Below, one piece after another: positions 1 to 64,000 of a stretch of 64,000 nucleotides of DNA. Numbering within the stretch: position 1 is the stretch's first letter; every line of letters begins with the position of its first letter. The stretch is taken from the NCBI RefSeq assembly GCF_000243095.1, contig NZ_AHJE01000147.1:1-64000 (forward strand), read 5' to 3'. This DNA comes from Cupriavidus basilensis OR16 (lineage in GTDB: Bacteria; Pseudomonadota; Gammaproteobacteria; Burkholderiales; Burkholderiaceae). The position numbers were made by a program, and so were the translations under genes. Below the pieces are notes generated by a model. The model made no database searches and had not been told where the DNA came from. It was given only the letters and a program-made list of their open reading frames with translations.

Positions 1-1256
1 TGGCCTTGGCGTGGGCGCGCGCCAGTATCCAGCCGCACAGTGCCGCATATTCGCCCAGCAACTCGGCGTCCATCAACTCGATCTCCGGCGAGAGCTTCAT
101 GTCGCGCAACTGCCGCACGTAGAAGTGGCGGCCGAAGGGGCCGTCGTTCCAGCCCAGGAACACATCGCTGGCGGCCTGCATCAGCCGTTGGCCTTCCACT
201 ACGCGCCGGCCCTCATGCGCCACCGGAGCGGACTTGAAGTAGCGGGCAATCACCGACTGGTTGGCCTGCTTGCTTTGCAGGAAGAGCGGCTTGCCGTGGT
301 TGTCGATCATCAGGATGACCAGGCAACGGGTGCCGACACTGCCCACCCCCACCACCTTGAAAGCCATATCGTGCCGCGTGAAATGGCTCAGCAGTTGGCG
401 CCGGTCCGGCGCCAGGGTGTTCAGGTACGCCTTGAACGCCTTGTCGATCGCCTTCTCCCTGCTGCCGATCGTCATCCAGTTGTCCTCGGGCGAAAACAGC
501 GTGTTCTCGCCGTGGATGTGGAAGACGGCCGGCGGTGCGTCGCGGATCATCCAGCGTTCGCCGACCTGCGCTGACAGCTTGGGCAGCAGTGCCTCGCTGG
601 TGCGGCTGGCAGCGCGCTCCATGCCGCGCTCCAGGCGCTTGCGGATCTGCGGGGAGGCCGCGTTGGCGATCAGGCGGTCAAAGGTGATGGCGTCGTACCA
701 GGTATCCAGGATGCCCATCTGCGCATACTCTGCCCATCTGCGCATACTCGGCCATGCGCTCCTGATAGGTGCGCACCACGCGATAGACCACGTCGTCGGC
801 CACGCCGCGCTTATGCCGCAGGTGCCGCGCCGCGACGGTGAAGCTAGCGGCAAGCCGTTTCAAGTCCCATTCCCACGGGCCAACGCTGGTCTCGTCGAAA
901 TCGTTGAGGTCGAACAGCAGCGAGCGCTCCGGGCTGGCGAACCCGCCGAAGTTGGCCAGGTGCGCGTCACCGCAGATCTGGATGGCCAGGCCGGCGTTCG
1001 GGGTGCCGGCCAGGTCGTGCGCCTGCACAATGGCACTGCCGCGGTAGAAGGTAAACGGCGACTCGATCATGCGGCCGTAGCGCAGCGGCACCAGCCGCTC
1101 GACCCGGCCGGCACTGTTGACCTGGAGCAGCTCGACGGGATCCCGGTCGACATTGCCGATCGCCGCATGCGCTCGGCGGGGAACGTGCTTGCGGGTGACC
1201 TTGCCGGCCTTGCGGCGCGAGAGGATGTCTTCGGGGGTTTCTGCAGGGGTTTCCAT
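1..1256 (-). pseudogene. DUF2252 family protein, frameshifted, runs off the left edge
   Basis: The N-terminal part reads from ATG at 1256, behind AAGGAG, to about 731. It contains the family's conserved stretches ICGDAHLANFGG and FDLNDFDET. The frame then breaks at an exact 19-bp tandem duplication (712-749) and ends 33 bp later. Past the duplication another minus frame continues open to base 1 with equally typical sequence, such as GVGSVGTRC and LFLQSKQA. Removing one 19-bp copy joins the two halves, so this is one gene with a recent insertion. DUF2252 proteins are about 400-450 aa and kinase-like in fold, with no settled function. The C-terminal end lies outside the window. The gene follows mipA by 64 bp on the same strand. 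Confidence 0.85.
712..749. repeat. 19-bp tandem duplication inside the DUF2252 gene
   Basis: Bases 712-730 and 731-749 are identical (TGCCCATCTGCGCATACTC). The length is 1 modulo 3 and shifts the reading frame. One copy alone restores a continuous DUF2252 protein, so the second copy is the derived state. Confidence 0.95.
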
Positions 1257-1320
1257 AAGCGCTCCTTGGCAACTGACTTGGTGCTCTACTGTGCTTGCTG
1301 GCACGGACAACAACGCTGGC

Positions 1321-2181
1321 CTATCTCCAGGCATAGGCGAGGCCCGCACCATAGGTGATCTGGTTGCGCGTGCCGCGCTGCGTCACGATCGGGCTATCGC
1401 CGGCGCTGCCGGTCAGCCGCTGGCCGTAGACCATGGCGCCGGCGTACCAGCTCTTGTCGATCTGGAAGATCAGCCCCAGCCAGCCGGTGAATTGCTGCAG
1501 GCCGCCGCCGGGCGAATAGACGGGCAGCCCGCTGCGGGCGGCATCGTCCGGCGTGACCCCGTAGTAGGTCTGGTTGAAACCGTGGCTAACCCAACTGGCG
1601 CCCAGTCCCGCGCCGGCATAGACGCGCGGATGCAGCGGCACCCAGGCGGTGCCGTTAAGGGAGGCCCGCGCGCCGGTATAGACCACGCCCGCATTGGTGA
1701 CCACGGCAACATTGACGCGCAGGCGGTAAGGCACCCGCCCCTCGTTCAGGTACTCGTAGCCCATGAAGCCGCCCGCCTCCACCGTGGTCTTGATCTCGTG
1801 GATCTGGGACACTACCGGATCGTCCACGTCCTTGCGCCCCAGCCTGAGCGCAACGGACGGCCCCCACTGGAAGCCGGTGACGCCACCCAGGTTGTACTGC
1901 GCGTAGGGCCCGTACCACTCGAACAGATGGCCGCCCGGCGTGACGTAGCGCAAGCCGGGCACCACGCCGATCATGCGGTCCTTGCCGCCGGCGTATTGCG
2001 TGGTGGAACCGATGCCCCCGCCGACCATGTTGGGCAGGGAATTCGGCAAGTCCACCGGCGCGGCGCCGGCGCGGCCGGCCATCAAGGCCAGCGCGAAGGC
2101 GAAGGCGACCGGCAATGGCAGCGCGGCGGTGCGCCGTTGACGCGATGCAAAAAAAGAGGTTTGCCACGGCGACGAGTGCAT
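1321..2181 (-). CDS. MipA/OmpV family outer-membrane protein
   Basis: This 286-residue protein has an N-terminal signal peptide (hydrophobic residues about 20-38, cleavage after AGA-A). Alternating aromatic/polar beta-strands follow, ending in a C-terminal aromatic-Trp-Arg end typical of outer-membrane barrels. The motif YGPYAQYNLGG and the glycine-rich strands fit the MipA/OmpV family (about 250-290 aa). Members are scaffold or porin-like proteins of uncertain function. It begins 63 bp downstream of the BatD remnant on the same strand, so it may be the last member of that operon or have its own promoter in 2182-2244. It looks intact. Confidence 0.85.
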   Translation of the reverse strand: MHSSPWQTSFFASRQRRTAALPLPVAFAFALALMAGRAGAAPVDLPNSLPNMVGGGIGSTTQYAGGKDRMIGVVPGLRYVTPGGHLFEWYGPYAQYNLGGVTGFQWGPSVALRLGRKDVDDPVVSQIHEIKTTVEAGGFMGYEYLNEGRVPYRLRVNVAVVTNAGVVYTGARASLNGTAWVPLHPRVYAGAGLGASWVSHGFNQTYYGVTPDDAARSGLPVYSPGGGLQQFTGWLGLIFQIDKSWYAGAMVYGQRLTGSAGDSPIVTQRGTRNQITYGAGLAYAWR

Positions 2182-2244
2182 TGTTCGGTTGGCTCCGGAT
2201 GGATCGGGTTCAGGCGGGTCAAGCCATGCAGCATTGGCTGCCCG

Positions 2245-3590
2245 CTAGCCACTGCCCGGATTGAGCGGCGGCAATGGCGTCACCGCGCGATGGCCCAACC
2301 TGGCCGGCTCTCGCGCCAGGGCCGCGCGGGCCTCCTCCAGCGCCTGGCCCAGCGCGGCCGGCGGCGCATCGTCGTGCCTGGTTGCCCGGCAATAGCGGCT
2401 GGACAGCAGTTGCTCGGCCGCGCTGGCAAACGCCGCACTGCCGGCAGCGCGTTCGGCGTTGCCCAGCGCCGCCGGGCGCTCAAGCATGGCAGGCGCGCGC
2501 CGTGCCACACGGTCCAGGTGCCGCGCGCGGCGCAGCCGCGCAAAGGCGGCAGCCTCGGAGCCCGCGTAAGCGAGCCGCCGCTGCCGGCGCCAGGCCCGCA
2601 GGCGGCCAAGCATGCGCATCAGCCGGGGCAGCACCAGCCATGCCGCCAAGGCCAGCGCCGCCAGTGCCGCGGCCCAATAGGCCAGTTGTCGCGGATCCAT
2701 GCGCGCGCGGTGTCCCGGCACCGCCGCCAGGGGCTCGCCGGGAATGCCAACCGGTGGCTGGTAGCCGGGGTTGGCGGCGGCGGAAAACCGCAATGCCGGC
2801 GCCGTGGCCGTGCGCAGCTTGCCGGCACGGATATCCCACCACGGCACATCCACCCCCGGCAGCGCGTAGCGCCCGGCGCGCTGAACCACATAAGTGGCGG
2901 CGTCCACCCGGCGCCCGCCAAGAAAACCCTGCCGCTCCTGGCTGATGTCCTGCACGCGCGGCGCCTTGGGGTAGACCGCCAGCCCTGGCACCGGCGCGAA
3001 TGTGGTGGGCGGCAGCAGCATGGCCTGCACGCCATCGGCGCTGATCTCGATGGTCCGCGTGAAGGCGTCGCCCGCCTTGAGCGAACGCAGGTCGCGGTCG
3101 ATGGACTGCGTCACGTCAAGCCGCGTGGTGCCGATGGCGTTCTCGGCGCCAGCGGGGCGCGGCACCGTTGTGACCGTCAGTGTCAGTGCAGGGGTGCGCA
3201 CCTTCACCGTTCCGCTCACCTGCCCGACCTGCAGCGTAAGTTCCAGCGGTGGAATGGTGATGGCGCCGCCGGCCTGCGGCGTGACGATGTAGGTGCGCGA
3301 TACGCCGAACCATTTCACGCCCTGGATCTCTTCACTCAGGTTGGTGGCATCGTCCCCCGGCGGGCTGACGATGGCCCGGGGAGTTCCAGCGCCGGAAAGA
3401 GCGGCGCCTCGGTGAACCAGTTGGTGGTCAGCGCGTCCACCACCAGCTTGACGGGCTGGCCCTGCGCCACCGCGCCGCCCGGCTCCAGGTGCGCGCGCGC
3501 CATCGATCCCGGCGCGTCGCCTAGCGCCGGCAGCGCCATCAACAAGCCGAGCAAGGCGGCGATGGTGGCATAGAGCAGGAGGCGATTCAT
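2245..3590 (-). pseudogene. batD: BatD-like protein (oxygen-tolerance family), one frameshift
   Basis: The start ATG at 3590 overlaps the batB stop (ATGA), indicating translational coupling. Residues 1-25 form a signal peptide (MNRLLLYATIAALLGLLMAL). The first frame stops after about 85 codons. From about 3380 the neighbouring frame continues with beta-rich BatD sequence (SRTYIVTPQAGG, VDVPWWDI), a membrane helix (YWAAALAALALAAWLVLP) and a basic C-terminal tail. One base missing in the CCCCGGGCC stretch around 3376-3384 explains the break and would give ELPGAIVSPPG. BatD is a periplasmic, membrane-anchored partner of the BatA/BatB VWA proteins. The frameshift is either a real loss or a homopolymer error. 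Confidence 0.8.
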
Positions 3591-5104
3591 GGCGCCACCT
3601 TGCCCGGCGCGGGCTGCCGCGCCTCGACCTGGAACTTCTGGCGCAGGAAATCCGCTGGGGAGATTTGCAGGTTGCGCATCCATAGTTCGGCGTTCTGTTG
3701 CCGCAGACGGCTCATATCGACCCTTCCTTTCTTGCCGCCATCGTCCTTCTTGTCGAACTGGATCTGGTCCGGCGGCATGTCCGGCGCTTGCTCGCTGTCG
3801 TCCTTTTTCTTCTTTTTCTCCTGTTCGATGAGCGCCGCCACAAGCGCCCGGTTGGCGCTAGCCTGCGCAAACCGGGGGCGCCCCTTGAGGGCGTTGTCGT
3901 AGGCCGACAGCGCACGCGGATAGTCTTTCAGCTGCGCATGGCAATTGCCCATCATGAAGAAGGCGTCCGGCGTGGCGAGGCCGGCAAATGCGGTCAGCGC
4001 GCCCGCGTAGTCGCCCGCGCGGTAGCTGGCCCAGCCGCGCCACATCGGGTTCTCGAAATGCGCGGCGGCAACGGTGAAATCGCCGTGCTCGAACTGCCAG
4101 CGGCCCTGCTGGTCGGGTGTGAGAAAGACATCCAGGAATGCCGTCTTGACCGACGCCATGGTGGGCACCACCGGCGCCGCCACCGCCGGGCGCGGCGCCT
4201 GCGCAAGGAAAGCCGTCAGCAGCGCCGGCAGCCAGCGCACCACCCAGCCACGCCGGAACCAGAAGGCGGCCAGCAACGCGATGGGGATGGTGAGGACGTA
4301 GCCCGCCTCCTTCCAGCGCACCTCGACATTCTTCTCCTGCGCGGCCTCCATGTTGCGCACCGCGCGGCGCTGCACCCAGCTCACATCGTCGTCGTCCAGC
4401 GTCAGGCTGGCCAGCGGGATGTCGGCGTCGGACGCGAGCGCCTTCAGCGCCGCCAGGTCCAGCTTGCCCTGCACCGGGCGGCCCTGCTGGTCGGTGGCCA
4501 CGCGGCCATCGGCGGTGCGGATCGGCCCGCCCTGGGTGGTGCCCGCGGCCAGCACCAGCACTTGTACCTGGCTGTTGCGGGCATGCGCGGCAAAGGCGGG
4601 GATTTGCGCGCGGTCAAAGCCATCGGTGATGAACAGGACGGTGCCCGCCGCCGACTCGCGGCCCAGCAGGCTGTCGGCGAGCGCCAGCGCTGCGGCGGCG
4701 TCCTTGCCGGCGCGCGGCATCATGCCGGTATCCAGCGCGGCCAGGTACAGCGCCATGAACTGCGGGTCGTCGGTCGGGGGCACCACCATGTGGGCGGTGC
4801 CGGCATACACCACCAGCCCGGTGCGCGAGCCAGCGCGCAATTGCATCAGGTCCCGCACCTTTTGCTTGGCGCGCTCCAGCCGGGTGGGCGCCAGGTCCAC
4901 CGCGTCCATGCTGTGCGAAAGGTCGATAGCGATCACCAGCGGCGCCTTGTCCTCGGTGAAGGGCGGCGGCTCGCGTTCCCAGGCCGGGCCGGCCGCGGCC
5001 AGACCGATCAGGACCAGCGCGGCGCAGGTACCGTGCACCGGCCGCAGGCGCCAGCGGCGCGCGCCGTCCACGATCAGCCGCTCCAGCAGATGGGGGGCGA
5101 TCAC
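3587..5104 (-). CDS. batB: BatB/BatC fusion: VWA domain protein with TPR repeats
   Basis: The protein has 505 residues. A membrane segment near residue 30 is followed by a von Willebrand A domain (about 55-240) with an intact MIDAS signature DLSHSMD and VLFITDG. A second hydrophobic segment lies at about 285-320. TPR-like helices (about 360-430, containing FFMMGNCHAQLKDYPRALSAYDNAL) and a lysine/aspartate-rich acidic-basic tail follow. This is the BatB domain joined to BatC, a fusion common in proteobacteria. The start is GTG at 5104, overlapping the batA stop as GTGA. It acts in the inner membrane with its VWA domain in the periplasm, probably as a metal-dependent protein-interaction module with BatA and BatD. 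No lesion was seen. Confidence 0.88.
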   Translation of the reverse strand: MIAPHLLERLIVDGARRWRLRPVHGTCAALVLIGLAAAGPAWEREPPPFTEDKAPLVIAIDLSHSMDAVDLAPTRLERAKQKVRDLMQLRAGSRTGLVVYAGTAHMVVPPTDDPQFMALYLAALDTGMMPRAGKDAAAALALADSLLGRESAAGTVLFITDGFDRAQIPAFAAHARNSQVQVLVLAAGTTQGGPIRTADGRVATDQQGRPVQGKLDLAALKALASDADIPLASLTLDDDDVSWVQRRAVRNMEAAQEKNVEVRWKEAGYVLTIPIALLAAFWFRRGWVVRWLPALLTAFLAQAPRPAVAAPVVPTMASVKTAFLDVFLTPDQQGRWQFEHGDFTVAAAHFENPMWRGWASYRAGDYAGALTAFAGLATPDAFFMMGNCHAQLKDYPRALSAYDNALKGRPRFAQASANRALVAALIEQEKKKKKDDSEQAPDMPPDQIQFDKKDDGGKKGRVDMSRLRQQNAELWMRNLQISPADFLRQKFQVEARQPAPGKVAP

Positions 5105-6059
5105 GCCTTGCCACCGGCGTGCCCCGGCTCCGGCACGGCGGCGGGCGTGGCCGCCACCAGCGGCTCAGATCGCGCTTGGGCTGGCGCGACTGGCGCTTTA
5201 CCTTGACCGGCGTGATGCGGTCCAGCGTTGCATAAATGGCCTCCAGCCCGGCGAGGTCGTCACCACGGAAGGAGCGGCCGCCGGTCATGCTGGAGATCTT
5301 CTGCAAGGCGCCGAGGTCGACCTTGTTCTCCCCGGTGGCGTTCGGGTCGCCGATGCCAATGGTATGGATGATCAGCCCCTTGTCCTTGGCGACCTGCGCG
5401 GCCTGCTCCGGCGGCACCTTGCTGGCGGTGTCGTTGCCATCGGTCAGGAGGATCAGCACCTTTTCCTGGGCGGGCGATTTCTCGGTCATGCGCACGCCCA
5501 CCCCGATGGCATCGCCAATGGCAGTCTGCGGGCCGGCCATGCCGATCTGCACCTCGGCGAGCAACGCCTTGACGCTGCCGTGATCCATGGTGAGCGGCGC
5601 CTGCGGGAACGCCGCCGCGCCGAACACGATCAGGCCGATGCGGTCCTCCTTGCGGCGGTCGATGAACGTGTTGACCACCTGCTTGACCGCGGTAAGCCGG
5701 TCCACGCGGTGGCCGTCGGCTTGCGCGAAATCCCTGGCTTCCATCGATTGCGACAGGTCGATGGCCAGCATCAGGTCGCGCGCCGGCTCGGTGCGCTCGA
5801 TGGGCGGGTCCACCCATACCGGCTTGGCCAGCGCCGCCACCAGCAGCGCCCAGCACAGCGGCGCCAGCAAGCGCTGCGCCCAATTGCGGCGCATCACCAC
5901 TGCGCCCTCGGACGGACGCAGGCCGGAGCGTTCGGCCATTTCCTCGAAGAAAGGCACCCGCACCGCGGGCATGGTTTCCCGGTAAGCCGGCAACAACAGC
6001 CAGGCCAGGATCGGCAGGAGCAAGGCCAGCGCGGCCCACGGATGGTCAAAGGTGAGCAT
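5101..6059 (-). pseudogene. batA: BatA-like VWA domain protein, frame break near the C-terminus
   Basis: Residues 1-75 contain two hydrophobic segments. The VWA domain (about 90-280) has MIDAS DLSQSME and LILLTDGND. Conserved sequence ends near RQPKRDLS (about 5165). In this frame the protein then runs about 180 further codons antiparallel in quality to real coding sequence, through the whole start region of batB. The adjacent frame instead gives a short tail (PLVAATPAAVPEPGH...) with its TGA at 5101-5103, overlapping the GTG of batB. A one-base indel at about 5155-5172 is therefore likely. The start at 6059 overlaps the end of the DUF4381 gene by 14 nt. Confidence 0.75.
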
Positions 6060-6600
6060 GGTGCTGTCCGATCCAGTCGCGCAGCAGCGCGATCAGCGCC
6101 GTCACCTCGGCGGCGGGTGGCGAGCGCACGCCGTAAGCCAGCTCGGGCAGCAGCCGGCCGGGACCCTCGGCGAAGCCACCGGCGCGCCAGGTGCCATCGA
6201 GGTAATCCAGCCAGGCCTGTGCGGACAGGCTGGCCACCTGCGTGCGCGGCGCGCACGCCAGCACCACGCGCTTGACCAGCGCCGGCAAGGCGGCAAGCGC
6301 GTCGCGACGGCTCTCGTCGCCGGCCGCCGCCGCGATGCCGGCCTCGATGCGGGCCAGCTCCGCGAGCGCGTCGCGCCGGTAGCGGTTGGCCTGATGGCGC
6401 CGCCAGGCACGCCAGGCCAGCAGGCCGGCCAGCGCCAGCAGCAAGGCGCCCAGGACGGCCCAGCCCCAGGTCTGTGGCAGGTAGGACACGGGTGGCGGCA
6501 AGGGGATTTCCTGCAGTTTAGCCAATGCGCCGGCAGCATCCGCTGTGCCGGCAACCGGCTGCGCGGCATCGGCGGCGTAGGAATGGGTCAGGTCTGCCAT
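6046..6600 (-). CDS. DUF4381 domain-containing membrane protein
   Basis: The protein has 184 residues: a proline-rich N-terminus, one transmembrane helix at about 45-65 (WAVLGALLLALAGLLAW), an Arg-rich cytoplasmic flank (RRHQANRYRRDAL), then a helical domain. Length, topology and the position between a DUF58 gene and batA fit DUF4381, a constant but uncharacterised member of MoxR/Bat operons. It begins 19 bp after the DUF58 gene and overlaps batA by 14 nt, so the genes are probably co-translated. It is intact. Confidence 0.85.
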   Translation of the reverse strand: MADLTHSYAADAAQPVAGTADAAGALAKLQEIPLPPPVSYLPQTWGWAVLGALLLALAGLLAWRAWRRHQANRYRRDALAELARIEAGIAAAAGDESRRDALAALPALVKRVVLACAPRTQVASLSAQAWLDYLDGTWRAGGFAEGPGRLLPELAYGVRSPPAAEVTALIALLRDWIGQHHAHL

Positions 6601-6619
6601 GGGGTATCCGCCGGGTCCG

Positions 6620-7621
6620 TCAATGCCTGCGGGGCGCTTTGCCGCGCGGCGCCAGGCGTCCCAGGAAATGCCGCAACTGGGCCAGGGCCTCGCCTTGCGT
6701 GTCGATCGGCATCATCGGCACGCCGCTGCGCTTGAGCAGCTCGGTGACATCGTGCAGGCGGCCGGTGAAAAAGGATTCGATCGGCTCGCGCGTGGTCCTG
6801 TCGCCCATGTCGAGCTCCACCTGCAACTGCCCTTGCGTTACCACCATGCGCCCCGTGTGGTGCGGCACCGCCTGGAACAGCGGATCGAACACCATCGCCG
6901 CGATCACGCTGTTGTGGCTGGACAGCTGGCGCAGCAGGTCCTGGGTACGCTGGCCGGCGCCGGCGAAGTCGCTGACCACGCAGACCAGGTGATCGTGCCC
7001 GGCCAGTTGCAAGGCGCGTTCCAGCGCGTGGTCCAGCTGGCCGTAGACCGGCTGTGCTTCGCTGGCGGCGTGCAGCGCCTGGTTCATGCCGGCAATGGCG
7101 CCCAGCACGGCCTGCACGCGGGCACGGCTGCGCAGCGGGCGGATCAGCGTGGCGTCGCTGTCGTTGAACACCACGGCGCCCACGCGGTCGCCCGCCTGCA
7201 GCGCCATCCACGCGCACAGCGCCGCGAACTCCGCGGCCAGCACGGATTTCATCGCCCGCTTCGAGCCGAAGAACATCGGCATGCGCTGGTCCACCACCAG
7301 CAGCACCGGCAGGTCACGCTCCTCGGTATAGACGCGCACCAGTGGCTTGCCCGTGCGCAGCGAGGCCTTCCAGTCCAGATGGCGGATATCGTCGCCCTGC
7401 TGGTAGCCGCGCAGCGCCTCGAAGTTCAGGCCACGCCCGCGGATGCGCGAGCCGTGCTTGCCCGAGAGCACGCTGGCATGCGGCTGGCGCATGGTAAAGC
7501 CCAGGTCGCGCACGGCCAGCTCCAGCCGCGCCAGGTGCGCGACGTCGACCCACACGGTGCCCAGCTCGCCCGCGCGCGCAGGCGTGGCCGCTGGGTTGGC
7601 CAAGACGGTTCCCGCCGGCAT
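6620..7621 (-). CDS. DUF58 domain-containing protein
   Basis: Reading from ATG at 7621 (MPAGTVLANPA) gives 333 residues, the usual size. The frame is open further upstream, but that part lies across moxR and is not credible. The DUF58 hallmark GRGLNFEALRGYQQGDDIRHLDW-type region lies at about residues 45-70, followed by a VWA-like fold (LPVLLVVDQRMPMFFGS; LVCVVSDFAG). DUF58 proteins are cytoplasmic or membrane-associated partners of MoxR AAA+ ATPases. The gene starts 11 bp after the moxR stop and looks intact. Confidence 0.88.
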   Translation of the reverse strand: MPAGTVLANPAATPARAGELGTVWVDVAHLARLELAVRDLGFTMRQPHASVLSGKHGSRIRGRGLNFEALRGYQQGDDIRHLDWKASLRTGKPLVRVYTEERDLPVLLVVDQRMPMFFGSKRAMKSVLAAEFAALCAWMALQAGDRVGAVVFNDSDATLIRPLRSRARVQAVLGAIAGMNQALHAASEAQPVYGQLDHALERALQLAGHDHLVCVVSDFAGAGQRTQDLLRQLSSHNSVIAAMVFDPLFQAVPHHTGRMVVTQGQLQVELDMGDRTTREPIESFFTGRLHDVTELLKRSGVPMMPIDTQGEALAQLRHFLGRLAPRGKAPRRH

Positions 7622-7632
7622 CGCGCGGCCCT

Positions 7633-8334
7633 TTATGCCGGCACGGCCACGACTTCGACCAGTTTGTTCACCACCGCGTCGGCGTCCAGCCCGTCGGCGC
7701 TGGCATCGTAGGACAGGATCAGCCGGTGCCTCAGGGTCGGCAGCGCCATGGCGCGCACATCGTCCGGGGTCACGTGATCTCGCCCTTCCAGCCAGGCGTT
7801 GGCACGGGCGGCGCGGTCCAGTGCGATGCCCCCGCGCGGGCTGGCCCCGAGCGCGATCCATTTCGCCAGATCGGCGTCGTAACGCGCTGGCGTGCGGCTG
7901 GCGTTGACCAGGTCGATGATGTAGCGATCGATCGCGTCGGCCACGTGGATCCCGTGGATCTCCTCGCGCGCGGCAAAGATCGCGGCCTGCGGCACCTTGG
8001 CCGGTTCCTGCTGCGGCCTCGCGGCGGCGGCGGCGCTGCCCGTCTCCTCGCCGCGCACCAGCCGCAGCACATCGCGTTCATCGCCGGCGGCAGGATAGGT
8101 GATCAGCACCTTCAGCAGGAAGCGGTGGGTGAACTGGATGCGGCGCATCTGCGCGTCCAGGCTTGCGGCCACGCTCTTGACCATGCGCGTCTTGGCCAGC
8201 CCCGGCACGCTTTCCAGCAGCAGGTGGCCGTTGGCCAGCAGGCCGATGACGATCTGGCGGATGACGCTGCCCTGGCCTTTGATCGACTGCTCCACATGCT
8301 GCTGCAGCGCGGCGATAGCCTCTCGTGGACTCAT
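7633..8334 (-). CDS. moxR: MoxR-family AAA+ ATPase with in-frame internal deletion
   Basis: The protein is 233 residues, against about 310-340 for MoxR. The N-terminus (KGQGSVIRQIVIGLLANGHLLLESVPGLAKTRM) carries a Walker A-like P-loop. At about residue 66-70 the sequence jumps from RIQFT straight to HRFLLKVLITYP. In the family these segments are separated by roughly 85-90 residues that include Walker B (LLADEINR type), sensor 1 and the ATQNP motif. The C-terminal lid domain (SPRGGIALDRAARANAWLEGRDHVTPDDV) is complete. The frame is kept, so a stable protein could be made, but ATP hydrolysis should be abolished. It heads the MoxR-Bat set, 109 bp after the sulfatase gene. Confidence 0.85.
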   Translation of the reverse strand: MSPREAIAALQQHVEQSIKGQGSVIRQIVIGLLANGHLLLESVPGLAKTRMVKSVAASLDAQMRRIQFTHRFLLKVLITYPAAGDERDVLRLVRGEETGSAAAAARPQQEPAKVPQAAIFAAREEIHGIHVADAIDRYIIDLVNASRTPARYDADLAKWIALGASPRGGIALDRAARANAWLEGRDHVTPDDVRAMALPTLRHRLILSYDASADGLDADAVVNKLVEVVAVPA

Positions 8335-8443
8335 GATGCGGGTCTCTGGATGCCCTGGCCCGCAAGCCAGGGGTTGTCGTGAGAATGGCCCGCGCCGGCG
8401 GCGCCGGCGGCCAGTTCGTTGCTTCCTTGCGCTGCGTCGATGG

Positions 8444-9907
8444 CTACTTCTTCGGCGGCCTCAGCTTCTCGATGCGCTCATCCACGGACTTGCGCACCTG
8501 GTCCACGCTGAAGCTGGCCGGCTTCTGGCTTGGCGGATACGCGACGAAGCTCTCCAGGAATACCGTGGCCTTCATCGTGGCGATTGCCGTCAAGTAGGCG
8601 TTCTTCGTGACCCAGTCGTAATACTGGTCGGAGACGACATCCGCTCGCTCGTAGGGGTCCATGCGCAAGTTGAAGACCTTGGGGAACCGCAGGCAGGTAA
8701 ACGGGTTGGCCCAGACCTGCATGCCGCCCGGAGCGCGCTGCTCGCAGAACACGACCTTCCAGTCGTTGTAGCGCATTGCGACCAGATCGCCATCGTCACT
8801 GAAGTAATAGAACTCGTCCCGCGCGCCCTTCGGGCTCTTGCCGGTCAGGTAGTCGAGCTGGTTGTAGCCATCCAGATGCACCTTGAAGCTCTGTCCGGAC
8901 TTTGGCGACCAGCCTTTGAGCAAGCGATCCTTGACGGTGGTGTCGCCCACCGCGGCCAGCAGCGTCGGGAACCAGTCCAGCCCGGAGAACATCTGGTTGG
9001 ACACTTCGCCCGGCTTGATAGTTCGTGTCCTTCTCACTGCGGAATGGCGTGGTAGCCGCGTCTAATCGTTGCCAGGCATGCCGCTGCGGCCCTTCATCGA
9101 GGCGCGCACGTGGGTGAACAAGTGCATGCGGGTGGTGTTCATCCAGACAAAGAACGGCTTGTTGTCCTTAGCCTGCTTCTTGATGAACTCCTGCGCGGCG
9201 GCGGTGGTTTCGTCGTCGATGGTCTCCATCCGCTTGGTCGTCAGCGGGCCGGTGTCCTGGATCTTGCCGTCGGCGAACGAATGGATCACCCCGCGTGGCG
9301 AGAAGTTCTTCGCGAACGGATCGTTCTTGTCCTTTGGCCAGTAGGGGCGCTCCGGCTCCTCCTCCGCATTCAGGTGGTAGAGGTTGCCGTAGAACTCATC
9401 GAAGCCATGCGCCGTCGGCAGGTACTCGTTCTTGTCGCCAAGGTGGTTCTTGCCGAACTGCCCGGTGGCGTAGCCCTGCGCCTTCAACGCCTGCGCAATG
9501 GTGATATCGCCCTTCTGCAGGCCTACCGGCGCACCCGGCGCGCCGACCTTGCTCAGGCCGGTGCGCAGCGGCGTCTGCCCGGTGATGAAGGAGGAGCGGC
9601 CTGCCGTGCAGCTGTTCTCGGCGTAGTAGTCCGTGAACATCATGCCTTCTCTGGCGATGCGGTCGATGTTCGGCGTCTTGTAGCCGACCACGCCCTGGCT
9701 ATAGGCGCTGATGTTGGTCTGCCCGATGTCGTCACCGAAGATAACAAGGATGTTCGGCTTCTTGGTGGACCCGCCACCAGACGCGCTGGCGGGCGCGTCG
9801 GCGGCCATGGTGGTGGTTGGCGCGGAGGCCAGCCATCCGGCGGCCGCGATCGGCACCGCCACGGCGAGCGCGATCGCCGCTCGCTTTAATGAGCGATTCA
9901 TTCGCAT
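8444..9907 (-). pseudogene. Arylsulfatase with two internal deletions and frame breaks
   Basis: The start is ATG at 9907 behind GAGGAGAAG. A signal peptide/TM (about 10-35) is followed by sulfatase sequence ([16 protein letters not shown]) and the modification site SCTAGRSSF, a CxAxR variant whose Cys would become formylglycine. The N-terminal frame stops at 9062 after [10 protein letters not shown] 14-codon island (DAATTPFRSEKDTN, about 9021-9062) follows in another frame. From about 9019 the C-terminal part (IKPGEVSNQMFSGLDWFPTLLAAVGD to 8444) resumes. In intact relatives these three pieces are separated by about 45 and about 15 residues, so two separate deletions have occurred. It is probably periplasmic. 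An FGE gene lies two genes upstream. Confidence 0.88.
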
Positions 9908-9985
9908 GTCTGCTTCTCCTCTTTTACCCGACCGCTGCCGGCGGCCCCGGTTTCCCAAATCCGTGTTCGCGGATCTTGTGTTGCG

Positions 9986-12358
9986 CTAGTCCCGCATGCC
10001 CAGCATGCGGCGGAAGTACTGGTTGGGCGCGCCCCCCTGCACGGCTTGCCCGATCTCCTCGCGCCAGCGCTGGCGGTCGCCGGCGTAGGCGGCGAGCGTG
10101 GCCGCGTAGAAGTGCATCAACCTGTCACGCTCCTGCGCGATGTCCGCCACGAAGGCCGCATCGGCGCCGCGCAACGGCGGGGCTGCGTACAGATCCAGCA
10201 AGGCCGGGAGCACGCGCGAGATCTCGTCGCGCCGCACCCAGCCCGCGTACTCGATCAGCGGCCGGTCATCCGTCACGGCCGGCGCGCCGGCGGCGTAGCG
10301 TTCCAGCCCTTCACGCCCCGTCACCCAGGTGGCGAGCAGCGCGGCAGGCGAATGAATGCCGACCTCGCGCAGCGCGCCGGCCACCGATGGCTGGGCGAAG
10401 CGCGCCTGGATGCGCTCGGCGTCCAGGTCCAGCGGGGCGTCCGAGCCCACCAGCAGCATCTCGTGCACCTCGGTGGTCCACAGCGAGACATGCGGGAAGA
10501 CGTCGAGAAAGCTGCGCACCAGCGCGCGGGAGTCCTCATCGTTCTGCGTGGCGAGCGGCAGCCACTGGGCGAACAGCCCGCCCTGTTGCAGGCGGCTGCG
10601 CGCCAGCGCATAAAAATCGCGCGAGTACAGGTTCACCACGCCGGCAGCCGATGGCGGCGGCGGCTCCAGGGTGATCAGGTCGTAGCGCTCGGTGCTGCGC
10701 AGCAGTTCTTGGCGGCCGTCGCGCACGCGGATATCAGAACGAGGATTGCGGCTGACGTCGTAGTTGCCCCGGAACTGCGGCACCGCGCGCACCACCGCCG
10801 GCAGCAGCTCGGCCGTGACGCGGCGCTCCAGGCCCGGGTACTGCGTCAGCGCGCCGGCGGTAATGCCGGTGCCGAGCGCGACCACCAGGGCCGAGCGCGG
10901 CTCCTGCGTGTGGACCAGCAGCGGCAGCAAGGCTTGCAGCCGCATGTAGCGCAACGAGCCAATGGCGTCTCCCGAGTTGGAGACGCCCGAGATATACAAG
11001 CGGCGGAAGCTGGCGCCCGGCCTGCCCTGCTCGATCACGGCGACCGTCCCGCCAGGGCTTTCCTCGTAGGAAACCAAGGTGCCGTCCTTGGCCTCGGCAA
11101 GCAGCCGCGCCAGGCGATCGGGCGGCGTCTGCACCCCGGCCACTGCCACGCATACGCCGATGCCCAGGGCCGCCACGCGCATGGCGGGCCGCGCGCCGGG
11201 GCCGCGCAGTACCGCCACCGTACCCACCGTCGCCGCGGCAGCGGCGAGTATCCCAAGGGTATGAACCAGGCCCAGCATCGGCACCAGCACGAAGCCGGCC
11301 AGGAAGGTGCCGGCGATGCCACCCACGGTATTGAGCGCCAGCACAACGCCCACGTCGCGCCCGATATGGCCGGGCTCGGCGCACAGGCGCAATGCCGCGG
11401 GAAACGCGGCGCCCAGCAGCACCGTGGGCGCAAACACCACGCACAGCCCCGCCACCGCAAAGCGCGCGCACATTGCCGCCAGCTCGCTGCCGGTGACAGC
11501 CATGACCATGCCAGCGAGGCGCACCTGCCACTGGACCAGCCAGGTTCCAAGCCCTGCCACCTGCAGCAGCGCGACCAGGCCCGCCAGCCCCACCAGCACG
11601 CCAAACACGCCCCACGGATCGCGCACGCGATCGGCAAAGCGGGCGTAAATGGCACTGCCTACCACCAGACCGCCAAGGTAGGTGGCCAGCACGATGGTGA
11701 AGGCAAAGCTGCGCGTGCTCATGAACTGCACGATGGCCTGCGACCAGACGACTTCGTAGCCGAGCGCAATGCCGCCGGCGACTGCGTATAGCGCCACCGC
11801 CAACCTGGCCCGCGGCTGCGGCGCGGCAACGAGGACGGCGGGCGCCGCCGTGGCGGCAGCGATGGCCCGAGGCGCGCTGGCGCGGCCCAGCCCCAGCGCC
11901 GCTGCCGCGAGCGCCAGGTTGACCAGCGCGGCGGCCATGGCCGCGCCGCGCACGCCAAACGACGGCACCAGCATGAAGGTAGTCAGCAACGCACCTGCCA
12001 TGGCGCCTAGCGTATTGGCGGCGTAGAGCCCACCGCCCGTGCGCGCCACCTTGCCGGCCGGCGGCGCGCACGCCGCCATCAGCGCCGGCAGCGTGCCGCC
12101 CATCAGCAACGCCGGCAAGCCGATCAGCGCGAATGGCAGGCACCAGGCCAGCAGCCCGGCGCGGCTCTCGATCGCGACAAACCACGGCGCCGCCTGTGCC
12201 AGCCCGAGCGTGGCGCCAAGCCCCAGCACGGCGATGCCCAGCTCCAGCGCGGCGTAGAACAGCAATGGCCGCGTCACCCTGTCGGCCGGGTCTGCCTGGC
12301 GCGATGCGGGCGGCGTGACCGTCAGCATGGGTGCGGCGGTATCGCGGCTTCGGATCAT
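9986..12358 (-). CDS. Membrane-bound spermidine synthase-like protein
   Basis: Residues about 20-430 form a multi-helix membrane domain (two MFS-like halves with GTLPALMAA and YEVVWSQ motifs). Residues about 440-790 form an aminopropyltransferase/SpeE-like Rossmann domain: VVALGTGITAGAL as the cofactor glycine motif, LITLEPPPPSAAGVVNLYS as the catalytic loop. Such fusions are common, and the substrate is rarely known. The start at 12358 follows GGGAG; another ATG lies at 12328. The N-terminus joins ADPADRVTRPLLFY directly after about 20 polar residues. Relatives have a first helix pair with YQVVW-type sequence before the ADRV motif, so some 60-80 codons may be missing here too. It sits between FGE and sulfatase on the same strand. 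Confidence 0.75.
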   Translation of the reverse strand: MIRSRDTAAPMLTVTPPASRQADPADRVTRPLLFYAALELGIAVLGLGATLGLAQAAPWFVAIESRAGLLAWCLPFALIGLPALLMGGTLPALMAACAPPAGKVARTGGGLYAANTLGAMAGALLTTFMLVPSFGVRGAAMAAALVNLALAAAALGLGRASAPRAIAAATAAPAVLVAAPQPRARLAVALYAVAGGIALGYEVVWSQAIVQFMSTRSFAFTIVLATYLGGLVVGSAIYARFADRVRDPWGVFGVLVGLAGLVALLQVAGLGTWLVQWQVRLAGMVMAVTGSELAAMCARFAVAGLCVVFAPTVLLGAAFPAALRLCAEPGHIGRDVGVVLALNTVGGIAGTFLAGFVLVPMLGLVHTLGILAAAAATVGTVAVLRGPGARPAMRVAALGIGVCVAVAGVQTPPDRLARLLAEAKDGTLVSYEESPGGTVAVIEQGRPGASFRRLYISGVSNSGDAIGSLRYMRLQALLPLLVHTQEPRSALVVALGTGITAGALTQYPGLERRVTAELLPAVVRAVPQFRGNYDVSRNPRSDIRVRDGRQELLRSTERYDLITLEPPPPSAAGVVNLYSRDFYALARSRLQQGGLFAQWLPLATQNDEDSRALVRSFLDVFPHVSLWTTEVHEMLLVGSDAPLDLDAERIQARFAQPSVAGALREVGIHSPAALLATWVTGREGLERYAAGAPAVTDDRPLIEYAGWVRRDEISRVLPALLDLYAAPPLRGADAAFVADIAQERDRLMHFYAATLAAYAGDRQRWREEIGQAVQGGAPNQYFRRMLGMRD

Positions 12359-12392
12359 TGCAGCTGGCTCCCACAGCACAGCCTTGCTGGTG

Positions 12393-13603
12393 TCATACGC
12401 AAAGGCATCGAAGCATCTCCAGTGCTACTGCTTGCTCGCTTCCACCCTGGACGCAGGGCGAACGCATCCCCGCGCCGTTGCGAGCGCCGGTTGAAATTGC
12501 CAGTGGTTGCCGTGCGGTACGCGAACCCCGGTCAGCCGGGCCCCACCCCGCCGCCGTCGCCTGCTTGATTGCCTTGCCGTCCTTGCCCTGTTGCCGCCAC
12601 TGCGCGTCGTCTTCCACCAGGCGGAAGCCGAGATGCGACATGCTGTTGTACGGGTCCGTGCCGCGCCGCGCGCTCGGGCGATAGCTCAGGCAGTAGTCCT
12701 CGTTGCAAAGGAAGGAGCCGCCGCGGGTGACGCGGCGCGGCGCGGCCGTCGGCACGCCCGGCTCCGAGGGATCCCACGATTCGCCGGGGTCGGCGGGGTT
12801 GTCGATCAGCTTGGCGGACACGGCCTCGCGCTTGAACTGGTCGGCGCGATACCAGTCGGCCACCCATTGCCAGGCGTTGCCGGTCATGTCCGACAGGCCG
12901 TAGCCATTGGCCGGGAAGGTGCCCACCGGGCTGGTGCCGAGCGCCCCGCCAGCCTTGGCGCTGACCACGGGAAACGGCTGCACCTGCTGGCCCTGCCAGA
13001 CATTGGCCATCTGCCGGCCGTCCGGGGCGAACTGGTCGCCCCACCCATAAGTGGCCTGCTCCAGCCCGCCGCGCGCGGCGAATTCCCACTCGGCTTCGGT
13101 CGGCAGGCGCTTGCCGGCCCATTTGGCGTAGGCCTGCGCGTCCTCATAGGACACCTGCACCACGGGGTGGTCGTCCTTGCCGGTGATGTTGCTGTCGGGG
13201 CCGTTTGGATGGCGCCAGTCGGCACCCGGCACATAGCGCCACCAGCGCGAGTAGTCCTGCAGCGGCACCGGGCGGTTGGTGCCAACGAAGACCATGCCCC
13301 CGGCCACCATCGCGGAACGCTGCCCATCAGGAATTCGCCGCCCGGCACCCAAGCCATGTCCATCGGGCCAGTCTTGCCATCGCCGAACACGGCCTTGGCC
13401 GGTACGTGCGCGGCGTCGCGCGCCTGCCACCACGCCGCGCCCCCGCCCACTGCCGCGCAAGCCAGCACGGCCGAGCCGATCAGCAACGCGCGGCGCCAGC
13501 GCGTGGGGGCTGCCGCCACCGGGGCTGTACGGCTGGCCGCCGGTGCAGGCCCGGCCGGCACCACGCGGCGGAATTGATTGTCCTTCTCTCGACGACGACT
13601 CAT
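12393..13603 (-). pseudogene. Formylglycine-generating enzyme (SUMF1/EgtB family), deleted and frameshifted
   Basis: The first part (from ATG at 13603) has one membrane helix ([24 protein letters not shown]), then [14 protein letters not shown]. From about 13310 the family sequence resumes in another frame with [17 protein letters not shown] and continues through [15 protein letters not shown] to [12 protein letters not shown] and GFRLVED. About 50 residues that normally lie between GEFLMGS and SAMVAGG are missing. The two cysteines of CNEDYC match the active-site pair of copper-dependent FGE, so this is a true sulfatase activator and not just an SUMF1-fold protein. The stop is 34 bp before the spermidine-synthase-like gene, so the two are probably one transcript. 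Confidence 0.85.
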
Positions 13604-13760
13604 TTCTGCGTTCCGAAAATAGGCAAGCCACGCCCCAAATCGGCGCGTACTCCTAGCATGACAGAGCAAGCCAGAATGAGAATTGAAAGTTTTGGGGCCG
13701 GATATTAGGGATTTGGTGGCCGTGGCCCCGGTTGCGTCAATCACCACGCCGCGTCCTTGC

Positions 13761-14560
13761 TTACCTGCCGAACGTCATGTTCAGCCCGGCAAACACCGTC
13801 CATTGCGGTTGCCCCGGTCCGTGGTGCGCCACCGAATACTGCGGCTCGATAAACGCGTTCATGATGGTCTTGCCCTCTTTCCAGGCCTTGCCGAAACCCA
13901 GGCCCACCGGGATGTAGTACGCGTCGTTCTGCAGGTTGAATGTCCATACCCCGGTGGAGCGCACATACCAGCCGCCCGGATAATTGAAGATGCCGAACGG
14001 CTGGAAAGTCAGCGTCTGCACGGTCGGGCGCGCGCTCTGGCCGGCAAAGGAATGCTGCCATTGCACCAGCGCGCCAAGCAGCCGCGCCGGGCTGGGATCC
14101 ACCACCACGGCGGCCAGGCCGGCCTGCCACTTGCCCGTGCCGAGCTCCGGCGACGTCGCCGTCGGCATGGTCAAAAGCGGCCCCACGCCGATCTGCGTGC
14201 CATGCTCCTTGAGCAGGAAGATATCGAAGACGTTGATGTCGCCAAGGCCGGTGGTGTAGCTGCCATCGGCCTGGGGGCGCGTGCTGATCGGCGCCGTGAC
14301 GCGCAGGATCTGGGGCACGCCCACCAGTTTGTTGGGCAGTACCGGAAGCGTGCCGCGCAGCAGGAAATCGTTGGTATGCACGTTGGTGTCGTACACCCGC
14401 GGCGAGTAGTAGTTCTGCAGGTTCAGCGAAGGTGCCGGGTTGAGCGGGTTGTTACTCTTGTTGGCGTCGTCCGCGGCGGATTGCGCATGCACCCCGGCGC
14501 CGCGCCAAGTATCAAAGCCAGCATGGCAGCCTGACCGCACCGCGGCAAAATGGTCTTCAT
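13761..14560 (-). pseudogene. Exported outer-membrane beta-barrel protein, one-base frameshift after the signal peptide
   Basis: ATG at 14560 opens a signal peptide (MKTILPRCGQAAMLALILGA) whose frame leaves the gene after about 30 codons. The neighbouring frame carries the whole mature protein, starting HAQSAADDANKSNNPLNPAPS and ending QWTVFAGLNMTFGR, with a long series of beta-strands. One missing G in the GGGG run near 14496 would give APGVHAQSA with a normal signal-peptidase site. It resembles the exported proteins annotated as phenol-degradation MetA-like or neuromedin-U-like transporters; no substrate is known. It is on the same strand as FGE, 157 bp upstream. Confidence 0.7.
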
Positions 14561-14762
14561 CGTTGCACTCCCCGAAAATTGCCGCGCACCGCCAGTGATG
14601 GAGCTGGCTGGCGCATCAGTCACTCAGGGGCGATGCTGACACAGGCAACGCGCATTCGATATTCAGTCCTTTTCGTCAGTGATCTGAAAGTTTTTGCATG
14701 GCGTCCGCGCCGCAGGGCGATGGCATAAGGTAGCGGGACGTGGCGGCTCCCGCCACGCAAAG

Positions 14763-14784
14763 CCTACTGCTTGCCTACTGCTTG
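14763..14784. repeat. 11-bp tandem duplication just upstream of a start codon
   Basis: CCTACTGCTTG occurs twice in tandem (14763-14773, 14774-14784), four bases before the ATG at 14788. No Shine-Dalgarno sequence is left close to that start, so the duplication may have displaced it. Confidence 0.9.
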
Positions 14785-14787
14785 CCC

Positions 14788-15972
14788 ATGCAAATACCGA
14801 ACTGCTTTCCTTGCGCACCGGCCATCCTTGCCTGCGCGCTCCTGGCGCTCACCGCGGCCACCGCGCGTGCGCAACCCGAGGCGGGCGGCGACCAGAAGCC
14901 AGAGAAGGCGGCAAAAGCCCTCAGCTTCACCGATGCGCAAGATGGCAAGTTCGACGCGAGCGACTACCTGCTGAACCACAAGGGCGCGCTGCCGGTGCCG
15001 ACCATCATCACCGAGCCTGCCATCGGCTTCGGCGCCGGCCTGGGCCTGGTGTTCTTCTCCGAATCAATGAAGGATGCCGCTGAAAAGGCGCAGTCCACCG
15101 GCAAAGGCCCCGCTCCGCCAAACATCACGGCAGTGGGCGGCGCCTACACCGGCAACGGCACCTGGGGCGCGGGCGCGGCCCACTTCCATACCTGGGACGG
15201 CGACCGCTACCGCTACCTGGGCGCCATCGCCAAGGTCGACGCGCAGCTCAAATACTACGGCTTGCTGAACCAGGCGCGCGCCTATGAGCTGGAGGGACTG
15301 ATGCTGGTGCAGCAGTTCATGGTGCGCCTGGGCGACACCCACTGGTACGTGGGGCCGCGCTATGTGCTGTTCGATTCCAAGGCGAGCTTCAAGGGCCCGG
15401 CGGCCGCCGAACTGGGCGGCTTCGAGCGCGACCAGCGCATCGGCAAAGGCGGCCTGGTGATCGACTACGACTCGCGCGACAACATCTTCTATCCCAGCCG
15501 CGGCAGCTACGCCGAGCTGGAGGCGCAATTCGCGCGTGGCGGATTTGGCAGCACGCAGGCCTTCAATATGTACAACGCGCGCGGCTTTACCTGGCTGCCG
15601 CTGGCCCGCACATGGATCCTCGGGCTGCGTGCCGACGGGCGCTTCTCGACCGGCGATATCCCGTTCTACGCCCAGCCCTTCGTCGATCTGCGCGGCGTGT
15701 CCAAGGGCCGGTACCAGGACCGCAACGCGCTCGCCACCGAAATGGAGCTGCGCTGGGAAATGACGCCGCGCTGGTCGCTGCTGGGCTTCACCGGAGCCGG
15801 CAAGGCCTACGGCAACTGGCACAGCTTCTCCGATGCGGCCACCGTATACAGCGTGGGCGCAGGTTTTCGCTACCTGATCGCGCGCAAGCTGGGCGTATCG
15901 ATCGGTATCGACGTTGCCCATAGCAAGGATCAAAACGCGTTCTACGTGCAGGTGGGCAGCGCCTGGCACTAA
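14788..15972 (+). CDS. BamA/TamA-like outer-membrane barrel protein
   Basis: Reading from ATG at 14788 gives 394 residues with a signal peptide (AILACALLALTAATARA-Q). The mature protein has DYLLNHKGALPVPTIITEPAIGFGAGLGLVFF and, further on, VIDYDSRDNIFYPSRGSY, the strand pattern of the Omp85 (bacterial surface antigen D15) barrel. It has no POTRA domains, so it is a single-barrel member, not BamA itself. The C-terminus FYVQVGSAWH is compatible with a barrel signal. The ORF is also open upstream (MAAPATQS...). A secreted Tyr/Gly-rich protein follows 76 bp downstream on the same strand. It is intact. Confidence 0.8.
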   Translation: MQIPNCFPCAPAILACALLALTAATARAQPEAGGDQKPEKAAKALSFTDAQDGKFDASDYLLNHKGALPVPTIITEPAIGFGAGLGLVFFSESMKDAAEKAQSTGKGPAPPNITAVGGAYTGNGTWGAGAAHFHTWDGDRYRYLGAIAKVDAQLKYYGLLNQARAYELEGLMLVQQFMVRLGDTHWYVGPRYVLFDSKASFKGPAAAELGGFERDQRIGKGGLVIDYDSRDNIFYPSRGSYAELEAQFARGGFGSTQAFNMYNARGFTWLPLARTWILGLRADGRFSTGDIPFYAQPFVDLRGVSKGRYQDRNALATEMELRWEMTPRWSLLGFTGAGKAYGNWHSFSDAATVYSVGAGFRYLIARKLGVSIGIDVAHSKDQNAFYVQVGSAWH

Positions 15973-16048
15973 GCCTGCCGCGCCACCGTCACAGCCGCCG
16001 GCCACCCGGCTAGCCGGCTACCCGCTTCCAACAACAAGGAGCCGCCTT

Positions 16049-18318
16049 ATGTCCGAGTCGATCCCCCGCCGCGCACACAAGCCGGCGCCACGCCTGCGCA
16101 TCCTGCTGGTTGCCTGCTGCCTCGCGCTGGGCTTGCCCCAGGCGCAGGCGGCCAACCCGCCCAAGTCCGTCGCGCCACTGACCTGGCCGCGCAATTTCGA
16201 TGCCGCCACGCAGCATATCGAGATCTACCAGCCGCAGGTCGAGCAATGGGATGGCGACAAACTATCTGGCCGCGCGGCGGTAGCCATCGGGGCCAAGGAT
16301 GGCTCGCCCACTTACGGCGTAGCGCATTTCGCGGCGCGCGCCGATATCGACAAGGCGTCCAGCCTGGTGCAGCTGCGCGACATCGAGTTCACCAGCGTCG
16401 AGGTACCCACTAATCCCGATGCCGCCGACGCGGTGCGCGCGGCCCTGCTGGCCCGCGTGCCCAAGGCCGGCATGACGGTGCCGCTCGATGAGCTGCAGGC
16501 CAGCTACGCGGTCGCACAGGCGCAGGCCAAGGCGCCCGGCGTGGCGGTGAAGAACGACGCGCCGCGCATCGTGTTCGCCTCCACGCCCACCTTGCTGGCG
16601 TTGGTCGATGGCGAACCGGCCTGGCGCCAGGTGAGCGGCACGCGCTACCAGCATGCGCTCAACAGCCGGGCGCTGCTGCTGCGCGACAGCGGCGGCAAGC
16701 TCTACCTGCAGGCCGGTGGCTACTGGTACAGCGCCGCGGGCCTTGCCGGCCCCTGGACCGTGCTGGCCAGCCCGCCGCAGGCGCTGAGTGCCGCCGCGAC
16801 GAAGGCACAGGCCGGCGTCAAGGCTGACCCGATGCTGCCTGCCGACGGCAAGCGCGCCGCCAACCCGCCGGCGGTACTGGTGTCCACCGTGCCGACCGAG
16901 CTGATCGTCATCGACGGCACGCCCAAGCTCGCGCCGGTGACCGGCGTCGGCCTGCTGACGGTGACCAACACGGATCGCGCGGTGTTCGTCGATCCCAATT
17001 CCAACCGGTACTACGTGCTGATCTCCGGCCGGTGGTTCCGCGCACCGGGCTTCGATGGGCCGTGGCAGTTCGTGCCGGGCAGCGAATTGCCGGCGGACTT
17101 CGCCAAGATCCCGCCGCAAGATCCCAAGGCCAACGTGCTGGTGTCGGTACCCGGCACGCCGCAGGCGCGCGAGGCGCAGATCGCGGCCACCATCCCGCAG
17201 ACCGCATCGGTGTCGCGCGCCAAGGCCACCATCACGGTCGCCTTCGACGGCTCGCCGCGCTTCACGCCCATTGCCGGTACCTCGCTGAGCTATGCCGTAA
17301 ACGCCGCCACGCCGGTGCTGCAGGTCGACGCCGAGCACTACTACGCGGTGTCCAACGGCGTGTGGTTCACCGCCGCCACACCCACCGGCCCCTGGCGCGT
17401 CGCCACCGAGGTGCCGGGCGTGATCTACACCATCCCTGCCAGTTCGCCTCTGCATTACGTCACCTATGTGCGCATCTACTCTGTCACGCCACAGGCCGTG
17501 GTGGTCGGCTACACCCCCGGCTACATGGGTGTGGTGGTGAACCCCGACGGCACGGTGGTCTATGGCACGGGCTACGCCTACCCCGCGTACGTCGGCACGG
17601 TCTACTACGGCTATCCGCCCACCTACGGCTACGGCGCGGGCTTTGCGCTCGGCACCGCCGAGTCTACGCGTACGCCTGGACGGGCACGCAATGGCGCGGC
17701 ACCGCAGGCGCCGGCTACAACCCGGCTACCGGCGCACGCTACCAGGGTAGCCAGGGTGCCGCCTTCAACCCCTACAGCGGCAACGCAGCGGCGGGACGGC
17801 AAGGCGCCTTCTCCAATCCGTCAACCGGGCGCAGCGGCGCCGGGCGTGGCAGCGTTGCCGGCAACGCCTACACCGGCAACTACGCTGGCGCACGCCAGGT
17901 AGCAGGCTACAACGCACAGACCGGCCGCGCCGGCGCGGCTGAGTTTGGCGTGGCCGGCAACACGCAAACCGGCCAGCATGAGGCTGCGGGCAAGGGCGTG
18001 GTGGTGAACCGGGACAAGGGCAATGCGGTGGCCTGGAACAACGGCGACGTGTATGCCGGACATGACGGCAACGTCTACCAGCACACGCAGGACGGCGGCT
18101 GGCAAAAGCACACCCAGGGCGGCTGGCAGCCGGTGCAGCCCAATTCGGACGTCACGGGCGGGCTGGAACAGCAGCGCCAGGCGCGCGGCCTGGGGCAGGA
18201 ACGGTCCGGGCAGGCGTCCCACCAGTGGAGCAGCGGCGGCGCCGCGGGTGGCCGCAGTTTTGGCGGGGGCGGCGGGGGCGGCCGGCGCATGGGCGGCTTT
18301 CACGGCTTCCACCGCTAA
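16049..18318 (+). pseudogene. Secreted carbohydrate-binding/autotransporter-like Gly-Tyr-rich protein, internal deletion
   Basis: ATG at 16049 follows AAGGAG. A signal peptide ends at AQA-ANPP. Residues about 30-530 contain repeated modules with GGYWYSAAGLAGPWTV, SGRWFRAPGFDGPWQFV and NGVWFTAATPTGPWRVA, a pattern of three to four carbohydrate-binding-like units. At about 17660 the frame breaks after GAGFALGTAE. The next frame continues with YAWTGTQWRGTAGAGYNPATG, low-complexity Gly/Asn repeats and a C-terminal SFGGGGGGGRRMGGFHGFHR. Relatives have a long aromatic/Gly stretch between these points, so a deletion is likely. The substrate is unknown. It probably belongs to an operon with the upstream barrel protein. 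Confidence 0.75.
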
Positions 18319-18326
18319 TCCCTGAA

Positions 18327-18348
18327 GGCAAACAAAAGGCAAACAAAA
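18327..18348. repeat. 11-bp tandem duplication before the terminator
   Basis: GGCAAACAAAA is repeated exactly at 18327-18337 and 18338-18348, directly ahead of the terminator stem. Confidence 0.85.
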
Positions 18349-18385
18349 ACCTCCCGCGGCCATACGGCGCCGCGGGAGGTTTTTT
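18349..18385. terminator. Rho-independent terminator between convergent genes
   Basis: A 12-bp perfect stem ACCTCCCGCGGC / GCCGCGGGAGGT (18349-18360 and 18369-18380) encloses an 8-nt loop and is followed by a T6 run. A-rich sequence precedes it, so it can work in both directions for the convergent genes on either side. Confidence 0.92.
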
Positions 18386-18401
18386 GCGACGTCAGCGCGT
18401 G

Positions 18402-18992
18402 TTACGCCTTCGGCGGCGACGTCACCACGATCGAGACAACCTCGCGATAGACCAGCTTGGCCATGCGGCCCGCCGTGATCTTGCTCAGGTCGATATTGGG
18501 ATCCTGGATCTTCACCGTGCGCAGCGTCTCACGCGGGCCACGGAAGGTCACGGTGCGTTTCTTCGCATCGACCTTGGTGATCTGCGCCGTGACCGTGGTG
18601 GTGATCTCGCGCGCGAAGCCGGGCTTGGCGCCCTCGCCTGCGCGTGCGGTGCGCTCCACCGACTCCGCCAGCGGCGTGTCCTTGGAATCGACCGGCTCCA
18701 GCGCGGTGACCACGGCCGCCGCACGGGTCAGCGTGACCATGTCGCCCTTCTTGATCTGCTTGAAGTTCTTGACTTCGTCGCCTCCGATCAGTTCGACGAC
18801 ATTGCCGCGCGGGCCTTGCACCAGCACCGCCTGCGATTCCGGATCGATCGAAACGATGCGCCCGGAGATCACGGCTTCCTCCGCCACGCCGACAGCGCCC
18901 GGAGGCGCAGCGAGGACGAGCGGTGCGAAAAGCACGGCCGCGCCAAGGCTCAGCGCGTGCAGGGAACGGGAAATCAACCGACGATTTGGCAT
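18402..18992 (-). CDS. Conserved exported protein of unknown function
   Basis: The protein has 196 residues with a signal peptide (SLHALSLGAAVLFAPLVLA-A). The mature part is two similar beta-rich halves: ISGRIVSIDPESQAVLVQGPRGNVVEL, and later TAQITKVDAKKRTVTFRGPRETLRTV. This is an internal duplication of an OB-like strand unit separated by a helical link. No family name can be given with confidence. It looks complete, convergent with the preceding Gly-rich protein across a shared terminator. Confidence 0.75.
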   Translation of the reverse strand: MPNRRLISRSLHALSLGAAVLFAPLVLAAPPGAVGVAEEAVISGRIVSIDPESQAVLVQGPRGNVVELIGGDEVKNFKQIKKGDMVTLTRAAAVVTALEPVDSKDTPLAESVERTARAGEGAKPGFAREITTTVTAQITKVDAKKRTVTFRGPRETLRTVKIQDPNIDLSKITAGRMAKLVYREVVSIVVTSPPKA

Positions 18993-19388
18993 GGCTGTCC
19001 TGACAAGTGAAAAAGAGTGGATACGAAATTAACTAGGAGGCCACCGGGGCACGCGGCACACAGCGGTACTTCGGGGTTGAACATAGCGCGCAATGATGCC
19101 ACGCGGCATGCCTGTTGAAAGATTTCATATCGGATAGGGAGAAAGTGAAATCTGTTCAAGGTACTGTCTGGCCCCGCGCGGCGCGGCGGCGCCTTCGCCA
19201 CAACGTTTAATTCGCAACACAAGAACTCTGTATTGCCTTTTGCCATTGGCGTGGATTAAGTTAGCGGCAAGGTGGCAGGCCAGCCCCTTGCGGTGAAGGG
19301 GGCCGGCATGCAGCGCTATCGGCACATCGTTGCCCGCGGCACTGCTTTGCGCCCAGCCGTTTCCACGTCCCGCCAAGGCCCCCCTGCC
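18993..19388. other. 396-bp intergenic region with one inverted repeat
   Basis: This stretch lies between two divergent exported-protein genes. It contains a perfect 8-bp inverted repeat AGATTTCA / TGAAATCT (19120-19127 and 19146-19153; 18-nt loop) in an AT-richer segment. No short ORF with a convincing ribosome-binding site was seen. It may hold the promoters of both flanking genes. Confidence 0.45.
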
Positions 19389-19781
19389 ATGACCCAGCAC
19401 CCGTTGCTCCGTACCGCGCTAGTCTGCGCCGCCCTGCTCGCCCCGGCCGCGCCAGCGTTCGCCTACCTCGACACCTTCATCCACGGCACCGTCATCGGCA
19501 CCATGAGCCAGAAGGAATCGGCCTCGCTCGTCCAGAGCGTGGGCAAGGTGCTCAATGAAGGTACCGACGGCACCATGGCGTCCTGGACCTCGCCGGCGGA
19601 AAGCAAGCGCAAGCCCATCGAAGGCCAGTTGACGCCGCTGCGCAGCAAGACCGACAAGGGCCAGGCGTGCCGGCAACTGAAGATGGAGCTCAAGCGGGCG
19701 GACCAGGAAGACAACTGGACCGGCTGGTTCTGCAAGCAAAACGACGGCCGCTGGCGCTCGCGCAAGGTGGCCGACGATTGA
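19389..19781 (+). CDS. Exported surface-antigen-like protein (RT0821/Lpp0805 type)
   Basis: Reading from ATG at 19389 gives 130 residues with a clear signal peptide (TALVCAALLAPAAPAFA-Y). The mature part, with LVQSVGKVLNEGTDGTMASWTSP, ACRQLKMEL and GWFCKQNDGRWR, resembles the C-terminal domain of 17-kDa/RT0821 surface-antigen proteins: a small beta-sandwich with paired cysteines. The function is unknown and the resemblance is by pattern only. It is intact, and its stop is 43 bp from the convergent LysR gene. Confidence 0.65.
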   Translation: MTQHPLLRTALVCAALLAPAAPAFAYLDTFIHGTVIGTMSQKESASLVQSVGKVLNEGTDGTMASWTSPAESKRKPIEGQLTPLRSKTDKGQACRQLKMELKRADQEDNWTGWFCKQNDGRWRSRKVADD

Positions 19782-19823
19782 GCCATCATGCCTCGCCAGG
19801 CAAGGACCGCAAGTCCAACCGGC

Positions 19824-20690
19824 TCAGGTTCTCAGTTCAACCAGAATCTGCTCGGCAAGAAAATCGCAGGGCGGGCGCGCGGACTGCGCACTGCGGGCAA
19901 GGACGACTTCGAGTTCAGGCAAGGGTGGCAACCCGTCGCTCTGCGACAGCTGCACAAGATGCCCCGGTACGCTGCATCTGGCCAGCGGGGCCACCGCGAG
20001 CCCCGCTTCGACCATGCTGACAAGCCCTAGCAGGCTCGGGCTTTCGTAGGACATGCGATATTTGATGTTCTCCCGCTGCAGCGCGCTGATGGCATTGGCG
20101 CGCGCCGTGCTGCCATGGGCAAAAACGGCGATCGGCAGCGGGCGCTCGTTCCACACCTTGCGCACCGCCGAGCCAACCCACACCATCGGCTCGAAGCGGA
20201 TGAATTCGCCCGTGATGCCCTTGGCTTTCGTCAGGCAGGCCAGGTCGAGCGTATTGTCCTTGAGCAACGGCGCGAGCGCGCTGCTTGGCATGCCGATCAC
20301 CCGGATCTCCACACGCGGGTGAGCCACCGCGAACTGCCGCAGCACCGACGGCAGCAACGATGAGGCGTAGTCGTCAGGCACGCCGATGGTGACGCGGCCC
20401 TTCATCTCCGGGCGCACGATCGATGCCCACGCCTCCTCCCGCATCGCGAGCATGCGGCGGCCATAGTCCAGCAACGTCTTTCCCTCGGCGGTAATCGTCA
20501 CGTGCCGCGTGGTCCGCACGAAGAGCGGTTTCCCAAGGGACTCCTCAAGCGCCTTGATCTGCATGCTCACCGCCGACGCGGACCGGTGTACGGACTCCGC
20601 CCCCCGGGCAAACGAGCCGGTGTCGGCGACCGCGACGGTGTCGGCGACCGCGACCACCATCTCAATGACGTCCAGATCGAGCTTTTTCAT
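19824..20690 (-). CDS. LysR-family regulator, with 6-residue duplication in the HTH
   Basis: The protein has 288 residues. The N-terminal winged helix-turn-helix (SARGAESVHRSASAVSMQIKALEE region) is followed by a substrate-binding domain (about 95-285). The first helix reads MVVAVADTVAVADTGSFARGAE: VAVADT is doubled because of an exact 18-bp tandem repeat. The normal form would read VVAVADTGSF. The insertion is in helix 1 of the DNA-binding domain and may impair DNA binding. It is divergent from a LysE-type exporter gene, its probable target, with a TCAGA-N3-TCTGA dyad between them. Confidence 0.9.
   Translation of the reverse strand: MKKLDLDVIEMVVAVADTVAVADTGSFARGAESVHRSASAVSMQIKALEESLGKPLFVRTTRHVTITAEGKTLLDYGRRMLAMREEAWASIVRPEMKGRVTIGVPDDYASSLLPSVLRQFAVAHPRVEIRVIGMPSSALAPLLKDNTLDLACLTKAKGITGEFIRFEPMVWVGSAVRKVWNERPLPIAVFAHGSTARANAISALQRENIKYRMSYESPSLLGLVSMVEAGLAVAPLARCSVPGHLVQLSQSDGLPPLPELEVVLARSAQSARPPCDFLAEQILVELRT
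20618..20653. repeat. 18-bp in-frame tandem duplication in the LysR gene
   Basis: 20618-20635 and 20636-20653 are identical (CGGTGTCGGCGACCGCGA). It adds six codons and keeps the frame. Confidence 0.95.
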
Positions 20691-20695
20691 ATTAA

Positions 20696-20708
20696 TCAGA
20701 AAATCTGA
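20696..20708. promoter_or_regulatory. Possible LysR operator
   Basis: TCAGA-AAA-TCTGA is a perfect dyad with a T-N11-A outline. It lies 6 bp upstream of the LysR start in the lysR/lysE divergent region, where autoregulatory sites of this family are usually found. The call rests on position and symmetry only. Confidence 0.5.
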
Positions 20709-20791
20709 ACAAAAACTTCAGTTTAACCCGTTTTACTCGAACCATTCGCCAGGCGGATACTGCAGTCGATGTCCACTGGGGAACGCGGAAA

Positions 20792-21439
20792 ATGCACGGT
20801 ACGGAATCGATCTACGGATTTTTGGCGGTTGGAGGCATGCTGGCCGTGACGCCGGGCCCGAACATGGTCTACGTGATGTCACGCTCCATTGCGCAAGGAC
20901 GCAAGGCCGGGCTCGTGTCCCTGGCTGGCGTCATGCTCGGATACCTTTTCTACATGTTCGGCGCGGCGTTTGGCATCACGGCATTTTTCCTGAGCGTGCC
21001 TTACGCCAGCAGCATCCTGGGCACCGTGGGCGCTGCCTACCTGTTCTATCTGGCGTGGCAGGCCGTGAAGCCTGGCGGCCGCTCCCCGCTCGAAGTCCGC
21101 GAGCTGCCGCACGAACGCCCCCGGCGGCTGTTCGCGATGGGCGCGACCACCAGCCTGTTGAATCCCAAGCTGGCGATGACCTTCCTGTCAGTGTTGCCGC
21201 AATTCATCAACTACCGGAACGGCAACGTCCTCGAGCAATCGCTCACGCTCGGCTCCGCGCTGATCATCGCGTTCGCCACCGTCAATGGCGCCGTGGCAAT
21301 CTGCTCTGGCAGCATGGCCACGCTCCTGTCCCGCCGCCCGGGACTCCTGCTGGCCCAGCGCTGGGCCATGGGCGCGGTCCTGCTTGTGCTAGGCGCAAAC
21401 ATGACTGTCGAAGCATGGCGCCTGGCCAGCGCTGCCTGA
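20792..21439 (+). CDS. LysE/RhtB-family amino-acid exporter
   Basis: The protein has 215 residues and about six membrane helices. The family signature FLAVGGMLAVTPGPNMVYVM lies in helix 1, and the mid-protein motif GATTSLLNPKLAMTFLSVLPQF corresponds to the NPK loop. Length and topology are normal and there is no lesion. It is divergent from the LysR gene, so it is likely induced by the exported solute through that regulator. The substrate (amino acid or homoserine-lactone type) cannot be read from the sequence. Confidence 0.9.
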   Translation: MHGTESIYGFLAVGGMLAVTPGPNMVYVMSRSIAQGRKAGLVSLAGVMLGYLFYMFGAAFGITAFFLSVPYASSILGTVGAAYLFYLAWQAVKPGGRSPLEVRELPHERPRRLFAMGATTSLLNPKLAMTFLSVLPQFINYRNGNVLEQSLTLGSALIIAFATVNGAVAICSGSMATLLSRRPGLLLAQRWAMGAVLLVLGANMTVEAWRLASAA

Positions 21440-21461
21440 CGTTTGCCGCCTGGTTACAGCG

Positions 21462-22094
21462 TTACTGCTTGCCCGGCGCAAGCCGCTCATTGCGCTCGGT
21501 CAGCGACTGGATCAGCCCCTCCACACCGCCTTGCTGAATCCTCTCGTTGAACTGCTGCCGGTAGGTCTGCACCAGCCAGGCACCCAGCACGTTCAGGTCA
21601 TACACGCGCCAGCCTTCCGGCGTCTTGTGCAGCCGGTAGTCGATCTGCACAGGCTGGCCGCTTTTCATGTTGGTGGCAACCGTGCGCACCACCACATCGG
21701 TATCGGCCGGCTCGATGCGCGACGGCGGATATTCGATCTGCTGGTCAGGGCGCAGCTGCGCGATGGCGCCCGCATAGGTGTGGATGAGCAGCCGCTTGAA
21801 CTGCTCGACCACTTGCTGCTGCTGCGCCGGCGTGGCGGTGCGCCAGTAGCGGCCCATGGCGAGCTGCGTGGTGCGGTTCAGATCGGTATACGGGAGGATG
21901 TCCTTGTTCACGATCGTCGTAATGCGCTGGATATCGCCCGGCGCGACCGCGCGGGTGCGCACCTCGCGCAGCAACTGCTGCGTCACGGTCTGGATCAGTG
22001 CCTGCGGCTTCGACTGGTCGTCGACCTGGGCGCGGGCTGCGCTGCCAAGGCAAAGCAAAGCCGAAAAAACGGGAATCAGGAATACGTTGCGCAT
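21462..22094 (-). CDS. MlaC/Ttg2D-like periplasmic phospholipid-binding protein
   Basis: Reading from ATG at 22094 (MRNVFLIP) gives 210 residues with a signal peptide (FSALLCLGSAARA-Q). The mature sequence has NKDILPYTDLNRTTQLAMGRYWRTATPAQ and VYDLNVLGAWLVQTYRQQF, the conserved segments of the MlaC (Tol-Toluene tolerance Ttg2) family. MlaC carries phospholipids across the periplasm between MlaA and MlaFEDB. No other mla gene is present here, so this is an orphan copy. A 10-bp triple repeat lies just upstream. A longer open frame from 22247 has no leader quality. Confidence 0.85.
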   Translation of the reverse strand: MRNVFLIPVFSALLCLGSAARAQVDDQSKPQALIQTVTQQLLREVRTRAVAPGDIQRITTIVNKDILPYTDLNRTTQLAMGRYWRTATPAQQQQVVEQFKRLLIHTYAGAIAQLRPDQQIEYPPSRIEPADTDVVVRTVATNMKSGQPVQIDYRLHKTPEGWRVYDLNVLGAWLVQTYRQQFNERIQQGGVEGLIQSLTERNERLAPGKQ

Positions 22095-22110
22095 CGATGG
22101 GAGCCCTGTC

Positions 22111-22140
22111 TGAAGGTGCCTGAAGGTGCATGAAGGTGCT
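22111..22140. repeat. Three tandem 10-bp repeats
   Basis: TGAAGGTGC plus one variable base is repeated three times in tandem (22111-22120, 22121-22130, 22131-22140), 17 bp upstream of the MlaC-like start. Confidence 0.9.
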
Positions 22141-22179
22141 TCAACATGCCGGTGGCATGGTAAAGCAAACGCCATTGCG

Positions 22180-22746
22180 CTACACCCGCAAAGCGCCTGC
22201 ACGCTCCAGCATTGCTCTCGCCCCCGCCAGGATCTCCCTGGCCACATCCTGATTAGCCACCGTGCGCGCCAGCATCAAGGCCCCGACGCACTGCGAGATC
22301 AAGCCCCAGGCCGCCTCCCCGTTCCCCAGCCGGGCCGCCAGCTCCCGCTGCATGGCCACCATGCCGTCCTCGCAGGCCTGGCGCGTATCCGCATCGGCCC
22401 GGGCGATCTCCGCGCCCAGGCTGGGCAAGGGGCACCCCGTCTCCGGATGCCGCACATGCCCCATGGTGAGGTAGCAATCCAGCATCCTTGCCAGCCAGGC
22501 CCCGTCGTCGCCCTCCCCCTCGGGCAGCAACAACTCCCGGCTGCGCTGCAGTTCGCGCTCGACCACCTCGCGCAGCAATGCCTGCTTGGAATCGAAATGG
22601 CTGTAGAACGCCCCGCCGGTCAGGCCGGCGGCGCCCATCAACTGGTCAACGCCGGTCGACGCAAAGCCTTCGCGCTTGACCAGCGCGCCGCTGGCCTCCA
22701 GCACTCGCTCGCGGGTGGCAGCTTTGTGAGTTGCGGAATAACGCAT
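22180..22746 (-). CDS. TetR-family regulator
   Basis: Reading from ATG at 22746 (MRYSATHKAATRERVL) gives 188 residues. The N-terminal helix-turn-helix is typical (REGFASTGVDQLMGAAGLTGGAFYSHFDSKQALL), with the GGAFYSHF recognition segment as in the YxxxHF consensus. The C-terminal domain has a CPLPSLGAEIAR stretch found in TetR proteins near short-chain dehydrogenases. It is divergent from the SDR gene, with a strong palindrome in between. It is intact. Confidence 0.92.
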   Translation of the reverse strand: MRYSATHKAATRERVLEASGALVKREGFASTGVDQLMGAAGLTGGAFYSHFDSKQALLREVVERELQRSRELLLPEGEGDDGAWLARMLDCYLTMGHVRHPETGCPLPSLGAEIARADADTRQACEDGMVAMQRELAARLGNGEAAWGLISQCVGALMLARTVANQDVAREILAGARAMLERAGALRV

Positions 22747-22806
22747 TGCATTTCCTGAGATTGTCCTGGGGCAGATGCCGCTTGACGCGACCCGCATTCA
22801 TACCAT

Positions 22807-22831
22807 AACGTTCGTTTATTAAACGATCGTT
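22807..22831. promoter_or_regulatory. TetR operator (25-bp dyad)
   Basis: 12-bp arms flank one central base: AACGTTCGTTTA-T-TAAACGATCGTT, with 11 of 12 positions symmetric. It lies between the divergent tetR and SDR genes. Size and form are typical for TetR operators, so it probably represses both directions. Confidence 0.85.
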
Positions 22832-22940
22832 CAGCTTACGCCGGATCCGCTCCCAGGGGAAGCGGCCATCGGTGGCCAGGAACGCAGAAAACCCGTCTGG
22901 CGCCCTGCCCGGCGGAACATTCCAAGACTGGAGACAAGCC

Positions 22941-23669
22941 ATGTCCAACAAGAAAGCCATCCTCGTGGTGGGTGCCGGCGACGCCACTGGCGGCGCCATT
23001 GCGCGCCGTTTTGCCCGCGAGGGCTATATCGCCTGCGTGACGCGCCGCAGTGCCGACAAGCTCACGCCGCTGGTCGAGCAGATCCGCGCCGAGGGCGGCG
23101 AGGCCTACGGCTTTGCCTGCGATGCCCGCAAGGAGGACGAGACGGTGGCGTTGATCGAGCGCATCGAGCGCGAGATCGCGCCGCTGGAGGTGGCGATCTT
23201 CAATATCGGCGCCAATGTGCGGTTTTCCGTGCTGGAGACCACATCCCGCGTGTATTTCAAGGTTTGGGAGATGGCCTGCTTCGGCGGCTTCCTGATGGGG
23301 CGCGAGGCTGCGCGCGTGATGCTGCCGCGCGGGCACGGCTCGATCTTCTTCACCGGTGCTACCGCCAGCCTGCGCGGGCGCGATGGCATGAGCGCCTTCG
23401 CGGGGGCCAAGCATGCCTTGCGCGCGCTGGCCCAAAGCATGGCGCGCGAGTTGGGCCCGAAGAATATCCACGTGGCGCACCTGGTGGTGGACGCCGCCAT
23501 CGACACTGACTTTATCCGCACGACCTTCCCCGACCGCTACGCCACCAAGCAGGACGACGGCATCGTCAATCCGGAGCACATCGCCGACACCTACTGGATG
23601 CTGCACCAGCAGCCACGCGACGCATGGACGCACGAGCTGGATATCCGTCCGTGGATCGAGCCTTGGTAA
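22941..23669 (+). CDS. SDR-family oxidoreductase lacking the catalytic Tyr
   Basis: Reading from ATG at 22941 (GGAG 10 bases upstream) gives 242 residues. The N-terminal Rossmann segment is ILVVGAGDATGGAIARRF. The usual NNAG is replaced by NIGAN. At the active site the YxxxK motif reads FAGAK (SAFAGAKHALRALAQ), so the catalytic Tyr is Phe while Lys is kept. The C-terminal end (IADTYWMLHQQPRDAWTHELDIRPW) is typical of a subgroup of SDR-like proteins. It may be a non-canonical reductase or a binding protein. It forms a likely operon with the isomerase gene 90 bp downstream and is under the divergent TetR. Confidence 0.85.
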   Translation: MSNKKAILVVGAGDATGGAIARRFAREGYIACVTRRSADKLTPLVEQIRAEGGEAYGFACDARKEDETVALIERIEREIAPLEVAIFNIGANVRFSVLETTSRVYFKVWEMACFGGFLMGREAARVMLPRGHGSIFFTGATASLRGRDGMSAFAGAKHALRALAQSMARELGPKNIHVAHLVVDAAIDTDFIRTTFPDRYATKQDDGIVNPEHIADTYWMLHQQPRDAWTHELDIRPWIEPW

Positions 23670-23759
23670 GCGCGCGGGGCAATGAACGAAAAGCAGCATC
23701 AAGAACGTATCAATAACGCACCAAGATACCGGATCACGATACCAAGCGGAGACAACGGC

Positions 23760-24164
23760 ATGAGCAGGCAAGTAGAGTTCTATTTTGACTTCGGCAGCCC
23801 CTATTCCTACCTGGCCTACAAGGAATTGCCGCGCGTGGCGCAGCGCACCGGCGCGCAGATCGTCTGGCGGCCCATCCTGTTGGGCGGCGTGTTCAAGGCC
23901 ACCGGCAACCACAGCCCCGCGGAGATCCCCGCCAAGGGCCGCTGGTCAAAGACCGACACCGCGCGCTGGTCACGGCGCTACGGGGCGAGCCTGCAGCAGA
24001 ATCCGCATTTCCCGGTCAACACGCTGGCGCTGATGCGTGCCGCGGTCGGCTTCCAGCTGCAGGACGAGGCCGCGTTCCACCGCTATGTGGAGGCGATATT
24101 CGCCGCCATGTGGGAGCAGCAGCGCAACCTGAACGACCCCGCCCGCTGCGCTTTGTCTCGATGA
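23760..24164 (+). pseudogene. 2-hydroxychromene-2-carboxylate isomerase-like protein (DsbA fold), truncated by deletion
   Basis: ATG at 23760 follows GCGGAGA. The thioredoxin-like N-terminus VEFYFDFGSPYSYLAYKELPRVA, GRWSKTDTARWSRRYG and NTLALMRAAV are typical of the HCCA isomerase family (about 200 aa; glutathione-dependent). The sequence is normal up to MWEQQRNLNDPA (about 24140). It then changes abruptly to unrelated codons and stops at 24164, losing roughly the last third. The remaining downstream sequence is the tail of another reading frame. The natural partner is the SDR upstream. Confidence 0.82.
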
Positions 24165-24337
24165 GCCAGGAAAAATGCCAGGAACGCGTGTTTGCCGAAG
24201 GCACGCTGCGCTTCGCAGAGCAAGACGCGCAATGGACTATGCATGCAAGCGAGACCGCGCATTTGAAGGCTTGCCCACGGGACGCGTTGCCGCCGGATGC
24301 GGCTGCGCGCGTGGCGCGCTACGTGGCCGCGGACTGA
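24161..24337 (+). pseudogene. Orphan C-terminal fragment of unknown gene
   Basis: A frame open across the deletion point gives MSQEKCQERVFAEGTLRFAE and ends VARYVAAD at 24337. It reads like the tail of a real protein (balanced composition, high third-position GC) but has no recognised domain and no ribosome-binding site. It probably is the end of the gene that once followed the isomerase, fused to it by the deletion. Confidence 0.4.
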
Positions 24338-24344
24338 GCCGCGC

Positions 24345-25421
24345 TCACTCCCCCAGGAACTCCGCCACCACAGCCATCCCCTCCACACCCATAGCCAGGT
24401 GAACAACAGCAGCACGACGAACACGGCGACAGCGTTCATCTTGGCCATGCGCCCCGTCATCCAGGTGGTCACCAGCGCGCCGATCAGCGTGGCGACCATC
24501 AGCGAGCCGCCCGCCGCCATCGCCGCCAAGCCGAAGTCGCCCGACTGCATGAAGGCGGCCAGCCCGATGCACACCGCGATCAGGACCGCGCCGAAGTAAG
24601 GCACCAGGTGCAAGGCGGCAGCGGCCAGCGCCCAGGTGCCGGCGTTGTCCACTTGCAGCCATTTCAGCAAGAGCCAGGTCAGCGCGCCAATCATGGCGTT
24701 GGTGACCAGCAGCATCACCATGTAGCGCTGGATCTGCCGGTTGATCTCGTCGAGCATGTGCACGCTGATCTTCTTTTGCGACAGCGTGGTACCCGCCATC
24801 TTGATGAACTTGCGCTTGAACATGTCGCCGGACACCAGCATGAAGAAGGCGAGGAACAAGACCACCGCAGCCTGGCCGGCGACGGCAAAGATGCCGACGG
24901 AACCTGCCAGCAGGATATTGTTGAGTGAATCCCCGGCGCGCTCCACGACAATCCGGGAGCCACGCAGGGGCGGGCCTTGCCCGGTGCCACCCAGCACGGT
25001 GGCCGCCCGCCGGATCTTCTGCACCATCGAATCGTCGCCGCTGAGCAAGGCACCCACTGAGCGCGACAACTTGGTGGCCACGTCCGGCAGACGGTCGACC
25101 AGGCCGGCTACTTGACCTTGCAGCAGGTACGCGCAGCAGACCACGCCGGCCACCAGCGCCAGCAACACCAACGAGGCGCCGACCACGCGCGGGATGCGGC
25201 GGCCGCACAGTATGGTGACCAGCGGATCGAGCACATAGGCGACGACCACCGCCAACACCACGGGGATCACGAAGGCGCTGGCCAGATGCAGCGTGTAGAG
25301 CGAAGCGAGCACCGCGACCGGCGCCGGCGCCGGCGCCGGAGAAGGCATCCGCATCGCCATCGGCATCGGCTGGGACAGACGACGGGCTGGCCGCCACGGG
25401 GCCGGCGTTCAGATCAGCCAT
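24345..25421 (-). pseudogene. AI-2E family transporter, frame breaks at both ends
   Basis: The N-terminus starts at ATG 25421 (MADLNAGPVAAS) and loses frame within a GCCGGC-repeat stretch at about 25320-25345. The main frame then runs VAVLASLYTLHLASAFVIPVVLAVVVAYVLDPLV and on through eight hydrophobic segments, with DEINRQIQRYMVMLLVTNAMIGALT and LVPYFGAVLIAV typical of the AI-2E/PerM family. After MNAVAVFVVLLLFTWLW (about 24395) another frame carries the natural end VAEFLGE with its stop at 24345. About 20-25 residues that should precede it are missing. Some family members export autoinducer-2 or act as Na+/H+ antiporters. Confidence 0.8.
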
Positions 25422-25717
25422 GGGATTGCGGCTCCTGTCGTGAAGGTCGCGTACGTATCGCGGGAATGCCAGCGCGGCAATGGGTGTGCGCGCGCTGCGC
25501 GCGCCATGCTTCTTCCAAGCATAGCCGTGCCAGCCGGCATGTCTGTCAGACAATGACGCAAGCCATGTAGGATAAGCACGGCTTGTCGCGCGGCACGCGA
25601 TGCGCCACATTGAGAGAACACGGATGCGGCGTAAAAGTGGCCTCCCATGCCACGATGCGCCCTGACCTGCGCTTTCTTCCGCCATCGCTGCAATGACAAA
25701 CTAACCCATCCTCCGCC

Positions 25718-26281
25718 ATGCCGATACTCGACGCACGCGCCCGACTGGTGCTCAAGCACCCAGGCCGCTTCGTGCTGCGCACGCTCCGGCATTTCCGTGC
25801 CAACCAGGGCTTGCTGCTGGCGGGGGCCGTGGCGTATTACGCCTTGCTGTCGATCGTGCCGCTGCTGATCCTGATGGTGATCGCGCTGTCGCATGTCATC
25901 GAGCCGGCTTCGCTGCTGGCTACCCTGTCGCGTTACCTGGAGTGGCTGCTGCCAGGGCAATCGCGCGCGCTGGTCAGCGAGCTGGCCAGCTTCCTGGCGA
26001 ACCGCGGGGTGATCGGCTGGGTGCTGCTGGCGAGCATGGTCTTTTTCAGCTCGCTGGCGTTCACGGTGCTGGAGAACGCCATGTCGGTGATCTTTGTGCA
26101 CCGGGTGGCGATCCGGCGCCGGCACTTTGCGGTCAGCAGGCTCAGCACGATCCTGCGAAATGCGATCTCGCTGATGCCGATGTACAGCCGTGCGCCGAGG
26201 ACGCTGGGCACCAGCATGGCCGGGCCCACCACCAGGAACATCGGCAGCATGTCACGCGTGACGATGCCGGTGCCGACATAG
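25718..26281 (+). pseudogene. UPF0761 (YihY/BrkB-like) membrane protein, truncated and fused
   Basis: Residues 1-140 are typical of the YihY/virulence-factor BrkB family: HFRANQGLLLAGAVAYYALLSIVPLLILM, then MVFFSSLAFTVLENAMSVIFVHR and the basic loop RRRHF. At about 26130 the sequence runs into the antisense of the neighbouring TauE gene. From there the frame (SRLSTILRNAISLMPM) is a mirror of the TauE C-terminus. The deletion removed the second half of this gene (normally about 280-300 aa or longer) together with the 3' end of the convergent gene. Confidence 0.85.
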
Positions 26282-26826
26282 GTGGCCATGGTCACGGCCA
26301 GCGTGGCCAGGTTGAAGTTCTGGATGATGGCGCGCTGCTCGTCCTTGGCCAGCCCGCGCAGGGTGCACCACAGCGTGGGGATGACGCCGGTAAAGCCGCC
26401 GATGCCGCCCATGATGCCGCCGGCCGCGCCGATCACGCCATCGGCCAGCCGTCCGCCGGCCCGGATCTGCGGCAGTTGCCTGGACATCAGCATGAGCGGG
26501 CACCAGATGGCCAGCAGCCCGCCCAGGCAAGCCTTGAACACGTCGGGGTTGAGCGCCGGCAGGATCGCCACGCCGATGGGAATGCCCAGGATGCCGCCGG
26601 CCAAGAAGGGCAGCAACTGCCGCGGCGAAAAGCTGCGCCGCACCGCCACCGCCGCCACCACCTGCCCGGTCAGCGAGCCAAACACGGCCATCGTCGCGGC
26701 CAGGCGCGGCTCCACGGTCCAGACCCAGAAGGACATGGCTACCATGCCAAAGGCAAAGCCGGACAAGCCTTGCACGAAGCCGGCCACGATGGCGCCCAGC
26801 GCCAGGATCAGGACAGGAAAATCCAT
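25933..26826 (-). pseudogene. TauE/SafE-family permease, 3' end lost by deletion
   Basis: From ATG at 26826, eight or so membrane helices follow the TSUP pattern (MDFPVLILALGAIVAGFVQG; GGIMGGIGGFTGVIPTLW; GTGIVTRDMLPMFLVVGPA). The last genuine segment is ISEIAFRRIVLSLLTA near 26130. The rest of the open frame (CRRRIATRCTKITDMAFSST...) is the antisense of the YihY-like gene, so the two ends were joined by a deletion. Only the last 10-20 residues of TauE are lost, and the protein might still fold. TSUP proteins export sulfite, sulfonates or organic anions. Confidence 0.8.
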
Positions 26827-26900
26827 CGGTAGGTCGATTGCCCGAAAGCCGCGCTATGCCGCGCGAAAGCCGCAAACTATGCCGGGGATTGCGCGCTTTG

Positions 26901-27874
26901 TCACCTTCCGGTGGCCTTCGCGCCGCGTGCCGGCACGGCGAGCGCCTTGGCCCGCGCCGCGTCGAAACGCGCGCCCTCGGCCGCCAGCCAGTCCTCCACC
27001 ATGGCGATATGCGGCGTCTGCCCATGCGCGCAGACGAAGAAGTACGACGCCTGCGAACGCGCATGGATGCCGAACAGGTCGACCAGGCGGCCGGCCTCGA
27101 TATCTTCCAGCACCAGCGCCGAGCGCCCCATGGCGATGCCCTGCCCGGCCAGCGCCGCACCCACGGCGAGCTGCGACAGGTTGAAGCGCTGGCCCGCGTC
27201 GAGATGGCCCACCTCCCCCTCCACGCCCGCCACCCGCAGCCAGTGCCGCCACTCGTCGAACGCTTGCGCACCATCCCACGGGCTCGCATCGTGCAGCAGC
27301 CAGGCGCCCTTCAGGTCCCGCGGCGTACGCAAACCGGGGTGCGCGGCCAGGAAGGCGGGGCTGGCCACCGGCAGCAGCCATTCGGCCGGGCCTTGAGGTC
27401 GTCATAGCCGCCCAGGTCGAAGCGCACGGCAGCATCGATCCCATCGCGCACCATCCGGGTGCGGTCCAGCGCGTGGAACTCACCATAGACGCGCAGGCCC
27501 ACCTCGGGGTGATCACGAAAAAAATCGCCCAGCCGCGGGGTTAGCCAGCGCATGGCAAATGACGGCGCGCAGCTCAGCGCTATGGGGCCGGCCTCGCGCG
27601 GCTTGCGCAGTTGGGTGAGCGTGCCTTCGATGGCCTGGAAGGATTCACGCAGCACAAAGCGCAACCGCTCGCCTTCAGGCGTCAGCACCAGTGCGCGCGG
27701 CGTGCGCAGGAACAAGGGCCGGTCCAGCCACTGCTCCAGCTGCTTCACTTGCTGGCTGACCGCGCCTTGCGTCACGCACAGCTCCGTGGCCGCGTGAGTG
27801 AAGTTGCAATGGCGCGCCGACGCCTCGAAACAGCGCAGCCAGCTCAGCAGGGAAGACGATAACAAGGTGTTCAT
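26901..27874 (-). pseudogene. dsdC: LysR-family regulator, DsdC-like, one frameshift
   Basis: The N-terminal part from 27874 has the HTH (HCNFTHAATELCVTQGAVSQQVKQLEQ) and the first half of the effector domain up to GGYDDLKARP. From about 27395 the adjacent frame continues EWLLPVASPAFLAAHPGLRTPRDL to the stop at 26901, and this is the rest of a GcvA/DsdC-type effector domain. A one-base deletion (or a small indel) near 27391-27400 explains it. The position directly divergent from dsdA, with a perfect dyad between them, makes it the likely activator of D-serine catabolism. The dsdC symbol is inferred from context. Confidence 0.75.
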
Positions 27875-27918
27875 AAGTGGCCGCCGATACGCATATCCGA
27901 TATCCGCCCCCGGATTGT

Positions 27919-27935
27919 CATTAGTAATACTAATG
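27919..27935. promoter_or_regulatory. LysR-type operator between dsdC-like gene and dsdA
   Basis: CATTAGT-AAT-ACTAATG is a perfect 7+3+7 palindrome 45 bp upstream of the regulator start and 89 bp upstream of dsdA. It is the only strong dyad in the intergenic region and is AT-rich compared with its surroundings. It contains the T-N11-A form of LysR boxes. Confidence 0.75.
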
Positions 27936-28023
27936 TTTTACCAAGTATAAATGGATTGCCACCGGTACCGTCCGGGCCAACAATGCAATCACCCTGGAAC
28001 CCGCAGCAGCCTATCCCTTTCCG

Positions 28024-29400
28024 ATGAACCACCAGCCTTCAGCCAAGAACCGACCTACCGTCGGCGACCCCGATCATGCAGCGGCACTGCGCGCCAGCCT
28101 GGCCGCAGCCACCCCATTGCTCTGGTGCAATCCGGCGCGCACCGGGACGCCGCCTCACGCCCAGGCCGCGGGTAAACGAAGCATTAGTCTAGCTGATGTC
28201 GAGGCCGCACAGGCGCGCTTTGCCCGCTTTGCCCCGCTGCTGCCGGTGCTGTTCCCTGAACTGAGCGAGACGAACGGCGTCATCGAGTCGCCCCTGCAGC
28301 CCGTGGCGTCCATGCAGGCGGCCCTCGGGCTGCCGCAAAGCCAGGGCCGGCTCTGGGTCAAGGCCGACCACAGCCTGCCGGTCGCGGGTTCCATCAAGGC
28401 GCGCGGCGGCATCCACGAGGTGCTGGAATTCGCCGAAAACCTGGCGCTGCGCCACGGCCTTCTCGGCCCCGGCCGCGACGGGCCGGCGCATTACCTGGCG
28501 TTGAAGGAGCCCGCTGCGCGCGCCTTGTTCGCGCGCTACCAGGTGGCGGTGGGTTCCACCGGCAACCTTGGCCTGAGCATTGGCGTGATGGCCTCCGCGC
28601 TGGGTTTTCGCGCGGCCGTGCATATGTCGTCGGACGCCAAGGCGTGGAAGAAGGCACGGCTGCGCAACCGAGGCGTGGAGGTCGTGGAGCACGCTGGCGA
28701 CTATGAGGAGGCCGTCGCCGCAGGCCGGCGCCAGGCGCAGCAGGACGAGTTCACCTACTTCGTCGACGACGAGCGCTCGTTGTCGCTGCTGCTGGGCTAT
28801 GGCGCCGCGGCGCTGCACCTGCGCCAGCAACTCGCCGCGCATGGCATCCGCGTGGATGCCGCGCACCCGCTCTTTGTCTACCTGCCTTGCGGCGTGGGCG
28901 GCGCGCCCGCCGGCATTACCTTCGGCATACGGCAACTGTTTGGGCCGCACGTGCATTGCCTGTTTGCCGAGCCGACCCAGTCGCCCTGCTTCCTGGTGCA
29001 GATGATGGCGGGCGCTGGCAACCCGTCTGTCTATGACTTTGGCCTTAGCAACCGTACGGAGGCCGATGGCCTGGCCGTGCCGCGCGCTTCCGAGCTGGCC
29101 GCCGCCGTCATGCGCCCGCTGCTGTCCGGCGTGTTCACGGTGGCGGACGACACCTTGTTCGCGCACCTGGCGCTGGCATGGCGCACCGAAGGGCTGCGCA
29201 TCGAGCCGTCGGCCGCGGCCGGTTTCAGCGGGCCACGCCTGCTGTGCGAGAGTGCTGCGGGGCGCGATTACCTGGCCCGGCACCAGCTCGAAGCCGCCAT
29301 GCCGCAAGCCACGCACCTGGTGTGGACCACCGGCGGGCTGTTCGTGCCACAAACGGAGCACCAAGGTTTCCTGGACAAGGCGGCCGCGCTCGCAAACTGA
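28024..29400 (+). CDS. dsdA: D-serine ammonia-lyase (dehydratase)
   Basis: The protein has 458 residues, the normal length. The PLP lysine is in [12 protein letters not shown] (about residue 123), and the phosphate-binding loop is [12 protein letters not shown]. The sequences [15 protein letters not shown] and [12 protein letters not shown] are characteristic of D-serine dehydratase. The enzyme converts D-serine to pyruvate and ammonia in the cytoplasm. It leads a co-directional set with a TctC-type receptor, a D-threonine aldolase-like enzyme and an amidase, and is divergent from a LysR gene. No lesion was seen. Confidence 0.93.
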
Positions 29401-29451
29401 TCCGCGCACCGCCATCCCCCACCCCTGATTGCCAAACGCAGGAGAGTCTGC

Positions 29452-30039
29452 ATGAAACCCGTCCACACCTTCAAGCTTGCATGCCTGGCCGCCTGTTGCC
29501 TGGCGGTGCCTGCCGGCAGCGCGCTGGCCCAGGCCTACCCCACGCACCCGATCCAGATGGTGATCCCCTTTCCGCCCGGCGGCGCCACCGATGTGATCGG
29601 CCGGCTGCTGGCGAAGAAGCTCGGCGACCACCTGGGCCAGACCGTGGTGATTGACAACCGGCCGGGCGCCGGCACCATTGTCGGTGCCGGCATGGTGGCC
29701 AAGGCCGCGCCGGATGGCTACACGGCGATCGCGGTCACCACCGCCAAGCGTTCGTCCCTGCTGCCCGACGTGCCCACTGTCGCGGAAAGCGGATACCCGG
29801 GTACCGATATGGATACCTGGCTGGCCGTGGTGGCGCCGCGCGGCCTGCCGCCCGAGGTGAAAGCCAAGCTGGAAAAGGCACTGGCCGAGACCATGGCCGA
29901 TCCGGACACCCGCAAGAAGCTGCTGGACAATGGCTTCGAGCCGTCCTACGGCACGGGCGCGGAGGTGACCGCGCTGATCACCAAGGAGCTGCCACGCATG
30001 CGCGCCATTGCGCAACGTGCCAATATCACGGCGGACTGA
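29452..30039 (+). CDS. Tripartite tricarboxylate (TctC-type) receptor with large in-frame deletion
   Basis: The start is behind GGAGAG. Signal peptide: CLAACCLAVPAGSALA-Q. The N-terminus (YPTHPIQMVIPFPPGGATDVIGRLLAKKL, DNRPGAGTIVGAGMVAKAAPDGYT) and C-terminus (IAVTTAKRSSLLPDVPTVAESGYPG and onward) are typical of the Bug/TctC family of about 320 aa, but the protein has 195. About 125 residues between APDGYT and AIAVTT (about 29722), covering most of the second lobe, are gone with the frame kept. It should not bind ligand normally. Context suggests uptake of a D-amino acid or its product. Confidence 0.88.
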   Translation: MKPVHTFKLACLAACCLAVPAGSALAQAYPTHPIQMVIPFPPGGATDVIGRLLAKKLGDHLGQTVVIDNRPGAGTIVGAGMVAKAAPDGYTAIAVTTAKRSSLLPDVPTVAESGYPGTDMDTWLAVVAPRGLPPEVKAKLEKALAETMADPDTRKKLLDNGFEPSYGTGAEVTALITKELPRMRAIAQRANITAD

Positions 30040-30161
30040 ACGCACGCCAATGTATCGGGGTGGGCGCGGTTTGACAGCGCCCGCCTCCAGCCCACATCAT
30101 CGCAAGCACCACCGCCCAGAACAATCCGAGACAGCCCGTGACAGCCCGACAGGCCCGACCC

Positions 30162-31339
30162 ATGACGCTCCCCGATTCCACTTCCGCCCCCTGCAGCTTG
30201 ACGCCTGCGCCGTCGTCGGCCAGCCCGCGGCCGCCATCGACACGCCGGCGCTGATGCTCGACCTCGACGCGTTCGAGCGCAACCTGGCGCAGATGCAGCA
30301 AGCCGCAGACAAGGCTGGCGTGCAACTGCGCCCGCATGCCAAGGCGCACAAATGCCCGGAGATAGCGCTGGCACAGATCGCGCGCGGCGCGGCCGGCATC
30401 TGCTGCCAGAAGGTCAGCGAGGCGCCGCCGTTCGTGCAGGCCGGCGTCACGGACATCCATATCAGCAACGAGATTGCCGGTGCGCCCAAGGCCGCGCTGC
30501 TGGCCCGCCTGGCGCGGCATGCGCGGATGAGCGTGTGCGTTGACGACGCGCGGCAGGTTGCCGCGCTGGCGCAGGCCGCGGCACAAGCCGGGAGCACCAT
30601 CGGCGTGTTCGTGGAGATTGACGTGGGCCAGGGACGCTGCGGCGTGGCCGACGCGCCTGGCGCATTGCGGCTGGTGCAATCCATCGCGGCGCACAAGCAA
30701 CTCGCGTTCCGCGGCTTGCAGGCGTATCACGGCGGCATCCAGCATGTGCGCGACTACGCTGCGCGCCGGCAGGCAGCGGCCGATGCCGCGGCACGCACCG
30801 CCGCCATCGTCGCCGAACTGGCCGAGGCCGGCGTGGCTTGCGCAACGGTGACCGGTGGCGGCAGCGGCAGCGTGGAGTTCGACCTGAAGAGCGGCGTCTA
30901 TACCGAGATCCAGCCTGGCTCGTATGTCTTCATGGACGCCGACTACGGCCGCAACGACTACAGCGGCGCGCTGCGCTTCGAGCACAGCCTGTTTATCGCC
31001 ACCACCGTGATGAGCGTGGCGGCGGCGACGCAGCCCTCTCCCCGCGTTGTGCTGGATGCGGGCCTGAAATCGATGGCAGTGGATTCCGGCCTGCCACTGG
31101 TGTGGGGCGCCAATGGCCAAGACCGCGCGCTGGCCTATGTGGCGGCCAACGACGAGCACGGCATTGTCGAGCCCCTCCCGGGGACCAGCGCGGCGGACCT
31201 GCCGGACCTCGGCAGCCAGGTGCTGCTGGTGCCTGGCCATTGCGACCCCACCCTCAACCTGTACGACGAGATCGTGGGCGTGCGCGGGCAGTCCGTGGCC
31301 TGCTTGTGGCCGGTGTCGGCGCGCGGGCTGAGCCGCTAG
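30162..31339 (+). pseudogene. DSD1-family PLP enzyme (D-threonine/3-hydroxy-D-aspartate aldolase-like), frameshift near start
   Basis: The catalytic body is intact: PAAAIDTPALMLDLDAFERN, the PLP-lysine segment QLRPHAKAHKCPEIA, EIDVGQGRCGV, a Gly-rich phosphate site TVTGGGSGSVEFD, and a metal-site tail LLVPGHCDPTLNLYDE (D-threonine-aldolase His-x-Cys-Asp pattern). The best start, ATG 30162 (MTLPDSTSAP), is in another frame. One missing C in the GCCCCCTGCAG run at about 30187 would give SAPLQLDACAVVGQPAAA, the normal N-terminus. Family members cleave D-beta-hydroxy amino acids to glycine plus aldehyde. This fits an operon with dsdA. Confidence 0.82.
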
Positions 31340-31414
31340 CACGATCCGAATGCAATGGCTCCGCGCCTGCCATGCCGGCGCGGTGCTTCACCCCCCATGC
31401 CAGAGAGTGTCACC

Positions 31415-32956
31415 ATGACCCAGAACGATAGCTTGCTCGCCCAATCCGCCGTGGCGCTGCGCCGCATGATCGGCAGCAAGGAGATCTCGCCCGTTGAGCT
31501 GCTGGAGGCGTGCATCGCCCGCATCGAGGCGGTCAACCCCTTCATCAACGCCATCACCGCCACCTGCTACGGCCGCGCCCGCGAAGAAGCCCGCGCGGCC
31601 GAGCGCGCCGTGCTCGACGGCGCGCCGCTGGGCCTGCTGCACGGCCTGCCGCTGGGCGTGAAGGATCTGGAAGCCACGGATCTGGAAGCCACGGCAGGCC
31701 TGCTCACCACCTACGGCTCGCCGCTGTACCGCGACAACGTGCCCAGCGCCGACAACGTGCTGGTCGCCCGACTGCGCGCGGCCGGCGCCATCGTCACCGG
31801 CAAGACCAACATCCCGGAGATGGGTGCGGGCGCCAATTCGCGCAACGCGGTGTGGGGCGCCACCGGCAACCCCTTCAACCCCAACCTGAATGCAGGGGGA
31901 TCCTCGGGCGGCTCCGCTGCCGCGCTGGCAACCGACATGCTGCCGGTGTGCACCGGCTCGGACACCGGCGGCTCGCTGCGCATCCCTGCGGCCAAATGCG
32001 GCGTGGTGGGCTTCCGCCCGTCGCCCGGCGTAGTGCCCAGCTCCCGCAAGCTGCTCGGCTGGACGCCAATCTCCGTGGTGGGCCCGATGGGCCGCACCGT
32101 GGCCGACGCCTGCCTGCAACTGGCGGCCTCGGCCGGCGTCTCGGCCAGCGACCCGCTCACCTATGCGCTCGACCCGATGTCCTTCCTGCTGCCGGCCAAT
32201 GTCGACCTGGGCTCGCTGCGGGTGGGATGGACCGAGGATTTCGGCGTCTGCGCGGTCGACAACCAGATCCGCCAGGTCATGCGCGACAAGATCGCGGCCA
32301 TGCGGCACCTGTTCCGCCGTTGCGACGAAATCCGCTTCGACCTGGGCGAGGCGCACCGCTGCTTCGACGTGCTGCGCGCCGAGAGCTTTGTCGCTGGCAT
32401 GCACGAGGCCTACCAGCGCGATCCGCAGAGCCTGGGCCCGAACACCCGCGCCAATTACGTGATGGGCGCGGCCATGTCGCTGGGCGACAGCGCCTGGGCG
32501 CAGGCCGAGCAGACCCGCATCCTGGGCCGTTTCCAGGCCGCCTTTGAAGACTACGACGTGATCCTGTCCCCGACCACGCCGGTCTCGCCGTTCCCGTGGA
32601 CCAGCCTCTACGCCGAGACCATCAATGGTGAACCGCAGGAGAACTACTACCGCTGGCTGGCGCCAACCTATGTGGTGACGCTCACCACCCACCCCGCCAT
32701 CAGCCTGCCCTGCGGCCTGGACCATGCCGGCATGCCGTTCGGCCTGCAGGTGGTGGGACGCTTCCGCGCCGATCACCACACGCTGGGCGTGGCGCACGCC
32801 ATGGAGCAAGCCTTTGCGGGGTCGGACGCACTGCGCCGTCCGCTGCCGCGCCTGGACCAGTTGCGCGCCGCGGTGCCGGACCTGAAATCGATCGTCACCG
32901 CGCCGCCAGTGCTGGACGGCTCGTCGGGCGGTTCCGCTTCGGTATCGGCCGTGTAG
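31415..32956 (+). CDS. Amidase-signature family amidase
   Basis: Reading from ATG at 31415 gives 513 residues. The catalytic triad is visible: Lys in LPLGVKD, cis-Ser in GGSSGGSAAALA and nucleophile Ser in TGSDTGGSLRIP. An exact 15-bp tandem duplication just after the catalytic Lys doubles DLEAT (VKDLEATDLEATAGL), where relatives read VKDLEATAGL. It inserts five residues beside the active site and may affect activity. The rest looks normal. Amidases hydrolyse aliphatic or aryl amides; the substrate is unknown. It lies 76 bp after the aldolase on the same strand. Confidence 0.9.
   Translation: MTQNDSLLAQSAVALRRMIGSKEISPVELLEACIARIEAVNPFINAITATCYGRAREEARAAERAVLDGAPLGLLHGLPLGVKDLEATDLEATAGLLTTYGSPLYRDNVPSADNVLVARLRAAGAIVTGKTNIPEMGAGANSRNAVWGATGNPFNPNLNAGGSSGGSAAALATDMLPVCTGSDTGGSLRIPAAKCGVVGFRPSPGVVPSSRKLLGWTPISVVGPMGRTVADACLQLAASAGVSASDPLTYALDPMSFLLPANVDLGSLRVGWTEDFGVCAVDNQIRQVMRDKIAAMRHLFRRCDEIRFDLGEAHRCFDVLRAESFVAGMHEAYQRDPQSLGPNTRANYVMGAAMSLGDSAWAQAEQTRILGRFQAAFEDYDVILSPTTPVSPFPWTSLYAETINGEPQENYYRWLAPTYVVTLTTHPAISLPCGLDHAGMPFGLQVVGRFRADHHTLGVAHAMEQAFAGSDALRRPLPRLDQLRAAVPDLKSIVTAPPVLDGSSGGSASVSAV
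31663..31692. repeat. 15-bp in-frame tandem duplication in the amidase
   Basis: GGATCTGGAAGCCAC is repeated at 31663-31677 and 31678-31692, adding DLEAT next to the catalytic Lys. Confidence 0.95.
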
Positions 32957-33373
32957 CGCGGCCCCTGCCGCGCTACACGGCATTGCCAATCAACGCTGCG
33001 GCGTCTTCTGCACAAGGCGTCGTTGGCACGGAACTGATCCGGTCTTTTTCTTCGTCGTTGCTTCTGTTATCCATCGCAAGCTACCGGTAGCATGTTGTCC
33101 ATGGCATACCGCCAACCTCCCAGCCTCACGGCTGACCCCACCCATGGACATCCCTGCTTCAAGCCCAGCCGCCTCGGCGGCGCATCTCCTTCTGCCTGCC
33201 ACATCCCCCGGCCACTTGCTCCGCCACCCAGCCCACGAAAAAGCGCACCTCTGGACGCTCCGCCTGTGGTCTACTCTACGTGCGCGTACGCTTGCGCCTG
33301 CAACGCAACGTGCATGGACCGCGCCCGAGCTGGCCGGCCGGGCCCGTTCCCAATGCCCCACGGAGATCAAGCT
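32957..33373. other. 417-bp intergenic region upstream of cydA
   Basis: No ORF with a convincing start was found. It contains a perfect 12-bp palindrome GCTACCGGTAGC (33080-33091) and should carry the cyd promoter. No canonical FNR or ArcA site was recognised by eye. Confidence 0.4.
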
Positions 33374-34828
33374 ATGTTTGGTTTGAGCGCACTCGACCTG
33401 GCACGGATCCAGTTCGGTTTCACGATTTCCTTCCATATCATCTTCCCGGCCATCACCATCGGCATGGCGAGCTACCTGGCCGTGCTGGAGGGCTGCTGGC
33501 TGCGCACGCAAAACACGGTCTACCGCGACCTCTATCACTTCTGGTCCAAGATCTTTGCCGTCAACTTCGGCATGGGCGTGGTGTCGGGGCTGGTCATGGC
33601 GTACCAGTTCGGCACCAACTGGAGCTTCTTCTCGGACTTCGCCGGCAGCGTGACCGGCCCCTTGCTGGCCTATGAGGTGCTGACCGCATTCTTCCTGGAG
33701 GCGGGCTTCCTGGGCGTGATGCTGTTTGGCTGGAGCCGGGTCGGCCCTGGCCTGCATTTCTTCGCCACGCTGATGGTGGCCCTCGGCACGCTGATCTCGG
33801 CCACGTGGATCCTGGCTTCCAATAGCTGGATGCAAACCCCGCAGGGCTTCGAGATCGTCGATGGCCGCGTGGTGCCCGTGGACTGGCTGGCGGTCATCTT
33901 CAACCCGTCATTCCCGTACCGCCTCGTGCATATGAGCGTGGCGGCCTTCCTCGCCACCGCGCTGTTCGTGGGCGCATCCGCGGCCTGGCACCTGCTGCGC
34001 CGGCGCGACAACCCGGCCATCCGCAAGATGCTGTCGATGGCGATGTGGATGCTGCTGATCGTGGCGCCGATCCAGGCCGTCATTGGCGACATGCACGGCA
34101 TCAACACGCTCAAGCACCAGCCGGCCAAGATCGCCGCGCTTGAAGGCCACTGGGAAAACCACGGCGACGAACCGCTGCCGCTGATCGTGTTCGGCTGGCC
34201 CGACATGGCGCGCGAGGAAACCCGCTTTGCGGTAGAGATCCCGCGCCTGGGCAGCCTTATCCTCACCCATAGCCTGGATGGCCAGATCCAGGGCCTGAAA
34301 GAGTTCGCACCGCAGGACCGGCCCAACTCCACCATCATCTTCTGGAGCTTCCGTGTGATGGTGGGCTTGGGCATGCTGATGATCCTGCTCGGCCTCTGGA
34401 GCCTGCTGCTGCGCCGAGGCGGCACGCTGTTCCACTCGCGCGCGTTCCTGCGCATGGCGCTATGGATGGGCCCGGCCGGGCTGATCGCGATCCTGGCCGG
34501 CTGGTTCACCACCGAGATCGGGCGCCAGCCATGGATCGTCTACGGCGTGATGCGCACCGCAGACGCGGTCTCGCCGCACGGCGTGCCGGAGCTGGCGTTC
34601 TCGCTCGCGCTGTTCGTGGTGGCTTATTTCTTCGTGTTCGGCGTGGGCATCGCCTACATGATGCGGCTGGTGCGCAAGGGCCCGGTCGAGCATGAGGGCG
34701 ATCCGCAACCCGACGGTGGCCACGGCGTCGAAGGTACGCCTGCCAGACCATTGTCGGCCGTGGACGATCCTGGCGATGTACCGAACGCGGTCGCCTCCAC
34801 TAACCGTCTGGCCGATAGCAGGAGCTGA
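33374..34828 (+). CDS. cydA: Cytochrome bd-type ubiquinol oxidase subunit I (cyanide-insensitive type)
   Basis: Reading from ATG at 33374 (GGAGA 9 bases before) gives 484 residues. Nine membrane helices are seen, with the heme ligands in FTISFHIIFPA and the region VVSGLVMAYQFGTNW. The signature GRQPW occurs in EIGRQPWIVYG. The quinol loop is short (LDGQIQGLKEFAPQDRPN), as in CioA enzymes. The complex oxidises quinol and reduces oxygen to water in the inner membrane with high affinity. It stops 5 bp before cydB and is followed by the DUF2474 gene. It is intact, with a long variable hydrophilic C-terminus. Confidence 0.92.
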   Translation: MFGLSALDLARIQFGFTISFHIIFPAITIGMASYLAVLEGCWLRTQNTVYRDLYHFWSKIFAVNFGMGVVSGLVMAYQFGTNWSFFSDFAGSVTGPLLAYEVLTAFFLEAGFLGVMLFGWSRVGPGLHFFATLMVALGTLISATWILASNSWMQTPQGFEIVDGRVVPVDWLAVIFNPSFPYRLVHMSVAAFLATALFVGASAAWHLLRRRDNPAIRKMLSMAMWMLLIVAPIQAVIGDMHGINTLKHQPAKIAALEGHWENHGDEPLPLIVFGWPDMAREETRFAVEIPRLGSLILTHSLDGQIQGLKEFAPQDRPNSTIIFWSFRVMVGLGMLMILLGLWSLLLRRGGTLFHSRAFLRMALWMGPAGLIAILAGWFTTEIGRQPWIVYGVMRTADAVSPHGVPELAFSLALFVVAYFFVFGVGIAYMMRLVRKGPVEHEGDPQPDGGHGVEGTPARPLSAVDDPGDVPNAVASTNRLADSRS

Positions 34829-34833
34829 TCATC

Positions 34834-35429
34834 ATGGGCATCGACCTCTCTCTGATCTGGGCCGTCATCATCTTTTTTGGCGTGATGATGTATGTGGTGA
34901 TGGACGGTTTCGACCTGGGCATCGGCATGCTGTATCCGTTCGTGCCGGACCGCCATGACCGCGATGTGATGATGAACACCGTGGCACCGGTGTGGGACGG
35001 CAACGAGACCTGGCTGGTGCTGGGCGCCTGGCGGTCATCGTGGCAATCAGCATCTGGACGCCGCTGTCGCAGCCGCGCATTGCCGAGCGCTGGTTCAGCC
35101 TGCCCAACCTGTTCTGGTTCTCGCCGGTGCCGCTGCTGGTGGCGTTTGCCATGTTCCGGCTGATCCGCTCGTTGCAGCAGCATGCGCACCTGGCGCCGTT
35201 CATGTACACGCTGGCGCTGGTCTTCCTGGGCTATAGCGGGCTGGCGATCAGCGTGTGGCCGAACATCGTGCCGCCGGATATCTCGATCTGGGCCGCCTCC
35301 TCGCCGCCGCAAAGCCAGGGCTTTGCGCTGGTGGGGGCGCTGTTCATCATTCCCTTCATCCTGATGTACACGGTGTGGGCGTACTACGTGTTCCGAGGCA
35401 AGGTGAAACACGGCGAGGGGTATCACTGA
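34834..35429 (+). pseudogene. cydB: Cytochrome bd oxidase subunit II, large deletion with frameshift
   Basis: The N-terminus MGIDLSLIWAVIIFFGVMMYVVMDGFDLGIGML through WDGNETWLVLG (about 35025) is a normal CydB start. The next codons are out of frame. From about 35035 another frame carries AVIVAISIWTPLSQPRIAERWF and LALVFLGYSGLAISVWPNIVPPDISIWAAS through to the stop at 35427-35429. The middle of the protein (normally about 335-380 aa; roughly 110-130 residues lost, several helices) is missing. Without subunit II the bd oxidase is not expected to assemble. Confidence 0.9.
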
Positions 35430-35593
35430 TGGCTGCGACGCAACATCGCAGGCGAGCGCAGGATGATGCGCCCAAGCCGTGGCTGAAACGGGTCGGGTGG
35501 ATGGTGCTGATATGGGTGGCCAGCGTGGCGGCCCTGGGTGTGGCGGCGTTGGCGCTACGCTTGCTGATGCGGCTAGCCGGGATGCATAGCTGA
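35429..35593 (+). CDS. DUF2474 small membrane protein of bd oxidase operon
   Basis: 54 residues. ATG at 35429 overlaps the cydB stop (TGATG). It has one transmembrane helix (VGWMVLIWVASVAALGVAALALRLLMRLAGM) behind a basic, soluble N-terminus. DUF2474 proteins are small subunits or accessories found after cyanide-insensitive bd oxidase genes. The overlap implies coupling to cydB translation, which the frameshift in cydB would disturb. Confidence 0.85.
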   Translation: MAATQHRRRAQDDAPKPWLKRVGWMVLIWVASVAALGVAALALRLLMRLAGMHS

Positions 35594-35669
35594 GGTGCTC
35601 GTGATCGTGTGCCGGTTTGGTGCATTGAAGCAATCACCAAACCGGCACAGCCGGAAACTACGCGCCAGC

Positions 35670-36434
35670 TTACGCCGACAGCCCCCCATCCACCCCGATA
35701 CTCTGCCCGTGGATAAACCGCCCGGCGGGCGATGCCAGCAACACGGCCAGCCCCGCCACATCCTTCGCCTCGCCAATCCGGCGCATCGGAATCCCGGCGG
35801 CCAGGCGCGCCTCCTGTTCCGGGTTGCCCCATAGCGCCTCGCGCGAGAATTCCGTGCGCACCGGCCCGGGGTTGATCGCATTCACGTTGATCCCCTTCGG
35901 CCCGAGCTCCAGCGCCAGGCTGCGCACCGCGCCGTCGGTGGCGGCCTTGGTGATGCTGTACATGCCGAGCATGGCCGAGCCGCGCTTGGCAGCGATGCTC
36001 GACATGAAGATGACAGCACCATCGCCACGCTCGATCATTTGCGGCGCCAGCGCATTGACCAGCACCAGATTGCCCCGCACATTGCCCGCCATGGCCTGCT
36101 CGAACGCCTCCGGGCCCTGGCTCAGCAACGCGCCGGCCGTGCCGCTGCCGGCCGCGTTCAGCACCAGCGCGTCCACCCGGCCGTAGGCGTCCAGCGCTAG
36201 CCGGGCAAATGCCTGGATGCTCTGCACGTTGCCGATATCGCAAGCAATGCCTTTGGCCTTGAAGCCCTCGCCTTCCAGCTCGGCCGCTACCGCTTCGGCA
36301 GTGGCCTGGTCACGGCCGGAAACGACGACAGCGGCGCCGCTGGCGCCCAGCGCCCGGGCCATTTCCAGGCCCATGCCCTTGGTGGAGCCGGTGATGACGG
36401 CAACGCGGCCGGTGAGATCGAACAAGTTCAGCAT
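35670..36434 (-). CDS. SDR-family oxidoreductase
   Basis: Reading from ATG at 36434 (AGGAG 8 bases upstream) gives 254 residues. It has the cofactor motif TGSTKGMGLEMARAL, NAAG, catalytic Ser in IFMSSIAAK, YSITK as YxxxK, and NVNAINPGPVRTEF. The end HGQSIGVDGGLSA is typical of classical SDRs. It reduces or oxidises a ketone/alcohol with NAD(P)H; the substrate is unknown. It is divergent from a TetR gene (gap 152 bp), which probably controls it. It is intact. Confidence 0.92.
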   Translation of the reverse strand: MLNLFDLTGRVAVITGSTKGMGLEMARALGASGAAVVVSGRDQATAEAVAAELEGEGFKAKGIACDIGNVQSIQAFARLALDAYGRVDALVLNAAGSGTAGALLSQGPEAFEQAMAGNVRGNLVLVNALAPQMIERGDGAVIFMSSIAAKRGSAMLGMYSITKAATDGAVRSLALELGPKGINVNAINPGPVRTEFSREALWGNPEQEARLAAGIPMRRIGEAKDVAGLAVLLASPAGRFIHGQSIGVDGGLSA

Positions 36435-36586
36435 GACGGAATCTCCTGGTGAGGGAAGGAAGGCAACGCCGCCTGCATCGGTGATGCCATGGCGGCGTTC
36501 GCTTAAATGATGAGCAACATCTATTGAATAAATTATGGCCGTCATCTAAAATCCGGTCAAGCAAAGTTTCAGCAGGAGAGTTCGAT

Positions 36587-37183
36587 ATGGCGCGCGCATC
36601 ACGAGAGCAGGCAGACAAGCATAGGGAGGCCATCGAACAGGCCTCCTCCAGGCTATTCCGCGAACGCGGGCTCAATGGCGTGAGCGTGGCCGAGCTGATG
36701 GCCGGCGCCGGGCTCACGCACGGGGGCTTCTATGGGCACTTCTCGTCCAAGGACGCACTGGCCGCCCTGGCGAGCAAGCGCGCCTTCGAGGAATCCGCGC
36801 GGCGCTGGTCGCGCCGCATCGAGCGCGCCGAGGGCGACAAGCAGGCCATGCGCGCCAACCTGGTCGGGCCCTACCTGACCCAGGCGCATTGCGCCAGCCC
36901 CGGCGACGGCTGCGCGGCGGTGGCGCTGGCGGGCGACGTTGCCCGCGAGCCCGCGGACAAGCCGGTACGCCAGGTCTACGTCGATGGCTTCAAGGTCATG
37001 GTCGAGGACTGGATGAAGACGATCGAGCATGCCGACCCGGCCGAGCGCCGCAAGCTGGCGCTGGGCCAACTGGCCACGCTGGTGGGCGCCATGACACTCG
37101 CGCGCGCCACCGAGGGCGATGCCCTTTCCGAGGACATTCTGGCTGCGGCGCGGGACATGTTGCTGGGCTCGAATTCGCGGTAA
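36587..37183 (+). CDS. TetR-family regulator
   Basis: 198 residues from ATG at 36587, behind AGGAGAG. HTH: GLNGVSVAELMAGAGLTHGGFYGHFSSKDALAA, a strong TetR signature. The effector domain resembles TetR proteins that control neighbouring SDR genes. It is divergent from the SDR gene and followed 50 bp later by an MFS transporter, so it may control both. It is intact. Confidence 0.93.
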   Translation: MARASREQADKHREAIEQASSRLFRERGLNGVSVAELMAGAGLTHGGFYGHFSSKDALAALASKRAFEESARRWSRRIERAEGDKQAMRANLVGPYLTQAHCASPGDGCAAVALAGDVAREPADKPVRQVYVDGFKVMVEDWMKTIEHADPAERRKLALGQLATLVGAMTLARATEGDALSEDILAAARDMLLGSNSR

Positions 37184-37233
37184 CAACAACGGCCAACGCC
37201 GACGACAAACCCACTCCCCCTGGACCTCCATCC

Positions 37234-38550
37234 ATGTTCGCTCAAGCGCTTTCCAGCCGGCTCGACCGGCGCGGCATCCACTATGCGTGGCTGATCGCTG
37301 CCATCACCTTTTGTGTGATGCTAACTACGTCGGCCGCGCTCGGCCTGCCCGGCGCCTTTCTCAAGCCGCTGACGCGCGAGATGGGTTGGGACACGGATCA
37401 GATCTCGTCCATCCTCGCCTTCCGCTTTGCGCTGTTCGGCCTGATGGCCCCGTTCTCGGCGATCCTGATGGAGCGTTTCGGCGTACGCAATGTGGTTTGG
37501 GCTGCCCTGGCGCTGATTGCCGGCGGCATGGCGCTGGCCACCGTGGCCACCGAGCTGTGGCAGTTGTTCATTGCCTGGGGCCTGATGCTCGGCGTTGGCT
37601 CCGGCCTGACCGCGCTGGTGCTCGCGGCCGTGGTCGCCAGCCGCTGGTTCAGCGCGCGGCGCGGGCTGGTGATCGGCATCCTGACCGCGAGCTCGGCGAC
37701 CGGCCAGCTGGCGTTCCTGCCCGTGGCCGCCTGGCTGATCGAGCATATGGGCTGGCGCACCGCGGTGCTGCCGGTGCTGTTCGCGTGCGCGTTGCTGGCC
37801 GTGCTGGTGTTCTGCTTCATGCGCAACCGTCCCGCCGACGTGGGGCTGGCCGCGTTTGGCGAGGTGCCGGTGCATGTGCACGCCGCACCGGCACCACCCA
37901 GTGCACCCGCACCGCTGACCCTGCGCGGCCCGTTCGTGGTGCTGCGCGACGCCGCCCGCAACCAGACCTTCTGGATCCTGGCCGGCACCTTCTTTATCTG
38001 CGGGCTGAGCACCAACGGCCTGATCCAGACGCACTTCATCTCGCTGTGCGCGGACTTCGGCATGGCCGCCGTGCCGGCCGCCGGCGCGCTGGCGATGATG
38101 GGCGCATTCGACTTCGTCGGCACCATCCTTTCGGGCTGGCTGTCGGACCGCTATGACTGCCGCAAGCTGCTGTTCTGGTATTACGGCCTGCGCGGCCTGT
38201 CGCTGTTCTGGCTGCCGCACTCCACATTCACGCTGTACGGCTTGTCCATCTTCGCGATGTTCTACGGCCTGGACTGGATCGCCACGGTGCCGCCCACGGT
38301 GAAGCTGGCTGGCTCGGTGTTCGGCAAGGAGCGTGCCCCGATGGTGTTCGGCTGGATCTTTGCCGCCCACCAGGTCGGCGCCGCCACGGCCGCGTTTGGC
38401 GCCGGCCTGACCCGCACCCTGCTGCTGACCTATACACCGGCGCTGTACGCCGCCGGCGCGGCGTGCGTGGTGGCCGCGCTGCTGGCATTGATGGTCCGGC
38501 GCCCGAACACGCAGGCCAGCGGCACGGCCCCGCAGGCGGCCAAGGCCTGA
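37234..38550 (+). CDS. MFS transporter
   Basis: Reading from ATG at 37234 gives 438 residues and about 12 membrane helices. The loop FMRNRPADVGLAAFGEVP divides the two halves. GWLSDRYDCRKLLFWYYG corresponds to the conserved MFS loop 2/3 and 8/9 motif GxLaDrxGrr. Its composition and the LTREMGWDTDQISSILAFRFA start suggest the oxalate/formate-type or monocarboxylate subgroup. The substrate is not clear. It follows the TetR gene on the same strand and is intact. Confidence 0.9.
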   Translation: MFAQALSSRLDRRGIHYAWLIAAITFCVMLTTSAALGLPGAFLKPLTREMGWDTDQISSILAFRFALFGLMAPFSAILMERFGVRNVVWAALALIAGGMALATVATELWQLFIAWGLMLGVGSGLTALVLAAVVASRWFSARRGLVIGILTASSATGQLAFLPVAAWLIEHMGWRTAVLPVLFACALLAVLVFCFMRNRPADVGLAAFGEVPVHVHAAPAPPSAPAPLTLRGPFVVLRDAARNQTFWILAGTFFICGLSTNGLIQTHFISLCADFGMAAVPAAGALAMMGAFDFVGTILSGWLSDRYDCRKLLFWYYGLRGLSLFWLPHSTFTLYGLSIFAMFYGLDWIATVPPTVKLAGSVFGKERAPMVFGWIFAAHQVGAATAAFGAGLTRTLLLTYTPALYAAGAACVVAALLALMVRRPNTQASGTAPQAAKA

Positions 38551-38573
38551 CGTCCGCGGCGCTCGCTGCCGCC

Positions 38574-38604
38574 CGCGTTGCCCCGTCATGACCGGGGCAA
38601 CGCG
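38574..38604. terminator. Hairpin after the MFS gene
   Basis: A 12-bp perfect stem CGCGTTGCCCCG / CGGGGCAACGCG (38574-38585, 38593-38604) with a 7-nt loop lies 24 bp after the MFS stop. No T run follows, so the termination could be Rho-assisted. Confidence 0.65.
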
Positions 38605-38946
38605 GCACACCTGATCCCGGCCTGATCGCTGCCTTACCTCCCCGTTCCCCCGCCACTTCCCCGCCGCTTCCCCACCTTTCGTCGTCTTCCGCGGCCATTC
38701 CCGCAGCCGCGCATTTTTCCACGTTCTCCGCGTTTTCGTCTTCCTCCAGCGCGCCATCCTGGCAGGGCGTGTGCCTCCGCATGCCTGTCCCATCAAGAAT
38801 ACAAATGGGCGCATCAGCATTCTTTGCCTCCCTGTCACCCGCATGACAACCCCTTTTCTTACTCTGCCAACGCGTCACGGGGAGTGTGATTGGACGCGCC
38901 GCCAGAGCGGCGCGCCACGTTGGACAACAGAAAAGAGGAACCGGAT
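38605..38946. other. 342-bp intergenic region with a polypyrimidine tract
   Basis: 38632-38760 on the plus strand is very pyrimidine-rich with C/T runs. The last 60 bp before the lipoprotein gene hold AAAAGAGGA as its ribosome-binding site. No ORF was supported. Confidence 0.5.
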
Positions 38947-40962
38947 ATGGCATGGAAACAGCGGGCGCGCATGGCATGTGGCCTGGCCCTGGCGGGCACG
39001 GTAGCGGCATGCGGCGGCGGCAGCGACTCGCCGGCAGTGGTGACACCCGATCAGAACAACGTGAGCGGCGCAGGCGTCGGCAGCAAGAAGAAGGTGCTGC
39101 TGGTCGGCGTGGATGGCGCCACCTATAGCCAGCTGCAGAGCGGCATCGCCCAGCGCACGTTGCCTAACCTGGCCACGCTGTCGATCACGCCAGCATCGAC
39201 CGGCGGCCGGCTCGGCACCACCACCGAGCAGGTTCCGCTTGCCGGCCCGAGCTGGGCCACGGTCCTCGCCGGCAACTGGGCGAACCGCCACGGCGTCAGC
39301 GACGACGTTGCCGTGGCCACCGGCATGCGCACGCCGAGCCTGTTTCAGTACTTGCGCGCCAACGCCGGCTCGAGCCAGCTGCGCCGTGGCGTCGCTTCCA
39401 GCGCGCCCGTGCTGCCAGCACTGCTCAAGGCCGACGTGGCCGCGGGCAATCTCGATTCGATGCGCGACTGCACCGCTGACGACAACTGCGTGGCACAAGA
39501 GGGCGTGAAGCTGGTGCAGTCCGGCTACGACGTGGTCTTCACCCAGTTCAGCGCTCCCGGCCTGGCCGCCGCCGCCCAAGGCTTCCAGGGTGGCAGCTAC
39601 GCCACCGCGCTGTCCGCCTTCGACCAGGCACTCGGCAAGCTGCTGGCCGCCGTGCAGGCGAGCCGCCAGGCCAATGCGAATGAAGACTGGCTGGTAGCCG
39701 TGACCACCAGCCACGGCCTGGACGCGACGGGTTCCACCACCACGCTGCCGACGGTGCAAAACCGCACCACCTTCATCGCGCTCAACAAGCCCTTCAACGC
39801 AGCGGTGGCCAGCAACCTCCCGGCCGCGCCCGCTAGCGCGGACACCCTGGCGGCGCTGCCAACCGAGGCCGACCTGCTGCCGACCGTGCTCGCGCATGTC
39901 GGCGCGGCCCTGCCCGCCGCCACTTACCAGATCGATGGCTCGGCCTTGGCCGGCAACGCAGGCGCGCGGGCCATGCAGTCTGTCGTGGGCAGCAGCAACA
40001 CCTCGGTGGTGCTGTCATGGCAAAACCCCACCACCGCCACCGGCGACATGACCCTGCTGCGCGACGGCGTGCAGGTCGCCACGCTGCCGGGCAGCACGTC
40101 CACCTATGAGGACAAGTCGATCACCGCGCCGGCCAGCGGCGTGTACCGCTTCAACTACACGCTGGTGCGCAATGGCGTGCCCACCTCGCTGCTGGCGCAG
40201 ATCAACTACGTCAAGCCGATTGTGCTGGCCGACACGCTGCGCAACAACCTCGCGGCCTACTACAGCTTCGAGACCCTGCCGGCGGTGGACGCCAAAGGCA
40301 CCACCACCATCGGCCCGTGGGTAGCCGGCACCGACGGCGGCTCGCTCGGCAGCGACAACTTCGGCGGCAAGTCGCTGAAGGTCGACTCGAGAATCGATGC
40401 CTACCAGCTCACGCAGAGCGGCGCCGATATCGCGCTCAGCCCGCAGTTCACGATCGGTTTCTGGTTCAAGTCCGACTGCACCCAGGGCAACGGCACCGGA
40501 GAGCCGATCCTGTCCAACAAGAACTATGTCTCGGGTAGCAACCCCGGCATCGCCCTTGGCCTGTTCGGCAGCTGCGAGATCCGCTTCAACATCGGCAGTG
40601 GCGGCAAGCGCGATGACATCCAGGGCATGAAGTTCAGCGCCAACCAGTGGGCCTACGTGGCCTTGTCGGTCAACGCCACGGCCAAGACCTTCAGCGCCTA
40701 CATCATCGACCCGGCGCTCGGCCTGCAAAAAACCGAGAACAAGGCCATCGCCAACACCGATGTGACCAAGCTCAACGGCCTCGCCACCAAGGTCTGGGGC
40801 ATCAACGACGATGCCACGCATGCCTATGTGCCGAACAACAGCGGCGCGCTCAAGGGCGTGATGGAGTTCAACGACCTGGCCATGTGGACACGCCAGCTCA
40901 GCCTGGCCGAGCTGCAGACCATTGCCGGCTCGCGCCAGCCGCTGTCCACGCTCAACCCCTGA
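38947..40962 (+). CDS. Exported lipoprotein with alkaline-phosphatase-like domain and LamG-like domain
   Basis: The ATG at 38947 has GAGGA upstream. The 671-residue protein begins with a lipoprotein signal (ARMACGLALAGTVAACGGG; lipobox AAC). Residues about 35-330 carry a type I phosphodiesterase/AP-superfamily pattern: KKVLLVGVDGATYSQLQ, SWATVLAGNWANRHGV, TSHGLDATG. A fibronectin-like linker (about 350-430) follows. Then comes a concanavalin-A/LamG fold (about 440-665, with YYSFETL, ISPQFTIGFWFKSD-type strands, YVALSVNATAKTFSAYI). It would cleave or bind phosphate/sulfate esters on the cell surface. It is the first of three co-directional genes with a phospholipase C. It is intact. Confidence 0.78.
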   Translation: MAWKQRARMACGLALAGTVAACGGGSDSPAVVTPDQNNVSGAGVGSKKKVLLVGVDGATYSQLQSGIAQRTLPNLATLSITPASTGGRLGTTTEQVPLAGPSWATVLAGNWANRHGVSDDVAVATGMRTPSLFQYLRANAGSSQLRRGVASSAPVLPALLKADVAAGNLDSMRDCTADDNCVAQEGVKLVQSGYDVVFTQFSAPGLAAAAQGFQGGSYATALSAFDQALGKLLAAVQASRQANANEDWLVAVTTSHGLDATGSTTTLPTVQNRTTFIALNKPFNAAVASNLPAAPASADTLAALPTEADLLPTVLAHVGAALPAATYQIDGSALAGNAGARAMQSVVGSSNTSVVLSWQNPTTATGDMTLLRDGVQVATLPGSTSTYEDKSITAPASGVYRFNYTLVRNGVPTSLLAQINYVKPIVLADTLRNNLAAYYSFETLPAVDAKGTTTIGPWVAGTDGGSLGSDNFGGKSLKVDSRIDAYQLTQSGADIALSPQFTIGFWFKSDCTQGNGTGEPILSNKNYVSGSNPGIALGLFGSCEIRFNIGSGGKRDDIQGMKFSANQWAYVALSVNATAKTFSAYIIDPALGLQKTENKAIANTDVTKLNGLATKVWGINDDATHAYVPNNSGALKGVMEFNDLAMWTRQLSLAELQTIAGSRQPLSTLNP

Positions 40963-40992
40963 TACCCACTTCCCCCGAGAGCAAACGTGACC

Positions 40993-41169
40993 ATGAAGCC
41001 TTCGATCTCTTTCTTCGCGCAGCCGGGCTGGCTGGCGGCACTGGTGCTGTGCGCCACGCTGACAGCTTGCGGCGGCGACTCCAACGACAGCAAGCCCGCC
41101 GATCCGGCGCAGCCCGGGCAGCCCGGGCAGCCGCCCGCGGTCACGCCGCAGTTGCGTTGCGCGCCATAA
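40993..41169 (+). CDS. Small lipoprotein
   Basis: 58 residues: N-terminal hydrophobic signal WLAALVLCATLTACGGD with lipobox LTAC, then an Asp/Lys/Pro/Gln/Gly-rich linker (PAQPGQPGQPP) and a short end (VTPQLRCAP). An alternative GTG start lies 6 bp upstream. It is so short that it could be a lipoprotein anchor or the front part of a longer protein cut off by a deletion. It lies between the phosphodiesterase-like gene (30 bp) and phospholipase C (79 bp). Confidence 0.6.
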   Translation: MKPSISFFAQPGWLAALVLCATLTACGGDSNDSKPADPAQPGQPGQPPAVTPQLRCAP

Positions 41170-41248
41170 CGAACAGCCGCTAACAGTAGCGCACCGCAGG
41201 GCATGCCCTATGCCCCGCACGAACCGAACAGTCCAGCAAAACACAAAG

Positions 41249-43417
41249 ATGAGCCTTCACAGCAGACGCAAATTCCTCAAGATGGCCGGTGGCAGCGCCG
41301 CCGCCACCGCAGCGCTGGCCGCCTTCCCGCCGTCGATCCGGCGCGCGCTGGCGATTCCCGCCAACAACGCCACCGGCACCATCCGCGATGTGGAGCACGT
41401 GGTGATCCTGATGCAGGAAAACCGCTCCTTCGACAATTACTTCGGCACGCTGCAGGGCGTGCGCGGCTTTAGCGATCGCTTTACGATCCCGTTGGCCGGC
41501 GGCCTGAACGTCTGGCAGCAGACCTTCACCAACCGCATCGTGCAGCCCTACCATCTGGACAGCACCACCGGCAATGCGCAACGCGTCAGCGGCACGCCGC
41601 ACAGCTACCCCGACGCCCAGAACGCCTGGGACCTGGGCCGCATGAACAAGTGGCCCACCTACAAGAACACCCAGTCGATGGGCTACTACACCCAGACCGA
41701 GCTGGACTTCCAGTTCGCACTTGCCGATGCCTTCACGCTGTGCGACGCCTACCACTGCGGCTTCCATGGCGGCACCAACACCAACCGCCTGTTCCACTGG
41801 ACCGGCACCAACGACCCCACCGGCGCCAATGGCGGCCCGGTGATCGACAACAGCGGCGACTCCATGGGCGCCTCCACCGGCGGCTACCGCTGGACCACGT
41901 ACCCGGAACGCCTGCAGGCGGCGGGCGTGAGCTGGAAGCTGTACCAGAACATGCCGGACAACTTCACCGACAATCCGCTGGCTGGCTTCGTGCAGTACCG
42001 CAAGGCCAACGAGGCGCGGGGCAATACGTCCAATGGCAGCCCCTACCCGCCCTACACCATCGCCGACGACGTCATCAACCCGCTCATCAAGGGCATCGGC
42101 AACACCATGCCGGACGGCGGCTTCCTGCAAGCGCTGAAGGATGACATCGCCGCGGGCAGCCTGCCGCAGGTGTCGTGGATCGTGGCGCCGGCGACCTACT
42201 CCGAGCACCCGGGGCCGTCCAGCCCGGTGCAAGGCGCCTGGTACACGCAGGAAGTGCTCAATGCGCTGACGGCCAACCCGGACATCTGGAGCAAGACCGT
42301 GCTCCTGATCAACTTCGACGAGAACGACGGTTTCTTCGACCATGTGCCGCCGCCCTGCGCGCCTGCCTATGACGCCAACGGCGTGCTCGCCGGCAAGTCC
42401 ACCGTCGCCACCGACGGTGAGTACCACACCGACTTGCATCCCTACGGCCCTGGCCCCCGCGTGCCGATGTACGTGGTCTCGCCGTGGAGCCGTGGTGGCT
42501 GGGTCAACTCCCAGGTGTTCGACCACACCTCGGTGCTGCGTTTCCTGGAGGCGCGCTTCGGCGTCGCCGAGATCAATATCAGCCCGTACCTCCGCGCCAT
42601 CTGCGGCGACATGCTGTCGGCATTCAACTTCGTCAGCCCGAACAGCGCGGCCCTGCCTGCGATCCCCAACCGCACCAAGACCGTTGCCGACGGCGTGCGC
42701 ACCGCGCAGGAAGCCAAGGCACAGGTAGCGCTGCCCACCGTGGCCTTCCAGACCGCCAACCCGGCCACCCAGCCGGTGGGCACGCGGCCCTCGCGCGCGC
42801 TGCCTTACGAGCTGCATGTCAGCGGCCGCGAGGATCCGGGCCGCCAGGATCCCAACAGCAAGGGCATGTGGCTGCTGTTCAGCAACACCGGCACCGCCAC
42901 CGCGGTCTTCCACGTTTATGACCGCCTGCACCTGGACCGCGTGCCGCGCCGCTATGCGGTCGAACCGGGCAAGCAGCTTAACGGCGTTTGGGACGTCTTC
43001 GCCGCTGACAACGGCAAATACGACCTGTGGGTGCTGGGCCCGAATGGCTTCCATCGCGCCTTCCAGGGCGACGTCAGCACCGTGACTGCAGCCGGCGGCA
43101 CCGCGCCGGAAATCCGGGTGTGCTACGACATCGCCAATGCCGCGGTCTACCTGACCATGATCAATACCGGCGCCACGGCCTGCACCTTCACCGTCACGCC
43201 CGCCGCCTACCGCGACGACGGCCCCTGGACCTTCGACATCCCGGCGGGCAAGCAGCTCGACCAGCACTGGCCCGTGGGGCTGCAAGGCAACTGGTACGAC
43301 TTCGTCGTGACCACCACCCAGGGCAGCTTCCGGCGCCGCTTCGCCGGCCGGCTGGAGACAGGCGCCGACGGCGTCTCCGACCCCGCCCAGGGCAAGCCCG
43401 CACGGGCAGTGCCCTGA
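41249..43417 (+). CDS. plcN: Phosphocholine-specific phospholipase C, Tat-exported
   Basis: The 722-residue protein starts at ATG 41249. It has a twin-arginine signal (SRRKFLKMAGGSAAATAALAA). The phosphoesterase domain shows HVVILMQENRSFDNYFGTL, TYSEHPGPSSP, INFDENDGFFDHV and FDHTSVLRFLEARFG, all typical of the PlcH/PlcN/AcpA family. The C-terminal part (about 500-700) carries two beta-rich DUF756-type domains. It hydrolyses phosphatidylcholine-type lipids to diacylglycerol and phosphocholine outside the cytoplasm. It is intact, with a hairpin shortly after the stop. Confidence 0.93.
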   Translation: MSLHSRRKFLKMAGGSAAATAALAAFPPSIRRALAIPANNATGTIRDVEHVVILMQENRSFDNYFGTLQGVRGFSDRFTIPLAGGLNVWQQTFTNRIVQPYHLDSTTGNAQRVSGTPHSYPDAQNAWDLGRMNKWPTYKNTQSMGYYTQTELDFQFALADAFTLCDAYHCGFHGGTNTNRLFHWTGTNDPTGANGGPVIDNSGDSMGASTGGYRWTTYPERLQAAGVSWKLYQNMPDNFTDNPLAGFVQYRKANEARGNTSNGSPYPPYTIADDVINPLIKGIGNTMPDGGFLQALKDDIAAGSLPQVSWIVAPATYSEHPGPSSPVQGAWYTQEVLNALTANPDIWSKTVLLINFDENDGFFDHVPPPCAPAYDANGVLAGKSTVATDGEYHTDLHPYGPGPRVPMYVVSPWSRGGWVNSQVFDHTSVLRFLEARFGVAEINISPYLRAICGDMLSAFNFVSPNSAALPAIPNRTKTVADGVRTAQEAKAQVALPTVAFQTANPATQPVGTRPSRALPYELHVSGREDPGRQDPNSKGMWLLFSNTGTATAVFHVYDRLHLDRVPRRYAVEPGKQLNGVWDVFAADNGKYDLWVLGPNGFHRAFQGDVSTVTAAGGTAPEIRVCYDIANAAVYLTMINTGATACTFTVTPAAYRDDGPWTFDIPAGKQLDQHWPVGLQGNWYDFVVTTTQGSFRRRFAGRLETGADGVSDPAQGKPARAVP

Positions 43418-43421
43418 ACGC

Positions 43422-43450
43422 AGCCCGGGCCGCACGCGCCGGCCCGGGCT
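43422..43450. terminator. Hairpin after phospholipase C
   Basis: AGCCCGGGCC / GGCCCGGGCT (43422-43431, 43441-43450), a perfect 10-bp stem with a 9-nt loop 5 bp after the stop, then TTGCCTGCC. It is a likely terminator without a long T run. Confidence 0.7.
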
Positions 43451-43565
43451 TGCCTGCCATCCCTGCTTCTTCGCCGCGCCGCCGCGCCCGTGGCCGCGCG
43501 GCGAAGAACTGTCATAAATCGCCGCTAGACTGGCGCGCTTCTCGTAATCCCCACGGAAACCCCCC

Positions 43566-44435
43566 ATGCTCGGCGACCTGCTGACGACGTTCTATGAAGT
43601 GGCCAGGCAAGGCAGCATCACCACCGCCGCCAAGCAACTGCGCGTAAGCCAGCCCACGGTCACGGGCCGCATCCGCCAGCTGGAAGAGAACTACGGTGTG
43701 GAGCTGTTCTACCGGCGCGCCGGCCGCGTCGACCTGAGCGACGTCGGCGTGGCCCTGATGCCGGTGGTGGAGCAGTTGATGCAGCACGAAGGCAGCGCGG
43801 ATTTCCTGCTGCGCAATGCCGGCAACCTGCATCTCGGCCACCTGCGCATCGGCGCTACCGGGCCCTATTACATCCTGAAGAGCGTGGCCGCGTTTCGCGA
43901 GCGCTATCCCGCCATCGAGATCAGCATCGATATCGGCAATTCGCAGCAGATGCTGGATGCGCTGATCGAGTACCGCATCGACGTCGCCGTATCCTCGCAT
44001 GCCGTCGACGACGATCGCCTGGCCCGCATCACCCTGGCCTCCGACCCGATGGTGCTGGTGGTCAACCCCGCCCACCCGCTGGCGCGCGCGCCCAGCGTCA
44101 GCCTGGCGCAGCTGGCAACCTGCCACCTGCTGATCCGCGAGCACGGCTCGATGACGCGCAAGGCCACCGAGACCGCGCTGGACGACGCCGGCCTGCCGCT
44201 GCCGTCCAGCACCGTGATCGGCAGCCGCGAAGCCATCTACGAAGCCATTCGCCAGGGGCTTGGCGCGAGTGTGGTGCCCCTGGGGGAAGTGCCGCGCGAC
44301 CCGGCGCTGTGCGTGGTGCCGTTTGCCAGCCAGCCGCCAGTGCTGCACGAATACCTCTATTGCTTGCAGGGCCGCACGCATACGCGGCTGATTGGCGCCT
44401 TCCTGGAATGCCTCGCGCCGCGCAAGGCGGCGTAA
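43566..44435 (+). CDS. LysR-family regulator
   Basis: 289 residues. HTH: ARQGSITTAAKQLRVSQPTVTGRIRQLEENYG. The effector domain (about 90-285) is complete (GHLRIGATGPYYILKSVAAF, IREHGSMTRKATE, GLGASVVPLGEVP). It is followed by a HAD phosphatase gene on the same strand 137 bp away. This pairing, and the similarity of the effector domain to regulators of 2-aminoethylphosphonate-type genes, is only suggestive. It is intact. Confidence 0.9.
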   Translation: MLGDLLTTFYEVARQGSITTAAKQLRVSQPTVTGRIRQLEENYGVELFYRRAGRVDLSDVGVALMPVVEQLMQHEGSADFLLRNAGNLHLGHLRIGATGPYYILKSVAAFRERYPAIEISIDIGNSQQMLDALIEYRIDVAVSSHAVDDDRLARITLASDPMVLVVNPAHPLARAPSVSLAQLATCHLLIREHGSMTRKATETALDDAGLPLPSSTVIGSREAIYEAIRQGLGASVVPLGEVPRDPALCVVPFASQPPVLHEYLYCLQGRTHTRLIGAFLECLAPRKAA

Positions 44436-44572
44436 GTGCCATCGGCGGCGTGAGCAAGCGGCGCAACGCCGGCAAAAATCCCTGATAACCGTATTGGGAT
44501 TCTTGCGCCGCGCTTCATCCGTGGGTCATTGCGGGTAGGCATGCTTGCCGCTTTTCCGACCGGAGACGGCGC

Positions 44573-45283
44573 ATGTCCTGCCTTGCCTTGTTTGACCTTG
44601 ACCACACCTTGCTACCGCTGGATAGCGAATATGAATGGGCACGCTACCTGGTGGACGCCGGCGCGGCCGATGCCAGCGAGGTCGAAGCCAACAACGCGCT
44701 ATGGCTAGCCGAATACACCGCCGGACGCCTGGACTTCCACCGCCATGCCGCGTTTGCGCTAGGCCTGCTGGCACGCCATCCGCGCGCGCACCTGGAGGCC
44801 TTGCGCAGCGGCTTCATGCGCGACGTGATCGTGCCGGCCATCCGCCCGGAAGCGCGCGCGCTGCTGGCCACGCACCAGGACGCCGGCGATCTTTGCTGCA
44901 TCGTCACCGCCACCTGCCGCTTCGTCACCGAGCCGATCGCCGAGGCACTCGGCGTCGCGCACCTGCTGGCGGTAGAGGCCGGATGCGATGCGTCGGGCAA
45001 TTTCACGGGCGCCCTGGAAGGCGTGCCGAGCTTCGGGGCGGGCAAGATCGAGCGCGTGACGCATTGGCTGGATTCGCTCGGCATGGCGTGGGCGCAGTTC
45101 GAGCGCACTGTGTTCTATAGCGACTCGCGCAACGATATACCGCTGCTCGAAGCCGTCAGCCATCCGGTGGCCACCAACCCGGATGCCGCGCTGCGCGCGC
45201 TGGCGGACACGCGCGGCTGGCCGCTGCTGATGCTGTTTGCTTCACCCACGGCCGAGCCCGCGCCGGCACTAGCCACGGCCTGA
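44573..45283 (+). CDS. HAD-IB family phosphatase (SerB-like)
   Basis: 236 residues from ATG at 44573 with GGAGA upstream. Motif I is FDLDHTLL, motif II Thr in CCIVTATCRFVTEPIAEAL, and motif III/IV YSDSRNDIPLLEAV. This is the HAD-IB pattern, as in phosphoserine phosphatase and related hydrolases. The substrate is uncertain. It is co-directional with the M14 peptidase gene 148 bp downstream. It is intact. Confidence 0.9.
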   Translation: MSCLALFDLDHTLLPLDSEYEWARYLVDAGAADASEVEANNALWLAEYTAGRLDFHRHAAFALGLLARHPRAHLEALRSGFMRDVIVPAIRPEARALLATHQDAGDLCCIVTATCRFVTEPIAEALGVAHLLAVEAGCDASGNFTGALEGVPSFGAGKIERVTHWLDSLGMAWAQFERTVFYSDSRNDIPLLEAVSHPVATNPDAALRALADTRGWPLLMLFASPTAEPAPALATA

Positions 45284-45431
45284 CGCTGCGCGCCAGTCAC
45301 GGGGCTTTCACAAAACGGGGGGATGATGGCGGGCACGCTTTTGTAACCCGACTGGCCGCCAGCGCCTATATTGACGTTGACGCCCTGACAATCGACTATC
45401 GCATCGCCCCCCCAAGGAGCCGCCCTCGCCC

Positions 45432-46463
45432 ATGGCGCAGCCACCCAACGCAGGCAGTTTCGCTGAAATGCAGCAACTGGAGAGCATCCTGGAAGCCGGC
45501 GCCAGCCGCCTGGATGCCTGCCGCGTCGGCGAGGTGCACGCGGCGGCCAGCGCTTTCCCCTCTACACCGCCAGCATCGGGGCGAACGATCCACGCGCGCC
45601 CGCCATCGGTTTTTTTTGCCGGCATCCATGGCCTGGAGCGCATCGGCACGCATCTGCTGCTCGACTATATGCGCATGCTGCTGTGGCGCCTGGAGTGGGA
45701 CGAGCTGCTGGAACGCCAGTTGCAATCGGTGCGGCTCGTGTTCATGCCGATCGTCAACCCGGGCGGCATGTGGGCCGGCGCGCGCGCCAACCCCAATGGC
45801 GTGGACCTGATGCGCAACGCACCGCAGGACGCGATTGGCCGGGTGCCGCCACTGGCGGGCGGCCAGCGCGTGGGGGCCTGGCTGCCGTGGTACCGCGGCA
45901 AGCTCGGCGCGCCCATGGAGGTGGAAAGCGCGGTCATGCTGCAAGTGGTGGAGCAGCAGTTGCAGGGGCGGCCCTTGAGCTTCGCGCTGGATTGCCACTC
46001 CGGCTACGGCTGGGGCGACAGTATCTGGTTTCCCTACGCGCGCACCGCCGCTCCCATGCCGCACCTGCCCGAGATGTATGCCCTCAAGACCATGTTCGAG
46101 CAGGCGCATCCACACCACGGCTACGCCTTCGAGCCGCAGAGCCGCCAGTACCTGCTGCACGGCGACCTGTGGGACTGGGCCTACGACCACACGCCGCCCG
46201 GCAACATCTTCCTGCCGATGACGCTGGAACTGGGTTCCTGGCTGTGGATCAAGAAGAATCCCCGCCAGTTGTTCTCGCGCCAGGGCTTCTTCAATCCGGT
46301 CAAGGCGCATCGCACCGCGCGCGTGCTGCGCCGGCATGCCAACCTGCTGGATTTCCTGGCCCGCGTGGCCTACGCGCCCGAGCGCTGGCTGCCACGCGGG
46401 CAACGCCGCCAGGAACTGCTCGACCGCGCCAACGCGCAGTGGCCCTGGGGACCGCCCGGATGA
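45432..46463 (+). CDS. M14-family zinc carboxypeptidase-like protein with a compensated frameshift pair
   Basis: 343 residues. Zinc-binding HxxE: FFAGIHGLERIGTHLLLD. Further: NPGGMWAGARANPNGVDLMRN, catalytic region LDCHSGYGWGD and Glu in PMTLELGSW. Between about 45552 and 45617 the frame differs from its relatives. The adjacent frame there gives PLYTASIGANDPRAPAIGFF, the expected sequence, whereas the actual frame gives STPPASGRTIHARPPSV. A lost base in the TTTCCCCTC run and an extra T in the T8 run (45610-45617) cancel each other. About 19 residues are scrambled, but the active-site region downstream is intact. The start follows AAGGAG at 14 nt. Confidence 0.85.
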   Translation: MAQPPNAGSFAEMQQLESILEAGASRLDACRVGEVHAAASAFPSTPPASGRTIHARPPSVFFAGIHGLERIGTHLLLDYMRMLLWRLEWDELLERQLQSVRLVFMPIVNPGGMWAGARANPNGVDLMRNAPQDAIGRVPPLAGGQRVGAWLPWYRGKLGAPMEVESAVMLQVVEQQLQGRPLSFALDCHSGYGWGDSIWFPYARTAAPMPHLPEMYALKTMFEQAHPHHGYAFEPQSRQYLLHGDLWDWAYDHTPPGNIFLPMTLELGSWLWIKKNPRQLFSRQGFFNPVKAHRTARVLRRHANLLDFLARVAYAPERWLPRGQRRQELLDRANAQWPWGPPG

Positions 46464-47227
46464 GCGACTGGATCCTGCTGCGCGGCCTGACGCGCGAAGC
46501 GCGGCACTGGGGCGTCTTGCCGGGGGTGCTGCAAACCAGCGCCGGCATCGGGCCCGTCACCATGCTGGACCTGCCTGGCAACGGCGTGGAGGTGGCCGGG
46601 CGCGCGCCGTCCGGCGTGCCTGCGATGGTGGCGTTCCTGCGCGAGCGGGCCGCCAGGCAGGGGCTGGCGCGGCCGTACCGGCTGCTGGCGATGTCGCTGG
46701 GCGCCATGGTGGCGGCGGAATGGGCGCAGCGGCACCCGGAGGAGATCGGCGCGCTGGTGCTGGTCAACACCAGCATGCGGCCCTTCTGCAGCGTGGCCGA
46801 GCGGCTGCCGCCGCGCAACTGGCCGGCACTGCTCGGCATGGCGCTGTGCTGGCACAACGCCCCTTACTGCGAGCGCATCGTCTACCGGCTGACCTGCAAC
46901 GCCAGCGCGGCCATCGAGACCGATGTCGCCGCATGGCGCGCGATTCGCGGCAGCGCGCCGGTGAGCCGGGCCAATGCCCTGCGCCAGCTATGGGCCGCGG
47001 CGCGCTATCACGCGCCGCGCACGCCGCCGGCCTGCCCGACCCTGGTACTGTCGTCGGCGGCGGATCATCTGGTCGACCCGGTGTGCTCCGCGCACCTTGC
47101 CCAGGCATGGGGCGCACAGCATCGCCGCCATCCCTGGGCGGGGCATGATCTGCCGCACGACGATCCGGCCTGGCTGGCCGCGACGGTAGCGCGATGGCTG
47201 GCGGCCCCCGGCCAGCGCCAACGATAG
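46460..47227 (+). CDS. Alpha/beta-hydrolase fold protein
   Basis: 255 residues. The start ATG overlaps the M14 stop (ATGA), so the genes are coupled. Nucleophile elbow: RLLAMSLGAMVAAEWA (Ser in AMSLGA). Acid: LSSAADHLVDPVC. Histidine: HPWAGHDLPHDDP. There is no signal peptide, so it is probably a cytoplasmic esterase or lactonase-like hydrolase. It ends 2 bp before the convergent trehalase stop. It is intact. Confidence 0.85.
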   Translation: MSDWILLRGLTREARHWGVLPGVLQTSAGIGPVTMLDLPGNGVEVAGRAPSGVPAMVAFLRERAARQGLARPYRLLAMSLGAMVAAEWAQRHPEEIGALVLVNTSMRPFCSVAERLPPRNWPALLGMALCWHNAPYCERIVYRLTCNASAAIETDVAAWRAIRGSAPVSRANALRQLWAAARYHAPRTPPACPTLVLSSAADHLVDPVCSAHLAQAWGAQHRRHPWAGHDLPHDDPAWLAATVARWLAAPGQRQR

Positions 47228-47228
47228 G

Positions 47229-48813
47229 CTACGGCTTCACACCCGCACGGCAGCGGCAAGCCGCATGCGCGGGGTGCTCCTGCAGCAGCCTGCGCACCAC
47301 ACCGTTGGTCCAGCCAAAGCCGTCCTGCAACGGATACTCCCCGCCCCCGCCGCCCAGCGCGCCATCTTCCGCGGCATACAGGGCGTACTTCTCCACCAGC
47401 TTGTATTCACGCTGGTAAAAGCTCGCAACGGTCAGCAGCCAGCGATGCGCGATCTCGTGCGCAAGCGCGCCTTGCCCGTAACGCGCAAACCCGCCGATCG
47501 CCAGCCACTGCAGCGGCGCCCAGCCGTTGGGCTGGTCCCACTGCTCGCCGCTGATGTGCTCGGTGGTGGCGAGCCCGCCCGGCTGCAGCAGCCGTGCTGC
47601 CACGGTTTGCGCCACGCGGGCCGCCTGCGCGGCATTGGCTGCGCCGACGTAGAGCGGCACCACCGTGGCCGCCGTCAGGCTGGCGCGAGCGCGCCTGCGC
47701 GCGCTGCAGGAAGACCGGTGCGTCGGCGTCGCCAGCAGCCTGCGCCAGTTCGGCGAGCTTGTGTTCCAGCTTGAACAACAGGCAATTGAGGTCCACCGGC
47801 AGGATTGCCGTGGTGCGAACGCTCTGCAGCCCGCCGCCGGGTTCCTGCCAGCGCGAGCTGAAATCCCAGCCCGATTCGGCCGCGGCACGCAGGTCGCGGA
47901 ATACCTCGGCCGCGGGCCGCGTGGACAACGCGGCCGTGCTGACGTCCTCGATATAGGCTTCCTCGCGCGGGGTGGCGCGCTCGTCCCAGTACCGGTTCAG
48001 CAGGCTGCCGTCGGCCAGCCGGACCACCCGCCGGCAAGCCTGCCCGGGCGCAAGATGCCCGGCGCCGCGCATCCAGAATGCGTACTCCTTGCGCAACTGC
48101 GGCAGATAGGCGAGTTCCGGCTGCACGCCATGGTCCTCGAACAGCTCCACCATCAGCGCGAACACCGGCGGCTGCGAACGGCTCAGGTAGTAGGTGCGCG
48201 TGCCATTGGGGATCACGCCATAGGTGTCGAGCAGGTAGGAGAAATTATCCGCCATGCCGCGTAGCAGGCCGGCCTGCCCGCTGCCGGTCAGGCCGAGCAT
48301 GGTGAAGTAGGAATCCCAGTAGTAGAGCTCGGAGAAACGGCCGCCCGGCACCACGTAGGCATGCGGCAGCGGCAATAGCGAGCATTGCGGCGGGTGCCGC
48401 GCGGGATGCCGGGTCAGCACCGCCCATAGCCCGTCGATGTGGTCGGCCAGCGGCTGGTCGGGGTCGGATTCGTAGCAACGGCGCGGCACCTCCGGCAGCA
48501 CGAAGTGCGCATGCACGAAGGCGGCAAGGTCAAAGCCGGTCTCGCCGGCGCGAGCGCGATAGGCGGCCAGGATGGTTGCCGGATCCTGGCGGGGCATGGC
48601 GTCGGTGAAGGTCTTGCTGTCGGGGAAGACGCGGCCCATCTGCACCGCCACGAACAGCTCCTGGTAGCGATCGGCGGGCGTGAGGGGGTCGGCGTGCGCG
48701 CAGCCCGGCAAGCGGTGCGGGGCGAGTGCCTGGCCGCCGGTGGGATCGTCCACTTCGCGCACATGGGGCGAGCTGGCCGAGCCGCCTTCCTCGATGGTGG
48801 TGCGTGATGCCAC
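47229..48813 (-). pseudogene. treA: Trehalase (GH37), internal deletion with frameshift
   Basis: From ATG at 48813 the N-terminal and central parts carry the trehalase signature [52 protein letters not shown] is the catalytic region with conserved Asp. After [12 protein letters not shown] (about 47700) the frame breaks. The adjacent frame continues [33 protein letters not shown] (signature 2) and [10 protein letters not shown] to 47229. Some 40-60 residues normally between these parts are missing. It has no signal peptide, so the cytoplasmic TreF type is possible. The enzyme splits trehalose into glucose. Confidence 0.88.
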
Positions 48814-48924
48814 TGCCGCCCCTTCTTATCCATGCGGCGGCGCTGGACGCCGCCGCATGGGGGTGAGAGTGGCTGGCACGCAGGCGAGTTCCACCGCGGC
48901 GAACAAGCATGGCGGATGCTCCAC

Positions 48925-51021
48925 CTAAGGTGCCAGCGTCTCCCTCACCAGACCCGGCCCGATCACGGCATGGGCGCGACGAAAATGCTCAAGCGGCTGC
49001 GGGCGGCCAAGCAGGAATCCCTGCGCTTCGTCGCAGCCCTCGGCCTGCAGCAGGCTCAGTTGCTCGTCGGTCTCCACGCCCTCGGCCAGCACCGGGATTG
49101 CCAGGCTCTGGCCCAGGGCCAGGATGGCGCGGATGATGGCCTTGGCCTGCTGGCTGTCGGAGATCTCCGCGATAAAGGTGCGGTCCAGCTTGATCTTGTC
49201 GAACGGAAAGGCGCGCAAGGTGTCGAGCGAAGAGTAGCCCGTGCCGAAATCGTCGATGGCAATGGTCACGCCCAGCGCCTTGATGCGGCGCAATATATCC
49301 AGCGCCCGCTCCTTGTCGCCGATGATGGTCGACTCGGTGATTTCGAGCTCCAGCCTGCCCGCCGCCAGCCCGGTTTCCTCCAGCACTTGCGCCACCAGCG
49401 TGACCAGGTTGCCGTGCGTGATCTGCACCGGCGACAGGTTGACAGAGATCTTGCGCGGGAACGTCCACTGCGCAGCTTCCCGGCACGCCGTGCGCAGCAC
49501 CCACTCGCCGATCGGCAGGATGGCGCCGCATTCTTCGGCCAGGGGGATGAAGTTGTCGGGCGGGATCAGGCCGCGCTCGGGGTGCAGCCAGCGCAACAGC
49601 ACCTCGCAGCCGATCGCCTCGCCGCTGGCAATGGCGGTCTGCACCTGGTAGTCCAGCACGAACTGGTTGGCGGCAATGGCGGTCCACAGCTCGCCGGCCA
49701 GCGCGCGCCGCTCGCGCTCGGCCTCGTCCATGCGGCTTTCATAGAAGCAGATCGATTCGGACAAGCTGCCCTTGGCGCGGTACATCGCCAGGTCGGTATT
49801 GCTGACCAGCTGGTCGCGATGCGCGCCGTCGCCGGGATAGATCGCAATCCCGATGCTCGCGCCCGTGGTCAGGTCGAAGCCCTCGAGCCGCACCGGCTCG
49901 CTCAGGCAAGTGACCAGGCGCGCGCTGAAGTCGCTTAGCTCGGCCTGCCGCTCGAAACGTTTCACGGCAATGAACTCATCGCCGCCGATACGGGCAATGA
50001 ACTCGCCCGGCTCCAGCTGGCCGGCGATGCGCTGGGACACGGCCCGCAGCACCGTGTCACCGGCCGCATGCCCATGCAGGTCATTGATTTCCTTGAAGCG
50101 ATCCAGGTCGATGCCGAGCGTTGCCACCCGGCTGCCCTGCTTTTGCGCGCGCAGCAGCTCCTCATCCAGGTAGTCGTTGAAGTAGCTGCGGTTGGGCAGG
50201 CCGGTCAGCCCGTCGTGACGCGCCATGTGCTGGATCTTGGCTTCGATGCGGCGCTGCTCGGTCACGTCCTCGCAGGTGGTCACCCACGAGCCGTCGGCCA
50301 TGGCACTGTGCGACAACGCAATGGCGCGGCCGTCGGGCAGGGCTTCCACGCTGCGCCACTGCTTGTGGCGGCGCAGGATCTCGCGGTGCCGATCGAAGAG
50401 CGCCTGCGCGTATTGCTCGGCGCGGCCGTCGGGGTGGCCCGGCTCGGCCTGCGCATCGCCGCCAAGGCGGCCGGCCAGCGCGTTCGGCGCCGCCATTTCG
50501 CTCTCGCGCACGCCGGCCATGGTGCGGCAAAGGGCCAGAAAATCCGCGCCTGGCGCCAGCGCCGCGCCCGCGCCGCGGAAGATCTCTTCCATGCGCCGAT
50601 TGGTCAGGATGATCGTGCCGGCCGGATCGAACAGGCACAAGCCCTGCGACATGTTCTCCAGTGCCAGGTCAAGCGTGTGCGTCACCTCGGCGAGGCGTTC
50701 GGCATCGGCTTTCTGCTTCGTCATGTCGCGCGTGACCTTGGCATAGCCAAGCTGCTTGCCGGCGCGATCGAAGATCGGCGTGATGAGCACGTGGGCCCAG
50801 AAGCGCGTAAGCCCCGCGATGCGATCCTCCGGAGTGTAGAAGCATGAAAAATGCGCGCCCAGGATTTCATCCCGGGTGTATCCCTTGGCCCGCTGGGCGC
50901 CAGCATTCCAACTGCTCACGCGCCCCGCAGGATCCAGTGCGTAGATCGCGTAATCGGTCACGCCCAGTACAAGCGTGCGAAAAAGTTCGGTCTCGCCGGG
51001 AGGGCCTTGGATGTGCGGCAT
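48925..51021 (-). CDS. PAS-PAS-GGDEF-EAL signalling protein (c-di-GMP turnover)
   Basis: Reading from ATG at 51021 (MPHIQGPPGETELF) gives 698 residues. PAS domain 1 (LVLGVTDYAIYALDPAGRVSSWNAGA) lacks about 30 residues between EDRIAGL and TRFWAHVLITPIFD compared with relatives, an in-frame deletion at about 50808. PAS 2 (ENMSQGLCLFDPAGTIILTN) follows. The GGDEF domain has a normal active site RIGGDEF, so diguanylate cyclase activity is possible. The EAL domain reads EVL in place of EAL (GCEVLLRW) but keeps DDFGTGYSSL and the following catalytic motifs. There is no transmembrane segment. An alternative start at 51096 adds 25 residues. It is a cytoplasmic sensor of unknown input. Confidence 0.9.
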   Translation of the reverse strand: MPHIQGPPGETELFRTLVLGVTDYAIYALDPAGRVSSWNAGAQRAKGYTRDEILGAHFSCFYTPEDRIAGLTRFWAHVLITPIFDRAGKQLGYAKVTRDMTKQKADAERLAEVTHTLDLALENMSQGLCLFDPAGTIILTNRRMEEIFRGAGAALAPGADFLALCRTMAGVRESEMAAPNALAGRLGGDAQAEPGHPDGRAEQYAQALFDRHREILRRHKQWRSVEALPDGRAIALSHSAMADGSWVTTCEDVTEQRRIEAKIQHMARHDGLTGLPNRSYFNDYLDEELLRAQKQGSRVATLGIDLDRFKEINDLHGHAAGDTVLRAVSQRIAGQLEPGEFIARIGGDEFIAVKRFERQAELSDFSARLVTCLSEPVRLEGFDLTTGASIGIAIYPGDGAHRDQLVSNTDLAMYRAKGSLSESICFYESRMDEAERERRALAGELWTAIAANQFVLDYQVQTAIASGEAIGCEVLLRWLHPERGLIPPDNFIPLAEECGAILPIGEWVLRTACREAAQWTFPRKISVNLSPVQITHGNLVTLVAQVLEETGLAAGRLELEITESTIIGDKERALDILRRIKALGVTIAIDDFGTGYSSLDTLRAFPFDKIKLDRTFIAEISDSQQAKAIIRAILALGQSLAIPVLAEGVETDEQLSLLQAEGCDEAQGFLLGRPQPLEHFRRAHAVIGPGLVRETLAP

Positions 51022-51168
51022 GTAGGGTACGAAGATAGGGTCGATGCCGTCTCGTGCAGCGCCTGCCCCGATGAAGAGGACAAGCCGCACATGCACGACA
51101 ATCGACGGAACCGGCGCGGCCTGTGTGCCGGGACGTCGATTGGTATAACGGCATTGCGGGCCCGAAAT

Positions 51169-51458
51169 TTACCCTCGCGCGGGCAAAGCGCAGCCCTGCG
51201 CGTCGCACACCGGGCCGTCCACGCGATCCGGGCCGCCCGCTTCGATGGGTCCACCCGCCTGCGCAACCGCCCGCGCCAGGCTCTCCTGCCACGCCGCCGC
51301 CTCGCCGAGGAACGGGCCCACGTCGAGCACGGCGAAACGATCGGCTTCGCTTTGCAGGGCAAAGGTTGGACGGCGCGCGCGGCGCGCAACATCGGCGCAG
51401 CGCCGTAGCACCAACCGCACAGAGGGTCGTAGATGTAATGCAGGGTGAGGCCGGACAT
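51169..51458 (-). pseudogene. DsbA/FrnE-like thioredoxin-fold protein, central part deleted
   Basis: From ATG at 51458 the start MSGLTLHYIYDPLCGWCYGAAP has the CGWC active site of DsbA/FrnE-type proteins of about 215 aa. After RAARAV (about 51385) the frame changes. The adjacent frame reads FAVLDVGPFLGEAAAWQESLARAVAQ and ends VCDAQGCALPARG at 51169, which looks like the C-terminus of the same type of protein. Around 100-130 residues are missing. It is not functional as it stands. Confidence 0.7.
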
Positions 51459-51674
51459 GATCAGTGCTTCCTGGGATTGGTTGGTGGCGTCGCGCGCATT
51501 GTGGATCGTGACTTGGCTCACGGCCGTTACTTCCTCACATGGCGGGGGATCAAGGAAGTCACCAGCTTAATTTGCACGGATCGATACAAAAACCCCATAA
51601 AATAAACATCTTTGTTGCATTAATCGACCATATAGGGTGACAAGCTACGCCAACGTCACCCGTCGACCCATCCC

Positions 51675-52601
51675 ATGGACCGCATCACCGCCGCCGAAGT
51701 CTTCGTCGCCATTGCCGAACGTGGCAGCATGACGGCCGCCGCCGAGGCGCTGGACATGTCGCGCGCCATGGTCACCCGCTATCTCGCGCAGATGGAAACC
51801 TGGGCCGAGCAGCGCCTGCTGCACCGCTCCACGCGCAGCCTGAGCCTGACGCCCGCGGGAGAGCAAGCGCTGGCGCGCTGCCGCCAGATGCTGGAGATCA
51901 CCGCGCAGATGGCACGGCCCGAGCATGAACGCGCGGGCATGCCGCGCGGCATGCTGCGGATCAGTTGCGCGCAATCGCTGGCCGAGTCCGTGCTGGCCGC
52001 GGCCGTGGCGGCCTACCTGAAGCGTTATCCGGAGACCGCCGTCGACCTGCATATCGGCAGCCAGGCGGTCAACCTGGTGGAGGCACGCATTGACCTGGCG
52101 ATCCGCATCACCAACGACCTCGATCCCAACCTGATCGCGCGCCCGCTGGCAAGTTGCGCCTCGGTGATCTGCGCCGCGCCCGCCTATATTGCCGCCCACG
52201 GCATGCCACGCAAGGCGCAGGACCTCGCCATGCACAACTGCCTCACTTACTCGTACTTCGGCAAGAGCCTGTGGCAACTGGAACGCGCGGGGGAAACGCT
52301 GGCGGTGCCGGTGCAGGGCAACCTCAGCGCCAATGAATCGGCCGTGCTGCTGGCCGCTGCGGTGGCTGGCGCCGGCATCGCCATGCAGCCGCTCTACTCT
52401 GCCGCGCCGCTACTGCGCAACGGCCAACTGGTGGCCCTGCTGCCCGGGTGGCGGCCGCAGGCGCTGGGCATCCACGGCGTATACGCATCGCGCCGGCAAA
52501 TGCCGGCGATCCTGCGCACCATGCTGGATTTCCTCGCGGAGCGCTTCGCCGCGGATCCCGGCTGGCAACACGCAGGGACTGCGCAGAGGCTGCCGGGCTA
52601 G
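51675..52601 (+). CDS. LysR-family regulator
   Basis: 308 residues. HTH: ERGSMTAAAEALDMSRAMVTRYLAQMETW, with the short linker typical of the AaeR/CrgA-type LysR subgroup. The effector domain is complete (GMLRISCAQSLAESVLAAAVAAYLKRYPE). It is divergent from the DsbA remnant, so it may once have regulated that gene. It is intact. Confidence 0.9.
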   Translation: MDRITAAEVFVAIAERGSMTAAAEALDMSRAMVTRYLAQMETWAEQRLLHRSTRSLSLTPAGEQALARCRQMLEITAQMARPEHERAGMPRGMLRISCAQSLAESVLAAAVAAYLKRYPETAVDLHIGSQAVNLVEARIDLAIRITNDLDPNLIARPLASCASVICAAPAYIAAHGMPRKAQDLAMHNCLTYSYFGKSLWQLERAGETLAVPVQGNLSANESAVLLAAAVAGAGIAMQPLYSAAPLLRNGQLVALLPGWRPQALGIHGVYASRRQMPAILRTMLDFLAERFAADPGWQHAGTAQRLPG

Positions 52602-52660
52602 GCGAAGCGGGGCGGAGCGCCCCGCTTCGCCGCATCACAGCCCCCTCATAATCCGCTCAC

Positions 52661-54763
52661 TCAGGGCAACACTGGATTCGCCTGCGCGCTCGCCACGCGC
52701 CGATCCGCATCCGCCTGCAGCAAGAAGCGCCTGGCCACCAGCCCGGCCGCCACGCTCTGCACCTTGGCCACATAGCCGGCCTGCTCGGTGTAGAGCGACT
52801 CCAGCGAGGGCCGAGCATCGCCAGCCGCAATGCGCGCGGCCTCGGTCTTGTGGAAGGGAATATAGCTACCGCTCAGGTTGACCAGATCCACAATGCCCGG
52901 CGGTGCGTCCACGTCAACGGAGTGGATCCCGGCCTTGGTCAGCCCGGTCTGCGCATCCACCTGCGGCACCATGATGGCGTAGTCCCGCCCCATGTACGAC
53001 GGCGGCAACAGGGTCGGGATGCCGGACTCATCTTGCGGCCGGTATGTCGGGCCGTAGTCGAGCAACGGGAAGCCGTTGTAGCGCGCCAGATACTGCAGCG
53101 TGGGAATCGCGGCATTGCTGCCCGCACCGGCCCAGGTAATGCCCTTGGCGACGGGGAAGGTCAGCTGGTCGGGCCGTACCAGCGTGCCATCGGCGATGGC
53201 CGGAACCTGGCTGGCCGGCGGCGCGACATCGCGCGCCACCCAGTCCTCCAGCGCGACGAACAGCGCGCGGAAGGTATCGGCAAAGTCGACCATGGAGCCA
53301 GCCGGGTACACCGTGGCGGCAGGCGCGTAGCTGATCAGTGGCGACTTGCCGCCGTGCTGGGTGCTCGCGTAGTAGTAGATGCGCGCGTTGTCAGGCTGCT
53401 TCAGGTCGGCAAAGCCGTAGGGATCGGTCAGCACCGGCGAGCCCTGCAGCTGCCAGAACTCCGTGCCCGACAGGCCGAGGAAGAACTTCGGGCAGGTTTG
53501 CGTAGCGGTGCAGCGCTGCATGACACCGCCGCTGCGGCCAGCCAGCGTGTCCTGGTAGTCTGCGGCCAGCCCGCGCGGCGCGGTCTGGCCAAAGGCGCGA
53601 TGGTCGGTGCGCAAGCCACCGCCGCCGCCGGGCACGGCGAAGCGCGTGTTGATGTTGGTCTGGCGCGCGGCCACATGGGCATAGATGCCGTCGAACACCT
53701 TGCTGCCATCCAGCGCCTGGTTAAAGCCAAGATGCAGGAAGGTCTTCATCGCATTGCCCGATTGCGAGGTGCCCTGCCCGATGGCAAAGCGCACCGCGCC
53801 CGCCACCGGATTGGGCGTGCCAGCCGAATCCGCGGCCTGGTGCCGGAAGAACGTGATGGTATCGCGCAGCGCCGCCAGCCCCACGCCCATCACCTTCGGG
53901 TCTTTCGCCACGTAGGTAATCTCGTAAAGGTAGCCCGGCGCGAAACCGCCCTTGAGGCAGATGTTGGCGGCGTCGGCCTTGCCCGGGAACGGATTGCTTG
54001 CGTTATCGCAGGTGGCGAACTTCCAGTCCGTTGCGGGAATCGCCACGCGCGGGTCGGTCTCGTTCACGCGCCGCGTCAGCGTATAGCCCGGCAAGGTATT
54101 GTCGAGGCTGGCCGGCGCATAGGGAATCATCGTGCTGTTGAACACGCCGCCCGGCAGGCTCATCGACGGGCTGGCCACGCTCGGGATCAGCTCTGCGGCG
54201 TAGGGGCCGGTAATGCTGCTGCCATCCTTGTTCTTTGCCACCGGCACCGTCAGCGTCAGCCGTGCCGCCGAGCTCTTCGGCACATCACCTTGCCAGGCCG
54301 AGTACAGCAGCACATAGCCGCGCTCGAAGTAGAGCGAATCGCCGGGCACCGCGGTAGGGTTCGGCATGGTCAGGATGTTGCCGCGATTGGGCGCGTCATA
54401 TCGCAGTACGCCGCCTGCCTTGCTCATGTCCTTGGGCTTGAGCATGACGAACTCGGTGGTGTACTCGACCAGGCCGCGGCCATTCACCGGCGCCAGCGCC
54501 AGGTCCTGAATGATCGCGTTATGCGCATCGGCGGGATCGACTTCGCCCTTGAGCGTGCCGGTGAGTTTTTCATAGGGGCCCACGTTGCCGTAGGAACCGG
54601 CCATGTCTTCCCGTGCGGTGATGGTCAGCGTCGTGCCCGGGGTGGCCGCCGGGGTGGACGTCGCGGCGGTGCCCGCGTTTGCGCCGTCGTCGTTTCCGCC
54701 GCAGGCAATCAACGGCAAAGCTAGCGCCAGCGCCGCCGTGCGGCGCGCCAAGGTGGTCTCCAT
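52661..54763 (-). CDS. Large exported alpha/beta-hydrolase-domain lipoprotein
   Basis: 700 residues. Lipoprotein signal: RTAALALALPLIACGGNDD, lipobox IAC. The mature protein fits the 'alpha/beta hydrolase domain' family of big exported proteins: RYDAPNRGNILTM, LYFERGYVLLYSAWQGDV, IGQGTSQSGNAMKTFLHLGFNQ (nucleophile-like Ser in GTSQSG) and FLGLSGTEFWQLQGSP. Such proteins are thought to be surface esterases, but the substrate is unknown. It is intact and convergent with the preceding LysR gene. Confidence 0.8.
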   Translation of the reverse strand: METTLARRTAALALALPLIACGGNDDGANAGTAATSTPAATPGTTLTITAREDMAGSYGNVGPYEKLTGTLKGEVDPADAHNAIIQDLALAPVNGRGLVEYTTEFVMLKPKDMSKAGGVLRYDAPNRGNILTMPNPTAVPGDSLYFERGYVLLYSAWQGDVPKSSAARLTLTVPVAKNKDGSSITGPYAAELIPSVASPSMSLPGGVFNSTMIPYAPASLDNTLPGYTLTRRVNETDPRVAIPATDWKFATCDNASNPFPGKADAANICLKGGFAPGYLYEITYVAKDPKVMGVGLAALRDTITFFRHQAADSAGTPNPVAGAVRFAIGQGTSQSGNAMKTFLHLGFNQALDGSKVFDGIYAHVAARQTNINTRFAVPGGGGGLRTDHRAFGQTAPRGLAADYQDTLAGRSGGVMQRCTATQTCPKFFLGLSGTEFWQLQGSPVLTDPYGFADLKQPDNARIYYYASTQHGGKSPLISYAPAATVYPAGSMVDFADTFRALFVALEDWVARDVAPPASQVPAIADGTLVRPDQLTFPVAKGITWAGAGSNAAIPTLQYLARYNGFPLLDYGPTYRPQDESGIPTLLPPSYMGRDYAIMVPQVDAQTGLTKAGIHSVDVDAPPGIVDLVNLSGSYIPFHKTEAARIAAGDARPSLESLYTEQAGYVAKVQSVAAGLVARRFLLQADADRRVASAQANPVLP

Positions 54764-54932
54764 ACTTGCTCCTCTCTTGTCGTACGCCCTGCTAAAGGGG
54801 GCGTTGGCGCAAAGTGTAGGGAGCGTGGCAATATAAGGTAAATGGATAGTTTCGATGGATTAAGCGGATAAGCAGCTGAATCGTTTTTTTGGGGCGCGTA
54901 CGGATCGAGCGGGAACAACGCACTTGGCGCCG

Positions 54933-55454
54933 CTACCAGAAGCTCCGCCATTGAAACGTGTCCAGCCAACTTGTCACCCAGCCGGCCCCGTAAAGACCTA
55001 AGCCGAAGATCCCATGGGTGACGAGGCTATGGAGCCGCGCGGCGGCGGGATGCGGAGTGCGGCTGGCAGCAACGCCAGCGCCCATGCCTGGCTGCATCAC
55101 GAAGAAGGGAGCCGCCACGCTGCCGATGCCGACCAGCAGCGCGGGGCCGAGAGTCGGATGACGGGCCCAGTCGAGGCCCCAGAGTGCGAGCAGCGCAGCC
55201 GCGAATACGATGCCGATCAGATAGTGAGCGATCCAGCCGCTCAGGCGCTCGCCCTTCACGGGTGCCGAGGCGCCAATGGGATCATGGCGAAAGCGCCCTC
55301 GCGCCAGATAGGCGAGCCAGCGGCCAACCAGGGCATAGTCCAGTGGCGAAATGCCGAGCAGCCGCTTTCGAGCCGTGGCCCAGATGTCCATCACCAAGGT
55401 CGCGCCCGCCCCGATCAGGAAAGCACACTTCAGGTAGCTCACGGCTTCAGGCAT
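54933..55454 (-). CDS. DUF2938 membrane protein
   Basis: 173 residues with four to five hydrophobic segments. The start (AFLIGAGATLVMDIWATARKRLLG) and the end are typical of DUF2938. The function is unknown. The start overlaps the end of the methyltransferase gene by 8 bp, so both are translated from one transcript, presumably from the SoxR-type promoter upstream. Confidence 0.8.
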   Translation of the reverse strand: MPEAVSYLKCAFLIGAGATLVMDIWATARKRLLGISPLDYALVGRWLAYLARGRFRHDPIGASAPVKGERLSGWIAHYLIGIVFAAALLALWGLDWARHPTLGPALLVGIGSVAAPFFVMQPGMGAGVAASRTPHPAAARLHSLVTHGIFGLGLYGAGWVTSWLDTFQWRSFW

Positions 55455-56328
55455 TGGGGGCCCCCTTCAGCCCGCCTGACGCAGACGGCGCTCGGGCGCT
55501 GACCATCCAGCAGGCCGCGGTGAAGTGAACTTCAGCGCCGCGCACATAGGGATCGAAGGCGGCGCGGACCGTGTCGATGACCTGCGTGCGCGTGCGCTCA
55601 TCCGCCTCTTGAAGGATCAGGCCAACGGGACCGAGCCGGGAGAGGTAGCCGGTCAGATCCTTCTCGGGCAGGAGGCAGTCAACCTCGATCGGCCGGATCT
55701 CGATCGCGGCCCAGCCGCTCTCTTCCAGCAAGGATGAGACCCGCTGCCGGTCCGCGAAGGAGAACTGTCCTGGCGCATCCGGCCGGCGGGTGGGCATGTT
55801 CGGCAGCAGCGCAGCCGCGGCGCGCTCGGCCGTCGTCATGAACGGATTTTCCGCGGGACTCCGCCAGGCGATGCACCGGAACTCGGCGCCGTCCTTCGCG
55901 GCGCGCCGCAGGTTGCTGAAGGCCAGGACCGGGTTATCGAAGAACATGACGCCGAAGCGCGAGATGATCATGTCGAAACTTGCCGGTTCGAAAGCGTGGT
56001 TCTGCACGTCGGTGCGGATGAAACTTGCCTTGATGGCTTCCCGTCCGGCGCGTGCCCGCGCGGCCGCAATCATCGGATCCGAAATGTCGGCGCCGACGCA
56101 GTGGCCCTTTGCGCCGAGCCGCCGCGCAACGGCGAGCGTGGTGCTGCCCGTACCGCAGCCCACATCCAGCACATGGCGCGCGGCTCCCACGCAGACCGCT
56201 TCGACGAGCAGGTCCTCGAAGGGCTTGAACATCTGGTCGAGCGGCACCTGAGCCTCGACCCAGGCGCGCCCGGAGGGGCCCCGCCAAAGCGCCGACTGCT
56301 CGCTACCGGTCTGTTGGGTGGTATCCAT
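55447..56328 (-). CDS. Class I SAM-dependent methyltransferase
   Basis: 293 residues. SAM motif I: HVLDVGCGTGSTTLAVARRL. Motif II/III: VGADISDPMI and FDMIISRFGVMFFDNPVLAF. This is typical of UbiE-like small-molecule methyltransferases, and the substrate is unknown. It is divergent from a MerR-family regulator, with a SoxR-like dyad inside the promoter. It is co-transcribed with DUF2938. It is intact. Confidence 0.92.
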   Translation of the reverse strand: MDTTQQTGSEQSALWRGPSGRAWVEAQVPLDQMFKPFEDLLVEAVCVGAARHVLDVGCGTGSTTLAVARRLGAKGHCVGADISDPMIAAARARAGREAIKASFIRTDVQNHAFEPASFDMIISRFGVMFFDNPVLAFSNLRRAAKDGAEFRCIAWRSPAENPFMTTAERAAAALLPNMPTRRPDAPGQFSFADRQRVSSLLEESGWAAIEIRPIEVDCLLPEKDLTGYLSRLGPVGLILQEADERTRTQVIDTVRAAFDPYVRGAEVHFTAACWMVSARAPSASGGLKGAPNA

Positions 56329-56367
56329 GATTGTTTTCCTTTGCAGTGCTCAAGGCGTGGAAGCTAC

Positions 56368-56398
56368 ACTGTGCCTGTTCAAGTGGACTTGAGGTCAA
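56368..56398 (-). promoter_or_regulatory. MerR-type promoter with SoxR-like dyad in a 19-bp spacer
   Basis: On the minus strand: TTGACC (56398-56393) as -35, a 19-bp spacer and CACAGT (56373-56368) as a weak -10. Inside the spacer lies TCAAGT-CC-ACTTGA (56392-56379), whose arms are identical to the E. coli soxS SoxR box (TCAAGT-TA-ACTTGA). An over-long spacer with an operator in it is the hallmark of MerR-family activation by DNA twisting. The start of the methyltransferase gene lies 40 bp downstream. Confidence 0.75.
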
Positions 56399-56402
56399 GA
56401 GG

Positions 56403-56840
56403 GTGAACAACCTGGACATAGCCGAAGTGGCGCAACAATCCGGCGTTCCGGCATCGACGCTGCGGTTCTATGAGGAAAAGGGGCTGATTGCCTCCACCGG
56501 CAGGCGCGGGCTGCGCCGCCAGTTCGGTTCCAGCGTGCTGGAACGGCTGGCGCTGATCGCGCTGGGGCGCGCGGCCGGCTTCTCGCTCGACGAGATTGCC
56601 CTCATGTTCGCACCGCAGGGGCAGCCGCGCATCGACCGGCAGATGCTCGCGGCCAAGGCGGATGAACTGGACAGGGCGATCCGCAAGCTCAGCGCCATGC
56701 GCGATGGCCTGCGCCACGCCGCCGCCTGTCCCGCGCCGAGCCACATGGAGTGCCCCACCTTCCGCCGCATCGTGCGGGCCGCCGCGTCCGGCGCCATTGG
56801 CGCGCCGCCGAAGAAGGCTCCACGATCGCCGCGAAAATAG
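56403..56840 (+). CDS. MerR-family regulator
   Basis: 145 residues from GTG at 56403 (VNNLDIAEVAQQSG). An upstream in-frame ATG at 56331 nearly abuts the divergent start and is unlikely. The winged HTH is STLRFYEEKGLIAS and RRQFGSSVLERLALIALGRAAGFSLDEIALMF. A coiled-coil linker and a C-terminal pair Cys109/Cys117 (CPAPSHMEC) follow, which could bind a metal or sense redox. It lacks the CxxCxC cluster of SoxR, so it is a SoxR-box-binding relative with another sensor. It is intact. Confidence 0.85.
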   Translation: MNNLDIAEVAQQSGVPASTLRFYEEKGLIASTGRRGLRRQFGSSVLERLALIALGRAAGFSLDEIALMFAPQGQPRIDRQMLAAKADELDRAIRKLSAMRDGLRHAAACPAPSHMECPTFRRIVRAAASGAIGAPPKKAPRSPRK

Positions 56841-57074
56841 CTCCTGGAACCTCCGTGCCCTTCGGACTCGCCGCCCCAGGCGCGGATCGGAGCTGACTGC
56901 AAGCTGTGCAATGTCGAGAACCGCTTGTTGCTCAACGAAGTGGACCGGAATGCGCCAGGCCGATGGGTAGATCCCCCGCCTTACGCTGCGCGAAACTGTC
57001 GTGGGAAATCCATGCGGGACGCGTGCCAATGGCGACGCTAGCGTCCTTGATGGAACCCTTGGCCGCGCCCGCCC

Positions 57075-58394
57075 TCACCAAAGCTTGCGCAGCGCCTTAA
57101 GCCCTGCCGCGATGTCCGCCTCGTCGATCGCCCCGAAGCCGAACAGCAAGCCCGCGCGATCCTGCGGGCCGAGGTAGTACTCCTGCGTGGTCCAGACACC
57201 AATGCCCTGCTGCCTCGCGCGCGCCGCCAGCGGCTCGGGATCGGCGCGGCCAGCCCACAGCGCCGCCAGGTGCAGGCCAGCGGCGCAGGGCACCGGATCG
57301 AGGCGGCCGCTGAAATCCGCGCGCAGCGTATCGAGCAGAAGCTGCCGGCGCGCGCCATAGAGCCGGCGCATCTTGCGCACGTGGCGCGCGAGGTGGCCTT
57401 CGGCGATGAAGGCGGCGAGCGTATCCTGCGCGGTGACGGCGCAATGCCAGTCACTGCATTGCTTGGCCAGCGTGAGCGCCTGACGCGCCCAGGGTGGGGC
57501 TACCACGAAGCCCAGCCGCAGCGTGGGAAACAGGCTTTTGGAGAAGGTCCCCACGTAACACACGGATTCGGCGCGATCCAGGGTCTGCAAGGCGTCGAGC
57601 GGGCGCTCGCCGTGGCGGAACTCGCCGTCGTAATCGTCCTCGACGATGACGGCGCCACGCGCCTGCGCGAACGCGAGCAAGGCCGCGCGGCGCGCCGCCG
57701 ACATGGCGTGGCCGAGCGGAAACTGATGCGATGGCGTGACGTCCGCCACCACGGTGCGCCCAGGCGTCACCAGCACGCGGGCCAGCAGATCGAAGGCCTG
57801 CTGCGCGCCCGCCGTGACCACCACGTCGCCAGCATGGCAGGCGACCGCGCGCGCAAACGAGACATGGCTGGCAATGGCCTCGCGCAGCGCGTGCTGCCCC
57901 TGCGGATCGGCGTAGGCCACGGGCGCATTTGCCATCGCCCGCATGGTGCGCGCGGTCAGGCGCCCCCACAGGTCCGCGCGGAACGCCGACAGCGCCGGCA
58001 CGCCCACGCGAAAGTCGAAACGCGGCACCCTCGGCGCGGCTTCCCGTGGCGGCAAGGGCGGCGCCCGCCAGAACGCGGCCAGCCTGCGGTCCGCCTCGGG
58101 CGCGCCATGTTGCGGGGCCGGCGCGCGCGCGGGCGCCAACAACTGCGCCACATAGGTGCCGCCACGCTCGCGCGCCACCACATAGCCCTCGCTCAGCAGC
58201 AGGTCGTATGCGGCCACCACCGTGTTGCGCGACACGCCGCAGGCCTGGGCCAGCGCGCGCGTGGCGGGCAGGCGCAAGCCGGGGCGCAAGCGCCCATCCA
58301 GGATCGCCCCCTTGAGCTGGCCGTGCAAGCCGCGCAGCAAATGGCGCGAGCCGGGTGCCGGCAAGCGGATCGGGAAAGCGAATTCTGGATCCAT
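57075..58394 (-). CDS. MocR-type regulator (GntR HTH + aminotransferase), in-frame deletion
   Basis: The N-terminal winged HTH (GSRHLLRGLHGQLKGAILDGRLRPGLRLPATRALAQACGVSRNTVVAAYDLL) is typical GntR. The C-terminal fold-type I aminotransferase domain has the PLP lysine in GTFSKSLFPTLRLGF and EDDYDGEFR. Between LVTPGRTVVA and DVTPSHQFPLG (about 57740) roughly 36 residues found in relatives are missing, including the usual EDPGY motif. The frame is kept, giving 439 residues where about 480-500 is normal. It is divergent from an EamA-type exporter. PLP binding is probably impaired. Confidence 0.85.
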   Translation of the reverse strand: MDPEFAFPIRLPAPGSRHLLRGLHGQLKGAILDGRLRPGLRLPATRALAQACGVSRNTVVAAYDLLLSEGYVVARERGGTYVAQLLAPARAPAPQHGAPEADRRLAAFWRAPPLPPREAAPRVPRFDFRVGVPALSAFRADLWGRLTARTMRAMANAPVAYADPQGQHALREAIASHVSFARAVACHAGDVVVTAGAQQAFDLLARVLVTPGRTVVADVTPSHQFPLGHAMSAARRAALLAFAQARGAVIVEDDYDGEFRHGERPLDALQTLDRAESVCYVGTFSKSLFPTLRLGFVVAPPWARQALTLAKQCSDWHCAVTAQDTLAAFIAEGHLARHVRKMRRLYGARRQLLLDTLRADFSGRLDPVPCAAGLHLAALWAGRADPEPLAARARQQGIGVWTTQEYYLGPQDRAGLLFGFGAIDEADIAAGLKALRKLW

Positions 58395-58475
58395 GAATTT
58401 CCTTATTTCTGGTTCTTTTCCAGTACCAGTGTGCCGTCTTATCCTGGCCCTGTCATCCCCATGAGGTGCTTGGAA

Positions 58476-59372
58476 ATGAAACGCTCCGATCTTTCGTTGT
58501 TGCTGTCGCTGGCCGCCCTGTGGGGCGCTTCCTACCTGTTTATCCGCCTGGGTGCCGGTGAGTTTGGCGCGGTGCCCCTGGCAGGCGCGCGCGCCGGTGG
58601 CGCGGCCCTGCTGCTGCTGCCGCTGCTGGCTTGGCGTGGCGGGCTGTCCGGCCTGCGCCGCCGCTGGTGGGCGATCGCCATGGTAGGGATCACCAATTCA
58701 GCGCTGCCTTTCGTCCTGTTCAGCTTTGCCGCGCTGACCATTCCAGCCGGCCTTTCCGCCATGTTCACGGCGGCCACCCCGCTGTTCACCGCGCTGATCG
58801 GCTGGCTGTGGCTGCGCGAAAACCTGGATGCGCCGCGCGTCGCCGGGCTAGCGCTAGGGTTCGCGGGGGTGCTGTGGCTGGTGTGGGACAAGGCTGGGCT
58901 GCAGCATGGCGCCGCGGGCAAGGCTGCCGGCCTGGCCGCACTGGCCTGCCTGGCCGCCACCCTGCTCTATGGCTTCTCCGCCAACTTCACCCGCAAGTAC
59001 CTGGCGGACGTGCCCTCGCTGACGGTGGCAACGGGCAGCCAACTCGCATCGGCTCTGCTGCTGGGCGCACCCGCAGCCTGGCTGTGGCCGGCCACGCAGC
59101 CAAGCGCGCACGCGTGGCTGGCGCTGGGCGCGTTGACCATCGCCTGCACCGCGCTGGCCTATGTGCTCTTCTTTCGCCTGATCGCCAAGGCCGGTCCGGC
59201 TCGGGCGATGACGGCGCTGTTCCTGATCCCGGCCTTCGGTGTCTTGTGGGGCGCGCTGTTCCTGGGCGAGCGCATTACCCCTTCGATGCTGCTTGGCTGC
59301 GCCGTGATCCTGGCCGGTACTGGCCTGACAACAGGCGTCGTGCATGGATGGAGGAAGCGCCTGGCAAGCTAG
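58476..59372 (+). CDS. EamA-family transporter
   Basis: 298 residues from ATG at 58476 (a second ATG, 58461, is also possible). Ten membrane helices form two EamA repeats: LSLAALWGASYLFIRLGAGEFG and AATLLYGFSANFTRKYLADVP. PAFGVLWGALFLGERITPSMLLG is the typical end of the second repeat. It is probably a metabolite exporter. It is divergent from the MocR-type regulator, its likely controller. It is intact. Confidence 0.88.
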   Translation: MKRSDLSLLLSLAALWGASYLFIRLGAGEFGAVPLAGARAGGAALLLLPLLAWRGGLSGLRRRWWAIAMVGITNSALPFVLFSFAALTIPAGLSAMFTAATPLFTALIGWLWLRENLDAPRVAGLALGFAGVLWLVWDKAGLQHGAAGKAAGLAALACLAATLLYGFSANFTRKYLADVPSLTVATGSQLASALLLGAPAAWLWPATQPSAHAWLALGALTIACTALAYVLFFRLIAKAGPARAMTALFLIPAFGVLWGALFLGERITPSMLLGCAVILAGTGLTTGVVHGWRKRLAS

Positions 59373-59522
59373 GTGAGGCTGGGGAGGTGAAAGAATGCGG
59401 ATTGGATGCTGCGGGCCCTGGAAAAGACTTCGGCGCGCCACAGTGGGCGCGCCGATCCGCATGCAGCGCGGGGGGCGCTGCGATAGTCGTTCTTTACAAC
59501 GGGTGTGGTAGATCCTGAGGGT

Positions 59523-59624
59523 TCAGGCCGGGAGTGTCTGTGCCACCACGGTGGCCATGGAGCCACTGGCAACGCAAACCAGCGCCCAGCCTGCCAACAC
59601 CCGGAAACTTTGCCAACGGCTCAT
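59523..59624 (-). CDS. 33-residue membrane peptide
   Basis: Reading from ATG at 59624 gives MSRWQSFRVLAGWALVCVAS and ends in TVVAQTLPA. A strong ribosome-binding site AGGAG lies 8 bases upstream, which is rare in this intergenic stretch. The composition is basic at the N-terminus, then one hydrophobic helix (GWALVCVASGSMATVV). It could be a small membrane protein, possibly a holin- or stress-type peptide; no family is recognised. It shares its strand with the downstream half of a gene pair (the repeat protein starts at 60146). Confidence 0.55.
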   Translation of the reverse strand: MSRWQSFRVLAGWALVCVASGSMATVVAQTLPA

Positions 59625-59729
59625 GATGTACTCCTGGTATCCGCGTGTCGTGACGATGACGCCGCGGGGTGATTGACTGAATCCGGCGCGCCGCGGTCAT
59701 CCAGAGCCTGCGGCGTGCCGGTTGTTCGC

Positions 59730-60146
59730 TCAAGCCTTGGCGCCGTCGGTATAGACGTCACGTGCACCGCTGCGGGCACCATCAAAGTACGGGTTGCGGT
59801 TGCCGTTGCGGGCGCCATCGGTGTACGGATCGAACTTGCGGCTGGGTTCCCCCGACACGCCGCTGCGGTCCAGGCCGGCGACGGTACGGAAACCATCCGT
59901 GTACGGGTCGGTCTTGCCAACGCGGGCGCCGTCGGTGAACGGATCAGCCTTGCCGACGCGTGCGCCTTCGGTAAACACATCGAACTTGCCGCTGCGGGCG
60001 CCGTCGCTGTAGACGTCGCGTGCGCGGTACTCATAGCCGTACTTGTCGGCGGGGACGGCCGCGGCTGCCTGGGCATGGCCGGCGGCGAAAGCGGCGGCGA
60101 GGGTGGCGGCGGTGAGCAGGGACTTGGCAAAAAGCTTGGTGTTCAT
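59730..60146 (-). CDS. Exported protein with seven 12-residue repeats
   Basis: From ATG at 60146, 138 residues with a signal peptide (SLLTAATLAAAFAAGHAQA-A). The mature part is built of about seven degenerate repeats of 12 residues, consensus (K/R)-x-D-P-Y/F-T-D-G-A-R-x-G, for example KADPFTDGARVG, KTDPYTDGFRTV, KFDPYTDGARNG. The fourth copy is followed by an irregular insertion of about 14 residues. The motif is rich in Asp, Gly and aromatic residues, suggesting metal or carbohydrate binding in the periplasm. No known domain is recognised. Two TetR-like dyads are upstream. Confidence 0.8.
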   Translation of the reverse strand: MNTKLFAKSLLTAATLAAAFAAGHAQAAAAVPADKYGYEYRARDVYSDGARSGKFDVFTEGARVGKADPFTDGARVGKTDPYTDGFRTVAGLDRSGVSGEPSRKFDPYTDGARNGNRNPYFDGARSGARDVYTDGAKA

Positions 60147-60232
60147 GATGTTCTCCAATCGAAGCATGGGTCCGGGGGTCTGCTTTGGCCGCGGGGACCG
60201 GGATTTAGCTGGATCGCCTTTTTTTCGCCCCT

Positions 60233-60248
60233 TACCTATCACTAGGTA
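60233..60248. promoter_or_regulatory. Dyad TACCT-N6-AGGTA upstream of the repeat protein
   Basis: TACCT / AGGTA arms (60233-60237, 60244-60248) with a 6-bp spacer lie 86 bp upstream of the start at 60146. Similar in spacing to the perfect dyad at 60368-60387; possibly the same regulator binds both. Confidence 0.5.
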
Positions 60249-60367
60249 GAGAAGGAGGGCAAAAAAAATGACTTTCGTCGTTCTTACTCGTTTGCTGCAC
60301 TGGAAACCGGCCGGCTGGGCCTTGTCTATCTGGCGTTACCTTGTTGCGGCATCCATGGAACACATCT

Positions 60368-60387
60368 TATCTACCTGTAAGTAGATA
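60368..60387. promoter_or_regulatory. Perfect 7+6+7 dyad, probable operator
   Basis: TATCTAC-CTGTAA-GTAGATA is a perfect palindrome in AT-rich surroundings. This form is typical of TetR-family operators. It could act on the divergent repeat-protein and reductase genes. No TetR gene is close by. Confidence 0.65.
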
Positions 60388-60567
60388 GTCAAGGGTTTTT
60401 ACTAGGGAGAACGCAAGATATCTGGAAACGTGACAAGAGGATCAGGAAATCCAAGAGCCCCAAGAAGCACTATCGGATGCCACGCACCTTTGTTGCCCCG
60501 CGTGTACTACGCTTTTGTGGTGCGAGAACCGTGGGGGATTGCCGCGTCGCGGCATCGCGGGCAAACT

Positions 60568-60607
60568 CTGCGGGCCATGCCCGGGCATTCCCGGGCATGG
60601 CCCGCAG
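60568..60607. promoter_or_regulatory. 18-bp perfect hairpin in the reductase leader
   Basis: CTGCGGGCCATGCCCGGG-CATT-CCCGGGCATGGCCCGCAG, in two 18-nt arms (60568-60585, 60590-60607) around a 4-nt loop, 55 bp upstream of the start at 60662. There is no T run, so it is not a standard terminator. It is probably transcribed as part of the 5' leader and could stall or protect the mRNA. Confidence 0.7.
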
Positions 60608-60661
60608 CACTCAACTCATCCGCACCTGCGCCAGCGCGGTGCCACCGGAGGCCGTACAGCC

Positions 60662-62428
60662 ATGAGCGCAGACAATGCCATCGGGAGCCTGGAAACCCCC
60701 GGCCCGCAAGCGGTTGTTGCGGCGGGCCTGGCCATCGAGCAGGAGGCCGCCACCGCGGCGTTCTCCCCGATGGAGTCGCGCCGCCACCAGATGTGGCCCC
60801 TTCTTACCGCCGCCGAGATAGCGCGGGTCCAGCACTTCGGCACATTGCAGCGTTGGCGCGCCAATGAGTACCTGTTTCGCACCGGTGACCCTGCCCACGG
60901 CATGGCGGTGGTGCTGCAGGGCCGCGTGCGCGTGATGCAGCGCGACGCGCGGGACCGGGCGTCGGTGGTCGGCGAGCACGGGCCGGGCAGCTTCCTCGCC
61001 GAGGTGGGACAGCTTTCCGGCAAGCCCGCGCTGGTCGACGGCCTGGCGCTGGAGGACGTCGAGGCCATTTCGATTCCGCCTGATCGGCTGCGCGCGCTGA
61101 TGGTGGCCGAGGCCGAGCTGGGCGAGCGGATCATGCGTGCGCTGATCCTGCGCCGCGTCGGCCTGATCGAGCGCGGCAATGGCCCGACCCTGCTGGGCCG
61201 CAGCAGCGACGCGCACCTGCTGCATCTGCAGGCGTTCCTGCGGCGCAATGGCTATCCCCACACCGTGGTCGACGCCGATACCGATCCCGATGCGTGCGCC
61301 CTGCTCGAGTTCAGCGCCGCCGGGCCCGGTGACTTCCCGCTGGTGATCTGCCCCGGTGGCGCGGTGCTGCGACGCCCGGACGCGGGCCAGCTTGCCACCT
61401 GCCTGGGCCTGCTGCCCGATTTTGACCCGGACTATGTCTACGATGTGATCGTGGTGGGTGCCGGCCCCGCCGGTCTCGCCACCGCGGTGTATGCCGCGTC
61501 CGAAGGCCTGTGCGTTGCCGTGTTCGACAGCCTTGCGCCAGGCGGCCAGGCCGGCGCCAGCTCGCGCATCGAGAACTATCTGGGCTTCCCCACCGGCATT
61601 TCCGGGCAAGCGCTAGCCGGGCGCGCCTTTGTACAGGCGCAGAAGTTTGGCGCGCACCTTGCCATCCCCCTGCAGGTGACCGCGCTGCATTGCGGCGAGC
61701 ATCCGCAGCGCGTCGAGTTGAGCGATGGCCGCAGGATTTCGGCGCGCACGGTGGTCATTGCCAGCGGCGCGGCTTATCGCCACCCTGCAATCGCAGCGCT
61801 CGATCGCTATGAAGGACGCGGCGTCTACTACTGGGCGTCCCCGGTGGAAGCCCGCCTGTGCAGCGGTGAAGAAGTCATGCTGGTGGGTGGCGGCAATTCG
61901 GCCGGGCAGGCCGCGGTCTTCCTGGCCGCGCACGCCAAGCGCGTGCACATCCTCATCCGGGCCTCGGGCCTGGAGGCCAGCATGTCGCGCTACCTGATCG
62001 AGCGCATCGCGGCCCAGCCCAATATCGAACTGCATACCGGCTCGGAGATCGTAGCGCTGGGCGGAGAAGAACGGCTGGCCACCATCGGTTACCGCACCCG
62101 CGACAGCGACCGCGTGACCGAGGTACAGATCCGGCATCTGTTCCTGTTTACCGGCGCCGATCCGAATACGGGATGGCTCGCCAGCTGCAATGTCCGCGTG
62201 GACGCGAAGGGATTCGTGCTGACCGGCACGGACACGGCGCATGAAGGCACGATGCCGGCATCCGCGCTGGAGACCAGCGTGCCAGGCATCTTTGCAATAG
62301 GGGACGTTCGCTCGGGCTCCACCAAGCGGGTTGCCGCGGCCGTGGGCGAAGGCGCGGCGGTGGTTGCGCAGATCCACGGCTACCTGGCAAAAATGCAGCA
62401 GCCGGAGCCAGGCACGCTTGCCATGTAA
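60662..62428 (+). CDS. cNMP-binding domain/thioredoxin-reductase-like fusion protein lacking CxxC
   Basis: 588 residues from ATG at 60662. About 45-165: cyclic-nucleotide-binding fold (LFRTGDPAHGMAVVLQGRVRV, GPGSFLAEVGQLSGKPALVDG). About 180-275: thioredoxin/glutaredoxin-like middle domain (HLLHLQAFLRRNGYPHTVVDAD). About 280-585: FAD/NADPH oxidoreductase with VIVVGAGPAGLATAVYAASEG, GGQAGASSRIENYLGFPTG and VMLVGGGNSAGQAAVFLAAH. The redox CxxC of thioredoxin reductase is replaced (YYWASPVEARLC), as in a known sub-family of fusion proteins. It probably transfers electrons to another acceptor under ligand control. It is intact. Confidence 0.88.
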   Translation: MSADNAIGSLETPGPQAVVAAGLAIEQEAATAAFSPMESRRHQMWPLLTAAEIARVQHFGTLQRWRANEYLFRTGDPAHGMAVVLQGRVRVMQRDARDRASVVGEHGPGSFLAEVGQLSGKPALVDGLALEDVEAISIPPDRLRALMVAEAELGERIMRALILRRVGLIERGNGPTLLGRSSDAHLLHLQAFLRRNGYPHTVVDADTDPDACALLEFSAAGPGDFPLVICPGGAVLRRPDAGQLATCLGLLPDFDPDYVYDVIVVGAGPAGLATAVYAASEGLCVAVFDSLAPGGQAGASSRIENYLGFPTGISGQALAGRAFVQAQKFGAHLAIPLQVTALHCGEHPQRVELSDGRRISARTVVIASGAAYRHPAIAALDRYEGRGVYYWASPVEARLCSGEEVMLVGGGNSAGQAAVFLAAHAKRVHILIRASGLEASMSRYLIERIAAQPNIELHTGSEIVALGGEERLATIGYRTRDSDRVTEVQIRHLFLFTGADPNTGWLASCNVRVDAKGFVLTGTDTAHEGTMPASALETSVPGIFAIGDVRSGSTKRVAAAVGEGAAVVAQIHGYLAKMQQPEPGTLAM

Positions 62429-62598
62429 GCACTGCCGGGCGCCTTGCAAACACCGGGCAATCAATTTACTCCTGCCGCCGCGCGCCGGCAATCGACTATG
62501 TGGACGGCGCGCGACAGGGCCAGAAATGCGCATTTATTTACTATATTGGTTGCATGGCAGGAGCTTCAATTCGAAGCCATCGATAGCGGGAGGTTGCC

Positions 62599-62886
62599 AT
62601 GCGTTCGCTTGCAGACATGTTTAGTCCGCCCACCCCGGAGAAGATCGCAGCAAGGGAATTGCAGCAAATGCGGCTTACGTTGTTCCAAGCCGAGCGCCGC
62701 CTGCTAGAGGCACAGATGCAGGTCGACTACTACCGCGACCTGGTCGCGTTCCTGGAAGAGGTGAGCGCCTCAGGCGTCGAGAGCGTCGTGGACAAGCGGC
62801 GCACCCCGGTCACCGCCGAGTATGCGCAAGCGCCCCGCTCCGCGCCCGGCCTCATCACGGTGCCTGCCGTACCTTCAGCAGCCTGA
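62599..62886 (+). CDS. Small conserved-looking protein with coiled coil
   Basis: 95 residues behind the strong ribosome-binding site GGGAGG. A charged helix (about residues 14-55: EKIAARELQQMRLTLFQAER, LEAQMQVDYYRDLVAFLEE) predicts a short coiled coil. The C-terminus is Pro/Ala-rich and disordered (TAEYAQAPRSAPGLITVP). No domain is recognised. It lies 170 bp after the reductase fusion on the same strand. Confidence 0.65.
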   Translation: MRSLADMFSPPTPEKIAARELQQMRLTLFQAERRLLEAQMQVDYYRDLVAFLEEVSASGVESVVDKRRTPVTAEYAQAPRSAPGLITVPAVPSAA

Positions 62887-63196
62887 AGCGTTGCCGGCGC
62901 CGGCGCGCCCCTTCACTTGTGCGGGGACGCGCTGGTGCGTCGTCATGCGATGCCGCGCGGCTTCACGCCGCGCTGTCCACCTGCTTGCATGACGCACGGC
63001 GCTTGCGCAAGCGTTGCCCATAGCCCGGCCGCCGGCACAGCGCCGGCGCTGTGCGATACTTGCCGCCTCACGCGGCCGTCCCCATGCCATCCGCGCAGGA
63101 GCGTTGCCTCGCACAGGGGCAGTGGCGCCCTGCGCGCTCGCCGTGCTGGCAAGGGAAGGGGTGCCCGCCCAGGAACTAGGAATCAGGAACATCGAA
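62887..63196. other. 310-bp intergenic region with two palindromes
   Basis: Perfect 14-bp palindrome CGCTTGCGCAAGCG (63000-63013) and perfect 20-bp palindrome GCACAGCGCCGGCGCTGTGC (63035-63054). No T run follows either one, and no ORF was supported. Confidence 0.6.
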
Positions 63197-63801
63197 ATGA
63201 GCGCACTGCTGCCAGCCATTGAAATCGAAACCGCGCCATCGCCCACATGGTCGGTCATCTGGATGCTTCCCAACGCGCCGGCCATCCCGGTCACCTGCAA
63301 TGGCGGCTATGTCATGCCGGCGTGGTACGACATCCATTCGCTCGATGACGCGCGCCGCCACTGCGGACGAGGCCGGGCATCCGTGTCTCCCGCGACGCCA
63401 TTCGCGCCCTGATCGCGCGGGAGAACCAGCGCGGCGTGCCCACCCATCGCGTGGTGCTGGCCGGTTTCTCGCAAGGCGGGGCCGTGGCCTATACCACTGG
63501 CCTGACGCATCCCGAAGCGCTGGGCGGCATCATCGCCCTTTCCACCTATATCCCCGCGCCGGCGCTGCTTGCCGCTGAGTTCAGCGAAGCCAACCGCGCC
63601 ACGCCGATCTTCGCCGGACACGGCACCGAGGACGACGTGGTGTCCGTGCAGCTTGGCCTGCTGGCGCGCGCCACCGTGCAAGCGCAGGGCTGCCAGGTGG
63701 AATGGCACACCTACCGCATGTCGCACTCGGTCTGCATGGAAGAGATCATGGCCATTGGCGCCTGGCTGAATGCGCGCTTCGCGGCGGGCGAGAAGTCCTG
63801 A
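63197..63801 (+). pseudogene. Carboxylesterase/EstB-type alpha/beta hydrolase, deletion and frame breaks
   Basis: ATG at 63197 with AGGAA upstream. The start MSALLPAIEIETAPSPTWSVIWM is typical of EstB. The next residues LPNAPAIPVTCNGG are a direct junction: about 25-30 residues holding the oxyanion part (HGLGADG-type) are gone. After YDIHSLDDA two single-base insertions (about 63360-63380) move the frame. The last part is normal again: PTHRVVLAGFSQGGAVAYTTGLTHPEALGG with catalytic Ser, Asp in GHGTEDDVV and His in YRMSHSVCMEEI. The gene is inactive as read. Confidence 0.85.
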
Positions 63802-63884
63802 CGCGCCCGCATATTGCCCCGAGAGCGCCCCGAGATCGGATAGCGTGGTAGGCTCGCGCCCCACCGCATGATTTGCCAGTCATT

Positions 63885-64000
63885 ATGAAAACCTCGCCCC
63901 CCGGCGCTTCCGCGCCCACGCCAGCACCCGCGCTCAAGCTCGACTTCAATACCCGCAAGGCCTTGCTGTTTGCGCTCGCCGCCGAGCGCTTGTCGGCCTT
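63885..64000 (+). CDS. Start of an unidentified gene, cut by the right edge
   Basis: Reading from ATG at 63885 gives MKTSPPGASAPTPAPALKLD and then FNTRKALLFALAAERLSA, open to the end of the window. The first 20 residues are Pro/Ser-rich and look like a flexible leader; the rest is too short to identify. Confidence 0.5.
   Translation, partial: MKTSPPGASAPTPAPALKLDFNTRKALLFALAAERLSA

Follow-up and report, generated by a model that had tools for sequence, protein, structure and literature searches.

This stretch of bacterial DNA contains many broken genes: are they mutations carried by the organism, or products of the assembly? The window, by which we mean the whole 64,000-base stretch that was analysed (bases 1–64000 of the 67,445-base contig C270), comes from a draft assembly of 8,546,215 bases in 416 contigs (completeness 99.44, contamination 5.1) whose nearest named matches place it in the genus Cupriavidus. 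The excerpted text of PMC4547698 describes the genome of C. basilensis OR16 as an 8.55 Mb draft, and that of PMC12982536 lists OR16 as the sole strain of its own species; the present draft is probably OR16. A literature search, which was not exhaustive, did not find an account of the OR16 sequencing procedure. The sequence-only reading of the window had named about twenty lesions (22 calls) along with exact tandem duplications, and had treated a mutator or long culture on the one hand and a technical cause on the other as equals.

The reference relative for the comparison is G023, a complete genome in two contigs that we take to be strain 4G11 and that is 77–93% identical to the draft over the aligned blocks. 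Comparison with this and other close relatives upheld ten of the 22 named calls as broken where relatives are unbroken, left one uncertain and did not confirm the other 11. The lesions and duplications located in the window are the following:

712–749, minus strand: DUF2252 gene, frame break at an exact 19-bp tandem duplication; unbroken in 2 of 2 relatives.
9037–9065, minus strand: junction in a sulfatase gene; unbroken in 5 of 5 relatives.
17665–17674, plus strand: junction in ORF 16070–18228, where about 55 codons are lost and the frame breaks; unbroken in 3 of 3 relatives.
20618–20654, minus strand: LysR-type gene, exact 18-bp tandem duplication, in frame; single in G023.
24143–24152, plus strand: junction that truncates DsbA; unbroken in 2 of 2 relatives.
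24388–24389, minus strand: AI-2E transporter gene, 61-bp deletion near the 3′ end, which is lost; unbroken in 3 of 3 relatives.
25303–25377, minus strand: AI-2E gene again, an uncertain second lesion within the variable 5′ part; seen against G023 and not against a second relative, L029.
27383–27386, minus strand: LysR-type gene, 10-bp deletion with frame break; unbroken in 3 of 3 relatives.
29724–29730, plus strand: TctC gene, 393-bp deletion, in frame; unbroken in 4 of 4 relatives.
31663–31694, plus strand: amidase gene, exact 15-bp tandem duplication, in frame; single in G023.
35025–35028, plus strand: cydB, 412-bp deletion with frame break; unbroken in 3 of 3 relatives.
47688–47691, minus strand: trehalase gene, 77-bp deletion with frame break; unbroken in 2 of 2 relatives.
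57742–57743, minus strand: MocR-type regulator gene, 126-bp deletion, in frame; supported by G023 and by a split NCBIfam match.
63266–63390, plus strand: EstB-like (Abhydrolase_2) esterase gene, about 84 bp absent and two 1-bp insertions; unbroken in 2 of 2 relatives.

Nine of the ten confirmed lesions have between two and five relatives with an unbroken gene. The sulfatase frame stops at 9062 and picks up again at about 9037, and by our estimate that junction lacks about 65–70 codons present in the relatives; 1,462 bp of G023 are absent from the draft at the DsbA junction, part of which may be natural gene content. The break in ORF 16070–18228, which obtained no Pfam name at our cut-off of E ≤ 1e-8, is additional to the 22 calls. 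The second AI-2E lesion appears against G023 as a frame change plus a loss, whereas the alignment to L029 runs through it in one frame. Among the calls that did not stand, the M14 peptidase gene differs from G023 only by two compensating 1-bp indels (45542–45610), one within a run of Ts, which are likely consensus errors; no break was found in a DUF58 gene of the bat cluster, whose reading frame stays open across 95% of the relative, or in a VWA gene, for which a single-frame match extends over 78%. The FGE alignment spans only residues 168–446 of 446, and moxR, batD, the barrel protein, the Gly-rich protein, the isomerase, YihY/TauE, the aldolase and the second sulfatase are left out of the confirmed set. 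Exact tandem duplications are present as claimed: there are six of period 10–60 in the window, three of them with a period of at least 13.

The window has further features apart from these lesions. Bases 1–18500 (the DUF2252, MipA, VWA, DUF58, sulfatase and FGE genes) are accessory gene content, mostly without a match in G023 and matching several separate places in other Cupriavidus. The genes that adjoin at 32957–33034 stand about 30.5 kb apart in G023, so that either G023 gained sequence or the draft lost it. A 36-bp repeat in three copies (59899–60006, 76% matches), which is not among the exact duplications, lies within a 145-aa minus-strand ORF that is also open in G023 at 93% identity.

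How unusual are such lesions? They were tallied in genes predicted on G023 and in the gene cores only (over 200 nt from the start and over 60 nt from the end), a core lesion being a net frameshift or an indel of at least 30 bp, and genes without both ends aligned were excluded before counting (24 of 182 in the first set and 47 of 318 in a larger set). Core lesions were found in 32 of 160 draft genes versus 3 of 122 genes from nine control genomes or loci (p = 3e-6), and the three control genes are a single variable gene tail in three genomes; control genome G020 contributed no usable gene to this count. When clean flanks are required the values are 30 of 160 and 4 of 122, and the larger draft sample gave 48 of 270 genes. 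Our earliest tallies also took in events near gene starts, and 9 of 112 control genes were then counted. The excess depends on the type of event (156.1 kb of draft versus 129.8 kb of controls): there are 18 versus 0 core deletions of at least 30 bp and 9 versus 0 frame-breaking indels of 4–29 bp, while 1–2-bp indels exceed the controls only about twofold (12 versus 6) and small in-frame indels occur about as often in both (10 versus 9).

A gene-independent count at the DNA level gave a similar picture. Over 482.5 kb of alignment, the draft lacks 58 segments of at least 30 bp and G023 lacks 15 (p = 4e-7), and no such absent segment was found in 188.9 kb of control sequence (ten stretches from six other Cupriavidus genomes, with the duplicate row G021 C51 entered once); one stretch of G021 has a 91-bp extra segment. 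Chromosome-1 clusters make up 154.6 kb of these controls, and the matching clusters of the draft have 10 absent segments in 120.2 kb. The TctC deletion stands outside this count because its two alignment blocks overlap by 20 bp. A reverse gene test, in which genes predicted on the draft were compared with G023, found frame events in 29 of 170 genes versus 37 of 157 in the forward direction and on its face weighs against the asymmetry; we dropped it as a control because a damaged draft gives predicted genes with shifted ends, and replaced it with the independent genomes and the DNA-level count.

These values bear on the reading that nothing more than natural divergence is seen, with ordinary indels and differences in gene content appearing as lesions through the comparison itself. 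The 15 segments absent from G023, the small in-frame indels that are as common in the controls, and the largely unmatched first 18 kb of the window are all to be expected under it, but the lopsided segment counts, the empty control stretches and the two to five unbroken relatives at nine of the ten confirmed lesions refute it as a general account, and we consider it very improbable. Single in-frame cases, for example a 36-bp difference in the gene at 52664–54763, may nonetheless be of this kind. Divergence from one odd relative is likewise ruled out by the six other genomes and by the agreement among relatives.

Is the damage a property of this region? Contig C270 (the window plus the last 3.4 kb of the contig, in which one of the segments lies) has 9 absent segments in 47.7 kb aligned, and the other contigs have 49 in 434.8 kb; absent segments occur on all six sampled contigs of the draft and on none of the ten control stretches. 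Since the rate on C270 is of the same order as in the rest of the assembly, the window is no special hot spot, and decay specific to the region is ruled out. The unusual lesion density that had been proposed is thus real in that it is far above that of other Cupriavidus, but it is not peculiar to this contig.

The biological alternative is that a real slippage or deletion mutator (through loss of mismatch repair, for example) or decay during long culture damaged many genes. The lesions are indeed numerous and adjoin intact genes, but slippage requires repeats and the junctions do not have them. At 34 deletions of at least 4 bp, microhomology (read from the G023 letters) is 0 bp in 21, 1 bp in 9 and 2 bp in 4, and is never longer than 2 bp; random cuts in the same genes give 0, 1 and 2 bp in 52, 29 and 12% of cases and longer matches in 8%. 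The deletion ends therefore resemble random cuts, a pattern that argues against slippage or recombination between repeats and agrees with a loss of letters where contigs were abutted. Nor is codon constraint altered in the broken genes, as third positions take up 0.746 of the substitutions in 40 lesion genes versus 0.745 in 120 intact genes, although this would also follow from very recent loss.

The tandem duplications are similarly in excess. Exact duplications with a period of 13–60 number 17 in 428 kb of the draft versus 3 in 801 kb of other Cupriavidus, about a tenfold difference, and in 10 of the 12 that have an aligned relative (five of the 17 have none) the relative is shorter by exactly one period. 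Of the 17 periods, 6 are divisible by three. A 31-bp duplication on the rpoB contig has run lengths that differ between its copies, as expected of two error-bearing contig ends.

The genes that were broken elsewhere in the assembly decide between these possibilities. In proteobacteria rpoB, obgE, murC and ftsA are required for life. The rpoB gene, for which there is one match per genome, has an open frame of 1094 aa in the draft versus 1372 aa in 8 of 8 relatives; 297 bp are absent, and translation ends after 181 residues at a stop at the junction. The single Obg match in the draft covers 66 of 155 profile positions, versus 155 of 155 in 8 of 8 relatives, and 345 bp of obgE are absent. murC is in two overlapping pieces with 8 bp lost, versus one piece in 8 of 8 relatives, and ftsA lacks 66 bp (22 codons). 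Thus rpoB and Obg, both single-copy and essential, have one match each and both matches are broken. Because the same damage strikes genes that the cell cannot live without, the lesions are almost certainly not real mutations, and a mutator or long-culture decay is exceedingly improbable; genome reduction by pseudogene formation fares no better, since essential genes are not spared and constraint is not relaxed in the broken genes.

We therefore conclude, with a probability of roughly 0.92, that the lesions in the window are errors of short-read draft assembly, which occur throughout the sampled part of the assembly, and that no mutator is needed. Of the two causes that had been held equal, the technical one is supported and the biological one is not, because the same lesions break essential genes, the junctions make no use of repeats and codon constraint is kept. 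Judging from the letters of the assembly alone, the source is quite likely contig joins that were neither merged nor marked. Neighbouring contigs would have been ordered and then written end to end; where there was a real gap between them its letters would have been dropped, giving clean deletions, from a few bp up to about 1,500 bp long, whose ends have no repeat, and where the contig ends overlapped by about 10–31 bp without being merged the overlap would appear twice, as an exact or near-exact tandem duplication. A smaller class of 1–2-bp indels would be due to read or consensus error. The draft has one N in 811,564 bases, and so gaps are unmarked in it. Simple GC dropout as the cause of the gaps is not supported, as the GC content of the absent segments is 0.635 versus 0.671 for their genes (28 deletions), with no GC enrichment.

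One feature does not fit random joining as well. Clean core deletions of at least 30 bp have lengths divisible by three in 14 of 24 cases (p = 0.015), which is above the expectation for random joins and which selection acting on real mutations could account for. By sample, these are 13 of 18 deletions in the first set and one of the six that the larger set contributed; the segments counted independently of genes give 24 of 58. The deletions probably include some in-frame differences of natural origin. It is also conceivable, but unlikely, that real recent deletions in the strain account for a minority of the lesions, namely some in dispensable genes (the in-frame MocR and TctC cases, for example); lying among artefacts, they would fit the mild in-frame excess inside genes.

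The damage that we attribute to assembly error is a draft-assembly artefact related to kinds already described, as far as the excerpted texts of PMC3322347 and PMC9516828 convey them. The first (Klassen and Currie 2012) reports that short-read bacterial drafts split genes, with fragmented ORFs exceeding 80% of the predicted ORFs in some; the present draft resembles those in having genes broken in short-read assembly, but there the reads did not bridge the affected regions, whereas here the pieces are joined in one contig and so mimic deletions and duplications. The second describes homotype false duplications in vertebrate assemblies, in which read errors leave copies uncollapsed, often with a gap between them. 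The duplications in the present draft are also uncollapsed copies, but unlike the vertebrate cases their units are about 10–31 bp long and lie side by side with no gap.

The split marker genes, of which murC in two pieces is an instance, may account for some of the 5.1% estimated contamination. We infer that the strain itself has intact genes, and calls of pseudogenes, fusions, gene loss or internal duplication from this assembly should not be trusted unless a relative or the reads support them. Looking for comparable lesions in the essential genes of an assembly, as was done here, costs little and can settle such cases even in the absence of reads.
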